The translations under genes were made by a program, and so were the position numbers. The notes beneath the pieces are model-generated. The model was not told the DNA's origin and searched no databases. It was given only the letters and a program-made list of their open reading frames with translations. A stretch of DNA of 64,000 nt from Telmatactis stephensoni (Eukaryota; Cnidaria; Anthozoa; Actiniaria; Isophelliidae): positions 409,001 through 473,000 of the forward strand of contig JALIZF010001696.1 in assembly GCA_029948255.1 (NCBI GenBank), given 5' to 3'. The stretch's first letter is position 1. Each line of letters starts with the position of its first letter. This document shows, piece by piece, positions 1-64,000 of the stretch.

Positions 1-75
1 TATGATGGTGTACCCCCTCCTGAACACGGTGCACCCCCTCCTGAACAGATAATCCTGGATCCGCCCCTGGACAGC
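1..75. repeat. Fragment of an interspersed repeat at the window edge
   Basis: Two near-identical copies of a 22-base phrase (GTACCCCCTCCTGAAC, then GCACCCCCTCCTGAAC) are followed by AATCCTGGATCCGCCCCTGG, a phrase I associate with interspersed repeats in invertebrate genomes. It is cut by the window edge. Confidence 0.35.
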
Positions 76-544
76 CTACTTAAGCTCCTATTCTCAGACA
101 TCAGTTGTCTATTAAACTATCATTTTAGTGATTCTCTTTCATGTCCCTGATGAATGTGTACTATAAGCTTTGATTACGGTTTGATTTCAAGAGCAACATA
201 GTCCTTGCTCTTTAACATAGTGCTCTTTTCCTAATGCGGACAACGCTGCGAGGTTCTCGTCGGCGACATGCTGAGATAGTTGTCGGTTGCATTTGACTTA
301 GTTTACTGTACACTTTTTAATATGATTACTGAATAGGTAGGAGAATATAGTACGTATTAAACTAATTTGACTGTACAGTTTATACCGGCTTTACTTGCAA
401 ATATTGGTTTGTCGTTTTCTTGTGTTTCTGTTTTGATATTGCGATTATTTGTTTGTACTTAGATCTGTACATGTTTTACTTGAGGAAGATTTTTGAGGTT
501 GACGTTGATGAGTGTGGCCTCTAAAACGAAAAAAAAAAATCTAT

Positions 545-885
545 ATTTTAACAAACTTTTCAACCAATCATAGCGCGCTTAAGGTTCTATGACGTAATCT
601 ATGCGTGTGTACTGTAATTATCTATGCGTGTGTACTGTAATTAAACACGTTTCTCGGCCAATCAGAGGGCGCGTAATATACCATTTATTATATAATAGAA
701 TACAAACGCATGGACAAATTAAATTTATTTGTTTTGTATAATATTGGTATGGAATTATTTCAACTAATCCGAGCGCGCCTAAGATTCTCTCGACGTCATC
801 TGTACGTGTGTACAGTAATAACACATTGTTCATGACCAATCAGAGCGTGCGTAATATATCAATTATTATATATATAATCATCAAA
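545..885. repeat. MITE-like repeat, 'CCAATCAGAGCGCGCGTAA' family, two units
   Basis: Two related units (about 545-690 and 740-885), each with CAACyAATC.rAGCGCGC, a GACGTCAT-like site, CGTGTGTAC and CCAATCAGAGnGnGCGTAATAT, ending in ATTATTATATA. The first unit carries a perfect 23-bp tandem duplication (598-620 and 621-643). Relatives occur at 4911-5055 and 5405-5570. Confidence 0.6.
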
Positions 886-1045
886 ATGTACGTACTTTTG
901 AACTAACTTTTTCAACTCCATTCGTTGTTGATTTGGTTTCTTTGGAGACTTCGCTGTCAAATCTTTGTTGTGGGGCAGTTGTGTGACAACTGAAGATTTG
1001 GTTGTCTGACCAGATCTGCTTCTTCCTGCGGAATGCTTTGCGTAC
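881..1045 (-). CDS. aGPCR exon 23: cytoplasmic tail and stop
   Basis: 165 nt, residues 852-905. It opens with VRKAFRRKKQIW, the basic helix-8 region of adhesion GPCRs, then a Ser/Thr-rich tail with the stop (TGA) at 881-883. Acceptor TTATTCCAG. A possible donor (AAA/GTACGT) lies five codons before the stop, so a longer tail with exons beyond the window cannot be excluded. A MITE-like repeat begins right at the stop. Confidence 0.75.
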   Translation of the reverse strand, partial: VRKAFRRKKQIWSDNQIFSCHTTAPQQRFDSEVSKETKSTTNGVEKVSSKVRTF

Positions 1046-3092
1046 CTGGAATAATTGCAAAATTGAAGAGTAAACTTTTTGAATCAGTACATTATTAATA
1101 ACAGTCACTTTAAAGGAAATTCTGGTATATCCACATCTAATCGGGATGAATCTAAAAACGCATTGCCACGTTTAGGCTGTCGTCCACACTAGATTCAAGT
1201 GCAGATAGCAAAAAAAGGAACATTTTCAAATTTTATCCGAATTATTGACGCAGCCTTGGCTATTGCAAAATAAACAAGACTTTATGCGTAGGAGAATTTC
1301 CATGCATGCATCTAAAAAAGTGTTGACAAAACAGTCGATCTATCATCATTAGGAACGCAGTTAGCAATGGTAGAATACTGCTACGATTTCCAGCTCGTGT
1401 CGCGTCTAAAAGTTGCCTAAAGAACAAAGAATAGCAAATTATTCCTTTGGCAAAATCTTACCTCAGAATTCAGTACGCAATGGAAAATGAAGATCAGAAA
1501 ACCCTGTGGAAGTGATTTGAAAAGTTTACAATACAATACAATACAATACAATACAATACAATACAATACAATACAATACAATACAATACAATACAATACA
1601 ATACAATACAATACAATACAATACAATACAATACAAATTATAGCCAAGTTATAAGACAGACTACCAGTTCAGTCCATAGAATGTATTTAGACCATCCCAC
1701 CCAACATTCTTATCGGACCCTATATTAACTTAGATCCCATTTACACTCAATTTTAATAAGAAAAATACCTGAAGAGAATTGAAGATCGCAAATAAGTACT
1801 GAAATGCCACAGTTTGGCTGTTGACTGCAAGAATACCAAACACCCAAGCGATACCAAGGATTGGTAACAAAACAATGGCCGACTTGACACCTGATCTGAA
1901 ATATCACGTGTTATTATTGATAGCAAGACTGCTTATTTATTTTATTTGCTATGTTTGTATGCTTGCAAAATGCTTCCAAATGTAGTATGGCATACGCTAT
2001 CCTCCGCAGACAACTCCTCTTGGCTCGTGGGCTTCCTGTGGCTATTTTGTCTTCATTGCCTATCCATTATCACCGCAAGATACCCAAGTTTACATCAATT
2101 AACTGTTTTAAAGGAGCGCAAATATCCAAGAAAATGACCAACAAAATTTCCCATTTTTTTTTTCCAAACCGCATCATCCTTGGCAATATATCAATTAATT
2201 TTATCTGTTTTGCCTCATACCTTGCTGTTTGTAGTTTGCTGTCGTCAGCTGGAGTGGGGTTGTGGAGCTTTAGGATCTCTCTAACAACGAGGGCAAGTAT
2301 AATAGCATTGACCTTGGAAAAAACGGCTTCGTCAGATAGAAATTTAAATTTAACATTTAATTTGCAGTTGTAACTTAACCCAAACATGCAACCCAAGCAT
2401 CTATGTTCTAGGTGAATACAACTTTATAATCAAAGTGTGTTTTATATGCTATCGGTAACTTGTACATTCACATCAATCTCACAGCTATTCCCTAACCATC
2501 CTTTCCCATATACATTTATTTCAAAAAACGTTGTACATGTCGTGGTTCAGAGCAACAAGCGTCAAGCCAAGACCGAAATGAATACTGGTTTGATTGTAAT
2601 ATATTCAAATCAGACTCGTTTCTATTGAACTAATATAATTTCAAAATGTGAACGTTTTCGTTTTCTTTGTTAGTATACCACACTCAAGTCATTATTAAAA
2701 CAAACATTAACATCAAAACCAAAAAACAAAACCTGCGCTCATTTCGGGCTTGTCTTGACGCTTGTTGCTTTGAACCGTAACAACATTTTCTGAAATAAGT
2801 GTGTAAATACTGATCTAAACACAAAGCCCATTAGAAGATCAAGGATAAGACAGGTTGTCAAATTTACCCTAGAGCATACTCCTGGACATTCCCTACATAG
2901 GGCTATATACATACCAAAACAATCACCAGAACAGGGACAGCAAAGCTCCAAATTGTGCCCTTCTCGACCGACAACCAACAGCTGCAAAAATAACATCCGT
3001 TTTAAGCAAGTTAACCTTTCGAAGTATCTTACGTGGTAGTCTTTCCCATCCTTACTCCCCTTCCATTGAGGACTGTACAAAAAAAAAAAGGA

Positions 3093-3176
<84 letters not shown>

Positions 3177-6100
3177 AAATACCTGTATTTCGTGCCATAT
3201 CCATCAAAACTAGAAACCAATGTCACAATCACTATGACTGCTGGAATACCTATAGATAATGAGAAAGAGTGTTTAAAAATGAACATATAAGAAAAATAAA
3301 ACAAGGGATGAATGGAAATTTGTAACACCGGATAAAAACAAGATACTGACGTTACTAGTCTAGGCCCTTCGTCAGAGTACAAGAAAGTGATGAATTCATT
3401 GATGGAAGACGAAGGGTCTCGGCTCAAAACCTCAGTAATTATGTTATCTCGTTTATAAGGTGTTACAGATTTCTATTCATCCCTTATTGTATCTTTATAC
3501 TGACCGACGCAGCTCAAACTAGCTAGTTCGGCACTCTTTAGTCTCCTTTAACTTCATTTAGGAAAAATTGTGCTCTTTTCTACGCTTTGCCTATCCACAT
3601 ACAGTTAAAAAAGGATTCTCACATTATAGACGGCCATCCTCTATTATATTAATTAAAATACCCTGCTCTTTAATGATTCACCGCGCATTTTTTAATTCTA
3701 GGCGGATAAAGACTCTAAGATCCACCTCAACTACCTGCCATGATCACGTGATTTTAGCTGACCTCACTTTCATGTTTAGGCCTGGTTGCATTTCAAATAA
3801 CTTCCATGGAAAAGGACAACTTACTCCAAGCAGCTATGACGTATCTTCTGATTCTGTTGTATCCCGTATCAAACACACGAACTACCATAACATACAGCCA
3901 CAATCCCTCTACAAGCATCCAGCAGAAGGCGACGAGGTTAAAAAAATGAAGGAACACTGCTACAAATGTACATACAGCCTGAAAACAAATGGGAAAACGT
4001 GATTTCGCTGTGAAAGAATGATTACTATTAGGATTGCGATAGCGAAGCTAGTGAGAAACAGGATTAGTAGGTAAAGGCCCGGACACACGGTGCTACGTTT
4101 CCCGAAATAGTTGCTGAAACACCGCGCGTAACTCGATTGCACCGTGTGTCCACCACTGAAACATCTCGTGCAATGGTGCGCGCAACAGTTCTGGACAGTA
4201 CTTGCAGAAGTAGAACTCGATCCTACTTCTGCGGCTGTTGCGCGCAACGTTTCGCGAAACATTGGAATGGGTGGACATACGCTTCAACATTGTGTTGCGC
4301 GAGATGTTTCAGCAAATGTTTCAAAAAATGTTGCACCGTGTGTCCGAGCCTTAAGAGCCGACAAAGAGTATCAGATATTTGTTTCAACTTTTGATTTCAG
4401 TATTTTATGCACTCTCAGAGGAATTTGAAATCTTACCTTGTTTGCTGTTGCATTTATACCAGACAAGAAGAAAATTTGCGCCAGGCCTAACGCAACCACC
4501 AGATTGAGATGAATCATGTTCGTCTCCGCCTTTGTTAACCTGGTAATAGTTTGTATAGTCAATTGCACAGTAAATTAATCATCAACTAATATATATTATA
4601 CAGATATTGATAGAGATCTAATTTCAATAAACGTCTATAGTGTATACATTTCTTTAGCCTGTGGCTATGGAATTAAGGGGCAAAATTGCACCCAGTAAGG
4701 TTTCAACCAGAAAGATTATTTTGAAAACTTGCAATCCAACTAACTAATAAAGATTCTACAGGATATGCCGTCTATTGAGCGCAACCACGAGACCATGAAT
4801 ACTTAACAAATAGATTCCATTTTTCCGTGCGTCTGTACTCTAATCGATGCACAGATGACGTCAAAATGTGGTGAGAACAAAAAAGTACGGAAAAATGGAA
4901 TCTATCTGTTTTATATAATATTTATCGAAACATTCCAACCAATCAGAGCGCGCGTAAGATTCGATGACGCCATCTATGTGTGTGTGCTCTAATCACACAT
5001 GGTTGTTCGACCAATCAGAGCGCGCGTAATATGCCAATTATTATATAATGCTGAATCCCGCACCCATGACGTCATATCTGACTAACGTTACGTCATACTT
5101 GAATAATGTTGCGTTATACCTTAAACATGTCAATGTGACAATAGTCAATAATTCACCAATCAGAGACAAGCTACATCCAGCATAGGTAATGGCTTCAAGC
5201 GCCTTCACGTGAGCTTTGGAGAGAGTCTGGAAAAAATAGTAATAATAATAATAAAGTTTATAAAAAGCTTATTCCATCAATCCAGCTTGTAAGATAGGTA
5301 AGGTAAGGTAAGGTATCTCAAAACGACGTTGAGTGGCATGCATGACTGATGTTTTCACCACAAGTCGACATCTTGTTTGCATGTATTGGAGAACAGACGC
5401 ACAGAAAAATGAATTTATTCGTTTTATATAATACCAAAATATCTCAGCCAATCAGAGCACATACAATGCTCTGTGACGTCATCCACCCGTCTACACTGTA
5501 ATAACACACGGTTCTCAACCACTCAGAGAGCGCGTTGTATAGCAATTATTACATAGAGCGATAACACTTAAACCGTGAAATAACTTAGCAACTAAATAGA
5601 GACAAATAGTAGCAAAACCCTTTGTATTCTATTGTTTCATTAGTACTATTTGTACTTTTTAGTTAGTACTTGAGGGTCCTGAAGGGGGGTCCAAATCCCA
5701 TTCCCAGCCTACTTTTTCATTAAAATCCCAATCCCAGTCATAAATTTCTCAAAAATCCCATTGCAGTTTCCCTTTTCACAAAGTAAGTCATAAAAATAGA
5801 CATGTGACCAGTCTCAGTCTCTCAGATGCATAATATACCGAAAAGTCCTGGGTATGATTTTTTTCTTTTTCGTTTTTTTGTGCGTCGACTTGTACGGTTT
5901 TGCAGTTTTTCAGCATCAAATCCCATTCCTATTTGATGTTCTGTTTTCCATTCCCAGTGACAAAAAATTCCCAAATCCCAGTCCCAGTACAGCAAATCCC
6001 ATTTCCCAGTCAAAAAAAACAGGCAAATCCCAGTCCCATTTTACCCCTTCAGGACCCTCGTACTTGTTTCACGGTTTTAGTGCTATCGCCCTAATTAATT

Positions 6101-9100
6101 ATATATAAGTGATACCTTTTCGTCTTCAGTAACTTTCATCAGTACAGCAAAGTTTGTCAAGTGATCACACAAGCACACGGTGTAGTTTTCATTCGATGCT
6201 TCCTCGTCTTGTCTGCAGCCCTCACTGGACCAGACACCTGTAGAATTCTCGCTACTTTTAAAGCAAAAAAAAATATATGAGCGTAACGTATATTTGACCG
6301 CTATAAAAACACACGTTTCTATAGATTATATGCTTTAATCAAAAGAACAAACAAGATGTTAGAAGAGCATGCACAAGAAAAGTGTTAGGAATCGAGTAAT
6401 GCCGAAAATGATTTTCGTGACGCGGACACAAATTCTAAAAAAAAATTGGATAAAATCAAGAAATTTACGTTTGTTAGAATGTAAACTGCATGTATATTCG
6501 AAATATCTCATGGAACAAACAAACGAAAGAAACTCGATTATCAAATATTGTAAAAAATATGGAGAGAAAATGCTGCCTGCAAAAATAAAGGATGTGAAAA
6601 AAATATGCATATATTAATAATAATTAGCTCAGAATCAATTTAAATGAAAAATAATTAGAATTAGTTTCAGGATACTTAAGAGCAAAATTCTAATTATTGA
6701 AGAACCGAGGAAAACATAAAAATGAAAAGACAAGACAAGAAGAACAAAGAAAGAAAAAAAACAAAAACAAAAAAGATTATGGCGTTGACAGGATTCGAAC
6801 CTGCAGCTAGTTGAAAGGCACCCCCCGGAAATAAAATATGTCAAAAACAAGAAAAAAAAAAATCAAAATGAAATTTTGGGACGATTCTCCCGAGACATTC
6901 AAAGAAGCTGAGACATCGAATCGACTTACGTTAAGGATGAAGATTTCGGCCCCATCCACGCTATCCCGGTGCTACATAAAAACAGTTGACTTAGCCCGAA
7001 GGCCAGGGAGGGAGACGATATCCGGACCCTAATCCATACCTTTAGATATCACCTTAGACCGCTGCGCTACCTGGACACTTAATAATTTTAATGTCTAATC
7101 GGGGTAGTCTATTCGGCGAAGTTTCATTATAATGCTAATATGCTTGTCCAAAGTCCTCTGGGAGATAACAGAACCAATCAAAGTCTAGATATATAAAGAA
7201 TAATTTTACACTAATTGGATAGAGTAAATAAAAGAATATATTTTTGGGAACATTTTTAATGCATCAAGCTCTTTCACAAAGACGTTACGGCATCGCAGAA
7301 ATCGGTTTATGGATTTTCAATCATCACTGAAGGTTAACGTAAGGATCAGCAAGCAACCACATTTCCTATTGAAGGTACTCCAGGATACGCAAGGATACTC
7401 CTTAGGCATAATCAGACGAAGGCCGAAGCTCGAAACATCAGTAAAGTTAAGTACTGTAAAGGAATTTACAATTTGGTTTTATGCTCATCATTTTGTTGAT
7501 TTTACCTGGTGATGATCAACTAGATCGAAAACGTTTGTTTTAAGATTCAACCAAAATTGTACATCATTTGTTATTATTTGTTGATCATATTCTACATCGA
7601 GAATCGAAATAAAGCAAGTACTAGAATAGTTTACTTAAACGTACGGATGCGTACTTTATCAAAAGCAATCTCATCATATACAAGTATATTATAATTTCAA
7701 ACCAAGTTTGATGCAACTAACGATATTAGTCGTATATATAATCGAGCATAAAAGCTCTGTGTCTTCAGGATTGATTTATATACCTTATCATTTCTTATAG
7801 TTTTTTATGCGATATCGGCTCGCGAGAACTCAATGTACGCGATTTGACAGAAATATTCTCCGGAATCTGATCCGTAAAGAGAAAACAGGCTGTTTAACTC
7901 AAATAATCGCAACACTGCAGATGTTAATAATGGACAAGTTTTATAAGTATAATTTCCTTTGCTCAGAGGGGAATACTTATATAATACTATAATATTTACA
8001 CACCAAATTCAAAGAGTCACTGCAGCCTTATTTTAGATATAATTTCCATCGCATTTCTTGCATGTCAACCCTTCAAAAATATAAATATCCGCTCCTCACG
8101 CACCACATATTGAAGTTCTCGCTTCTCTTTATATTTTTTATATTTCTATTTGTGCGTGTCCCGTAACGCGCTAACTAAAAATAGTCAAATCCCGCATCCA
8201 ACCAGATCAACCGACTGCGGTCAAATGTCTGCGCATGCGCGAATTTTCGCGGGCTAACGCGCGTCCGCGTCTTCATCATAGGAATCCCAAGGCAATATTT
8301 TTGAATCTTTGTTAGATTTTCTATATCATGTCTTCCAGCTTAATTTTCAGCACGCGTGCAAAAAGGAAAGTACCAGGTGAAATGGCAGGCGACAAAATAT
8401 ACTACAATGTCTTTAACTCTGGTTTTTAGGACTAAATTTCGCCTGAAAAGTTTTCTTTGTTTCACTGCCAAATGTTTTCATTGTGAAAGACTTTTCATAT
8501 GGCGCGCATGCGCGATACATTATGCCAGGTGTGCAACAGACATATTTTAGACCCTACTCCACCATAAAAAGCTGTATGTGCACAAAAGAGCACTGAGACC
8601 TTCACTGGAAATTTTTGCACATTCCCTATCATTTGAACTGGACAACATCTTCCTAAATATTTCCTAGATATTTCCTGCCGTAGTAGATTGCATTTTCTTA
8701 GATATTTCAGGAAATATCTAGGAAAAGGCAATTTCCTACGCGGTAGGAAATATCTAAGAAAATGCATTTTCCTATTATAGGAAATATTTAGGAAAATGTA
8801 TTTTCGCATTTTTTTCCAGTAAATGTTCCTACTATAGGAAAATTCCATTTTTCTATATATTTTCTACGTATTTCCTATGATAGGAAATGAGGAAAAATTT
8901 TGTCTGCGCGCACCACCGTACGGAAAATCTTTGACATTAAAATGCCTAAAGGTGGGAAAACACGTAATATCACGTGTCGTGCATTTCTCAGTCTCTTGTT
9001 TAAGTTCTTTTGTGTGGGTCTGCAAATGAATGATCTGACATTCATTTTAAGCATATATAACCACAGTAAAAATATCTCTTATAGCACGCAAAACTTACTG

Positions 9101-11137
9101 CTTTTTGGATTTTACTTTGGAATTAAGCATCCACAAGCGCACATTCTTAAACTGACTTTGTGAAATTAACTTACCTTGCGGTAAAATTCCAGAAAACACA
9201 CAGCATCGATTGCTCTTTGGATCTTTTAAACTAAATTATAAGAAAGAATGGCTCAATATAGAAGAATTAATGATTTTGAGATCAGGGGAAACAGATAGTG
9301 TCAAAATTGACAGACGTTTTTGTGTAGCAGGAACTACTTCTCGATCTGATTGACATTTTTCTATATGAACCAGCTTTTCGCATTACAGGGGAAAAGTACA
9401 TTGACATTTCCAATGGGATTAGATAAGAGCTCTAAACTCGTTACTAGTCTTTGAGTACCATTTGCAGCCGCAATGGAGTTCGGGAAGGAAAGCACCGCCC
9501 GTTCAGCGCGAGTCTAGTAAGAGAAGGTGCTTCAGCGACGGTCACTCGGCGGAAAGGATAATGTTGACATGTTACATAGGGATTGATTTTAAATTAGAGC
9601 AAGTAATCGAGGCCATAGAAAAATATACCCGTAAATTTTTATAAGAGGTTGGTCGCGTCAATTGTTGATTATTTTATTTGCAAAATGTAAGCTACTTACT
9701 CTTTTGTGCTGTAGCCTTAGTCGTACTGATTCCTTTTCCAGAGCTTTAGGAGGTGGAGTAAGAGAGCTTGTTATTATTCGACTATTAAGGAAAAACTTTC
9801 CTTTCTCGTTTCTGAAAGAGTAATTCAAGAGACAGTTTGTTCAATCTTGTGAAAACATGAAGGAAAATAAGTCTACTCAAGCATAATTATAACCGAAAGA
9901 TAGAATGAACGAATGAATGAATGGATGGATGGACTGAATGAAATATAAAACTCACCCAGCCACTGTGGAGATATTCCCTCGTAAAATGTCGTCTAGATTC
10001 TTATAAAGAGAACTGAAGACAAAGTAATCTCCTACAAGACAAAACAAATTCAGTTCAAACAAACTTGGTCACCAATCAGGTTTATCACTAAATTTTGGGA
10101 CTGCTTTTGACGACGTCACTTACTCGTGTCTGATTGGCTCTTTTGTATGCTTATTTCGTCATTTGATTCAAACGACGCTTGTCGATTTTTATCGGGAAAG
10201 ACGAAGTTATTTCCGAGCTTTTTTATCTGTAGCACTGAAAAAATAAATTTAAAATTTAATTAACGTACAGTAGATTTTAGACATTTGGCTAGGTGGAAGT
10301 ACTGCGGTGAATAGTAATTGTAGACGTACAGAAATGCTAAAAGGTTTAGAGCTCAAGCAGTCCAAACTGGTCAGCGGTTACGTTAGCCATGTGTGCGTGC
10401 GCCTCCATAAGGGATGCTTACTTTATCTCGTCCTTTCTCTTGTTGTTAAGAGTCTTGCTTTTTCAAAACGATTATTGAATTAAGTATATTCTTGTACTTA
10501 TTCGCGTGGTGTGCCAGCGTTTGGGTACCCAAGTAAGTAACACAATGAATAAGACGAGACAAGCATGGGGCGTCCCACATGGTGGTGCACGCTCACGTGA
10601 CTAATGCCGGCAAAGCGTTCAACTATACATCGACTTGGACTTCCTGTGGAATTATTAAAAAAGTGTCATACTTATGTTAGGGTATTCCTCAACAATTGGC
10701 TGTGAACTCTGATTTAGTTGTTCTGCCACTATGTTCCCAAGTTGTTCAACTTCCAATGCTACCTCTAATCCAGCATCATTTTGCTCCACTGGGTCAGACT
10801 CATCGAGGAGAAAAGTTATCTTTCTTGCTGCTGTCTAAAAAGTCATGAAGATCTAGCTTTTCTTAATTATTTAGTGATAGTTGTTTTGCTTCTAGCCTTT
10901 TTCTGCTTCCTCCTATCGCTCCTCTTTCTTAAATTTGTGACGCGCTGTGCAACAACTCATCTGTTCAAATCGAGCTCGGCTAAATAATGACACATGATTT
11001 TATATCCCTCCAACGATCGGCCCCTTCCCCAAAATACATTTTGAATTAACTCCTTAATTTTTTACTATCTTTCTATAAATTTCTTACCATCTTTCACTCA
11101 GTCCCATCTTTCTTGTCTTCAGTCCCTCAGTTTTTTT

Positions 11138-11197
<60 letters not shown>

Positions 11198-11201
11198 TAT
11201 T

Positions 11202-11277
<76 letters not shown>

Positions 11278-14200
11278 TCAGTTAGTAATTAAGGTAAATC
11301 TCATAAACCGGGTTCATAAACTTACTTTCATAGAATCTTTTAACATATCAGTCGATGGCTTGTTAACACTGTTACGAACATCCGACTGAAGATTTTTTAA
11401 AACAGTCTTAACGCCTTTGAGCTGTAACAAAATAATGCAGATTTATAATATTTTAAACAAGTTCGCTGTTCTAATTTTTTGTCAAATATTTCTAAGAATA
11501 TAATATAAGAATATTTTTGCAGACCTTGCGTGAAATTTTAAATTAAAAACAAAAATATAATATTTGAAAAGGGCATGCCAAGTGATGAGGGGCAAGCAAA
11601 AGCAACTCCGGCAGCCCACAACTTTGGCGCTATTCAACGAAACTGCTTCAAAATTTCAACTTTTGCTAATGTTTGTGTGCTCGTTTTAAATATTATATTT
11701 TGTTTTTGTTGGATTAAAAAGAAAAATGAACAAAAAGTCTCGAAAGGGATGGGAAACTGAGCTCATTTACTATCGCCATATTTGGAAACTAGGCCCACTC
11801 CTTTTGGGTCGTAGAAACCAAGATGGCGGACTAGATGGATGGTTGGATGTCTGACATGGCGTAAGATATCTGACTGTAAAGGGAAATGATCCGTATTTAT
11901 CTGTATGGACAGTGAGCTAATATAGAGTGTAAGTATATCAACGTTCACATTGATGTTTCGATTGAGTCTTGTAAGTATAGAATGGCTTGAATCTAAGAAT
12001 TCAAGCGGGAAATTCAAAATTCTGAATGGGCGACGCTTCACTGCAGAACTAAATTACATTTATTCATTAAAAAATGGCAAATTACTAGGAAGCAGCTTGC
12101 TATTCGGACGTTTCCTGAATTCCACCCAAATCTTGACTTCAATCTATTGTGTTGTAGGTTTATCAATCATGCAAATTTAGGAAAGGGTCTATGGATGTAA
12201 AAGATGTAATTCTGTTGTTGTTGTTTACACCCCCACTCTTCCCATGCTTCCTTTTTAAGACAACAACATTACAATAACAAATAATTACAATCAAATTATA
12301 TTATGTACCTTATCACTCTGAGTAAAGTCTTTACAATTTAGATAGTTAGGGAACCTTGAATCACCTTCTTTTGTGCAGTCTTTTCCAGGAAGATCTGTCA
12401 GATAATTGGTAATGATAAGCATGTAGGAATGCCAGTATTATTTTTACCATTATCATACTACTGGCAATTTGATTTCTTTAAAATTACTACTGAAGTAAGC
12501 GGACCTCCCATAATAGTAGTCTTTGCATTGATTCACAATTTATTCTAAAGCTATTCTTCCCCCCTGACCTCCCCATAGTGATAGTTAAAACCTTTTGTGA
12601 CCTCCCTTGTAAACCCTTGAAATTTTTTCCTCTGACTCCCATCTCTTCCCAAGAAGGTGGCCATATAATTAATGGGGTTCCAACGTATCAAGATGCAATG
12701 TCATATATTAGCAATGAGGACTTACCAATCCCTCTGACCTCCCTCCTTAGGTAGTCTTCTGGTATTATTGTGTAGATTGTACCACTCTTGGGTAATATTA
12801 CGCCTGTTTGCAGTTCAGCAGATAATGAACCTTGTTTAAGAAGAACCTCCATGTAATAAAGTTTGCCTTCTTGAAGAAACTGCTTTTTGGAATCATATTT
12901 CTTATATCTACAAAGAGGCATCAAAGTTCAAAGTAAGTCAGAATATCACTTGATCAAACTGTCCCAGATACTGTTAGTTTTTTAGATGACTGAAATCTAA
13001 GGATGATCACCGTTTTAATTATCTGTGGTACTATTACACTAAAGAGGTTCTCACCTTAGAGAATATTTATGTGGGTGTGGAGATGGGTGTGGATGAGTTG
13101 GGGGATGGGGTGTTGGTACTTATACAGGGAAGCTTGGTAGCCCAAATGTAAAACCTTACCCTTCTATATACCATTTTTGGAGACATGGATGTAACTAGTC
13201 CAGACGCTGGCCCCTCCTTTGCTGCTCCTCTTTTTTATTTGGGCTTCCTGTGTCGCAACACAGGAAGCCCAAATAAAAAAGAGGAGTGGCAAAGGAGGGC
13301 CCAGCATCTGGACTTAAGGATGTAACATACCCCATTTTAGCATAAAAGATTTCCCTTTTCCAGTTGGAAAAACTAACCCCTTTCTTCTACCTGCAACATG
13401 AAAAAGGTACCCCTTTTGGGTGGAGTCTCTCCTCCTGGGCAATTCATATGCAAAATCTTACAGGGTTGTGGTTCACACCAGCACACAAGTATGAGTACAC
13501 AACTGAGCAGACTCAACATTGCATTTTTGTGGAATGAAATGTGCCACAAAAATGCAATGCTGAGTCTGCTCAATTGGAGCAGTACATCACTGAGTCTGCA
13601 TATTTAGCCTGAATTTGCTTATGTTTCTGTAACAAGTGTATTATAAAAGTTTAAAAACAGTTAAGAAACAGTTAGATGCCTTACTTAGTTGTGTAATCGA
13701 TTATCATTTTCTTGTCCTGGGGATTTACGCCAGTGCTCAAGAACACTTGACATTCATCATCACATTTTACAAAGAATGTGAAGTTCCCTGGCAGTGGTGC
13801 TAAGAAGTAGGACCTCATTCTGATACCAAAATTTGCTGTCCACATTTGCTTGAAGGAAAATGAGTCACTAGAAAAGTTCTTTGTGGGATTGTTTGGGTAG
13901 TTCTTGTATCTTGTCAGGAGATGGACTTGATAGCCACTTATGTTGTTCCATAGTTCTGCAAAGACTGCACCATTATCTAGGGAGAAGAACATTGCTGATA
14001 ATGTCTGCTATTAAAAACTTTGTCTTATCCGAGGATTGTGTCATATGTAATGCTTGGTGTGACATCTGAGTATTGTGCGACATGCAACATTTGCTGGGAC
14101 AACCGTATCATGGTATTATACTGAACACTTGCCATGATAGCCAAGTTTTGTGTGACAATAATACTAGACAATAACACTTATTTACCTTAAATTTATTATT

Positions 14201-16954
14201 GAAAAAGTTCATCCTAAGATATGCTTGGAGTGTGGGAAAATAAATATGTCCTACACTCAAAGCATATCAGTAGATAAACACTGCACATTGGTATTACTCC
14301 ATTTTTGAATTTCGTTTTTATTTGATCAAATCAATGACAAGCCACGTTTTCTATGATTTATAATACACTATACAAAATTACTCGATTCTGATTGGACGAG
14401 AGGAGTACAATTATATCGTTAATTGTACTCTGTAGAGTACCTATTAAGTCGCTATGGCAACGATAGTGTATTATAAATAAAAAATCGCACGATCTTCTCG
14501 TACAATTCAGAATTAATAGTTACTCGTAATGTTTTGAAAACTCTCAAATAGGACTCGCCTAAAGGCTCGTCCTATTTTGAGAACTTTCAAAACATTACTC
14601 GTACCTATTAATTCTGAATTGTACTCAAGATCGTGCGATTTCCTATACAAATTGGCTGTCAGTTTTTCTAGTCAGTTTTGACTAAGGAAATATAAATCAA
14701 AAATAAAGGAGAACTGTATTTAACTTAAAGGATATCACATTTGTTGCAGTTACTAAAAAAAATTACATTTTACTTTGCAAACCACCTTTTATTTTAAGAA
14801 TCCTCAGTTATACTACTGAACCTTAATACGCCATCTACCTAACACAAAAGCTGCAAAATCTAGCCTAGTGTACCATAAGATAAAATTAATTGAAAAAAAA
14901 ATTGGTTACTTTAACATAATAGTACATTGAAAGTTCCTTCTATCTACGCAGTCGGAAACGAAAATACGTACGAAACTCGCGAGTAAACTATTTTGGGCTG
15001 CGTCTGTGTATTAAGATGCAATAGGCAATGTATGGACATCTGTAACACCGTATGAAAAGGATCCTTACGTTTCTGACGTTTCGAGCCTGAATCAGTTCGC
15101 ATTCATTATTCTCTTTTAATTACCGACAAGTGCAAAGGCTCGAGGCGTCATTAATGTAAGTACTTTCTTTTTATTCGGTTTTACAGCCATTCATTCTTTA
15201 TCGGAAATTAGAGAGTGCGAGAATAATTTAGAAACTTTCATTGTCAGATGCACGACAATTTTGTGACCATCTACTTATCATATTTGTGAATTCTCAAGGA
15301 TTTAATTTAATATCCATTTTGTTTTCCACATCTATTTCCTTTCGGAGGGGTTTGCGGTGATGCGATTTTGCGTTATATTTGATGCGGTTTTGCGGTTATT
15401 TGTTATTTTAAACTGCGGTTTTGCGGTTTTTGACTTACGCGGTTTGCGGTTTTGGGAATTTTGATGATTTTTGTTGCGGTTTTTTCTCAATTTTCTTTGC
15501 GGTTTTGTGGTTTCCATACCCCTTACGACCACCTCCTTTTCTTAGCCTGTTTCGCATTTCATTTTCGATTTCATATTTTAACTGAAATTGCAGTTTCTCA
15601 AAACTCTATTGGGAACCTATAAAAGACTGCGTTCGATCGAGCTGAGAAAAAGTTATTAAGCAATAGCAGTTCCGTTGATAATGAGCGATTAATCAAAATT
15701 GTGAAACTCTTACTTTTGGAACGTTTGATCAAGGTTGTACCGGAGACGTATTGCGTCTTCAACGTTTGATCACTGTTTTATCTTATTTGAAAGATAAGTC
15801 AACTATCATAATTATCACCGAGTCATGCACTTCCGCTGCCCATAAAGTTTTAATTTCATTAGAACAATTCCTGGCAAATAAAGGCATTGCGTAACTGCTA
15901 ACTTATATTAAAAACAAATATCCCCAAAGAAATTCATGTACTTAAACTTTATGAAGATTTGTTCCTACATGTGTATATATTAGTCAAAAAATGAGGTAAG
16001 TGAAATTGTACGTGTTCTGAATTGTTAACGTCTTTCTCAAGCGTTGACGGCTTCTGACAAGTGGCTGTGTTCTTGAGCAAGACACTTTTTAGGCATTATT
16101 CATCTCTCTCACCGGTCTAAATTAATCCCGAAAGTCTGCCGGAATTGGAGTAGTATCGACCCCTACCAAGTTAGGCCGTCTTCGAATACAGTCACTTTAT
16201 ATCGCGAGTTGCCTTCGAATTTGGTCGAAAACTTTAGTTTAAGAAACAATAGACCACTTTTCTAACAATGGAGAAGTAGTAATTAGTATTTTATTTCCCC
16301 CTTAGACTCGACTTGGCCCCAATGTTCTTGATCGCTCATCCAATTTATCGAAAACGGACTATTGAAATTGCGCAATAAGATGTAGGATATTATTCACTTC
16401 ATGAGTCTTCTCATTAAAATAATAATAATAAAACGAACTTTGAACATATTTACTATAAATCCTAGCTGGTCGCCATTTTGATCAAGCATATAATAGATTT
16501 AGCATTGTGCTCACATTCGGCTATGCAACTCTAGATTTACCGTGGAAATACTATTGTAGACTTTGTATTGATAGTGAACTTTACATATTTAGATTGAGTC
16601 ACTTCGTCTTTACACTTTTTATATTGGAAGTTAGCACCTCAAACGAAAACTGATTTATCAGGAGTCCGTTTCACAAAGCTTTGATGACTTTGTACTAAGA
16701 TTTAGTCGGCGTATGTAACAAATATTTTTACTGCTCAACAAAGTAATGTGTACATATAGTGTACATATAAAAGTAAATAAGCTAGGCTGCGTCCTCCCTA
16801 AACCGGAAAAGGCCCGAAAACGCAAAAGAAAAAAACGCTTTTTTGTTACAGTTACAGCCTTACGTCTACACTAAACCGTTTTTCTTTTAGCTTGTTGTTA
16901 TATTACGAAAACGTCATTTAAATACGTATAGAAAAAAAACAAAAAATAAAACAA

Positions 16955-16985
<31 letters not shown>

Positions 16986-19900
16986 CAAAACAAAACAAAA
17001 CAAAAACAAAACAAATAAATAAACAACAACAACAACAAAAACAGCCGAGAAGAAAAGATGTGCTTACAAATTTATCCGGAATTATTGCAACTTAAAGTGT
17101 ACTTGTTTGCAACTTTTAAGTTTTAACTTTAACTTTAACTTTAACTTTTAACTTTTAACTTTAAAAAGTATACGTATTGCAACGTAAAGTGTACTTGCTG
17201 TAGAAATGACCAGTAAAAAAATTAAGGTATAGTCATATTTTTGGATTTGACTTAAGAACTTAGGAGAATTTGAACAAGTTACAAACGGTCTGTCACATAG
17301 TAACCAGGTGAGTGCTTACAAAGGCTGATAAGCTGTTTGATTTATTGATTTATTTGCAGTTGTTGCTGTTGTTGTTGCGATCTCGTTGATGTTGTGCATG
17401 GTAATGATATTGATGATGATGATTGTGGTGGTGAATACGTAATCTCGATGTTGATATATTCATCACTAGTTGCACGACTCACTAATGTTGTAGATCGTCT
17501 CTATTATGACCATGTTCGATATACCAAATTGCAAATATTACATTGAAATACAACAAAAGTTCGGTATCTCAATCAATTTGGAACTGCTGATTTGCTTTAG
17601 AATGGCCTAGGCATTCACCACACCAGAGCCAGCTGAACAATAAGACTCACTAAAATTTTAATTGAGAACGTTACAAGGAAGGTATTGCGTCTGAACAAGG
17701 CCTACGTAATATATTATGCGTCGACCTTGGGACCTTGGGCACCGTTGTATATACCTATTTCATAAACCGTTGTCGGGCAAAACGCGAAAAAGTATGGGTA
17801 GAATAACAACGATATCAAGAAAACGACATGAATATCAACAGAACAATCTACATCAAGCTGGCCACGATCTCCTAAACCAAAGAACTTCAAAGAACATGTT
17901 GATGTTCAAAATCAAGGCTAAAAGCCGTAATAATGAGTAACTTTTGAGATACCCATACTCCTTTTCGTTCAAGTCGTTTGAGCTTTTAGCTTCTTGCCTG
18001 ACAACCTTCTTGAAATGTCCAATTATTTTTTCTTCGGGAAGCGAAAATTTTGACAAGACTGATTCGATAAACAATCTATTAAAAAGAACTTAAGCAATGT
18101 TTTGTTGTCAGCATATATGTTCTCAAGCAAAGATGATAACAAGAAGAAAACCTGCAGCAATGGACTGAAAAATTAATTTGGAATATGCCAGTATTTGTGA
18201 TTGCAGGTTTCCTATGTCATGAAGATGATGTTTTGGAACCGAAAATTGTCCACGAAGTGAAGGACGATGTTCGATGCTTTCTTCTAATGTGTTGATAGTT
18301 TCCGGACCGTCTTAAAATAAGAGTTCACTTGCAAATTTGAGAAAAAACGTGATAGCTAAGCTATGTGCAAAGCACTTCCTTCAGATAAAGGATACTTTTA
18401 TTGTACTGTTGAAGTTTAAAAAAGAACGAAGATAATTGGTTATTTGAAACTAGTCATTACTCCTCGAAGCTAATTTTCATGATATTTAATATATATATTG
18501 TAATTCAATGAGGATTTATAAAATTACCTTCCGCTTATTGTAATTCTTCTATTGATTTAGATTTGTTCATAATTGTTGCGTGTTTTCCAAAGAGTTTAAT
18601 TTTTGTTCCAATTCCGCTTTTCTGATATATTTAGTTATATTTAGGTTTTCCATTTGGATTATATATTTCTGCTGTTGAGTTTCTCTGGATATTTTTAATC
18701 TCTTTTCTTTTCTTTATTTCTCTTTTCTTTTATTCACTAATTAATTTACTCATGTACAAAAACGGAGTCGCCAGAAATTTAATTGATCTACTATAAGCTG
18801 AATTCATTCGTAAATCTCTTTTTTTTTTTCTAGTTGGCCTTTAAAATTCATCATTTTTCAGTTTATATTAATTCTTTTACGGCTTCAAAAAAGAGTTCAC
18901 GTAAACGATCGACACGAATAAATCTTGTCCCCCATTTGTGATCAAAAAGGAATTTTTTTGGCTATGGAGTATACTTAAAGTATACTCAATTCGGTCCTGT
19001 TTTAACATGTTTTCAAGTCCTTTGCTAAATTGCTATCTATTTTCTAATGAATTTTTAAGATAATGTTTTCATCAGAGCTTCAAATCATACCTTTGCATTC
19101 TCCACATCTTGAAAAAAATATCTGTAAAAATGTATCGAGAAAAAAAGACGTTTCAAAATTTAAATCACTGGACACTCCACGTAAAACAGGTAACTGGATA
19201 AAAAAAATTATCAGTGCAAACCCAACTTGATTTTGAGTCATACTAACCTCAATACAAAGAAGAAGCGCGACAACGACTAAAAATGTTCCTGTTTCAAAAT
19301 CATCACTGTTCGATTTCATTCATTACAAAAATTCACGTCTTTTCCATAATAGAACTTCCCGTGCAATATCTGAGTAAGTGAGCGAAAAGCCAACTTTTCG
19401 CCAGCGCTCGCCATCTGCCAATCATTGTCAATAAACTCGGCTCGACCAATCAGAATCAACGTTGAAGGCTTAGACTTCTTCTATACCTCTAAGTGCCGTT
19501 AATGACCTTTGCAAGGTTTTGAATCTTAACTTGAACAATAAAAACTAATCATAAATCTTTCTTAAATCCATTCAAGGTTAATTCGATGGCAATCCGTTCC
19601 AGAGTCACCAGAAACGAAAACTATTAAAGCCATTGGTACTCTAGCTCCATTAGAAATATTACTATTTGTGCAGTTGAATCAATTTTGGGCCATGTTCAAG
19701 AAAAAGACAGTCCGGATGACAGTCTGTTGGTTTTTGAAATACGTAGCGATTAATATTCATTGCCTTTTATTTGAATTGATCCCAGTTAGATATTCGAACA
19801 CAATAAACATTCAGACTTTAGTTTTATCGATGAAAAGACAGTTCGAAAAGAAGAGTATATTCGTTATCAATTGTATCTTTGCTGTCCGAATTTCAATTGT

Positions 19901-22900
19901 TTATAAATGCTTGACGCCATTTTATTTAATTTGAAGTCTGTACGTTGAAGTCTATTTTCTGTGTGCAAAAATGTTTGATAACAGCTAGATGGCTTTCTGT
20001 GGTTCTTGACTAGTTATTTTATTGGCGCTGTCAGTTTTTTCAATCCCTTTTGATCTCTTCCATTCGTGAGTGCAATTATGTATGATAACAGCATGGTGCT
20101 CTCTGTTCTTATCTTGCACACGAAGTCCACACTATAATGGCTATATTTGATTATACATGTATGTCATATTTGCATAAAAAGGAATGATGTTTTTTTCGAT
20201 TTAAAAAATGCGTTTTGCAAGCCTTCCTTTGCAAATTTCAACTTTTAAAGAAGCGAGCTGCAGGACCATTTAGTGTAGTTTATTTGACGATAGGACAGTA
20301 CGTAGCATACAATAAAACCTAAAAGTATTTCTATTTCGATTAAAAAAAAAGCCGTCATTATTACCTTTCTTGGACAGAACTCTATTAATTTTTTTTTCTT
20401 ATATATCACAAATATTAATTTTATTTATTATCTTCATGAATGCAATTCAGCACCTGCATAGATTCATTTGACATCAGCAATATATTGCCTTGTTTATGAC
20501 TGCTTTTCAATTTCAAATCTTTACTGATTTTTGATACAGAAGATTCTAACGATTGATATTGCATTCACTTTAGTATTGGTTAAAGTGCACCTAACCCCCT
20601 GTTATTTCCAATTTTGATAAATAGTCCGTTCTTTCTAAGTACGTCTACGATAAAATGACTCAACTTGAATGAATGCCAAAGCTTTTACTCAATTTTAAAC
20701 ATCGGCAAAAAGGGCCTTTGAGCTTCCTGTGGTGGCACACCTGCATGAGAATATATGGGAACTTGGTTGACTAATTCGATCACTGAAGTGATGTCGATTT
20801 GAAAACACTTTGAATTTCACTCAAAGCTAGCTGCTGAAAACTGAAAACCTTTTCGTATTTATAGGCGAAAAAAGCCCAGCAAAAGCTGCAATTCCTAAGA
20901 GTCTGAAGTCGGAGTACTGATAAATTTCCGCCTGGGTAGACGTCACACTCTTTGTACAAAAGAGTGTGACGTCTATCCAGACTTAAGTTTTTTGAAAGTG
21001 TTCCATGGAACTCAAAACTTTTTGGAATTCATTCAAATCGCGTAATTTGTTCGTACAAGTCATTAGAAATGCTCCAACTTTGCGTCAAAATGGGAAATAA
21101 CAGTGGGTTAGTTGCATTTTAACTAAGTCGGCATTTGAAACGAAAGCATTTGATATCACATTCATAGTGAGCTAAAAATATCTTTGTGGTTAAAACCAAA
21201 CTAATGAAAAGAAAGCATGTAAATACGCGTCTGCAATACAGACACAAATATTAGACAGCTAATAAGGCAGGTTTCTTTTTATATTCTTAATTGGAAATTT
21301 CTTCTTGACAGCATCGCAACTTATTTTAGTTTTGATCACGGAGAAACGTGTTTCACTGTTTAAACTAGTTTATTTATTATTCAGTTTTATTTGAATATTA
21401 TAACTATAACTGCGTATAGATTGAAATGCTCGGAAAAATCCGAGCCCCCAGCGGGAATCGGACCCACGACCCTCCAGTCGGTCGGGTGGTTGGTTGGTTC
21501 ACTATTTTTTATCTGTTTATCTTTTTGAAAGAAGTTAGTTGGGTGAGTGCTGGACATTTGCCGACAAGACTGGAGAATCTTATAACATAACTGACAGCTT
21601 TATTTCTCAGAGTAAACTCGTTTTTATATCGATAAAAAAATCAATTTATGTCTCACGTATATGTTATGAGTTTAATCTTTTTCGTCAATCTAATTTCTGA
21701 GGGCATCGTTTTACTTTCAAAATCAACTTTCTTTCTCCAGTTTAATTAATACTTTACAACTACTACTAAAACCCCTCTGGCACACAATTTAAAAACAATA
21801 AATCCAAAAATTAACCTTAAAACTATACACTTATAATAGAGTAATTTAAACTGATGGACAAAGTGTAATTAAACACATACATTTTCTAATAAGGAATGCC
21901 AAATGGAAATCTGTAACACCGTATAAAATGAGACTACTTAGCTTACATTACTAACGTTTCCAACTTTGCACAATCGCTCGAAACGTAAGTACTTTCTTTT
22001 TATACCTTGTTACAGTTTTTCATTCATCCCTTATTGCACCTTCATTGTAACTTGACGCAGCCAAAACTACTTTACCCACTAGCTCGTTCATACACTTTCC
22101 ATACAGTTATAACTAAGAAAATCTTTACGAAAAGTAAATGGGATTTTATCATTTTCCCAGCATTATTATGGCATCAATAAACATTGCCTTCCTTTATAAA
22201 CTGACGCAGCCAAAACTACTTTACCCACTAGTCCGTTCATACACTTTCCATACAGTTATAACTAAGAAAATCTTTACGAAAAGTAAATGGGATTTTATCA
22301 TTTTCCCAGCATTATTATGGCATAAATAAACATTGTATAATATCTTACTTGTGCAGCTATATAATTAAAGCTTCCAAAATAAATAAACAGGTATTTTTTA
22401 AAAGGGTTTTGGCGTTGTCATCATAGACGAATTAGCACTTGCCAAGAAAGACTGTTCTGTATCTTATAGATACATCTAAAGTGCTTTGCAAGTGATAGAT
22501 TGTTTGAGATAGAAGGACATCAAGAAAACCAATAGTAAATTACTAAATACATGACCGCTTTTGAGATCAAGAGGTTTGATAAATCAAATCTTGCTTGAGC
22601 CTCCCTGGCTAGACCATTCAATAGACTTGTCTTTGCAAATAGGAAGTTTCAAGATAGAGGTTTTAATATAGATGCTCAACGTCCCTAAATTGACCATAAC
22701 AGAAAAAGGAATGTGTTCATTTAATTTTTTTAGATTTTTTTTAATTGATGTTTATTTTATTTCATTTTATCTCAGTTTTATATTTAGTTTTATCTATATT
22801 CATAGATATTATTTATATTCATAGATATTAGCATGTATTTGCTATCATGCATTCGAATTCAAATCAAGTTTTTGTTTATATTTATTTTCGAGATGGTGAG

Positions 22901-25900
22901 GCTAGAGATAGGGGATGGCTTTGTAGAAATAGAAAACGAGGCAGCGTGCTATGTTGAGTTATAGAAGCACGCGGGAATTGTAAGAAGACGAGAGAAGTGT
23001 TAGGAGAAGCACGAGGCCGCGTAGCCGACACTTCTCGAGTCTTCTTACAATTCCCAAGTGCTTCTATAACTCAACATAGCACTGCTGCCGAGCTTTCTAT
23101 TTCTTTTATAAAATACAATTTTTTTTATAAAATACAAATATTTTATAATATGATATATAAACCTCTCTAAATCGACCATAACAGAAAAAGGAATTCATGT
23201 GTTCGGTTCGCTTAATGACGACTTCTCTGGGTAAGAATTCTGTGTTTTACTCCAAAAAGATTCTAGAATGGGCGTGTCCATAACAACAACAACAACAACA
23301 ACAAAGACAGGTTTAGCGTATGTATGAAAGGCCTACCCCGGGCCCTAAAATCGCCGTTATTTTTGGCGATCTTGGGTCAGATATTAGGCGATCTTAGGCG
23401 ATATTGGGAAATTTTAGCCATTTCGAGTTGGCGCTCTTAGGCGCTCTTGGGCGATATTGAGCGATCTTGGGCGATATATAGAGGATATTACACGGTGGCG
23501 CGAAGATATGGAGTTTATCTTCGAGTGGAAAGAAATATTTCACGAGTGAGCGCAGCGAACGAGTGAAATATTGTTTTCAACACTAGAAGATAAACTTCAC
23601 TATCTTCAAGACACCGTGTAATTTTCTTTTTATCATATAATTACTGAGATTTTAAGAAAAAGAGCTGAACATACAACAAATAGTGCACCAAAGAACGAAA
23701 TAAAAATGTCAACTCCGCCGTTTTGGAACTGAAGTTTTACTGAAATATCACAAGGCTTATACCTTAATTACATGCTACAAATTAAATGAGCTAAATTATT
23801 ATTATTATTATTTTTGGTTTCTCTTTGTTCTGCCATGTTGACACTACTGAGTACATAATAGCTTGAATGGCGGGAAAATCAACCTGATATCATCACGTGA
23901 TGATATCGAAATCCTGCGCTCTGATTGGTTGTTTTTGATATCATCACATGTGAATGATATCAATGGCCGATACCCTCTATATTTGCGCGCTCTATTGTGT
24001 TGATATCGAAGTAAGTATATGATAATAGGCGATCTTAGGCGATTTTAGGGCCCGGAATGAGGGTATGTTAAGAGTGTGATTTTGAGTAGGTTTAATGAAT
24101 ATGCGGTTAGCTGAGGCTAATTGTTCTCGGTAGTTCAAATGTGTCTACTGGACTACCTTGTATACTATGTATATAGCCAACTGGTTTGCCTCCTTCAAGT
24201 TCGATTCTTAATCCATTTATGTTTATCTTTACTCAATTATTAAGTTCTTGGTACTCATTTCATGATGGTGGTCCAGTGTGAGAATAGCTTCGCTAAAATT
24301 GTTACCAGGTTACCGTCTAAAAACATGGAATTTTTAAATAAGACGCAAACCTCTCCATATAATTAAATGACACTTATAAATGACACTTTTAGTATTCTGA
24401 GTTGTTCTTATTTTGTTGGCGTCTTAGAGCAAAAAGCGTCTTTTATTCGGAGAGTTCGCGTTTTATCAGAGGAGTGAACGCTATCCCACGATGCATTGCA
24501 TCTATAATATCATTGTGGTTCAAAACCTCGAAGCGTCAAAAACACTGTTATTCTCTATACTGCGTTCCGAAAATAACTTATTTATGTTATAAACTCACTC
24601 TACTAAGAAACAACAGACAAAGCAAAATAATCTTTATTTTGTTGGCAGGAAGGAGCAAACACAGACTAGGTTGTAATTTGATGAACGCGAGTAACATAAA
24701 TACATTTGTTTAGTTGAGTCCTTGCTTTGAAACCTTTGACTATGTCGTTGATGACATTCAGATTCAGGTAGGGAGGGGACCCATGGTCAATGAAATTGTT
24801 AATCTGAGGTGGTAAACGGGTTCTGGAAATATCCAACAATCACCCAACAGTTAACCTACACGACAAATGTATTTGTGCATATCCATGTCCTCCCCCAACC
24901 CTTTGTATTAATTCATTCTTACCTGACTCAGGTATTCTTAAATCCACTTCACAGATGTACCCCCTGGGACTGACCCATGGATCTCGACATGGCAAGTCAT
25001 TAAACCCCCCAATACTTTTGTAGTCTTTTGCTATGTTAGCACACTTGCCATCACCGGAAGGCTGGAAACGCTGCCATGGATCGTAATTGATCAACTGTAC
25101 TCCAGTTACCCAATACCACGATGATTTATCTTTGGTTTTGTGGCCGTGTCTTTTTAGACCTATTGGAAGCGATATGGTATGTTATCATAATTGGCCATCA
25201 TTGATATTATGTGACCCGTATTTGGACCCGCGCGCACTCTTAAGAAAAACTTTGGAAATAGTCCGGCACGTGACGGGGCACATACGGGTATTCGAAGGTG
25301 GTCCCGAAAAACCCGTATCTGCATCCGAACCAGATCTAGAGCGCGTGTCTAAAAATATAAATAAAATGGTTTAAAATAGTCACATGATAAAATGCTTTAT
25401 GCCTGAGTTAGGTCGGGCCGGACTGGAAAACATTTGGCTCTCGTTTATTTTGTACGGACCTCGTACAATCACGACCTCGAACCAAATATTTAATTTCCCG
25501 TCCGGCCCTCCCACTTAGTCAATAAGTACATAGTATTTCTAGAGCATATTTGGTATGACTTAGCAAACGGAACGATGTTGAAGGCATGCAGGAATTTCGA
25601 ATGTTTTTGTAGAAAACACGCCACTGACACGGTCTAGCAGGACGCGCTTCGTCTTCCACTCATACGCATGCGCAAAATGCTCTTAAGGTAGCTGGATAGT
25701 CAGTATAATACTTATTTTATAAAATTTGTGTCAAGTAGAGGAAGATAAAGTAGGGAGGGGGAGGGGAGAGGGAAAGAGAGGCCACGACGGGTTGGGATGC
25801 GAAGTCTAGTTCCTCACCACCACCAGTCGAGTTGTCAGATGGGGGGGGGGGGGGGGGGGGGGGGTATGGGGGAGGGGGAGGGGAAAGACGTCCTTATTAA

Positions 25901-28900
25901 AAAACTCCCCCGGCCGGGCCATTTGCTGTTTCAAAAATTCCATCAAGAGCAAAGATAGGATTAAAGCGATGTCCTCTCGAGAAAATTGTCCGGGCTATCA
26001 AAGAATATTTTATGAGTCTATTTTCCATTGAATCGTCAAACACGGTATTGATGTCTAGATGTATGGTTCATGGATCTACGTACTCAGAACAAAAGACAGT
26101 GCACGTAAAACAAAAATCAGTCGGATAAGTACTAGGATAGACAAGTTTTACAATATTGTAAGATTCTAGTTCCATTCAATCATCACAGATCAAATAACAA
26201 AATGTCATGTCCTAACTAACGTGACAATTTGAAGTATCAATACGTGTGGTACGGTAAACATTTTGTTACTTCATGTGTATCACCTGCTTGTTGTTTGATT
26301 GAATATCATTTTACAGCTAGCACAGTGTATTCCTCTTCAATTTATAAACATAACGAAAGAAAGAAAGAAAGAAACAGAAAGAAAGAAAGAAACAGAAAGA
26401 AACAGAAAGAAACAGAAAGAATCAAAGGGGGAAAGAAAGAAAGAGAAAGAAAGAAGGAAGGAAGGAAGGAAAGAAAGAAAGAAAGAAAGAAACAGAATGA
26501 AAGAGGGAAAGAAAGAAAGAAAGAAAAAACAAAATTAAAAAAAGACTGTACAATTGAAAAAAACGCTTGTTTTAAATCAAATAAATGTTTGTGGGTTGCA
26601 GTGAATTTCTTTAATTTGCTACTTCAACCCTGTGTTTTTAGGTAAAAAGGTAGGGTTGAAGTAGCAAATTAAAGAAATTATGTACATTTGTTTTATGCGT
26701 CAAATAAATTCGAAACTCTGTATATTTTTGTGTTTGAGACTCGCTAAATGTTTTCGTGGGGAATCCCACTTCTCCCTCTGTATATATTTGACATTCTCTA
26801 AGGCCAACACCAATCTATGACGGACACTTCTCTACAGTTCGATTGAGATCCAAGAGCATAGTTAATAGAGGGGACTGGTTATGAAGCCTTTTGTTATGTC
26901 TTTGTTCATTTTTTTCAACCGTGACCGTGCACAAATCTTTTATTTTTTCATTGTTTCGCCTTAATTGCCATGGTTGAGCAACTGAACCCAAATGTTTCTT
27001 TTCCGCTGCTTGTTCGATGTATTCTAGTTCAAAATTAATTATATTAGAATATTTCAATAAATAATCCAATAGACAACATTTCGGTTCATTCATATAGCCA
27101 TTTTCTAATGAATTTAAACAAACTTTGTGCACGGTCAAGACCAGTTCAACATCCAGACTAGAACAAAGAAATGTAACAAAAGGCTTCCTAACCATTCCCC
27201 TCTATTAACTATGCCAAGAGTGACCTCACTATACAGTGAATACCCATGCCAAAGTTCAATATTTATTGCCAGTGACCGTCCTCGGAGACCCAGGGCGTCA
27301 GGGAGGGGGAGGGGAGGGCCGAGGGGAAGGGAAAGAGGGCAAAAGGACCTGCTATTTGTTGCAGCGGAATCACCAGCGCGATGCAAAAAGTTGATTGTAT
27401 ATATGCAAAAATATGTAGTGAAATAGACATTTCATTTATATTTCTTTCGGTGAAACTTTGGCGCCAGTGAACTACGCTCTACCTTTTGTACCTGACAAGT
27501 TAGGAAATTGCGGGCAAAATACTGTTATTTTGTATCGGTTTTCAAAAAAGATGCTTTGATTGCCTGCATACCCGTTACAATAGAGGGATTTCATAGAAAG
27601 TTTTTAAATAACAAAAGATTTTATTTCTCTTGGGAGAAAATCACTATTATTTTGACCACAAACATGTCTGCCGTGAAATCACTCTATATTGTGAAGTATC
27701 AATTCGTTTGAGTCATTTAATATTTGAAAAGTGTTTGAGTCGTTTGAGTCATTCAATATTTGAAAAGTGTTTTGACATTGGTTATTTTTGCTAGAAAACA
27801 TGTAAGCAATGCAAATATTATATTATATTATATTTACTCCTGGCGCAAGCACAATAGTTTTGGCCGCCAACACGTATTTTAGTAAGAATACATGAACCTC
27901 AATTCATAATCTGTATTATAAAAACAGACACACAGAAAGGGTTGCGTTCTGCTGTTTTGTAATTCATTTATTCATTCATTTTTAAATCTCATTCGTCCGT
28001 CCATGTGTCTGTCTGTCTGACTGACTGACTGAGTGACTGACTGACTGACTGACTGACTGACTGACTGACTGACTGACTGACTGACTGACTGACTGACTGA
28101 CTGACTGACTGACTGACTGACTGAACTTTCTCATCAAATATCTCGAAAAGTAAATTCTAAAATGCAGTAATTAATAAATTGTATGTTCAAAGGCAGGCTA
28201 AATAATGTATTTCTAAAGAGACACTGTAACTACACAGCAGCCAGTATCGAGATTTTCAAGGTACCCGTTAGGGGGAGGGGGTGGGGAATGTATCGGGTCC
28301 CTACGTACGTTGTTTTGACCTCTTCCCTTATCACAATTACGAGGCTCATATACACCTCCAGCAACGGAAGGCAGTGAGGACATGGACGTCGCGAGTGAAC
28401 TCTTCCTTCTTAAAGTGTGCGTTCTGAATTGTCATCCTCAAGGTTTTAGTTACAAAAAAGAAAAAAAAAGAAAAGGAAAAAAAAAAAAAGCAAAGCAAAG
28501 CAAAGGAAAAGAAAAAAGAAAAAAGAAAAAGAAAGAGGGCAACAAAGGCCCACCCGCAAAGCTCGTGACGTCCGCGTCGTCATCACTTTTTTGCCTATGC
28601 GTACGAGATTTCGCCGCACATTTTACCTTTAATTGATTACTCACCGATGTGCCATTCATTGCCAAACCGGTTTGACAGGTTTTGAATTTCATCCTTGATA
28701 AATTCCCACTCTTCCTTCGTTTCCATAGAAACCAAGTTCCCTTGGAGTTTCTTACATCTATGATGGTTTTTGTTCCAGGTGCTTCCATTTTGAAAGAAAA
28801 GGTATCCTCTGTCAAGACGGTTCTTTATAACTGAAACCCAAATATATGACGGTGAGTTTTAGATGAGTTTTATAAAAAAAACGTACAGTGAAGGAGCGAG

Positions 28901-31900
28901 ATCTTGGCCTCCTCGGATGATAGCTCTTAGCTAATGGGGTTCCTGTGGCAGCTCATTAGTTAAAAGCTTGTCATCCTTCTTTCCTTGTTTTTTTCCATTC
29001 TTTTCATCTTATTCCTTTTTTTTCTTCCCTCCCTTCCTTCTTTCCTTCCTCCCTTCCCCTCCCTTCATTTCTTCCTTTCCTTCCCTACTTCCTTCCTTCC
29101 TCCTTTCCCTCCCTTCATTCCTACTTTCCTTTTTTTTTCCTTTCCTTTTTCTTCATTCCCATTACGAGCTTCTGTTTTAAAACCAAATCTTGACTGGTCG
29201 TCGATTTAACTTTCGGAACATAGCTATATGCGTGGAGTTCTTCATAGGCCCATACAATCTTTGCTCTATATCATTATGTTATTACATGTAATCAAGAATG
29301 CTTCTGTACCTACCTGGTTGCTCTGCTAACGTCGAAGAACTGCACATCAGATATAACTGAAAGAGATTTAAAAAACTCCTATTCACTACTTTCACATGCC
29401 CCATAATGCCTTTTGTTTTTTAGGGCAACTATTATTACGCAAAACAAGCAAAATGGCGTCGATGACAAAGCAGCATAAAATCTCATAAAAATGTTTACAC
29501 AATGACAAAACCAAAACTCAAAACAACCCTACAAACCTCTTGTAGATAATTTTGAAAAATCTTATTTCCAAAAAAAAAAAAAAAAACCAACAACAACAAC
29601 AACAACACAAACCAAAACAACAACAACAACAACAACAAAACGTCTATCTAAATGCTAGCTGCCCCCCAAAGCGCAAGGCATTATGGACATGTGAAAGTAG
29701 GGAATATTCATGCGAGCATCGTTCATAATGGATTACAAGCTTTGTAAAAGTTTACGATATTGTAAACTTGTAAATTAATTTTTTTCAATATTTTGGATTG
29801 GGTGGTTTTTATATCAAAATGATGCCTTCTCCTACGTCATCTTATTTGCATTTTGAGATTGGAAACTTTTATATATTGCAAAATATGGAGTAAGATATCA
29901 GAAAATATGGAAACATTTTCACTATGCTTTCTAAAAAGAATAGGCGTTATGCACTAACAGGTCACGTGACCCTATCCCCTAAATCAAGCAGCACGGTCAA
30001 AATGAACTCCAAAAAAAAAAGAGCACCTCGATATTAGTTTAAATATAAAGTTTCAGTTTATAGGATGAATGAGAGAAAAAATGACAGCAAATTTAAGGTG
30101 AGATATTTTCTTAAAATTCCTTCAGGAAAACGCGTTGGATGGCACGAGCTTGCCATCCAGTGCATTTTTCAAAACGAATCTTAAGAAAATCCCCAATCTT
30201 AAATTCATTGTCATTTGTCCTGTATTACATCTTATGAGCTGAAACTTTGTTATTTTACTAATATTGAGACGCTCTTTCCATTTCTGCAGTTCATTTTTAC
30301 GGTGCTGCTTGATTTATGGAAGATAGGGTCACGTGACCTGTTAGAGCATATTGCCTATTGATTTTCAAAATTCAAAAAATGTGTCATAGACACTTTAATT
30401 CTGAACATAATTTATTGCATATTGCATAAGGAAAACATTTCAATGCTTTTGTTACTCGTGCCACTGAGAAGCCATTTCAGTGCATTAGTCACTATGGTAT
30501 CATACTGATGAGAAGCCGGATAATTAGATAAAAGTAGTTGTTTTAGTGTTTTAATGATTCTTTTCAAACCACTGGGAACCCGTTTCAATGTCGTGATATG
30601 AGATTCTGAGTACTTGTTGATATTGTCATTGTAAATAGAAAACTCTCCTTGCTCCGCCCAGTTCATTTCAAACTTGTGACACTAAAATGAAGTTCGAAAC
30701 TTTTCCACTTTTGTTCTCTCTATATGTAAATGCGCTTTGCTGCTTATTATATCAGTTTATTATATATCAGCTGTTTATTTAATATCAGTCATATTGAATA
30801 CGAAACTTATTTACCATAAATTTTGAAGCGAAAACCAAACTCTGGAGGAACAGCAAAAATTCTTTTCCTCTTCTTAACTTGTGGATGCTCAAAGAAGTGT
30901 CGAGACGAGTTATCGAGAAGTTCTACTATTGTCAAATCTTTTCCGCTCCGAGTTCCGGTCCATTGATTCGTTCCTCTTAATATAATGTATTTCCACTTCA
31001 CTCGCTTTTCAGCGCCGAAAAATTAAGACAGTTTTAATGAATATAAGTAAAGTATTAGAAATGAATTCACTGTCTAGTTCAAATAGAAACGTAAAAATGC
31101 TGGTTAATTTCCGTGAGTTTTTTCAAGTTTCTATTCTTAAACAATGTGAAAAAGAATGTGCATGCGTCCCAGAAACTTTAAATTCCAAAATGCTTATGCG
31201 CCAAGCTGCTTTGAGCATGACTGTCTGTTTATCAATATAGATCCTCTAAATTTTGTCATATCTTAATATATAATTAGTTCAAATGTATATGCTAAATTCT
31301 GTCAAGCCAAAAGGCAATCCGTCGGCACAATATCCCCGAAAGAATATGTTTTGCCTATGAATATTGTTTTTACATTAATTACATTAATACATGAATTTGT
31401 GTTTTTTACAACTTTGGCTGTGGCTTATGAGAAAAAAAATCCGGAAAACGAAGTGCAAATCGTTGACTCCGAACTGCAGCCATGCCAAAATGGCGATCAC
31501 ATTTCGTTATTCGTTATCGTAGCCTATTCTAGTTTCCATACTTTTTTAGGAATTGTGTCAAGATTTAGACCAAAATCCATATAAATTAATATCCTTGACA
31601 ATTAGTAAATTTGTATAGACATCGTTCTGCACTACTCTATTTCGTTGTACAATGTTTACATTTTTAATACGTGTTTCTTGAAAGGCTCTGTTGGTATCTT
31701 CTCAATCAATAAATATTTGCCATGTCTCTATTTATGGGATTTGTATGTAGTGAAATTGTTTTAAGGCTATTTTAATGACAGCACAAGAGACCTTTAAGGG
31801 AATATTAAACTTCCCTTTCAACATCAACCTTATCGATAACATATAATGATCTTTTTTCTCATTTCTATTTATGATATAATGGTTTAGAAAACTGTTATGA

Positions 31901-32379
31901 TATGATTGCAGCACAAGAAACATCTTGCAGCATTTTCATTTAAGAGTATATTTATCACTTTATATCTAGGATCACCAAGTTGTTTACAGAAACCATAATC
32001 GTTAGCAAAACTATTATCAATAATAGAACATCCTGCAGAATTTTTTTTTGATTTTTAAACGTTTAAACGTCTTGTTTTCTACTATATATCTATCAACGTT
32101 TTTTATCACCAAGTTATTTACACAGCCATCATTAAAACAATATCAACGTATGAAGCAGTTTTAAGATGGCATACTTCTCTTACCATAATTTTACAAAATT
32201 TTGTAAAAAAATTACACAATTTTACATAAAATTTACCAAATTTAAAACCGAGAAATTTAACGCCTTTTTTCGTTATGTGACTAAAACTAATCTACACAAT
32301 GTATTTGTATTTTCAACTTTAAATATTTCCTTACCTGAATTAAAATTACGCAGAGAATAGCCACCCTGACAGTCACCAT
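881..32379 (-). CDS. Adhesion GPCR (CTLD-PA14-GAIN-7TM), gene span of 23 coding exons
   Basis: Predicted cell-surface receptor of the adhesion GPCR class. The joined exons give 2718 nt, or 905 residues. Domain order is signal peptide (1 to about 25), C-type lectin domain (about 37-163), PA14 domain (about 171-320), GAIN domain (about 345-598) with the GPS, 7TM domain (about 603-850) and a cytoplasmic tail of about 55 residues. Cleavage is expected between Leu584 and Thr585, giving a 584-residue N-terminal fragment held non-covalently on a 321-residue 7TM fragment whose new N-terminus (TNFAVLM) would be the tethered agonist. All 22 introns are GT..AG and all phases match, which is strong internal support. 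The 7TM motifs resemble latrophilins (ADGRL), but the ectodomain does not, so I give no symbol. Start: ATG at 32377-32379, the first codon of a hydrophobic leader. The exon 4 to exon 5 join is the least certain; see the alternative exons at 19091-19319. Confidence 0.85.
1462..1503 (-). CDS. aGPCR exon 22: 42-nt microexon, end of TM7
   Basis: 42 nt, phase 0 to 0, residues 838-851: GFLIFIFHCVLNSE. It is part of the conserved 'LQG.fIFiFhcvln.eVr.af' block, which is split over three exons here. Skipping it would keep the frame but remove half of TM7. Acceptor TTCCACAG, donor GAG/GTAAGA. A pure ATACA tract lies in the preceding intron, 27 nt upstream of the acceptor. Confidence 0.9.
1531..1636. 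repeat. Microsatellite (ATACA)n, about 21 copies
   Basis: A pure pentanucleotide run in the intron before exon 22, within 30 bp of its acceptor. On the minus strand it reads as a TGTAT-rich tract. Confidence 0.98.
1769..1895 (-). CDS. aGPCR exon 21: transmembrane helix 6, loop and start of TM7
   Basis: 127 nt, phase 2 to 0, residues 795-837: VKSAIVLLPILGIAWVFGIL, then QYLFAIFNSLQ. This is the latrophilin-like TM6 ('LLPlLG.tWvFG.l') with the Trp of the toggle motif, followed by the beginning of TM7. Acceptor ATTTCAG, donor CAG/GTATTT. Confidence 0.93.
2221..2312 (-). CDS. aGPCR exon 20: end of TM5 and intracellular loop 3
   Basis: 92 nt, phase 0 to 2, residues 765-795: VNAIILALVVREI, then the loop LKLHNPTPADDSKLQTAR. 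The 'N..i....vi..i' pattern ends TM5. Acceptor TTTTTTCCAAG, donor AAG/GTATGA. Confidence 0.88.
2915..2981 (-). CDS. aGPCR exon 19: extracellular loop 2 and start of TM5
   Basis: 67 nt, phase 2 to 0, residues 742-764: SCWLSVEKGTIWSFAVP then VLVIVL. Cys743-Trp744-Leu-Ser is the conserved ECL2 motif (CWLs...g.iW.F..P). Acceptor TTTTTGCAG, donor TTG/GTATGT. Confidence 0.92.
3091..3179. repeat. Microsatellite (GAAA)n, about 22 copies
   Basis: Pure tetranucleotide run ending three bases from the TM4 exon donor. On the transcribed strand it is a TTTC tract starting within the first bases of intron 18. Confidence 0.98.
3183..3249 (-). CDS. aGPCR exon 18: transmembrane helix 4
   Basis: 67 nt, phase 1 to 2, residues 720-742: SIPAVIVIVTLVSSFDGYG, like the family's 'G.PaiiV.it......gYG'. 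A (GAAA)n microsatellite sits three bases past the donor (ACAG/GTATTTTC). Confidence 0.9.
3303..3485. mobile_element. MITE family C, copy 1 (terminal inverted repeats)
   Basis: The left end AAGGGATGAATGGAAATTTG and the right end TTTCTATTCATCCCTT are inverted; GTAACACC faces GGTGTTAC. Two more copies lie at 15014-15195 and 21891-22034. Non-coding, inside intron 17. Confidence 0.7.
3825..3978 (-). CDS. aGPCR exon 17: transmembrane helix 3 and intracellular loop 2
   Basis: 154 nt, phase 0 to 1, residues 669-720. AVCTFVAVFLHFFNL then FCWMLVEGLWLYVMVV is the family TM3 signature (F.WML.EG..LY). Cys671 is the TM3 end of the disulphide to extracellular loop 2. ICL2 is FDTGYNRIRRY. Acceptor GTTTTCAG, donor A/GTAAGT. 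Confidence 0.92.
4073..4352. mobile_element. MITE with TIR 'AAGGCCCGGACACACGGTGC'
   Basis: The end AAGGCCCGGACACACGGTGC is mirrored by GCACCGTGTGTCCGAGCCTT. The interior holds further mirrored GTTGCGCGCAAC-type pieces. 280 bp, in intron 16 between the TM2 and TM3 exons. ORFs on both strands here are by-products of the palindrome. Confidence 0.8.
4437..4539 (-). CDS. aGPCR exon 16: transmembrane helix 2
   Basis: 103 nt, phase 2 to 0, residues 634-668. It contains NMIHLNLVVALGLAQIFFLS, a near-textbook adhesion GPCR TM2 ('hlnL..al.laqilFL.g'), followed by GINATANK. The TM1-TM2 intracellular loop (RLTKAET) is short, as usual. Donor AAG/GTAAGA. Confidence 0.92.
4805..4910. mobile_element. MITE with TIR 'AACAAATAGATTCCATTTTT'
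   Basis: 106-bp element with ends AACAAATAGATTCCATTTTT and AAAAATGGAATCTATCTGTT in inversion. A relative with the same ends lies at 49829-50012. In intron 15. Confidence 0.7.
4911..5055. repeat. 'CCAATCAGAGCGCGCGTAA' family unit
   Basis: Contains two CCAATCAGAGCGCGCGTAA boxes flanking GATGACGCCATC and a TGTGTGTGCTCTAATCACA segment, as in 545-885. It directly abuts the MITE at 4805-4910 and ends about 65 bp from the TM1 exon. Confidence 0.6.
5120..5226 (-). CDS. aGPCR exon 15: transmembrane helix 1
   Basis: 107 nt, phase 0 to 2, residues 599-634. ALEAITYAGCSLSLIGELL is TM1, matching the family's 'l..It.vG..iSl..ll.ti.tf'. Acceptor TTTTTTCCAG, donor AAG/GTATAA. The intron that follows is full of MITE sequence. 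Confidence 0.88.
5405..5570. repeat. 'CAATCAGAGCGCGCG' family unit, diverged
   Basis: GAATTTATTCGTTTTATATA, AGCCAATCAGAGCAC, GTGACGTCATCCACCC and CTCAGAGAGCGCGTTGTATA follow the same order as in the other copies. Intron 14. Confidence 0.5.
5558..6089. mobile_element. Outer MITE of a nested pair
   Basis: The left end GCGATAACACTTAAACCGTG and the right end CACGGTTTTAGTGCTATCGC are inverted. The element is split by the inner insertion at 5672-6059. Lies just downstream of the GPS exon in intron 14. Confidence 0.65.
5672..6059. mobile_element. Inner MITE with target-site duplication GTACTT
   Basis: TIRs GAGGGTCCTGAAGGGG and CCCCTTCAGGACCCTC, flanked on both sides by a perfect GTACTT (5666-5671 and 6060-6065). 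The interior is built from many copies of the phrase AAATCCCA/AATCCCAGTCCC. No coding capacity. The clean duplication shows it inserted into the outer MITE. Confidence 0.85.
6116..6254 (-). CDS. aGPCR exon 14: second half of the GPS, cleavage site and tethered agonist
   Basis: 139 nt, phase 2 to 0, residues 552-598. It reads TGVWSSEGC, then YTVCLCDHLTNFAVLM. His583-Leu584-Thr585 is the intact autoproteolysis triplet, so cleavage falls at 6158/6157. TNFAVLM is a standard tethered-agonist (Stachel) start. Cys565, Cys579 and Cys581 are the other GPS cysteines. Donor AAG/GTATCA. Confidence 0.92.
6790..7075 (-). repeat. tRNA-derived SINE-like element
   Basis: On the minus strand, GTAGCGCAGCGGTCTAAGG (Pol III A-box-like, 5' half of a Leu/Ser-type tRNA) lies at about 7050-7070. 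Some 250 nt further on, GCAGGTTCGAATCCTG (B box) is followed by TCAACGCCA and a T run. The two boxes are too far apart for a functional tRNA. Confidence 0.45.
8640..8890. repeat. Dyad-rich patch of TTTCCTA/TAGGAAA motifs
   Basis: At least ten alternating copies of TTTCCTA(G/C) and TAGGAAAT, several forming direct hairpins, such as the two facing each other around 8705-8760. No ORF. Possibly a decayed palindromic element. Confidence 0.6.
9175..9230 (-). CDS. aGPCR exon 13: first half of the GPS (CVFWNF)
   Basis: 56 nt, phase 0 to 2, residues 534-552. It contains LCVFWNFTA, the opening of the GPCR proteolysis site; Cys544 and Trp547 are canonical and Cys544 should pair with a downstream GPS cysteine. 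The acceptor (ATTTAG/TTT) is the first in-phase choice; a second AG six bases further on is out of phase. Donor AAG/GTAAGT. Intron 13 (6255-9174) splits the GPS motif. Confidence 0.85.
9700..9781 (-). CDS. aGPCR exon 12: GAIN subdomain B strands
   Basis: 82 nt, phase 2 to 0, residues 506-533: RIITSSLTPPPKALEKESVR, then LRLQHKR. This corresponds to the GAIN-B strands 'viS.sl......l..pV.l.f.H' that come just before the GPS. Acceptor CCTTAATAG, donor AGA/GTAAGT. Confidence 0.8.
9956..10031 (-). CDS. aGPCR exon 11: GAIN subdomain B
   Basis: 76 nt, phase 1 to 2, residues 481-506: RDYFVFSSLYKNLDDIL and onward. This is the GAIN-B strand usually reading 'vvfv.y.nL...L'. Acceptor GTCTTGTAG, donor GG/GTGAGT. 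Intron 10 is the shortest of the gene (92 nt). Confidence 0.8.
10124..10234 (-). CDS. aGPCR exon 10: GAIN subdomain A/B
   Basis: 111 nt, phase 1 to 1, residues 444-481. It reads LQIKKLGNNFVFPDKNRQ and then a segment ending in SQSDT. It matches the GAIN pattern of a first beta strand ('i..v.....f.fP') followed by a polar loop. Acceptor TTTTTTCAG, donor A/GTAAGT. Confidence 0.75.
10672..10834 (-). CDS. aGPCR exon 9: GAIN subdomain A helices
   Basis: 163 nt, phase 0 to 1, residues 390-444. It has an acidic linker (ITFLLDESDPVEQND) and then LEVALEVEQLGNIVAEQL, the typical GAIN-A helix that in other family members reads 'll..ve.lg..la..l'. The donor AA/GTATGA is the weakest of the gene, yet the phase fits exon 10. 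Confidence 0.75.
11137..11279. repeat. Microsatellite (TTTC)n, about 35 copies
   Basis: Almost pure tetranucleotide run with one ATTT interruption, in intron 8. Confidence 0.98.
11326..11421 (-). CDS. aGPCR exon 8: start of GAIN subdomain A
   Basis: 96 nt (32 codons), phase 0 to 0, residues 358-389: LKGVKTVLKNLQSDV and onward. This amphipathic helical stretch fits the helical GAIN-A subdomain. Acceptor GTTACAG, donor AAA/GTAAGT. A long (TTTC)n tract lies about 45 nt downstream of the donor. Confidence 0.7.
12309..12394 (-). CDS. aGPCR exon 7: linker between PA14 and GAIN
   Basis: 86 nt, phase 1 to 0, residues 329-357. It reads DLPGKDCTKEGDSRFPNYLN and onward, with two cysteines likely to pair. 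I recognise no domain; it probably bridges PA14 and GAIN. Phases fit both neighbours. Donor AAG/GTACAT. Confidence 0.7.
12726..12907 (-). CDS. aGPCR exon 6: PA14 domain, C-terminal part
   Basis: 182 nt, phase 2 to 1, residues 268-329. It continues with SKKQFLQEGKLYYMEVLLKQ, the PA14 strand that normally reads 'L.aG..Y.i.v.y.e', then LQTGVILPKSGTIYTIIPEDY. Acceptor TTTGTAG, donor G/GTAAGT. Confidence 0.85.
13199..13313. repeat. Long near-perfect hairpin, about 55-bp arms
   Basis: Left arm 13199-13253 and right arm 13258-13313, with only a 4-base loop (CGCA). TTTATTTGGGCTTCCTGTGT faces its complement almost without mismatch. Intron 5. It could be a MITE or a source of a long dsRNA hairpin. Confidence 0.85.
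13502..13575. repeat. Hairpin, about 31-bp arms
   Basis: CAGACTCAACATTGCATTTT and AAAATGCAATGCTGAGTCTG are inverted across an 11-base loop. Intron 5, about 190 bp from the hairpin at 13199-13313. Confidence 0.8.
13685..13976 (-). CDS. aGPCR exon 5: PA14 domain, main part
   Basis: 292 nt, phase 1 to 2, residues 171-268. The sequence has the PA14 beta-barrel pattern: VFAELWNNISGYQVHLL near the start, a YPNNPT segment, FGIRMRSYFLAP, then GNFTFFVKCDDECQVFLS, the hallmark 'y.F.i..dD...lyl' strand. PA14 domains are extracellular carbohydrate- or ligand-binding modules in adhesins, glycosidases and fibrocystin-like proteins. Several N-glycosylation sequons (NIS, NFS, NFT). Acceptor CTCCCTAG, donor AA/GTAAGG. 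Confidence 0.85.
14218..14271. repeat. Short hairpin
   Basis: GATATGCTTGGAGTGTGG faces CCTACACTCAAAGCATATC with a short AT-rich loop. Intron 4. Confidence 0.6.
14481..14641. mobile_element. Palindromic MITE
   Basis: Arms of about 75 bp: AAATCGCACGATCTTCTCGT at the left, AAGATCGTGCGATTT at the right, with CTCAAATAGGACTCG and CGTCCTATTTTGAG facing each other around a short loop. Intron 4. Confidence 0.8.
15014..15195. mobile_element. MITE family C, copy 2
   Basis: CATCTGTAACACCGTATGAA at the left and ATTCGGTTTTACAGCCATTC at the right, with a central inverted pair GACGTTTCGAGCCTG / AAGGCTCGAGGCGTC. Same plan as 3303-3485. Confidence 0.65.
15345..15520. repeat. TGCGGTTTT-rich tract
   Basis: About a dozen irregularly spaced copies of (T)GCGGTTTT on the plus strand. 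It looks like a degenerate minisatellite; the minus-strand ORF through it (Asn/Lys/Arg-rich) is an artefact. Confidence 0.75.
16931..17041. repeat. (CAAAA)n-type simple repeat
   Basis: Imperfect A-rich run of CAAAA and CAA units. Confidence 0.9.
17105..17165. repeat. (TTAACTTT)n simple repeat
   Basis: Seven to eight units of TTAACTT(T)(T). Confidence 0.85.
19091..19121 (-). CDS. Candidate alternative second exon (31 nt, phase 0 to 1)
   Basis: Strong acceptor (TTTTTACAG) and donor (AAAG/GTATGA) enclose 31 nt reading IFFSRCGECK plus one base. The phases fit exactly between the leader exon at 19248-19319 and the PA14 exon. The segment would extend the hydrophobic leader and add two cysteines. 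Confidence 0.4.
19248..19319 (-). CDS. Candidate alternative first exon with its own signal peptide (intron 4)
   Basis: The ATG at 19317-19319 is directly preceded by an in-frame TGA. The 72 nt encode a charged N-terminus (MKSNSDDFETG) followed by a hydrophobic run (TFLVVVALLLCIE), ending in phase 0 at GAG/GTTAGT. With the 31-nt exon at 19091-19121 it repeats the phase plan of exons 1-2 (phase 0, then 0 to 1) and splices in frame onto the PA14 exon, giving a receptor of about 769 residues without the lectin domain. It may instead be the true start of a separate receptor gene, or a chance hydrophobic ORF. Confidence 0.45.
20579..21123. mobile_element. 545-bp element with long terminal inverted repeats
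   Basis: GTTAAAGTGCACCTAACCCC and CTGTTATTTCCAATTTTGA at the left are mirrored by TCAAAATGGGAAATAACAGTG and GGTTAGTTGCATTTTAAC at the right. The centre is a tight hairpin (GACGTCACACTCTTTGTAC and its complement) near 20938-20978. Intron 4, no ORF. Confidence 0.8.
21440..21510 (-). repeat. SINE-like fragment with Pol III B box
   Basis: On the minus strand: TGGAGGGTCGTGGGTCCGAT, then TCCCGCTGGGGGCTCGGATT. The GGGTCCGATTCCC core is a B box. No A box found nearby, so truncated. Confidence 0.45.
21891..22034. mobile_element. MITE family C, copy 3
   Basis: ATGGAAATCTGTAACACCGT at the left, TTGTTACAGTTTTTCATTCA at the right, with central AATCGCTCGAAACGTAAGTA. Shares ends with 3303-3485. Confidence 0.7.
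22053..22336. repeat. Tandem duplication, 149-bp unit
   Basis: Two nearly identical copies (from 22053 and from 22202), each starting TGACGCAGCCAAAACTACTT and ending near AATAAACATTG. The small ORF across the junction is a result of the duplication. Confidence 0.9.
22923..23106. mobile_element. Palindromic MITE, about 75-bp arms
   Basis: GTGCTATGTTGAGTTATAGA at the left faces TCTATAACTCAACATAGCAC at the right, and GGAATTGTAAGAAGAC faces TCTTCTTACAATTCC. GC-rich loop near 23015. Confidence 0.85.
23333..24065. mobile_element. Composite MITE with TIR 'GGGCCCTAAAATCGCC'
   Basis: Ends CGGGCCCTAAAATCGCC and GGCGATTTTAGGGCCCG. Next to the left end lie many GGCGATCTT(A/G)GG repeats. A second inverted element (23490-23620) is nested inside. 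Confidence 0.75.
23490..23620. mobile_element. Nested palindrome with ends ACACGGTG / CACCGTGT
   Basis: Left ACACGGTGGCGCGAAGATAT, right ATCTTCAAGACACCGTGT; the centre is GAAATATTTCACGAGTGAGC with mirrored CGAACGAGTGAAATATT. Sits inside the element 23333-24065. Confidence 0.7.
24923..25159 (-). CDS. aGPCR exon 4: C-type lectin domain, C-terminal half
   Basis: 237 nt, phase 1 to 1, residues 92-171. It shows the lectin core: WYWVTG, then QPSGDGKCANI, GGFNDLPC and GYICEV. Cys131-Cys149 is the second conserved disulphide and Cys161 pairs back to Cys55. The sugar and calcium site is altered: QPS (124-126) stands where EPN or QPD is usual, and FND (144-146) replaces WND, so classic Ca-dependent sugar binding is uncertain. 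The donor CAG/GTAAGA is near-perfect. If it were not used, the frame would read on for 28 codons to a TGA at 24840-24842, making a secreted lectin instead. Confidence 0.85.
25560..25670. mobile_element. MITE family E, partial copy
   Basis: GGAATTTCGAATGTTTTTGT, then CACGCCACTGACACGG, then CACTCATACG: the diagnostic blocks of the family seen at 48901-49047. The left end is eroded. Intron 3. Confidence 0.5.
25841..25864. repeat. Poly-G run, 24 bases
   Basis: An uninterrupted G homopolymer within a GA/GGGGA-rich patch (25740-25890). Length is likely unreliable in any assembly. Confidence 0.95.
26350..26535. repeat. Imperfect (GAAA)n purine tract
   Basis: GAAA units mixed with CAGAAAGA, GGGGGAAA and GGAA units. 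ORFs with Lys/Glu/Arg repeats arise from it. Confidence 0.95.
26856..27214. mobile_element. 359-bp element with about 55-bp TIRs
   Basis: GCATAGTTAATAGAGGGGAC at the left mirrors CCCCTCTATTAACTATGC at the right; GAAGCCTTTTGTTA faces TAACAAAAGGCTTC. Inside, GTGACCGTGCAC and GTGCACGGTCAAG are also inverted. Intron 3. Confidence 0.8.
27581..27687. mobile_element. MITE family D, copy 1 (shortened)
   Basis: TAGAGGGATTTCAT at the left, GACCACAAACATGTCTGCCG and TGAAATCACTCTA at the right; the left arm has lost the GGCAGCCATGTTTGTGG block present in the other copies. Confidence 0.65.
28018..28125. repeat. Microsatellite (GACT)n, about 26 copies
   Basis: Nearly pure tetranucleotide run preceded by a short GTCTGTCT tract. 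Intron 3. Confidence 0.98.
28450..28535. repeat. Purine-rich tract
   Basis: AAAG/AAAAG/CAAAG units about 110 nt downstream of the lectin exon 3 donor. It explains the Lys- and Phe-rich ORFs here. Confidence 0.85.
28645..28830 (-). CDS. aGPCR exon 3: C-type lectin domain, N-terminal half
   Basis: 186 nt, phase 1 to 1, residues 30-92. It carries the opening of a C-type lectin-like fold: GYLFFQNGSTWNKNHHRC, then LQGNLVSMETKEEWEFI (first strand, helix 1 with Cys55, the loop and helix 2). Cys55 should pair with Cys161 in exon 4. Acceptor TTTCAG, donor G/GTGAGT. An N-glycosylation sequon (NGS) lies just before Trp48. Confidence 0.85.
28975..29160. repeat. Pyrimidine-rich (TTCC)n-type tract
   Basis: Irregular TTCC/CCCTTCC units on the plus strand, in intron 2 between exons 2 and 3. 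Confidence 0.85.
29314..29356 (-). CDS. aGPCR exon 2: signal peptide, second half
   Basis: A 43-nt exon, phase 0 to 1, with acceptor TCTTTCAG and donor CAG/GTAGGT. It reads LYLMCSSSTLAEQP. Joined to exon 1 it completes a signal peptide with likely cleavage near SSSTLA/EQ. It links exon 1 (phase 0) to the lectin exon (phase 1), which no other short open segment in the area does as well. Confidence 0.65.
29573..29640. repeat. Poly-A followed by (AAC)n
   Basis: A run followed by AAC/CAACAA trinucleotide units, intron 1. Confidence 0.9.
29940..30359. mobile_element. 420-bp imperfect palindrome
   Basis: AATAGGCGTTATGC and CTAACAGGTCACGTGACCCT at the left mirror GGGTCACGTGACCTGTTAG and GCATATTGCCTATT at the right. 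Central GGATGGCACGAGCTTGCCATCC is a tight hairpin. Each arm is about 200 bp. Intron 1. Confidence 0.8.
30815..31004 (-). other. Possible cryptic or alternative exon in intron 1
   Basis: 190 nt open in phase 0 to 1, the same phases as exon 2, with donor ATG/GTAAAT and a weak acceptor (CTGAAAAG). It would encode 63 residues rich in Lys/Arg and aromatics (for example VKWKYIILRGTNQWTG). It could replace exon 2 in frame but would lose the end of the signal peptide. I do not recognise the sequence, and chance is likely. Confidence 0.2.
32335..32379 (-). CDS. aGPCR exon 1: start codon and signal peptide, first half
   Basis: Codes for 15 residues, MVTVRVAILCVILIQ, and ends in phase 0 at a strong donor (CAG/GTAAGG). 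The stretch is hydrophobic and continues in exon 2 to a small-residue cleavage region, the usual make-up of a secretory signal peptide. The first intron is long (29357-32334). Confidence 0.7.
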
Positions 32380-33639
32380 TTTAACACCCTCTCGAACTAA
32401 ACGGTATTGTTTTCTTTACAAGCGTTTTTACCAATAGAATCGACTTTCAGCCTTTTCCAAAATGTCTTAACTCTCACAAAATGTTACATCTCAAAGGTGA
32501 TGTCCAAAATCCGCTTGTTCCAAATTTGATTTGTCTTGTAGTTTTAAAGTGCGATTTTGACTTCCTTTTTTTTCTGAAATTTAGTTCGTGAGTTCAATTT
32601 CAAGATAGAAATCTTAGATTTTCAAACTACGTCAACTCCAATTACAACTCTTAGGATTTCTCATGTAGCTTGAGTAGATGGAATATAGTGGATAAATGTA
32701 GATTTACGTAAGCGGAGGAAATGCTCGAGAACAGTGTCGCTGTCGCTCTCAGAGACATGAAAGGCACCTTATTAGTAACACTAAAAGCCTTATATGCGCT
32801 GTTTCGAAATTTTGACTCTTGATTTGATTTATCCGGTCATTTGGAAATAAAAATCGGAAGCTGAACTTTTTATGTTGAAATTATTTCCCCCTTTTGCACT
32901 AGAGACCCAGTTCATCCCAGTTCAGTTTCATCTTTATTTCCTTGATTTAACTGTAAATGATAGGAACCTAAATAATGATTATTGCATTGGTGAATATCAA
33001 GGGTGTTGGGTGACCGTATCTACTTGCCCTTGGGGGCTACAGAAACCTTCCTTGAAAAACCTAAACTCGTTTATAAAGCGCTGAAATGGTTCTAAAAGGT
33101 TGATATTAGTTCTAAGAGCAATGTGTAAGAGCTACACCCAATATTGACCCACAGGATTTTTTTACAAGAAAGTGAAAGGATTAGATTTGAATCCTAGAAA
33201 AGGTTAAACCTGATAGTGTGCTCATGACATAGCCATTAAAAGCCAAGCCGACGTGGAATTAGATATGGGTTAATAGACTCAAACAGCAGTCCATATCGAA
33301 GTTTTTCTCAGGGGTAATTGCAATTGTTAAAGCAGTTTATTTTTATTTTGCTTCTGACAATTTTTTACTAGGCGAAATTTTGGTGAGACTTTTATAACTT
33401 TCTGCCTTTATAACAGGCTTTTCAACAAGCATTCTACACATTTTCTTTTCTCTTTTTTCTACCTAACTAATCAGTATTTTTGTTTTCGACTACCATTGTT
33501 AACTCGTGGATACACGAACCTCTTTGTATCGCAGGCCTTGGGCAATAATCACTGTATAAGCGCCCCCTCAACTTCTTCCAAAAGTTGGTCAACAAAGCTA
33601 CCCATCATTGAAGTGGGGAAAAAGGGTGTTAAAAAGAAT

Positions 33640-33765
33640 TTTGGCTAATGGTGACATGGTATCGTAAAGACGGGGAATTCGAATAGTTTTATAGACAACA
33701 CGGCTCTGACACGTCACGGTCACGGTACGGTCCGTTTCACACTTACACGGAAAGCTACTCTATTA
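33640..33765. mobile_element. MITE family E, diverged copy
   Basis: GGAATTCGAATAGTTTTATA, GACAACACGGCTCTGACACG, CGGTCACGGTACGGTCCGTT and TCACACTTACACG follow the family order. Confidence 0.6.
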
Positions 33766-34894
33766 CCTCTAACTTTCAATTCCATTGAATTACATAACTC
33801 ATGACGCAAATGCGAAGAATCGTTTTTATATCAACAATCATGTTTTCTTAGAGATAACTCGTGGATATGCAAAGATTGTTTGTATCAGCACTAAGCAATA
33901 TGTTGCCTCAAGTTCTCAATAAGAAACCAAAATAACTCGACGTAGATTCGACGTGAAGAATTCTTTTTTGTAAAAACAAAAACAAAAGAATAAAGCTCGT
34001 GGTTGGCTAAGAATTCCCATTTATCCCTCTCCAGCATTTTTTCTTTGACATTGTACCTGCTAACTCGTGGATATATAAACACCACCAATTAAAATTTCAC
34101 CTCAAACGTTCAATTAGTTGAACGGTGTGCCCCTAGGGAAGAATTTATTAAATGTTAAAAAACTAAGGGAGTTAATTGTAAGGTATATATATAAGATGTG
34201 GTGATTCATTTAACCCTTATTTGTGATTAAATACATGAAGATTAATCAAACGCAAATGTTATTTCAAAGGTAGGATTGTCTCCTTTGTTGTTTCAGACTC
34301 TGCGTTTTGGTTCAGATAGGACGCAAACTCCAATCTCCCACAAAAAAACAAGTATTCAACCATGTTAATCAATTATCACTGTAGTTATTTTGTACCTCAT
34401 TTTGTAACTTTTTATAGTTCACATGTTTTGTTATTCTTTTGACGTCAACTATATTTATTCAATTGCTTTATGCCTTAGAAAGTAATTGAGACAAACGACC
34501 AAGAGAATCTTAATGTCTCCCATTTGTGGTGTGACCTTGACATTTCTTGCCTTAGGACTCGGCTTCGTCAGTAAACAAACATCCATCCATGCATCCACCC
34601 ATGAATTCACTCAATAAAAACCTTTTGGTGTTAATCATGATTAAGATTTGATAACCTCGTGGCATCCGTATCACGTTCATAAGCCATTTTATCGTTGTAT
34701 CTGATATCATATAAAAGTGTTCAAGAGGTATAGTATTAAACAGCTTAGTTATCGGTATAACACTGTCTATCCAAAGTAGCAAGAGTAAAAAGATATAGAA
34801 TTTGAAAGGGATTCGGCAGAAGTGGAAAAATGCAAAAAAAAAAGTAAATAGTTATAATAAACAGTGAAATTAAATACACATGCCGCACGGGATG

Positions 34895-35016
34895 TGGAGA
34901 TTTCATGGCAACCATGTTTGTGGAAAAGTGTTTTAATGAGAAAAAAAATCCTTTCTCTTGGGACAAAAAGCTTTATTATTTTGACCACAAACATGGCTGC
35001 CATGAACTACCTCTAT
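34895..35016. mobile_element. MITE family D, copy 2
   Basis: GAGATTTCATGGCAACCATG and TTTGTGG at the left face GACCACAAACATGGCTGCCA and TGAACTACCTC at the right; centre TTCTCTTGGGACAAAAAGC. Confidence 0.75.
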
Positions 35017-35146
35017 TCAAACAAATTATTTTGAGTTAACTAATGTTATTATCTTAATATCCGTGCTTCCTCATTCGTTAGAAAGACAGAAATTCAGTTT
35101 GTAGAATCAGAAAGAATCCGCACTATGATGAAGGTTCCCATAATAG

Positions 35147-35391
35147 ACGACTTTAAAAAATGGCGACCTTGTACATGAGAACTGACGAGACCACAAAGGC
35201 CTTGTTACCAGAAAATAAGCGTGGCGAAACTTCTATTTCTATTAAAGATGATGTGTTCCTCTTCCTTTTGAAATAACTATTTTCTGTGCATTTTACAGGA
35301 TATACTTAGGCTCATTTGATGCCATGATAATTTTGAGGCCTTTCTGGCCTCGTTCTCGTGAACAATGAGCCCGCCATTTTTGAAAGTCGTC
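35147..35391. mobile_element. 245-bp element with long inverted ends
   Basis: GACGACTTTAAAAAATGGCG faces CGCCATTTTTGAAAGTCGTC; CATGAGAAC/ACGAG and CTCGTTCTCGTG, AAAGGCCTTG and GAGGCCTTTCTGGCC continue the inversion. Confidence 0.75.
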
Positions 35392-35979
35392 GAAATTGAA
35401 GTATATGTATTTTAGAGATGTGCGTATTATAAATAGAAACTAGCAAGTGAGCTTGTACTTTTGGATACGTCGATATATAAAGATGCATTGAGCAATAAAT
35501 TTTATATATAGATTATAATTTATGATAATGATATATGTCTTATATAGAAGTATACGTGTTATTGATATTTCTTGATACCCGGATATCTGCGCAGAATATA
35601 TAGAATTCATTCCCCAATACATCTCTACACTGACGCATCCCAACTACAAGCTCAGAGGTTGCAGTGACCTAGTTGAGTAGTTATATTAGGATATTGGATT
35701 TCGTAGCCGCGAGATCTCGAGTGTTTGAATACTGCTTGTGGATTACTGTGTCTGTGAGCAACACATGCCCCTCGCTAGGGGTAGTTCGATGCTTCCAATG
35801 ACCCCTCCCCACCCCCCACCCCCGACACCCACAAACACACCTTCTATTCGCAAATTTCTGCGATAAAAGATGGATGCATAAAAAAAAATGCAATAATGAA
35901 ATAAAGTGGTTAGCAAAATTCAATTCAGCAAGATTTTACTGTATTTTTTATTTAAAAAAAATTGCTTTCGAAATTTCAG

Positions 35980-36109
35980 GAAGACAAGTCTGAGGATCTC
36001 TTAAGACAAGATTATAAAGTCGAGGCCGCACCTTTATTCGCGTTCGGTTCCACTGTTGGTAACGCCTGCAGAAGCGTTCAGCAATCAAGTCAAAGGAGTA
36101 AATTTGCCG
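35980..36109 (+). CDS. Orphan internal exon of an unidentified plus-strand gene
   Basis: 130 nt, phase 0 to 1, bounded by AAATTTCAG and GCCG/GTAAGA. Only one frame is open across it. It encodes 43 residues beginning EDKSEDLLRQDYKVEAAPLF, then FAFGSTVGNAC. It is richer in GC than its surroundings. I do not recognise the family and found no convincing partner exon up- or downstream, so the parent gene is unknown. It could be a decayed exon. Confidence 0.4.
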
Positions 36110-37201
36110 GTAAGACTAAAGACTACAGTTTATTATTGAATGCATTGCTTTTGTACAAAATAGACTAATAAAGGAACAATATTTTTATCAATAGATGTTT
36201 AAAAGATGCTACAATAATAAAAAACAAAATTATTTGAGTTTGGATTTACATGTGAGAGTCGTGAGATGGTAAATCAGGATGAGCCAATGGACACAACATT
36301 GGCAAACATGTGACAGTGTTTCGCTGGGCCCTGAAGAAGGTAAGCTTAATATATTTTATTTTATCGATATTTGAAAGATTTTTGTCATAATCTGTGCTTC
36401 AATATCCTAATTTCTTCACGAAAGATTGCAAGAAATATTGTATCGCAAATTTGTAAATAATCAACCTCCGACAAAAATTTACCACATTTGATGCCGCGCG
36501 CGGTCGCGCAAACGCTGAAAGTTTGCGACGAGACCTTTACACTCTTTTCAAGATTTTGTCACCATCGCCCTTCAACGTCATGCGAGTGCGAAAGAGGTGC
36601 TCTACACTAACTGGAAGTAGGCTAAGCACATATATCAGGGCCTCGTGGGCCAAAGTCGACTAAGTGCATCCCTGAAAAATGCAGAGATTGCATGTTTTCG
36701 ATACACTCAAAACTGAACATTTAATTTACGTGTAGCAAGTTTTAATGTAGAAATGGCAGAACCCAACCGTCGTACTACAAAAAAAAACTTTTAGCAAAAA
36801 AGTCGATGAAGCCGACTACTTAAGTATTTTCATAAAATGCAATAGCTGAGATTGACAGAAAAGCGAACCCCCCCTTTCGAGGTCCCTAGCAACGGGCCTG
36901 CAAGAAACACTTTATTTAACTTTACTTTAGTCTACTCAGCTGTATAAATGAGTATATACCAGTATTGCTAGGGGGGTAAAGATGGGATAGGAGTGGCACC
37001 CACCTACCCTTGTTGTAGAAGCTAGCAGTAGAGTAGCTTTTGGGATGCCTGCGAATGCAGTGGACACATTATTATGGAGGCATGTACCCGGGTATGCGTA
37101 AGAGGTATGCGTGTTGAAAGTAAAGGAAAATCAATCATATAGAAATAAGCGGTCACCTTGGAAAGCGACGGTGCGCTCCGAAACCCACCCCTCCACCCCT
37201 C

Positions 37202-37245
37202 CACCACCACACACACACCACCACCACCACCACCACCACCACCAC
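37202..37245. repeat. (ACC)n with CA/CT flanks
   Basis: About ten CAC/ACC units, preceded by ACACAC and followed by CTCTCTCT. Confidence 0.95.
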
Positions 37246-38587
37246 CCCCTCTCTCTCTCAGTGTTCCGTTTTGAGGGTTTTTAAGCTACACGTATTAGAG
37301 TGTCGCGCGCGAATCAAGCGTGTGGAGTGATTGCATATCGAACTCGCAACATTTCGCTCAGAAAGTCGCGCCCAAACCAAGTTGTTCTAGATAGAAGTGT
37401 ATGTATTTAGCCTGCCCGCATGCATGAAGGAGTCTATTATGATAGACATTGATCGGGTAGATAGAGAGAAAGTGCGCGACAGACGGATAGACAAAAGCAG
37501 CGCAAGTGCGCATTTACATTAACAGTGCGCAATACCCTTGATATCGTAAATTCACGACGTGACGTCTTTTCATGGCACGTGACGTAACCTTTTGTGACTT
37601 GACGTCATTTGCAATTGACAATGTCGAATATGTTAGCCGACACAACATCCTCATTTATTGCGATCGCACAAAGTTTTATTTTGTACAATTTCTTAAAAAT
37701 CGCTATATAACAAGTAAAGGAAATAGAAGTAAGCTGTGCTTGTTTCGATGCTATAATAGCTCGAAAAAAGTCATGCACAATCCCGCCATTTTGAACAAAA
37801 ACATCACATTTGACGTTTATGTTACTATGTTTGTATGTACGAAACAAAGCCTTTTAAGATATGCTATAGCAAACATAGTATCGTGACAAACAATATACCT
37901 TTCACATATTTGTTGAAAATGCTTAGATATTCACACCTGAAAGATGAAAAACTGTTAAGCGTTATGCATACTTAAATTGGATGGTGACGTGACAAAACAA
38001 ACTTCCGATTTTGATAACAGTATCACGCTCTTGTGTAGTCAATTCGTCCTAAGAGCCCCAGGGAGAGAGGGAGGGAGAGGGAGGTAGTAGAGAATAAAGA
38101 GGGAGGAAAAGGAAAAGAAAGGAGGGATGAAAAGAAGAGAAGGGAAGGAAAATGACACCTGAACAGAGGGGTGGATCAGCAAAAGAGGAATTGAGCAGGC
38201 GTGTTTAACAAAAGTAGCGTGATGTCATCGAAATAAAAAGTGGGGCTATAAAAGAGCTTAGGATTTCTATAAATCAAATTCAAACATCTGCCAACTAGAT
38301 TAATTGATAGTTTGTAGACTGCTTTTAAGAAAAGTGAGACCGCATTCTTTTTCAACCATTTTTGTGACTTTAAGACATGAAACAATGGAATGTTCATATT
38401 GTATTGAATGCATTCGAATGTCTTCTTCAAATGAATTGGTGCTTTATAAATATCAAATGATATTGATAGTGTATTAAGGTCCTCGTTTTATAAGCGGATA
38501 GTCTTGTAAAGGAAAAATGTAGAAAATTTTAGAATAGAATAGTATAGCATAAAACCCCAAGCTCATTTCGTAGGCTGTACGCTGACA

Positions 38588-38655
38588 GATGGGATGGAAG
38601 CTATTTGAGTGCTGAGTGGAAGCCACTTGAGTGCTGACAGGAAGCCATTTCATTG
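38588..38655. repeat. Short tandem repeat 'GGAAGCCATTTGAGTGCTGA'
   Basis: Three successive units of about 22-25 bp: GGAAGCTATTTGAGTGCTGA, GGAAGCCACTTGAGTGCTGA, GGAAGCCATTTCATTGC. Confidence 0.8.
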
Positions 38656-41299
38656 CAAAGCGTTCAACTAAGCATATTGACGAATGCCTGAGATTATTCG
38701 ATGATCTTAATATTCATTGGTAAGCTTCTCAGTTTGTGCATTCTATTAGAAAGCTTATTACAAGCTGACGCATCTTTGCATTCAAAAAGTTCTTATGTTT
38801 TATCAAAAGTGGCTTTATTTATTACCGCAAGGAATTGGAGCGGATAATTTTTTTTCGTCCGCACTTAATTTGCTCAAGTAAAGAAGAGGTAAACCTTGAT
38901 CCGGAAAAAAATTAGACTTAAATCTGGTGAATGGTGATACAAGTGCAGAAATAATTATATATATATGGCTTTTGAAAAATCCGTAAATCGACCGAAGTTA
39001 CTGAGATCATAAAACGTCCCTCAACCCCCCATCCCCCCTCGCCACCCCGTTTGCTACAGCTATTTTTTGCCTTGCTCTAATTCCTTCCCTCCTTCCGTGC
39101 TTTCCTCCCCTCTTGTTCCTTCGTTTCCTCCAGCCCCCTCTTATTTTTCTTGCATATATCATATATTATTGCCTTATTTTCATCGAGAATAAATAGTCAT
39201 TTCAAAAGATTTAGATTGAATAGTCATTTAAAAAGATGTAGATTGTATGCGAGCTTGATATACTCATAGGCAGAAAAGCACAGTTTGGTTTAATATTTGA
39301 ACCTTTGAATTTAAGAATTTGCCAAAAAGAATTTAATAAATAAGAATTTAATAAAAAGATACGCCAACAGGGAAAGTCAAAGCGAAGGAAGATTAATTTT
39401 TGCGCTTTCTATTTTTAGATTGCAATTATCTAAGACTTTCAAATATTGTGGGTATTTGCAAAGCCAGCTTCAATATTTTCTTAAAAGGCTTTTAACGTTG
39501 ATCATGTTATTACCACAAGATTATTGCAAACGACTTATGTTTTGGGATACCATTTCACAGCTTAGCATTTAAAGGGTTTTGAAACAATATCAATGTCAAT
39601 AACATTAAAATGGCTTTTCTACACTTGATGGGCTTTTGACACTAAAATTAAAATTCAACCTCTTTCATATACGGACACCGAAAAGACGGAATGTTCGTAC
39701 TGAAGAGTGTTCGCGATAAAGAGGTGTCCTGTATTATGGTGATGTTCATGGACTATAAATGGCTCCGTATCGTGCAGCTATATTATCGAATTATTTAGCT
39801 ATAGTATTATAGAGTACTATTATGTCAAGTTCGTGAGAATCCCCTGCGAGAATCTTCACTCCTCTTGAAGGAGACGGGCTATATTTGGAACTAGATTTCG
39901 GTATTTAGTTGTACTTTTTGGTTCAGTGAAATTTTCTTGTTTGATGTCATTCTAGGTTTGTTTTAGGTTTTAGTTGGGTTATGTACTTACAGAGTATATT
40001 AGGGAGGAAATTTAAAATACTGGATCAGACTTCAAACATCAAGCCTGCCTTAAGGGTATTCGTAGAGAGATGATATATAGACGAGACGTTTTGTAGAGGT
40101 GCCTTAAAGAAAGACTTCTATAGCGTTTTTCAATTAAACTTTTTATTGAAAGGCTTTTAAATTGACCGGCGATAATTTTACAGATAACTGACATTGTTTT
40201 TATATTGCTATCTTATGTTTTGGTTAGCAATTCACTGTTTAGAGTTCGATGAGTCCCCTTGCCATAACAATCTTATCTATACGCTATATGTTTTACATTT
40301 TGAGGAGTTTTCGTCTATGAATGTTCTGCATTTAAATGACTTCTGAATCTAAAAGGGCTTTTTTCCCATTTTATGGGATTTTGAGTCTTTCCTGGGTGTC
40401 GTAGGATGCATTGTATTTTGGGTTATGATTCTTCGCTCTCCAGGGTATTATTTCGTTCTGAGTTCTTTGTTCCTGGCTATTGTTTTACTGATGCCTTAGG
40501 TATCTTGCGACACCAAGAAAGAGGCGATTTTTGCATTACGAGGAGGTGGGGGATGGAGTGGAAATCATTTAAAAATCTACTCAAGCTAAAAATAATTTCT
40601 TATAAAGCAAGCTGTCTATATTATTAAATATTTTACTATAATATTTTACTTTATATTTCTGAGTTTAGCTTCTAGAACTAACTGACTGTTTCTTGAAATG
40701 CCAAAACGTATCAATTTGAACATTGCAGTGGCCTTTTGCATTCGAATGGCTTTCCGCATTCATTGACGTTTTTAATGCTTTTAAAAGTGTTGCATAAGAA
40801 GGCTTCATGTCAAAATTGTTGGAGCATTGATACGGACTCGTTTATGCATTTTGTTTTGTAAAAGCTTCGTTTTCAAATTGGTTTTTGCAAAACATTTCTT
40901 TTCCAAATTTACATATTGATGGTTTTTGTAATACAAACTGTTGACGGTTCTCAAGGCTATTCTCTGTTATCATAGCATTTCAGAAAAATGGAAACATTCC
41001 AGAAAAGACTTATTGGAGTCTCCCTCAGTTATTTTAAACTTCATTATAAAGTGATCGGTTTTCGTTATACGTCAATGATTTTTCAATTTCAGTTTTTTTT
41101 CCTCATATTCTCTTACTTACCTGGGTTTTTTTTTCTTTTTTTTTTCCTTGGTTCATACTTTCATTTACTTTTTTAAAATATCTGTTTACTTATTCATTTA
41201 CTAACTGTACTCAGTGATATTTTTCTGTGATTTATTCATCTATTTTTTGTGTATTTTTTCCATTTACTGATCTATTTATTTACCCACTTCTTAACTTAT

Positions 41300-41500
41300 G
41301 TAATCTTCTATTCATCCACCCATTCATCCATCCATCTATCCATTTTTTCATTCACTCATTCTTTCATATATGTATTTGTTTATTTGTTAATTCATTCATC
41401 AAATAATCCATCCATCCATCCGTTCACTTATCCATTCATTCAATCATTCATCCATTCATCAGTCCATCCATCTATTCATTCATGCATTTTTTCATTACAA
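41300..41500. repeat. Degenerate (ATCC/ATTC)n tract
   Basis: CATCCATTCATTCATCCATC-type repeats on the plus strand. The Ser/His/Ile-rich ORF through it is an artefact. Confidence 0.9.
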
Positions 41501-42768
41501 ACATTACCCTTCCTTTCTCTCCTTCTAATCTTCAAAAAACCCATACATCATCACCCATATATCCAATATTGAGGCTTTAACTTCATCCAAATCACATCAA
41601 ACTACAATAAACTTTCCTAAGCTTATTTATACAGGAAAACCGAACACTATACATTTCCTTTGGCGAGATAAACACATTAGCTCGAAATTAGACAGGAAGA
41701 CTGAAACGTAAGCCCTGAAAGGGGGCGTTTACAAACAAGAAAATAAATGGTTTTCCAATTTTCCGATGCTAAACAGCACTTGCATTGCCCATGAGTTGTG
41801 GGTTGTGAACTGGAGATATAAAAACCTTGGGTTTGACCTTGAGGTTTTATTCGAAGTGTTTTAAGTGCTGCCTATTTATGTAGAATATATCAAACCGGTG
41901 AGTATGTTTGTATATTTGTACGATTGTAAGTTGTTTATCAATGAAATTTATCATAGCTTTTTCTGTATTAATGTAACTAGAAATAGCCCCAAATGAGTGT
42001 CAGTTGGAAAAGTAGACTCTCAACGACTCCAGAAATTCTCGGCGTTGTCTATTAAGGTACGTTGTAGTGTTGCAAAGGCAACCTTTTTTCCTCTTAATAG
42101 AAACCTTCATACATATAATAATGTAGTCTTGGCTTACAATCAAGATCTACACACTTTTAAAGACCATTTTATTTCCCCTTTATCAATTGTGACTTTTCCG
42201 TCGATGAATTTATCACGACATTCCGTCGATAAATTTATCACGAAATTCTTTTAACGAAAAAAAAGTCTCCAAAGAAATTTTCTTGAAAAGTGTAAGACGA
42301 ATTGTAAGATAAGTACCATCACCTGTCGAGTATCATATTTATTTATTCTTTCTTTAGTAGTGAAAATGTTATTTTGATATAAAAGCTTCTTGAACTCCTT
42401 TACACGGGCGATTTTGTCGCGCGACGATTTCAGTGACGTCGATTTAGGTATTCTTTTCATTTGTACATTGAGGCTACTGGCGATTTATTTTACACGTTGA
42501 TTAATCGCAGCCAATGCGTCGCACTTTCGAACATTCTAGAAATCTGTTGAATCTTTGGGACTAGCAGAGTTGCAAAAAAAATCAACGTCTGTATGAAAAA
42601 GTCCATGTAAACGAGCCTTAAACCTCTTGAAAGTGCGACGCATTAAAATGGCTTTTGCATTGAAATGGCTTTTGCATTAGAGTGGCTTCCTACAGAATTT
42701 TTGCATTTCAAGTGACATTTTTAAGTACATTTCTTCCATTATATCTTCGGGAAAATATAATACATTTA

Positions 42769-43438
42769 TAATTCTCTTTTACGCATTACTTTGTCAAGTT
42801 TGATATCGGGAACTCCTCAGTCATCTTGCCGAACTTTTCGACCCCAAGATGTACGTTATTACAATAGTTGCGCACAGGGACTCTTGAATCTTACTCGCGC
42901 GCGCGCTCTAGAAAAACATATATAGAAGGTATATTACCATATCAAAGGTTATTCGTGTGGATATAAGAATGTAGGTGAAACAGCAAGAAGCGAGGCACAG
43001 CAGGAGGGAATAATTTAAAGGACATTGACTCCGATTGATTGTGATGATGTGTCGGTCTTAAAGAAACATGCATAGAAGAGCATCCAAATATTATTGAAGA
43101 TTAGGAATCTTCCAACAAGATCTTGTGATGAGACATATGACAGAGTCGGTATTAGAGAAGATCAAAGGACTTAATGAATACCAAGAGTGAATGGAACACC
43201 GCTAAAATACCTCGTATAAACATTGTAGATTCTTAGATATTGTACTCTGCTGTAATTTTACTTTCTTTTCATGTTGATTTTAAGTGCACGAGCTCTGTGT
43301 TTTTCTAGAGCGCGAGTAACACTCAAAGGTCCCGTGCGGAGATATTGTTATAACGTATATCTGTAGGTTTGAAAAGGTCGGCAAGACGAAAGTAGTTCCC
43401 TAAAACAAACTTGACAAATTAGTCGCAAAAGAGAATTA
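42769..43438. mobile_element. 670-bp element with long imperfect TIRs
   Basis: TAATTCTCTTTTACGC at the left mirrors GTCGCAAAAGAGAATTA at the right; TTTGTCAAGTTTG faces CAAACTTGACAAA; GCGCGCTCTAGAAAAACATA faces TTTTTCTAGAGCGCGAG. No transposase ORF. Confidence 0.7.
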
Positions 43439-44284
43439 AAAGGTACAGAAATTTACCACACGAAAAGTATTTTTATTGTTGTTATTAAGTAATTATACGG
43501 TTTCAATATTTTTAAGAAGTATGTGACATGGGATTTTCATTTTGAAATTGGATTTTGCCTAAATACATTACATATTGTGCAGTAAATCTCATTTTCAAGT
43601 ATTGTTTATTTGTTATTCAAAACTTGTTAAAGCACCGAACAGATCGCACCCTATCAACTGGAAAACAATCCGAACAGCCAAAATTTAATGAGTCAAGGGA
43701 CCGATCATTATTTTTCGCCTTGGGGGCTTCGCAGGATATTTCTTGCGATTAGTAAAATTCACCTGATCTCCCATAAAGCGATGTAGCATTTTAATGATAC
43801 CCCCTCATTGGTGGTTGTAACTTTCATGATCCCCCAAAATGTGGTTATTGTTAATGCCAATGTTAATATGAAGCCTTCGTTCCGACGGTAGTCAAACCAT
43901 GTTCTTTGAGGTGCAAATCGAGTTCTCAACCTGTAGCTCTTGCTCAACACAAATAATTTGTTTTCGAAAAGGAGTTTACAATTATTGTTTTGTAGTTGGT
44001 TTGAAATGCCATAGAACCTTTGGCAAAAATTGCAGTAAATTTAAGTAGCTCACCGAATGGCTGTTTTTTTTGTTTAATTTGGAAACTGAGAAGGTGTATG
44101 TATTTGTTATTCCAAACAAGAATTGACGGCTTGCTCGATACTCAAAGATTACTGTACATGAAGGGTTGTGATCCTCCTTCCTTTATGACATTCCCCTTTT
44201 TGCTTGGACTAAAGTCATGTGATCCCCCTCCCCCTTCCCCCATAAACTGACAATCCCTCATATTGGATTGACGATAAATAATGA

Positions 44285-44700
44285 CCGCTCTCTTCAGTGT
44301 CGGAACTTCTCTTAAGGTTCGCAATTGTTTATTATGTAAATTCCAATTGAATTGTATAACGTCTTACAGTAAACTGGATTAGGCGATAAACAATGACTGG
44401 TCCCTAACAGCGTCGGGAAACTGTAGAACTTCTTAGGGTATTCATAATTGTTTATTATGTACTTTAGTTGAATTGTATAACGTCTCATATTGGATAGGTG
44501 ATAAATAATAACTTACCTCTAACAGTGTCGGAAAAATGGAGAACTACTTTTAAGGTATTCGAAATTGTTGATTATTTACCTTCAATTGAATTGTATAATG
44601 ACTTAAACTGGATTAGGTGATAAATAATAACTGGTCCCTAACAGCGTCGGGAAACGTAAAATTTCTTAAGGTATTCATAATTGTCTATTAGTGGTAGCTT
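44285..44700. repeat. Minisatellite, about 110-bp unit, four copies
   Basis: Each unit has CAG(T/C)GTCGG(G)AAA, AAGGTATTC.(A/T)AATTGTTTATTATGTA, TTGAATTGTATAACGTCT and GGATTAGG(C/T)GATAAA. Copies are diverged in about one base in ten. Confidence 0.85.
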
Positions 44701-44765
44701 TGTGATACGGTGTGTACGTTGGGGGTTCGAATTTCGACTGATTCGCTGAGGAGTCTTTTTTTTTT
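44695..44765 (+). repeat. SINE-like fragment with Pol III B box
   Basis: GTGGTAGCTTTGTGATACGG, then GGGGGTTCGAATTTCGACTG, followed shortly by a T run. Resembles the 3' half of a tRNA-derived SINE; it abuts the minisatellite. Confidence 0.4.
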
Positions 44766-47154
44766 TATTTATTTATTTCTTTTATAATTCTCCTACTAGT
44801 TTTCTAATAAATTGTTTCCTTTATACTTATTCAATACGTTTTTAAAAGAATCAAAAGTTTTTTATTTTTAAGACTGTATTTCGATTTTTCTCTCCCTTAT
44901 AAACCATATCCGATCGCAAGGCTGGAAACTGAGTCCAGAATCTCCAATTGCCGGTACTTCGTTCCCAAACTATCAAATCCTCAATTCAATATCACACATC
45001 GCTTACAAAAAATGAAGAACAATGTCTAAAGCAACTGAGCGAATTTGGATGCAAAGCGATCGAATTAAGGTTCAAGAGAAATCGTGCGATTTGCAACGAA
45101 TTACTCAAAGAATCATAGACACCACCATCACGTGATCTCAAGGCCTAGAACCATGAGTTCATCTATAAAACTTTTATATTGAAAACTTTTGATATATTCA
45201 TGCCTTTGAAATTGCCTGTAACTCTTCAAAGCACAAACTTCTGTTTTCAAAACTTTAAAATGTCTTTCCTAATATCACTTTTGTACAATAAAAACACGTT
45301 TAAACGTCTAGTTTTAATTCTCATTTTAAAACAAAAGTTTTCATTCAACAGTTTGAAATAAATTCTACGTATCGAAGTACATATTTTTTTTGTTTTCGTC
45401 TAAACTAAACTATAGCTACTTGCATGTTCCTGCCTGTCATCGCTAGCGAAAACTGTCCACTTTTTCTACAATTTCTCTACATAAGCTATCGGCTTCAGAC
45501 TATTCAAATGACCTCAGTTGATTCTCTTTCCGCTTTTTTTTTCCAAGCCAAGCAGGTTGAACATCGGTGTTGTGTAGATTCTTGAGCTTCATGCTGTTCA
45601 CAAGACGAAAACTCTCGGCACGAATTTCAAAACTTCAAGAAGTCATCCATAAACTTTGTTTAGTGTTTTTAGGAAGAAAAACAAAAGTTTCAACGTTTAG
45701 TTTTAATGCAGGCTATGAATCAAGTAAGAGGAAAAAAACTTTTCATTCATCTCAGTTTTTTCAGATTAATGTAAACGGATAAATAAAATCAAATAGCACT
45801 GGTCGCAAGAATTAGCTTACGACTGCTTCGTTTTGACAACAGAAACAATATGGCTAGATTTTACCTTTCATAAGAGTGATGTTTCACGTAGTTTGTTTCT
45901 CAACATTTTTGGATGCCGAAAACTCCATAATTTCTGTTATTTCTTTTCGCTTTGATGACTCCCCATTGTCCGCCATTTTTGCAAACCTACTCGAACGGGC
46001 TACCCGCGTAAACGTGAGTCCCGAGGGGGAGGGGGGATGGTAGCTCATTACATTGTAAAGCCCGTTACTGGACACTGGTGAACCAATCAGCATCTAGAAT
46101 GTTGTACTGTACACGAAGTTTGAATATTAAATATTCATATCCAAGTTTACATATATATGTCTAAGTGCTTGATATAAGTGGTTTGGGTTAAAAACTAAGC
46201 TCCATTTAACATTGTTAAAATTGCTGTTGAACCTGCACAGTTTAACAGGAACAAAATGAAAATGATTATACGGGGTATACCGGCTTTTGATGACCGAGTA
46301 ATATAAAAGCTTCCAATTTTGTGATATTCAATAATTCAAATCCAAACAACTCAGTTTACAATGATATTCGAATAGCCGAAGAATGTTCGATGAGCTAGAT
46401 CATTATCCGATATTTTATAAAGATTTTTAAAACATAAAATATATGATCATGATGATAGTATAATTTCTGTACGTTGAGTCTTCGTTTGGATTTTCCGATT
46501 TGTAACTATAGTTTTGAACTAGGTGTCTATCTAAGACAAAATTGTACACAATTAATTCTAATAACCACAAGCAAGACCGAGATAAGATTGTTTTGATATA
46601 TCTCATAAGTCGTTATATATTAAAGTCCTTATAATATCAGCATTCGGAACCGTTTTTCCTCTTATAAACACAATTTGAACTTCAAATACAAATATTCATA
46701 CTTCAACAAAAAGAATGAATGAATAAATGAAAACCGAAATAAGATCATATCATGCTCAAAAAGTGCGACTATACTTTCAATGAAACCGATTGTCCTTTTA
46801 CGTAAGAAGATTGCACCCACGTCACAACGCAGATTGATATAAAAAGTATTTACTTGAAATAAAGATAAAGAGGATAAAAATATATATGTTGAAATGGTAT
46901 TATATTGGTAATGACATTACTTTAAGTCCTTGGAAGCAATTTGCAAAGAGTGACTTTTATAGCTCTTCTAATTTCCTCATGCATGTGGCAGAGGAAGGTC
47001 AAAGCTCTATAAGTCAAGGAAGGCTTAACTATCTTGATCCTCGCCAAAGTTAAAGCCAGGCTTGCATGTACTTTTAATAGGTGTTGATCCTAAGGAAAAA
47101 ATTCGTGGTACACAACGAATCGAGGGATGACTATTTGAATGAGAATATAAATTA

Positions 47155-47395
47155 AGTGCAATGAATGAGTATAAACAAATGAACAAATGTGGCGATGAAT
47201 GGAGGCCCAAATGAATGAATGAATGATTTAATGAACGAATATATAAATGAATGAATGAATAAATGAATGACTAAAGAATGAAAGGTTGAACAAACGGACG
47301 AATGAATAAATGAATGGATGGATGAATACATGAATGAACGAACGAACGAGCGAATGAATGAATGAGAATAAATGAATGAATGATTGAATGCCTCA
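47155..47395. repeat. Degenerate (AATG)n tract
   Basis: AATGAATG units with frequent single-base changes, the reverse-complement type of the tract at 41300-41500. Confidence 0.9.
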
Positions 47396-48900
47396 AGAGT
47401 AAGCATATCAGTGCTATTTTAATTACTGTACTTTATTTCATTTTATTTTACTCCTAAAATGTGTAGTTGGTCCTTCTGGGATGGCGGAATTATTTCCCCA
47501 CAGTACCTTTGTTGCCAGAGACTCTTTCTAGCTAGAGACTATTTCTGCAGTGGCCAATTTTATTCCAAAAGAGAAACAATGTCATCAGTTTCATCTAAAG
47601 TATTTCATCAGTCCTGCATCAGTCAAGATACTAGTGCGACTTTCCGCCGCCTGTCGATGTTCGTAACGAGCGGCATGAAATGAAAATAAGTTTACAACGA
47701 GTGACACCTTTGACACAATGTTTGCCGCTTGCTCCATAATTGAACTTAATAGTTTTTTGATAGCCAATTATTTTCACTTTTCAAGACAAGGAAATAGGAT
47801 TAGCTAAGAACCTCTTCTTAACTCCTTAAAACGATCTCTTAGTTAATTGCGTTTCTAAGAAATAATCGAATTACTGGGTTTCCAAAGAAGATAAACTAAG
47901 GTATTTAACAAATTAGTTTTAGCGCAACACACAATTTTGTTTAGCTGCTATAGAGAAAATATTCTAAACTGTAGTACTATGGTGTTAAATTTGACAACGC
48001 TTGCCTTTTGAACGTCTGCATGTAGTAAGCTTTCTTCTGCATATAACGCTAATATTTTGACATAACCATTGAGAAACCTAGTTTGTTATTGATAGAGAAT
48101 CGGAAATGGTTGAATGAAAGCTATGGTTGTGACAATTGGCACGTTTTAGACAAATTTTTCGGGGAATCGATTTGATCTTGTTAGGCGCGACGTGTACCGA
48201 CTGCAAATGAACGGTATTCTTTTACTCCGTTGAATTTTCTGCGCCTTTAGGTCTTTTTAATGTGCTGCTTTACACAATTAAAAACACAATTAATTGATAT
48301 ATTTTGCGTTCTTCTGTCATTTAAACAGAGCTATGAAAACAATTTGTTGTTACAACAAGCAATGTTTTTTACTAATTAAAAATATTTTACTCTAATTTTC
48401 CAATTTTCCGACCAAAACAGTAAACATCACAAACTACACGTAAGGCAAAAACTGCAGAGAATTAAGATGTGGACTCGGTAAATTCGAGGTCTTTTGTTGA
48501 ATTTTGCTCACAATTAGTACTTTGGAGTTACGCGTACATACTATCTGTCGCATCAATGGCAAAGACGCTGATAAGTTTGTTCTTTCTTCAGTTTACCATG
48601 TATGACGTCTGTTTAGATAGATGCGGTCAGTTGAGTAGGTTTATAGCTCAATGTAAATACCACGAACCAATAGGATGTGTGGCTGACGTCTTGATAGGTT
48701 TAAAAACGGTCTCAAGAGCAGTGTGTCTATACAGTTGATGATTTGGTGAATTGATGCTGTGGAAGGATAGGATTGAAGCAGACTAAGTATACTCGGCGAA
48801 GATATTATCACCAGTATCTCAAGGTAGTGTGAATGTGCAGTAGTTGATAAGGTTATAGAACGTAAATGAAAAGGTTACAGATTATTACAACGAACGGATA

Positions 48901-49047
48901 GAGTAGATTTCGTATGAGTGTGAAAACGGCCCCGCATGGTCACCGCATAGTTACGGCAGGAATTTCGAACGTTTTTATAGACAACACGACACTGGCACGG
49001 CTACGGTACAGCACGATCCGTTTCACACTCACGAAATCTGCTCTACA
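48901..49047. mobile_element. MITE family E, best-preserved copy
   Basis: GAGTAGATTTCGTATGAGTG at the left and CACTCACGAAATCTGCTCTA at the right are inverted. Inside are GTTACGGCAGGAATTTCGAA, TTTTTATAGACAACACG and ACGGCTACGGTACAGCACG. 147 bp. Confidence 0.85.
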
Positions 49048-49828
49048 AGCAAACTAAGTACATTTAAGTGTGAAGATATTTATTATGACGAGTATCTGAA
49101 GTATCGCAGATGTAATTGACAAGGTAATAGATGGCAAAAGGTTACTATATAGCAAGTAGTGTGTTTGTAGAGAATTGCATTAGATAATTTGGCAAAACGA
49201 TTATGTGAAATTAAAGTATGTGAGCAAACCTAGTACACTGGAAGATATAATACACCTGTTTCAACAAAAGGTTGTTGGACGAAAGGCTGAAGCCTATGCG
49301 ATTGGTCCAAATGGAGTGTGAGTAGAAATTGAAAAAATAAATAAATACATAAAAAAAACACGCGAATATCAACACAGCAATGAAGCCTAGCTTGTCTCGA
49401 CCTTATTTCACAAACCCTTTTCTTGCAGTTCTTAAAAACTCCGATCAAAGCTCAAAAGTGAGGAAATTATTGCATCTATCCATTGTCCTTTTCGGTCTAG
49501 TCGCTTAGTCTTTAAGCCTTTCCCACGAAGTCTTTTTGAAATAGATGAATACAAGTAACTTAAGATATGGTGAATATAGTTAACAAAAAACGCCAATAAT
49601 GAAAGGATCACCCAAGGTGGATTCAATAATGAGATGAAAAAATTGAAACGAAAAGAAATTGATACAAACACACTGAATGCTTTTTTAACGTATCTGAAGT
49701 CATAGCGAATATAGTCAACAAGGTGGTAGAAGGTTAATATGAATAGATGCAACCAAAACATATAAATAATATAATAGGCATATTTGGTGTGCACTCATGG
49801 GATGAAATATTTCAAAAACTGTTATATG

Positions 49829-50012
49829 AAACAAATACATTCCATTCTTCCGTGAGTCTAGTCTGTGCTCTAACAGATAAACAGTTAAAACGCGGTAAGT
49901 TCAACAGGCACGCCACTCGACTTTGTGTCGTGGCGCCCTTTTTTGTTCACACCGCATCTTGACTATGCATCTATTAGAGTATAGACGCACGGAAGAATGG
50001 AATCTATTTGTT
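49829..50012. mobile_element. MITE with TIR 'AACAAATACATTCCATTCTT'
   Basis: AACAAATACATTCCATTCTT and AAGAATGGAATCTATTTGTT are inverted; CCGTGAGTCTA faces TAGACGCACGG. Same ends as 4805-4910 but a different interior (184 bp). Confidence 0.8.
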
Positions 50013-50070
50013 AAGTGCGTGCAATTATACGACAGGAATATAGATTAGTTAGTATGAGGTAAATGAACAA

Positions 50071-50178
50071 ATTTAATTAGAATAGAAACTAGAGAGAAGG
50101 TCAATGTAAAGCAAATTGATGATATACCATCAATTTGCTTTACATTGACCTACATTCTAGTTTCTATTCTAATTTAAT
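50071..50178. repeat. Near-perfect hairpin, about 50-bp arms
   Basis: TCAATGTAAAGCAAATTGAT faces ATCAATTTGCTTTACATTGA with an 8-base loop; the arms run on through AGAATAGAAACTAG and CTAGTTTCTATTCT. Confidence 0.85.
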
Positions 50179-51114
50179 AGAAGTCATCTAGATGCCTGAT
50201 GTGAAATATTCATGTGATAACTTTGTTTGTATCACAAGGTGTGGACTTTAGCCGTAAGAAATGACTCTGGTTACGAAGTTAATCAAAAATTTAACAAATC
50301 CCTCCAAATAACGAAACGGTGGTTACTTTTCTCCTTCGTTTTCTGGGTCTTTCTTTAGTGCAGTCTTGTTTTTTTGTGGTTTTCGCATAAGTTTTCGTGG
50401 TATTACCGTAGCTAAATAATAACTACAATCAAATGTATCTCGGTGTAGAAGTCCTTAGTATTCAGATTAGTAACAGTGACGTCACAACTCGGACAAACAA
50501 GCCGAATTTTTCATCTCCTTGAGACCGATTTCGGTACTTTGGATTTTAATGTCCATTTTTTTAAACATAAGCAACGTTTTCATAATAAAATATAGGTTTC
50601 TCCGTGTTCTATTCAGTACGATTACAGATTCATAATGTTTGTCCAAGTCATGCATCTATTACGCGAGCTATTATTAGAACCGCTGCGCAACGGAGTTGAA
50701 GACAGGTTTTTTCCACCTGACCTGGAATGCACGCGCATACATGGAACTCGTCCGAATTCTCTCAACGCTAAGTCGGGTGAAAGACCCGAGTACAGATCAC
50801 TCCAGAAACTGTAAATCAAAACGAAAAGTTTTTACTGTATTTCACGCGCGCTTTCATTCGTGTAGTTGCAATTAGACTGCTAATTCACGTCCGGTCATAT
50901 CATTAGAAATCTATGTAGATGTGTCTGAAGGCACGTTTAGGCACATGACTTCAGTCACAGTTGTAAAGGGAAACCTTTTTCAATTAACCATAAATGATTA
51001 CATTAGACTAAAGTGCAAATAACTTTTAGATGCATTTAAGCATTAGTTTTCATCTACTAATTCAATTTGGAATTTGTTCATTTTAGTTTTATTGTGTCCT
51101 GGCTTGTTTTATGG

Positions 51115-51245
51115 GCAGTCGTAAAGGATTCTGGGTAAATTCTAAAACAGTTGCAAAGGATTCTGGATAGATTTTAAAATCATTTGCAAAGGATTCTGGG
51201 TAAATTCTAAAAACATTCGCAGAGAATCCTGGGTAAATTCTAAAA
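51115..51245. repeat. Short tandem repeat 'GCAAAGGATTCTGGGTAAAT'
   Basis: Four units of about 38 bp, each with (A)AGGATTCTGG(G/A)TA(A/G)ATT(C/T)TAAAA. Confidence 0.85.
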
Positions 51246-54039
51246 ACGGATTTATGAGGTGTTATTGATATTAGGCTGATAAACCCATGTCCGGTCCAAT
51301 GCTATTAGAAGTCCATATCTATGTGACATTGATTGTTATTGATGTGTCTGAAGGCACGTCTAGGCAAAGTACTTCCCTAAGTGTTGTTTGATCTTCGTGA
51401 TATTGACTTAATGATATCCTGCTTGCTAAGTCGAGGTACTCACACTACATCTTTAACAGTATGATTGTTGATAAAGCAAACCACGTTGTCTGGAACCCCT
51501 CTGTGAACTACGACTATTCTTTTTAAGATGGCTAGGGTTTAAGTTCGAAATGGGCTCAGTCTTCATAATTTGGAATTTCGTTTTCCTATCATTCTTTGTT
51601 TTTTAATTTGCCTCTATCTCCTTTTTCCCTTCCTTCTTTGTACATTCGAATTCTTTTCCTCTTTCTTTCTTCCTGTTCATTTGTTTTTCAGTGGAACTTT
51701 TTTCTTGCCAAAACGGCTGTAAAACAAATATTGAATTTGACAGAAATTCCTTTTATAAATAAACAGCTGTTCTGATCATCAGTTCAATTCAATTCAGTTT
51801 CGTTCTGTCTTGGTCTGTCTTGGTTTTGTTCGTTTTAACGTTGAACTTTATTTGCGTATCTTTGAGGGGTTCTGTGTTTTTCATTTCTTTCTTTTTGGCT
51901 TTAACGTTGTGTTGTTTTCGACTTCCTTCCTCTCCTAATCCCATCCGTTCACCTTTTCTTTGATGTTGTTTTTCCTAACTTGTTCAATTAGTCTTATTCT
52001 AATAGTATTACGATTATATTGTCTCTAACTCTCTCTTTGCCACTTTAGAACCATTCATTTCCTTTCATCAACATCTCACATTACCACTTCTTGATTCCCA
52101 ACAAAATTATTTTCTAACATTTTTTTACCCTGGTATAACTTGTTTGCTTGAAAAGACACTAAGTAACAAAGTACGAAAAAAAACTTTTGCAAAAATTTTC
52201 TCGTATCTATTTTCTTAATATTTCTTGTAAAGGGATGATTATAGAGAACAAAAAAAAACACCGAAGAATATGCTAAACACATCACGTATTTTGATCTCCA
52301 AGGCTGGTAATATCTTTTACTTCTTATTAAACTCTGCATTGGTAATTCCATTTCATAGCCCTCGGGGCTTCTTTTGCCAGCAATTTACGAAACCCTGACG
52401 GCATTTCTCACACTGGAGTAGTGACTATCAATAACTGTTAGCAGCTCTACCTTTAAGTCAATATACCGATCACTGCGTAAAGACCTCGCCTGTTCTTTTG
52501 CTGATCGACAGAATTTCTTTAACAAAGTTATCTACAGAGTGTTTCAAACTAAGGTACAACGAATGCACTTTGTTTTGTTTTGTCTTTTGTTTGAACTGTT
52601 GTCTTGGTGCCTCTCAAATGTTTCCGAACTGAGACATTTTAATTTTGATTCACAAGTAGGACTTATATGATATTGTAAGTTGTTTTTCTCTCTTATTTTT
52701 GTCATAACACATTGTCTTCTTTCTGTCTATTCCTTGCCGGATTCGTTTGTTCATGCATTATTTCTTTCTTTCATCCAATTGATCGTTAATTCATCTAATC
52801 ATTCATTTGATTCATTAATGTGTACTGTTCATTCTTCCGTTCGGTTGTTCTTTCCTTTCTTCATTACTCCCTTGAAAATTCGTTATCGCTTATTCCACGA
52901 ATCTTCCATTTATCCAACAACTTTTTAAAAGATAATCAGGAGTTTCTGAAACATACGTCTTTCCTTCAATCTTAAGATCTCTTTATTTCAAACAGTTAAG
53001 ATGGTTAAAGTTAGACTGATATTATTCGTTTTCGACGTTTTTGATAGTATTTATAATGTTTTCAGTGAAGTTTTTTAGTATTCAACGAGAATCGTGTTCA
53101 TAATCTTTCACGTTTTACTTCTTTCACTTGTTTTATTCATTGCGTTTAAACAGTAGCAATTATATCCAGTTAACTCCGTATCTAACTAATTGATGTATTG
53201 AGATATTTAAATATATATATTTTGTACATTTTATATATATATATTGCAATTACATAGATATGGGAGATCTTAGAAATCATTATAATTGAGCACCTTTTAA
53301 ACTCAATAACAGGGGCTTCGCGGCTTATTTTCGAGTTGACTTCAAAAGGACAACTTTCTATTTGACTTGCTACAGATAGTAAAAACATAAAAAGTATAAA
53401 AAGACCTTTTCTGTCTTTTGTTTTTTTTGATGAAAAAAAGTGGAAAGACAAGTCAATTAAGTTTCTTACTCACTAGTAAGATTACTGCTATTTGCTTAAT
53501 TTTTCAAGAGGCAAACTGAACAAATTTACTTTTAATTCGAAAAACGTTTGCCAATAGACCATTTTACAGTTATATCTTGCTCAACCACAGGCTCAACTAC
53601 ATGGAATATATTCTCTGGAGTTTTGGTAAAAGCCCGTGGAATTAAACATCAAGAAACGCACGCTAATGAATACCAATGAACTAGACAGGTGTAAATGAAC
53701 AAGCAAATACTTTCAATTTCCACGAGTTTTTCCTCAAAGCGGAGGTTGTTATGATAACACAGATTTACATGTCAAATGGAGAGGGTTTGTATCACGGTAC
53801 TCGGTTAACGTTAACCTCGATATGTGAGGTAGCAGTTTAGCAGCTCTGAAAAGTTCTATATGTTGAGGAATAACTTGGAAAGAAAATTAGAACAATTGAA
53901 ATTCACAGAAATGTTTATTTGAAATGTTTATTTAGGGATCCCCTAAAGTAATAAGCTACATATCTACTATCTCTATCTTTATAAAATATTTATATAAATC
54001 ACCAAATCATATGTAAAGCTTCTTAAGGCACCAGGATAA

Positions 54040-54321
54040 AGTAGATTTCATATGACTGTGAAAACAGCTCCGCACGGTTACGGCACGGTTACGGCAGGAA
54101 TTTCGAATGTTTTTATAGACAACACGGCACTAGAGTCGTTTTCGTATGAGTGGGAACACTGTACGGTTACGATACGGTTACGGCATGAATTTCGAATGTT
54201 TTTATAGACATTACGGCATTGACACGGTCACGGTACGGCGCGGTAAGTTTCCCACTCATACGAAAACGACTCTAAGATGGACACGACACGACGCGGTCCG
54301 TTTCACGCTCATACGAAATCT
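54040..54321. mobile_element. MITE family E, outer copy of a nested pair
   Basis: AAAGTAGATTTCATATGACT at the left and TCACGCTCATACGAAATCTC at the right frame the family blocks. Interrupted at 54131-54274 by another family member. Confidence 0.8.
54131..54274. mobile_element. MITE family E, inner copy inserted into its own kind
   Basis: TAGAGTCGTTTTCGTATGAG and CTCATACGAAAACGACTCTA are perfect inverted ends. The interior has GGCATGAATTTCGAATG and TTTTTATAGACATTACGGC. Confidence 0.85.
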
Positions 54322-54644
54322 CTGTTGGTGTAGCCTTAAATCTTATGGTTATATTGCAGCCCATTGGTTCCTGTTTCAACCGAGTATTACGCCTTTGTTA
54401 TCTTTAAATGTTCTACAAGAAATGAATCGGTACGGATGGCATCTTAGTGAGTGCGAAACGTAATTTTCATGTCTTATACTAGTTCATGCTTTAATTAAGA
54501 CATCCACAGTTAAGTTACTTTTCTGACAGTTAAGTGACTTTTCTGAGGAGGTTGTTAAGTGGACAAGGCAGATCCTTTTATGTTCCTAGACATAACTCTT
54601 GTTCAAACCAGGAGTAGGTTATACTTTTAAGGTGGCTCGATACA

Positions 54645-54970
54645 GTTTTTCAATAGACCTTTTTGCCGTAACACTATTTTGCAACTTCGTACATCTTGAA
54701 ACAAAGAACTGCATCGTAGAGTGTGCGGAATGTCAACTTCTTTTGTTTGAAATAAAACTTCCCTTTGTCCTCCGATCAAGAACGCATAAAAATAAGGCTC
54801 CGAGCAACAAAACTTGGAGCCATATTAATGTCTTCTTGATTGAAAGACAAAGGGAAGTAGTATTTTAAACAAAAGACGTTCACATTCCACACATTCTACG
54901 ATGCAGGTCTTTGTTTCAAGATGCACAAAGTTGGAAAATAGTGTTACGGCAAAAAGGTCTATTGACTGTG
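54645..54970. mobile_element. 326-bp palindromic MITE
   Basis: CAATAGACCTTTTTGCCGTA and ACACTATTTT at the left face AAAATAGTGT and TACGGCAAAAAGGTCTATTG at the right. The arms continue through ACTTCCCTTTGTC and GACAAAGGGAAGT. The 89-codon ORF inside is a by-product. Confidence 0.85.
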
Positions 54971-56128
54971 CTTCCACTTTCTATTTTAGGAATTGATAAA
55001 CATATCCTAGACTGATTCAAAGGGCCTGTGCACCAGTTATTAGTCTTAGATGAACGTTCTGATAAATGTCAATTTCAGCTCGATGTGCATTACCTTGGCA
55101 ACGACAAACATCCGTTTTTCTCCCGATTTTAATGAGCTCCTGAAAAAGAACTTTATACATGCATCAGATAAACAACACATCGAAATCGACAGAAACACAA
55201 TTAAAAGTGTTTGATCAGAGAAATTTTGAATAAATCGACAAACATCGATAACTGTGGATTTTTGCGTTAGTCATATTGTTTGTTCAAAATCGCTCCAATC
55301 AAATCATTTGAATTCTATCTTATTTCCTTTATCTAGTGTACTTTATTAAAAAGTAGCTGCTTGCCGGGAGCTCTTCTAAAACTAACGAGATTTAATCAGT
55401 GATTTCAACCATATTTTTATTACTACCAAAACTTTTATCTCAGCTCAAAATTAAAGCTTATGGGAAAATCATTTTGACCAGTCTAAGGTAAGCTTATCAC
55501 TTAAAAAGGTGATTTAAATTTCTTTTTTAGATATATTGAAATATATTGTTCCTATTCGAAGCAAAACTATATTGAATATTTTACACAAATAGAACTTTTG
55601 TTTCCTGTCTGTTCACGTGTTATTTCTCTGTTATGTAAGTCACGTTGCATCTTATGTCTTATGTAATGATATTTTTGCCATCTGCAAAAACTATCATTCA
55701 ATCAAACCTTATGTAACTATTCAGATATATTTCATCTAGTATTTTATCTAGGAAATGGCTAATAAGCGGCCAGGGATGGGCTGAATTTGAAGCCCATTTG
55801 GCTATCGATGTATTATTGCCACACTGACTAGCTCAAAGTCCGACAAGTGTAGTTCAGCTCCAAACGTACGCCTCCTCCCCGCGGCTTTCCTCGATTATTT
55901 AATTGTATCATTTTTTCGCTGGGCCTCAGTTTTGTTTGCTCTCACCTCTACTGGTCCAGTTAGGATTGCAACTATTAAATAAATTGTTAATGATTAACAT
56001 TGCAATGTTTCTATTAAAGCAGCTTTGGGGTTTTTCCCCATAGCCATTAACTCCACGATATGTTTGATTAATTGTTATCAGACCAGCAAACGAGCTCGAT
56101 CAATACAGAACTGAATAAAAAGTAACAA

Positions 56129-56672
56129 GGTGTTTCGAAGAGTGATAGACTAGGCGCATTTTCGAAAAATCAGATACCTGGAGGTATTTTGGGGTAGAGG
56201 CTGGTAACATAACTATTCTAGACTGATTTTTCATGCAGAATCCGAATATGACTGTTACCAAGACGTATTCTGCAATCTTAAACGTGTAAATGACGTATTA
56301 TGTGAATTGCTACAGTCATTTCATACTGACGACTTTTTCATGTAATTCCAAAAGTTTCCAAACTTAAAAACAATTAACATAGCTGGAAAGAGCATGTCAA
56401 AACAAGTAAAACTGTGAAGTTTGAAGGATCTAAGCTGAAAACTCAAGGAGATACGAATTTTCAAAAATCGAAATTTGTTTGTATCTCTTGGATAACTGTA
56501 AGTGTTTTCATACAACATTTCGTTTTTGTTTGTTTGTTTGTTTGTTTGTTTGTTTGTTTGTTTCTAAAATTAGTTTAGAATAGTTATGTTACCAGCCTCT
56601 ACTCCAAAATGCCTTCTGCACTTTTTGCGATCGACTTTTTCAGTTTTGCGCCTAGTCTATGAAAGAAGGCGT
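56129..56672. mobile_element. 544-bp element with about 95-bp TIRs
   Basis: GGTAGAGGCTGGTAACATAA and CTATTCTA at the left face TAGAATAG and TTATGTTACCAGCCTCTACT at the right; GATAGACTAGGCGCA faces GCGCCTAGTCTATG. A (GTTT)n tract lies inside. Confidence 0.8.
56527..56564. repeat. Microsatellite (GTTT)n
   Basis: Nine to ten GTTT units within the element 56129-56672. Confidence 0.95.
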
Positions 56673-57377
56673 GAACACATAAATTCATATTCATCAAAAA
56701 ATATTCCTATTGTAGATTTATTCCAAAACACTCACTCAAATAATTTGTTTTATATTTCTTTTGCGTTATATTGGTCTGGAGTTAATAAAAAATAAGGAAT
56801 ATTTTGGAAACAAAAAATATCAGCCATTTTTAGTTGCTATGGCAACACGAATCAAACTGAATTAGACATAAATCGAAACACTGATCCAATTCCATTAACT
56901 AGTGCACAAACCGTTTTGACTGATCAGTAAAGGAATAATAATTTAAAAAAATACGGTCAATAAAAACTATTTCGGGCCACCTTAAGTTATTCGGTAAGGG
57001 TTGGCCAAACCATGTAAAATTTCTTAGTTTTCAAATTTCATATTTTCTTGATTTTTTTTCAAATTCCAATTGCTTCATGCGTTGTTGATATATCTTAGTA
57101 CTATAGGAGAAAATAAAAAAGTATTGGCACATTTTTGGGAGATTAAAAAAGATGGCCAAAAAAACCGCTATCTTGTGCGAACAGACTTAATTTTTATTAA
57201 TTTTCATTCATTAATTCCTGTTTCATTAAGTCAAAGGACATATTGAGTTACTCTTTGATGAGGGAATTGCTAAGTAGGCATGGCTTTTACAGCGACTTGG
57301 TGCTGATCTTTGTTTGTAAAAATGCTCCTCGGGGGATAAATGGCAAAGATGACCGACATCTTGTAGATGGCGGAAAA

Positions 57378-58300
57378 CATTAGTTTTATAAATTCGTTTT
57401 TTATTGAGCAGAGAAAAACAAAGTGATCAACCCTGTTGGGGTCTGTCTATATATATAACAAAAAAGATATGAATTTTGTTCAAAGATGCATGATTGCAAA
57501 ACATCAGTTATATTTGTTTGTCATTGGACAGAGAAAAACAAAGTGATAACCCTCTTGGAGACCGTATACATAACAAAACGGATATGATTTTGTTTCAAAG
57601 TTGCATGATTGCAAACCATCAGTTATATTTATTTATTTTTCATTGAACAGATAAACAAAGTTATCAACCGTCTTGGGGCCTGTATATATAACAAAACAGA
57701 TATGAATTTTTTCAAAGTTGCATGATTGCAAAACATCAGTTATATTTATTTATTTTTCATTGAACAGAGAAAAACAAAGTGATAACCCTCTTGGAGACTG
57801 TATATATAACAAAAAAGATATGACTTTTTTCAAAGTTGTATGATTGCAAAACATCAGTTTTATTTATTTATTTTTCATTGAACAGAGAAAAATAAAGTGA
57901 AAACCCTCTTGCAACCTGTATATATAACAAAACAGATATGATTTTGTTTCAAAGCTGCATTATTGCAAACCATCAGTTATATTTATTTATTTGTCACTGA
58001 ACAGAGAAAAACAAAGTGATCAACTCTCTTGGGGTCTGTCTGTATACATAACAAAACAGATATGAATTTTTTCAAAGTTACATGATTGCAAAACATCAGT
58101 TATATTTATTTATTTTTCATTGAACAGAGGAAAAACAAAGTGATAACCCTCTTGGAGACTGTATATAAAAATAATGAAATGAATTTTGTTCAAAGTTGCA
58201 TGATTGCAAAACATCAGTTATATTTATTTATTTTTCATTGAACAAAGAAAAACCCAGTCATCAACCATCTTGGGGGCTGCATATGTAATGAGAAGATTGA
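57378..58300. repeat. Minisatellite, 115-122-bp unit, about eight copies
   Basis: Each unit contains GCATGATTGCAAAACATCAG, TTATATTTATTTATTTTTCA, TTGAACAGAGAAAAACAAAG, ACCCTCTTGGAGACTGTATA and AACAAAACAGATATGA. Unit starts are spaced 115-122 bp (for example 57487, 57602, 57719, 57838, 57957, 58079, 58198). A (CAA)n tract follows at 58374-58425. Confidence 0.92.
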
Positions 58301-59394
58301 CCCCTTTTTTTTTTTTTTGAAATTTTGCATAATTTGTGTTCATCTGATCTTCTTTGAAAGTCATTCCATGAAACAACAACAACAACATCAAGAACAACCA
58401 CAAACAACAACAAAAATAACAACAACTAGGAAAAGTTATCGGCCATCTTGGATTGAAATTGAGGTGATAAAGATGCAGTTTTTCGTAGATATGTTTCTCA
58501 TCAAGATACATATTTTGAACTTTAACTTACAGAAGACAAGCTATTGAACCAATCAATAAATTATCGAATGTTTGAATGAGTTAACAAATGAATAAATGGA
58601 CAAAATGAAATGAAATGAAATAAGTGATCGACCAAACTGTTTTAAAAGCACCGCCCAAATACCAAAAAAACATTGTTCTTATTAAAGCGGCAAAATTTTC
58701 CGACATCATTTTATAAAGTTTTTTTTAAACAAACACCTGGGAAAACACAACAATAACTCCACTGAACGGTCTATTGACGCTCGAAAACTAAACATTTCTA
58801 AAGCCCAATTGTCAAATTTAAAGTGGTTCCAGACCAAATAAACGGAAATTCAATTCCAAGTCTTCCTCCAAATCCCACGCTCGACACGCTGCAACCGTTT
58901 TAAAGAGTCGGATTTCTTTATGAAAATCCAGGATATATAATTAAATTTTTATAATGATGGAAAACAACAAAAAAGGACTGATTCACTTTAATTTGGATCG
59001 TTTTGTGAAAGGTTCGATTTTTGGTGCCAGTACTCATTTTTGTGCTTTTCTCTTTGGATTCAATAGGGTTATTGTAGCAACGGTTCGATTATTGACAAAA
59101 TTGTAAACGAAACTGACTCTATTATCCCTGCCATTTATGTGTAGTTTTGAGGCTTTTTTGTTTGTTTGTTTGTTTTTCTTAGCTGTTTGTTGTCGGTGTT
59201 GTTTTTGTTGTTGTTTTTTGTTTGTTTTTTGTTCTGTGGTGGTAGTGTTGTTGGTGTTTTGTCGTTTTCCCCCCTTGTAAGGTACTGGCGAATCTTGTAA
59301 ATAAAATAAATTCTGAACATCGTGAATAATGGTTGTATATATAGCTCGATGAACTATTTTTCCTTACAAAACTAACACGGTCTAGCGACTAAAC

Positions 59395-60720
59395 ATATTT
59401 ACCTCATGCTGTGATCCAGCGTCAAGCTGAAGCAGCTTATTTTTATATTCTAACTATATTGAATTACAATCTAGAAATATAGAAAGTATATAATATAGAA
59501 TATAGAAAAGTGACAAAATATATAGTTTATTTTTTGATCCAAGCGTCAAGCTGAAACTGCTCATTTTCTTATTCTTACGATCATGGTAGTTGCCGGTAAG
59601 TTTCGTTCTCTTACGAAAATTGCTGTGTGAGAACACCTCTGTAATACAGATTGGTCGATGATTAAGGAAATTTTCTCATCGGCCTCAACGAGAACGAAAT
59701 CTCAATATATATAACCATTTACATAAAGACTTTTTTTATTTAAAGCGTTAAAGATCAGATATATCTTCATAGCACTATTATATGTTGTTTACCGTTGGCA
59801 TCTTTTCATTCCTCTGTTTATGGGAGGACTAGCTATCAGACCATTCTAATCTCACTGGGCATGGAATAGAAGTCGTTTTGACTGTCTCCCTAAATTTAAA
59901 AAACGGCCTCTTATAACGGAACTAGAAAATGTACTGATGGCTTTTTAGTCGGTCAGTTATATAACGGCCAGTTTCTGCAATTTTGACAAGCGTCCTCTAC
60001 TTCTTGCTAACGGTCAATTTGCAAAGTTTAATTTTGACTAAAGGGAAATTGCACAAATAAATGTGATAGAATAAGAAGAAGTTGCAGACTAAAGGATTCT
60101 GGCTTTTTGAAATGAGTAAATTTGCTTTAAATCCTTGCAAAAACAGAACACGATTTTGGATTTAAGAGTGCTATACGCTTTTCAAAACTAGGGCCAGATT
60201 GAAATAAAACATAAAAATGACAAAACAAATTTACCTCGTGTTGTGATCCAGCGTCAAGCTGAAGCAGCTTATTTTCATATTCTTACTATATTGAATTACA
60301 ATCTAGAAATATAGACAATAGAAAGTATATAATATAGAATATAGAAAAGTGACAAAATATATAGTTTAATTTTTGATCCAACGTCAAGCTGAAGCAGCTC
60401 ATTTTCTTATTCTTACAACAGAGGGATTTCATGGCAGCCATGTTTGTGGGCAAGTACACTAGAAAGTTTTTGAATAACAAAAGATTTCATTTCTCGTGGG
60501 AGAAAAGGTCTATTATTTTGACCACAAACATGGCTGCCGTGAAATCCCTCTACATTGAATTATAATATAGAAATATAGAAGGTATATGATATAGTATTTA
60601 GAAAAATGGCAAAACATTATATAGCTCATGCTGTGACCTAATGTCAAGCGCCGAAAAACCTTATTTTCTTATTCTTACTAGACTAAATTATAATCTAGAA
60701 ATATATATATGGTTATAATT
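59395..60720. repeat. Dispersed and tandem repeat 'GATCCAGCGTCAAGCTGAAG', several copies
   Basis: Blocks with TGATCCAGCGTCAAGCTGAA, GCAGCTTATTTTCATATTCT, TTGAATTACAATCTAGAAAT and ATAGAAAAGTGACAAAATAT recur at about 59405, 59537, 60238, 60374 and 60640 (diverged). A family D MITE (60420-60550) sits inside one block. Confidence 0.85.
60420..60550. mobile_element. MITE family D, copy 3
   Basis: AGAGGGATTTCATGGCAGCC and ATGTTTGTGG at the left face CACAAACATGGCTGCCGTGA and AATCCCTCT at the right. It breaks the TTCTTAC..ATTGAATTA continuity of the host repeat, so the insertion is visible. Confidence 0.85.
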
Positions 60721-61555
60721 AATTTATGCTAATGTATTCGTTTTCTAGGAACTTCCTGAATAGAGTAAAGCGAACGTTTGATCTTCAAGAGTCTCCGTCC
60801 TGGTAGTCGTGAAATTTACACTTTGATCTAACATTCTATGGCGAAATTGACAACTTCCCAACTTAAAGACCTATCAAGAGTCAAGTACTAGCAAAAACAG
60901 AAATTGACATTTTGTCAAAGCTCTCAAGAAGCTAATGCCAATGATCAACAAATCGCAAAAAATTGCCATTTGATCAAATATTCGATTGGGTATCATTAAG
61001 TGAAGGGAACTTGGCAAGAAGACTCGTCGAAAATCCAACAGTTATTACATAAATCTGCCCGCATTCGCTTTTGAGAGCATATTCATGTCAAGAAGGAATC
61101 GAAAACGTTCACAGTTCGAGAGTTTCCAAGTACTCCATAAGAGTATCCAAAGGTCTATAACGTGCGCCGATCAAACGTTCGATTGACTGATTCCAAGAGG
61201 GTTGAAGAATTAAAAACCGTTTTCAGTCAATGCTGATTTTCAGCAAAGGTTGTTGATCAAAGCTCCCTTTGGCGTGGTTGGAAAAAGAACATCTCAATAG
61301 CTTGGAACCTTGATCAAATGTTCGATTCTTAACCAGGTTTGTTTTAATGTTATATCGTCTTACATCAGTTGCATTATGTTGTATTTGTGTTTATTTAAAG
61401 TGGACTTGTCGCACCATTATTTTTATATTTTGTAGTTTATATTTTTGAAGGTTGTTTTAAGGTTAGGTTAAGGTTGTGAATTTAGGTTTAAAAGGTTTAC
61501 ACTAGAAGGAAGTGGATTAAAAAAGTAAAATAATATACCATTATCTTTTGCAATA

Positions 61556-61716
61556 AAGCAGCTTTCGTATGACTGTTAAGTGCATGAACTCTAGTATAAC
61601 ACGATCACGGCACGCTAAGCACGTTCACGTAACGAATCTTCGATCGTTCTGGTAAAGTCACGGACCAAACATCATCACTACTCGAATTTCACAGTCATAC
61701 GAAATCAGCCTGCTCT
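61556..61716. mobile_element. MITE family E, diverged copy
   Basis: AAAGCAGCTTTCGTATGACT at the left and AGTCATACGAAATCAGCCTG at the right are inverted; the interior has ACGATCACGGCACG and TCACGTAACGAATCTTCGA. Confidence 0.65.
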
Positions 61717-63329
61717 AAAAGTCAGTGTTTCCTCACTGTCTAAGTCGATTAAGTTTTCTGTCATTTCTTTGCGGAGATCTTAGAAAATAGTAAGCTGCTA
61801 GAGCAGTTATAGTTTATATTGCATTGCTCTAAATATTGAAATTGGGATGAATCAGTTTGTATCGATTATTTACCTGCAAACAAGACTCACTATAATTTAC
61901 TCCCGGGTATGTAAACAGACGGTACTTTCTTTATTCTTATTTAAGGGATCTGCATTTATCTCTTATATATCTGTTTGCATTTTCACTTGCTTAAAGTCCA
62001 TTGCAGTTAAAGTTGGTTGTAGTTTTTAAAGCTTAAAGAAGGTACTTACAGAACAGTTAGAGCTGTTTAAAACCTTCTACTATCACCATTAAAACGCCCC
62101 GGCTAAACGGAATCACCACGGCTTGGCCGTACCTAAGTGCAGGTTCTTTGCCAACCCTTTTTTTAATATATAAATTGGTTCTGTGATTTTAAGTGCTAAA
62201 CTCGCCTACAAGATTTGTTGATTGCCGGTTTTGGTCGTTTATACTACTCAAATCGCTAAAAGATAAGAGTTAATCGCCTGGAGGCGGCCTTGTTTCTTAA
62301 TCTTCATGGCACTCCGACACAATCGTTATATGTCTTAAATATCATCAGAGTATGTCGCTTGCTTAGATTTTGTGTTTTTAGTCTGAAAGTATTCGATTTT
62401 TCCCCTCCTTTAGAAGTAATAAGGTGTTTTGGAAGTCGTTATACAGATTTCCAAGCACCGGATAAACTGGTTTTACAGGATTCGAAATCGTTGATTGACA
62501 ATTTCGTTCTAATTACGATTCCCGAGAAATTACGGAAGTTGATTAAAAAATGCTCAAAACTGGTTTTACAGGACTTGAAATACTTGATTAACAAGTTCGG
62601 AAAATTCTTGGCTAGTAACTCAAAACCGGTTTGTTGTTGTTGTTGTTTTTTGTTTTGTTTTGTTTTTTTCAGAAGCAAAAACATGACTTGATTGTCTGGT
62701 CTACTGTAAAACTGTACATTGAAAAATAGAAATTCAAAACTGATATTGCAGATTTTTATATCAAGTAATCATTATATCAAGTAATCAGTAATCAGTATAA
62801 GTAATCAGTATATCAAGTAAATGTTCAACAAATTTACAATGATTTCACTTGATATGTCCTCTTATTCGCGGCGATGTGACTCTTGCAGTCACGTGATACT
62901 TGAAAACTAACTAGCAAGTCGAGATGCGCAGCCAGGTTTCCTGTGGCACGAAAGAGAGGAAACATTTTCTCCTCGCACTCGTCCCCAGTCTTTCTCTCAT
63001 GAATCACCACAGGATACCCAAATGAAAAAGTTTCCTGCATAGAAAGCTTTTCTACAACGATTTATAATAAACGATATTTACAAGTAAATGAGATTTTATA
63101 GTTTATATAATAAGATCAATTTTACTGACGTTTCAACTGCTAGCTTTTAACTCACATATGCTATATTTATGGTTACTATGTGATCTCCGACGAAAAGGGA
63201 GTGATGCAATCAGGATGCAGTGGTGACATGAAATATCCTAAATATGCATGCGTCAAAGTACACTTTTACTCGCGTACATTCGCATTGAATAATTGTTTAA
63301 TGGAATAGCCTTTATTCTTCTCATTGTAG

Positions 63330-63489
63330 GGGTTCTCCTCTCCTCTCCTCTCCTCTCCTCTCCTCTCCTCTCCTCTCCTCTCCTCTCCTCTCCTCTCCTC
63401 TCCTCTCCTCTCCTCTCCTCTCCTCTCCTCTCCTCTCCTCTCCTCTCCTCTCCTCTCCTCTCCTCTCCTCTCCTCTCCTCTCCTCTCCT
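63330..63489. repeat. Microsatellite (CTCCT)n, about 31 copies
   Basis: Pure pentanucleotide run; the Leu/Ser (plus) and Arg/Gly/Glu (minus) ORFs through it are artefacts. Confidence 0.98.
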
Positions 63490-63844
63490 TATAATCATAA
63501 CCGTTCGGACAAGATCACAAAGGTTTTGGAATGGAATGCATACTCTCTAGCTCACACGATTACATCTATCGTCTAATTAAATTCCCTTATTTATCTAATC
63601 TATCAACATTGTCTTTACTAGTATTACGGCGCGTGTCTTCTATATGGATCATTATGCTTGCTTCGCTACTTATACGATTTGAAATCTGTTTTGAATGATT
63701 AAATAATAAATTCGAACTGAATCTATGTTCGATTTGCTCACATTATGGGAATCGATGAACTCAAATAACACGAATTATTGCCTTGCGGGATCAAAAAGAG
63801 TACTTTCAGTTAGCGAAATAAAGAAAATGAAATCAAAAACAAGA

Positions 63845-63960
63845 TGATAATGATATTAATAATAACTAGGTATATATAGCGCATTTCACTACGTCTCAAT
63901 ACACTTTACAATGTAGAAATCCTAATACTCTCTTACTGCATCAAATATTCTAAGCACCCA
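63845..63960. repeat. Interspersed repeat 'TATATAGCGCATTTCACTACGT'
   Basis: AATAATAACTAGGTATATAT, then AGCGCATTTCACTACGTCTC, then ATACACTTTACAATG: a phrase type I know as repetitive in many marine invertebrate genomes. Cut off near the window end. Confidence 0.4.
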
Positions 63961-64000
63961 ATTCTCAACTCACCAGTTCGTTTTTCATGGAGGGAGGAAA

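Follow-up and report, generated by a model that had tools for sequence, protein, structure and literature searches.

The window, by which is meant the whole 64-kb stretch of Telmatactis stephensoni DNA analysed here, carries on its minus strand a gene that we read, with a probability of roughly 0.85, as encoding an adhesion G protein-coupled receptor (GPCR) that contains a tethered agonist, is gated by a C-type lectin domain (CTLD) and a PA14 domain borne on phase-1 exon cassettes, and belongs to a hexacorallian clade. For many adhesion GPCRs no ligand has been established, and the present receptor, whose two ectodomain modules come from sugar-binding families and which anemones and reef corals apparently share, is a candidate sensor. 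Should it bind glycans, it would connect extracellular glycans directly, and in a way open to experiment, with G-protein signalling in animals that rely on the recognition of algae, microbes and settlement surfaces.

Gene structure

The gene was built independently from splice signals and reading frames and then corrected with sea anemone homologues, principally the predicted proteins of Actinostola sp. (P0001) and Actinia tenebrosa (P0002). It runs from 32379 to 881 on the minus strand as 23 exons encoding 915 residues, with no internal stop and a single terminal one; all 22 introns of this model are GT-AG and their phases match. The preliminary description had placed the gene at 881..32379. 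Its strand, its ATG at 32379 and its stop codon, which ends at 881, are those of the independent model, as is its agreement of exon phases throughout. Its single open frame likewise stands, its length of 905 residues being ten shorter than that found here. An initial model of 858 amino acids lacked the GAIN exon at 10672-10834, which the anemone homologues revealed; this shorter model served as the query of the first homologue search, of the first PDB match search and of the Pfam scan to E 1. With that exon (exon 9) present and exon 10 re-cut, the Pfam match to GAIN rose from 14.9 to 30.1 bits.

The exons, all on the minus strand, are described below with the percentages of their matches to homologues. 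Exon 1 (32335..32379) holds the start codon and the first half of the signal peptide, ending in phase 0 at the donor CAG/GTAAGG, and exon 2 (29314..29356) the rest of the signal peptide and a short linker, ending in phase 1. Neither is matched by a homologue, and exon 2 was the sole above-threshold candidate exon in 28820-32340, where it was found in two frames. The CTLD occupies exon 3 (28645..28830; first half; Pfam; P0002 57%) and exon 4 (24923..25159; second half, with QPSGDGKC and FND; Pfam; P0001 71%, P0002 59% and Pocillopora P0078 50% over 46 amino acids), both of phase 1-1. The PA14 domain occupies exon 5 (13685..13976; first part, with CDDEC; Pfam; P0001 49%, P0002 47%) and exon 6 (12726..12907; second part; Pfam; P0001 45%), which together form a phase 1-1 cassette. 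Exon 7 (12309..12394; P0001 54%, P0002 61%) is a linker ahead of GAIN with Cys335 and Cys349. There follow GAIN subdomain A in exons 8 (11326..11421; P0001 53%) and 9 (10672..10834; P0001 69%), further GAIN sequence in exon 10 (10124..10234; P0001 60%) and subdomain B in exons 11 (9956..10031) and 12 (9700..9811). Exon 13 (9175..9230) holds the first half of the GPS (CVFW), and exon 14 (6116..6254; Pfam; P0001 61%, P0002 72%) continues the GPS with the HL/T cleavage site and the putative tethered-agonist sequence TNFAVLMKVT.

In the remaining exons, for which transmembrane (TM) numbers were assigned by eye in exons 15-22, TM1 lies in exon 15 (5120..5226), TM2 in exon 16 (4437..4539), TM3 with the start of TM4 in exon 17 (3825..3978) and TM4 in exon 18 (3183..3249). 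Exon 19 (2915..2981) carries the second extracellular loop (CWLS) and TM5, exon 20 (2221..2312) the end of TM5 and the third intracellular loop, exon 21 (1769..1895) TM6 and the start of TM7, exon 22 (1462..1503) TM7, and exon 23 (881..1045) the cytoplasmic tail and stop. Exons 11, 12 and 15-23 are drawn from the gene model together with tblastn.

In all, 20 of the 23 exons are matched by P0001 or P0002 in tblastn. Exons 1, 2 and 13 have no such match of their own; exon 13 nevertheless aligns to the homologues in a five-member protein alignment and is also seen by Pfam. The prediction is least secure at the precise N-terminus, exons 1 and 2 coming from splice rules only. Four sets of open reading frames were rejected as exons: those at 9236-9513, GAIN-like by eye, reach stops before the GPS exon, and those at 20780-21028, 17853-18311 and 30807-31022 are matched by none of P0001, P0002 and the Nematostella protein P0003 in tblastn. 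A tblastn search of the window with 13 query proteins (E 1e-3) yielded matches solely on the minus strand and within the gene. Long microsatellites with units of 4-5 bases (96-100% matching) occur in introns of the gene at 1527-1636, 3080-3178, 11132-11279 and 28009-28124, and also at 63334-63489; a 118-base unit is repeated about 7.7 times at 57374-58288, outside the receptor gene.

Domain architecture and affinities

Along the 915-residue protein Pfam finds, each above its curated cut-off, Lectin_C (residues 46-162; 39.5 bits, 1e-09), PA14 (191-309; 7.9e-06, with 26.2 bits against a cut-off of 24, which it thus passes by 2.2 bits), GAIN (416-523; 30.1 bits, 3.9e-07), GPS (553-600; 60.9 bits, 1.7e-16) and 7tm_2, a class B2-type 7TM (617-851; 207.8 bits, 2.1e-61). 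A GAIN domain with a GPS motif thus lies directly ahead of the 7TM, the arrangement that defines an adhesion GPCR. All four core cysteines of the CTLD are present (Cys 55, 131, 149 and 161), and the GPS reads CLCDHL/TNFAVLM (H593-L594/T595) with its own four cysteines. The CTLD, the intact GPS and the order of all five domains were therefore correctly recognised in the preliminary description. When the five members of the protein alignment were scanned at E 0.01, PA14 was matched in four and the related GLEYA model in all five; Lectin_C was matched in only two because P0001 is partial and two Nematostella proteins have no CTLD. A query of 281 residues, comprising the linker and GAIN, aligned over residues 15-276 to the GAIN domain of ADGRL3.

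The 7TM had been called latrophilin-like, a loose description: among solved structures its best PDB match is ADGRD1/GPR133, the latrophilins scoring below it, and in the tree, which contained no latrophilin rows, the gene groups with anthozoan receptors (clade support 100/98). There it is sister to the Actinostola protein (99/94), which by itself points to a sea anemone as the source of the DNA, seven bivalve and hemichordate receptors falling outside the anthozoan clade. Structure alignment of the P0002 model also matched its 7TM to ADGRD1. Latrophilin (ADGRL) ectodomains carry a rhamnose-binding lectin, olfactomedin or HormR domain, and Pfam matched none of these three in the 858-residue model (to E 1) or the 915-residue model (to E 0.01). 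The ectodomain differs also from that of vertebrate ADGRD1, where PF13385 (laminin-G/pentraxin type) appears in most of the ADGRD1 rows listed, without CTLD or PA14; no Pfam match to PF13385 was found in either model of the window receptor.

An AlphaFold model of the Actinia homologue P0002 made with 55 sequences had a mean pLDDT of 75.5. In it the PA14, GAIN and 7TM regions are mostly above 80, PA14 appearing as a strand-rich segment with block values of 74-95, whereas the CTLD does not exceed 60 in any block of ten, so that the CTLD fold rests on sequence. Superposition on inactive CD97 covered positions 360-882 of the model; the rmsd was 15.6 Å for 474 residues, a value that could arise from two hinged domains. 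The lack of CTLD or PA14 chains among the VIA-align rows is uninformative, since those rows cover mainly the 7TM.

Homologues and precedents

Among the matches listed, the closest proteins are those of the sea anemones Actinostola (P0001; 71% identity over 90% of the query) and Actinia (P0002; 62% over 98%). Both are predicted proteins that carry CTLD (partial in P0001), PA14, GAIN, GPS and 7TM in the order of the window receptor, so that the same domain order does exist in other metazoans. P0002 bears the name 'adhesion G protein-coupled receptor L2-like', and the names of the homologues are in general generic or absent: the CTLD-PA14-GAIN-7TM architecture is already in the sequence databases under generic names. 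Among the papers listed from the open-licence PMC literature, no title concerned P0001 or P0002.

A CTLD on an adhesion GPCR has precedents. Of 36 placozoan CTLD receptors, 28 are secretin/adhesion-family GPCRs (PMC6321704), and amphioxus adhesion GPCRs include a Lectin C-type domain (PMC2246102). These receptors, and predicted ones from bivalves and hemichordates, resemble the window receptor in having a CTLD on a GPS-7TM; they differ from it in that no PA14 figures in the passages describing them or in the Pfam columns listed, the placozoan ones being set apart by description. PA14 on an adhesion GPCR was not found in print in the open-licence PMC literature. The preliminary description knew of no adhesion GPCR with such an ectodomain; for the CTLD alone, PMC6321704 and PMC2246102 supply precedents, and its combination with PA14 would be an addition to the CTLD-bearing adhesion GPCRs already known.

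The combination appears to extend to Pocillopora meandrina, by taxonomy a stony coral, whose protein P0078 starts inside the CTLD, of which it has the second half only, directly before PA14. Compared within a set of 12 proteins, its CTLD is 50% identical to that of the window receptor along 46 residues (E 5.7e-10); adhesion GPCRs of bivalves and hemichordates reach 23-28% there in their best CTLD matches. Since CTLD and PA14 occur together in a stony coral, the gene predictions suggest that this receptor architecture is probably older than the anemone-coral split, with later loss or skipping. Absence from the homologue searches is weak evidence, because the second search did not list Nematostella proteins found in two others and one listing comprised the best 120 of 1470.

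Proposed mechanism and ligands

The ectodomain would comprise signal peptide, CTLD, PA14 and GAIN/GPS, and it most likely undergoes self-cleavage at HL/T while remaining bound to the rest of the receptor. Binding of a ligand to the CTLD and/or PA14, or a pull on them, would then expose the tethered agonist TNFAVLMKVT, which in turn would activate the ADGRD1-like 7TM and with it G proteins. We infer self-cleavage, tethered agonism and G-protein coupling from the adhesion GPCR family; PDB titles include ADGRD1 structures with miniGs and miniG13. A Montipora member of the family (P0082) has HL/A in place of HL/T around residue 476 and may not self-cleave.

Canonical sugar-binding CTLDs carry EPN or QPD, plus WND. 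This EPN/QPD plus WND calcium-site motif is absent from the window CTLD, which has QPS and FND; the Pocillopora CTLD has EPS and YND. We infer only, and with little evidence, that glycans might be the ligands of the CTLD and PA14, as the preliminary description had suggested. An alternative that we place a little below even odds is that both modules recognise proteins on adjacent cells or in the matrix, the receptor then being an adhesion and force sensor, not a glycan sensor. The non-canonical QPS/FND would suit such a role, as would the fast change of PA14, and there is a parallel in the lectin-like domain of latrophilin, argued to bind non-carbohydrate ligands (PMC2430599). Identity between the window and Actinostola proteins is 49% for PA14 (77/157), against 73% for the CTLD (52/71 aligned) and 92% for the 7TM (237/258 aligned), which makes PA14 the fastest-changing of these domains. 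This might reflect either a module that faces variable partners or weak constraint, and the position of PA14 as the least conserved domain does not suggest one fixed ligand. Set against a purely adhesive role, however, is the retention of specific residues, a pattern suggestive of selection on metal or sugar sites. The Pro-Ser-Gly-Asp-Gly and Asn-Asp of the CTLD are kept from anemones to Pocillopora (there as EPS), and the CysAsp[Asp/Asn]-x-Cys motif of PA14 is present in all 15 relatives examined, 13 having Asp-Asp and two Asp-Asn. The window receptor itself has the Asp-Asp pair (CDDEC); an Asp-Asp calcium pair is characteristic of the PA14 domains of yeast adhesins.

The junction of CTLD and PA14

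A receptor gated by both modules presupposes that exon 4 is spliced to exon 5. This join, made in the preliminary description, recurs as the same junction in the proteins predicted for Actinia tenebrosa and Actinostola. We consider it improbable that a secreted CTLD protein and a PA14-GAIN-7TM receptor, as two genes or alternative transcripts, have been joined only by the gene model. The intron between exons 4 and 5 is admittedly long, at 10,946 bases (13977-24922), and coral isoform X2 and Nematostella proteins have PA14 without a CTLD; the predicted proteins of Actinia, Actinostola and Pocillopora (P0078) nonetheless join CTLD to PA14, being gene predictions that could share an error. A pseudogene or assembly artefact, for which nothing speaks beyond low-complexity introns, is hardly credible in view of 23 open exons, intact splice sites and a 7TM 92% identical to that of Actinostola.

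Exon cassettes

Phase 1 introns lie at all three borders, namely signal peptide/CTLD, CTLD/PA14 and PA14/GAIN. Since such introns bracket both the CTLD and PA14, either could be gained, lost or skipped without frameshift: computed skips of exons 3-4, 5-6 and 3-6 keep the frame and leave 774, 757 and 616 residues, respectively. Taken alone this is unremarkable, because the frame survives in 72 of the 231 contiguous exon skips. The cassette reading gains weight, at the level of predicted proteins, from relatives in which the region ahead of GAIN varies. The coral isoform X2 proteins P0079, P0080 and P0081 pass from signal peptide to PA14, with no Lectin_C match to E 1, and Montipora P0083 passes from signal peptide directly to the GAIN linker. 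In the Nematostella 'aGPCR L4 isoform X2' (P0003), a member of the same clade, PA14 adjoins GAIN as in the window receptor, but there are two PA14 stretches (the motif occurs twice, and both match exon 5 by tblastn) and no CTLD, the second PA14 standing at the position of the CTLD in other anemones. The anthozoan paralogues P0084 and P0087 also have PA14 before GAIN-7TM, scoring 23.4 and 24 bits where the cut-off is 24, and the chitin-binding module CBM_14 replaces the CTLD; CBM_14 exceeds its cut-off in P0084 and narrowly misses it in P0087. PA14 fell below the Pfam cut-off in all six coral clade members scanned. In precomputed Pfam annotation CBM_14 occurs also on the anthozoan adhesion GPCRs P0085, P0086 and P0090.

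The gene illustrates how phase-1 exon cassettes can build up the ectodomain of an adhesion GPCR. A bolder proposal, which we regard as speculative and rather unlikely, is that hexacorals have kept an ancient GPCR with an ectodomain of in-frame lectin cassettes, in which CTLD, PA14, neither or, in paralogues, some other module may be present, and that alternative splicing tunes which glycans on the surfaces of prey, microbes, algae or settlement substrates would open the same tethered-agonist switch. A study of coral larval proteomics lists adhesion GPCRs among planula-enriched proteins and terms one of them aboral (PMC12960093).
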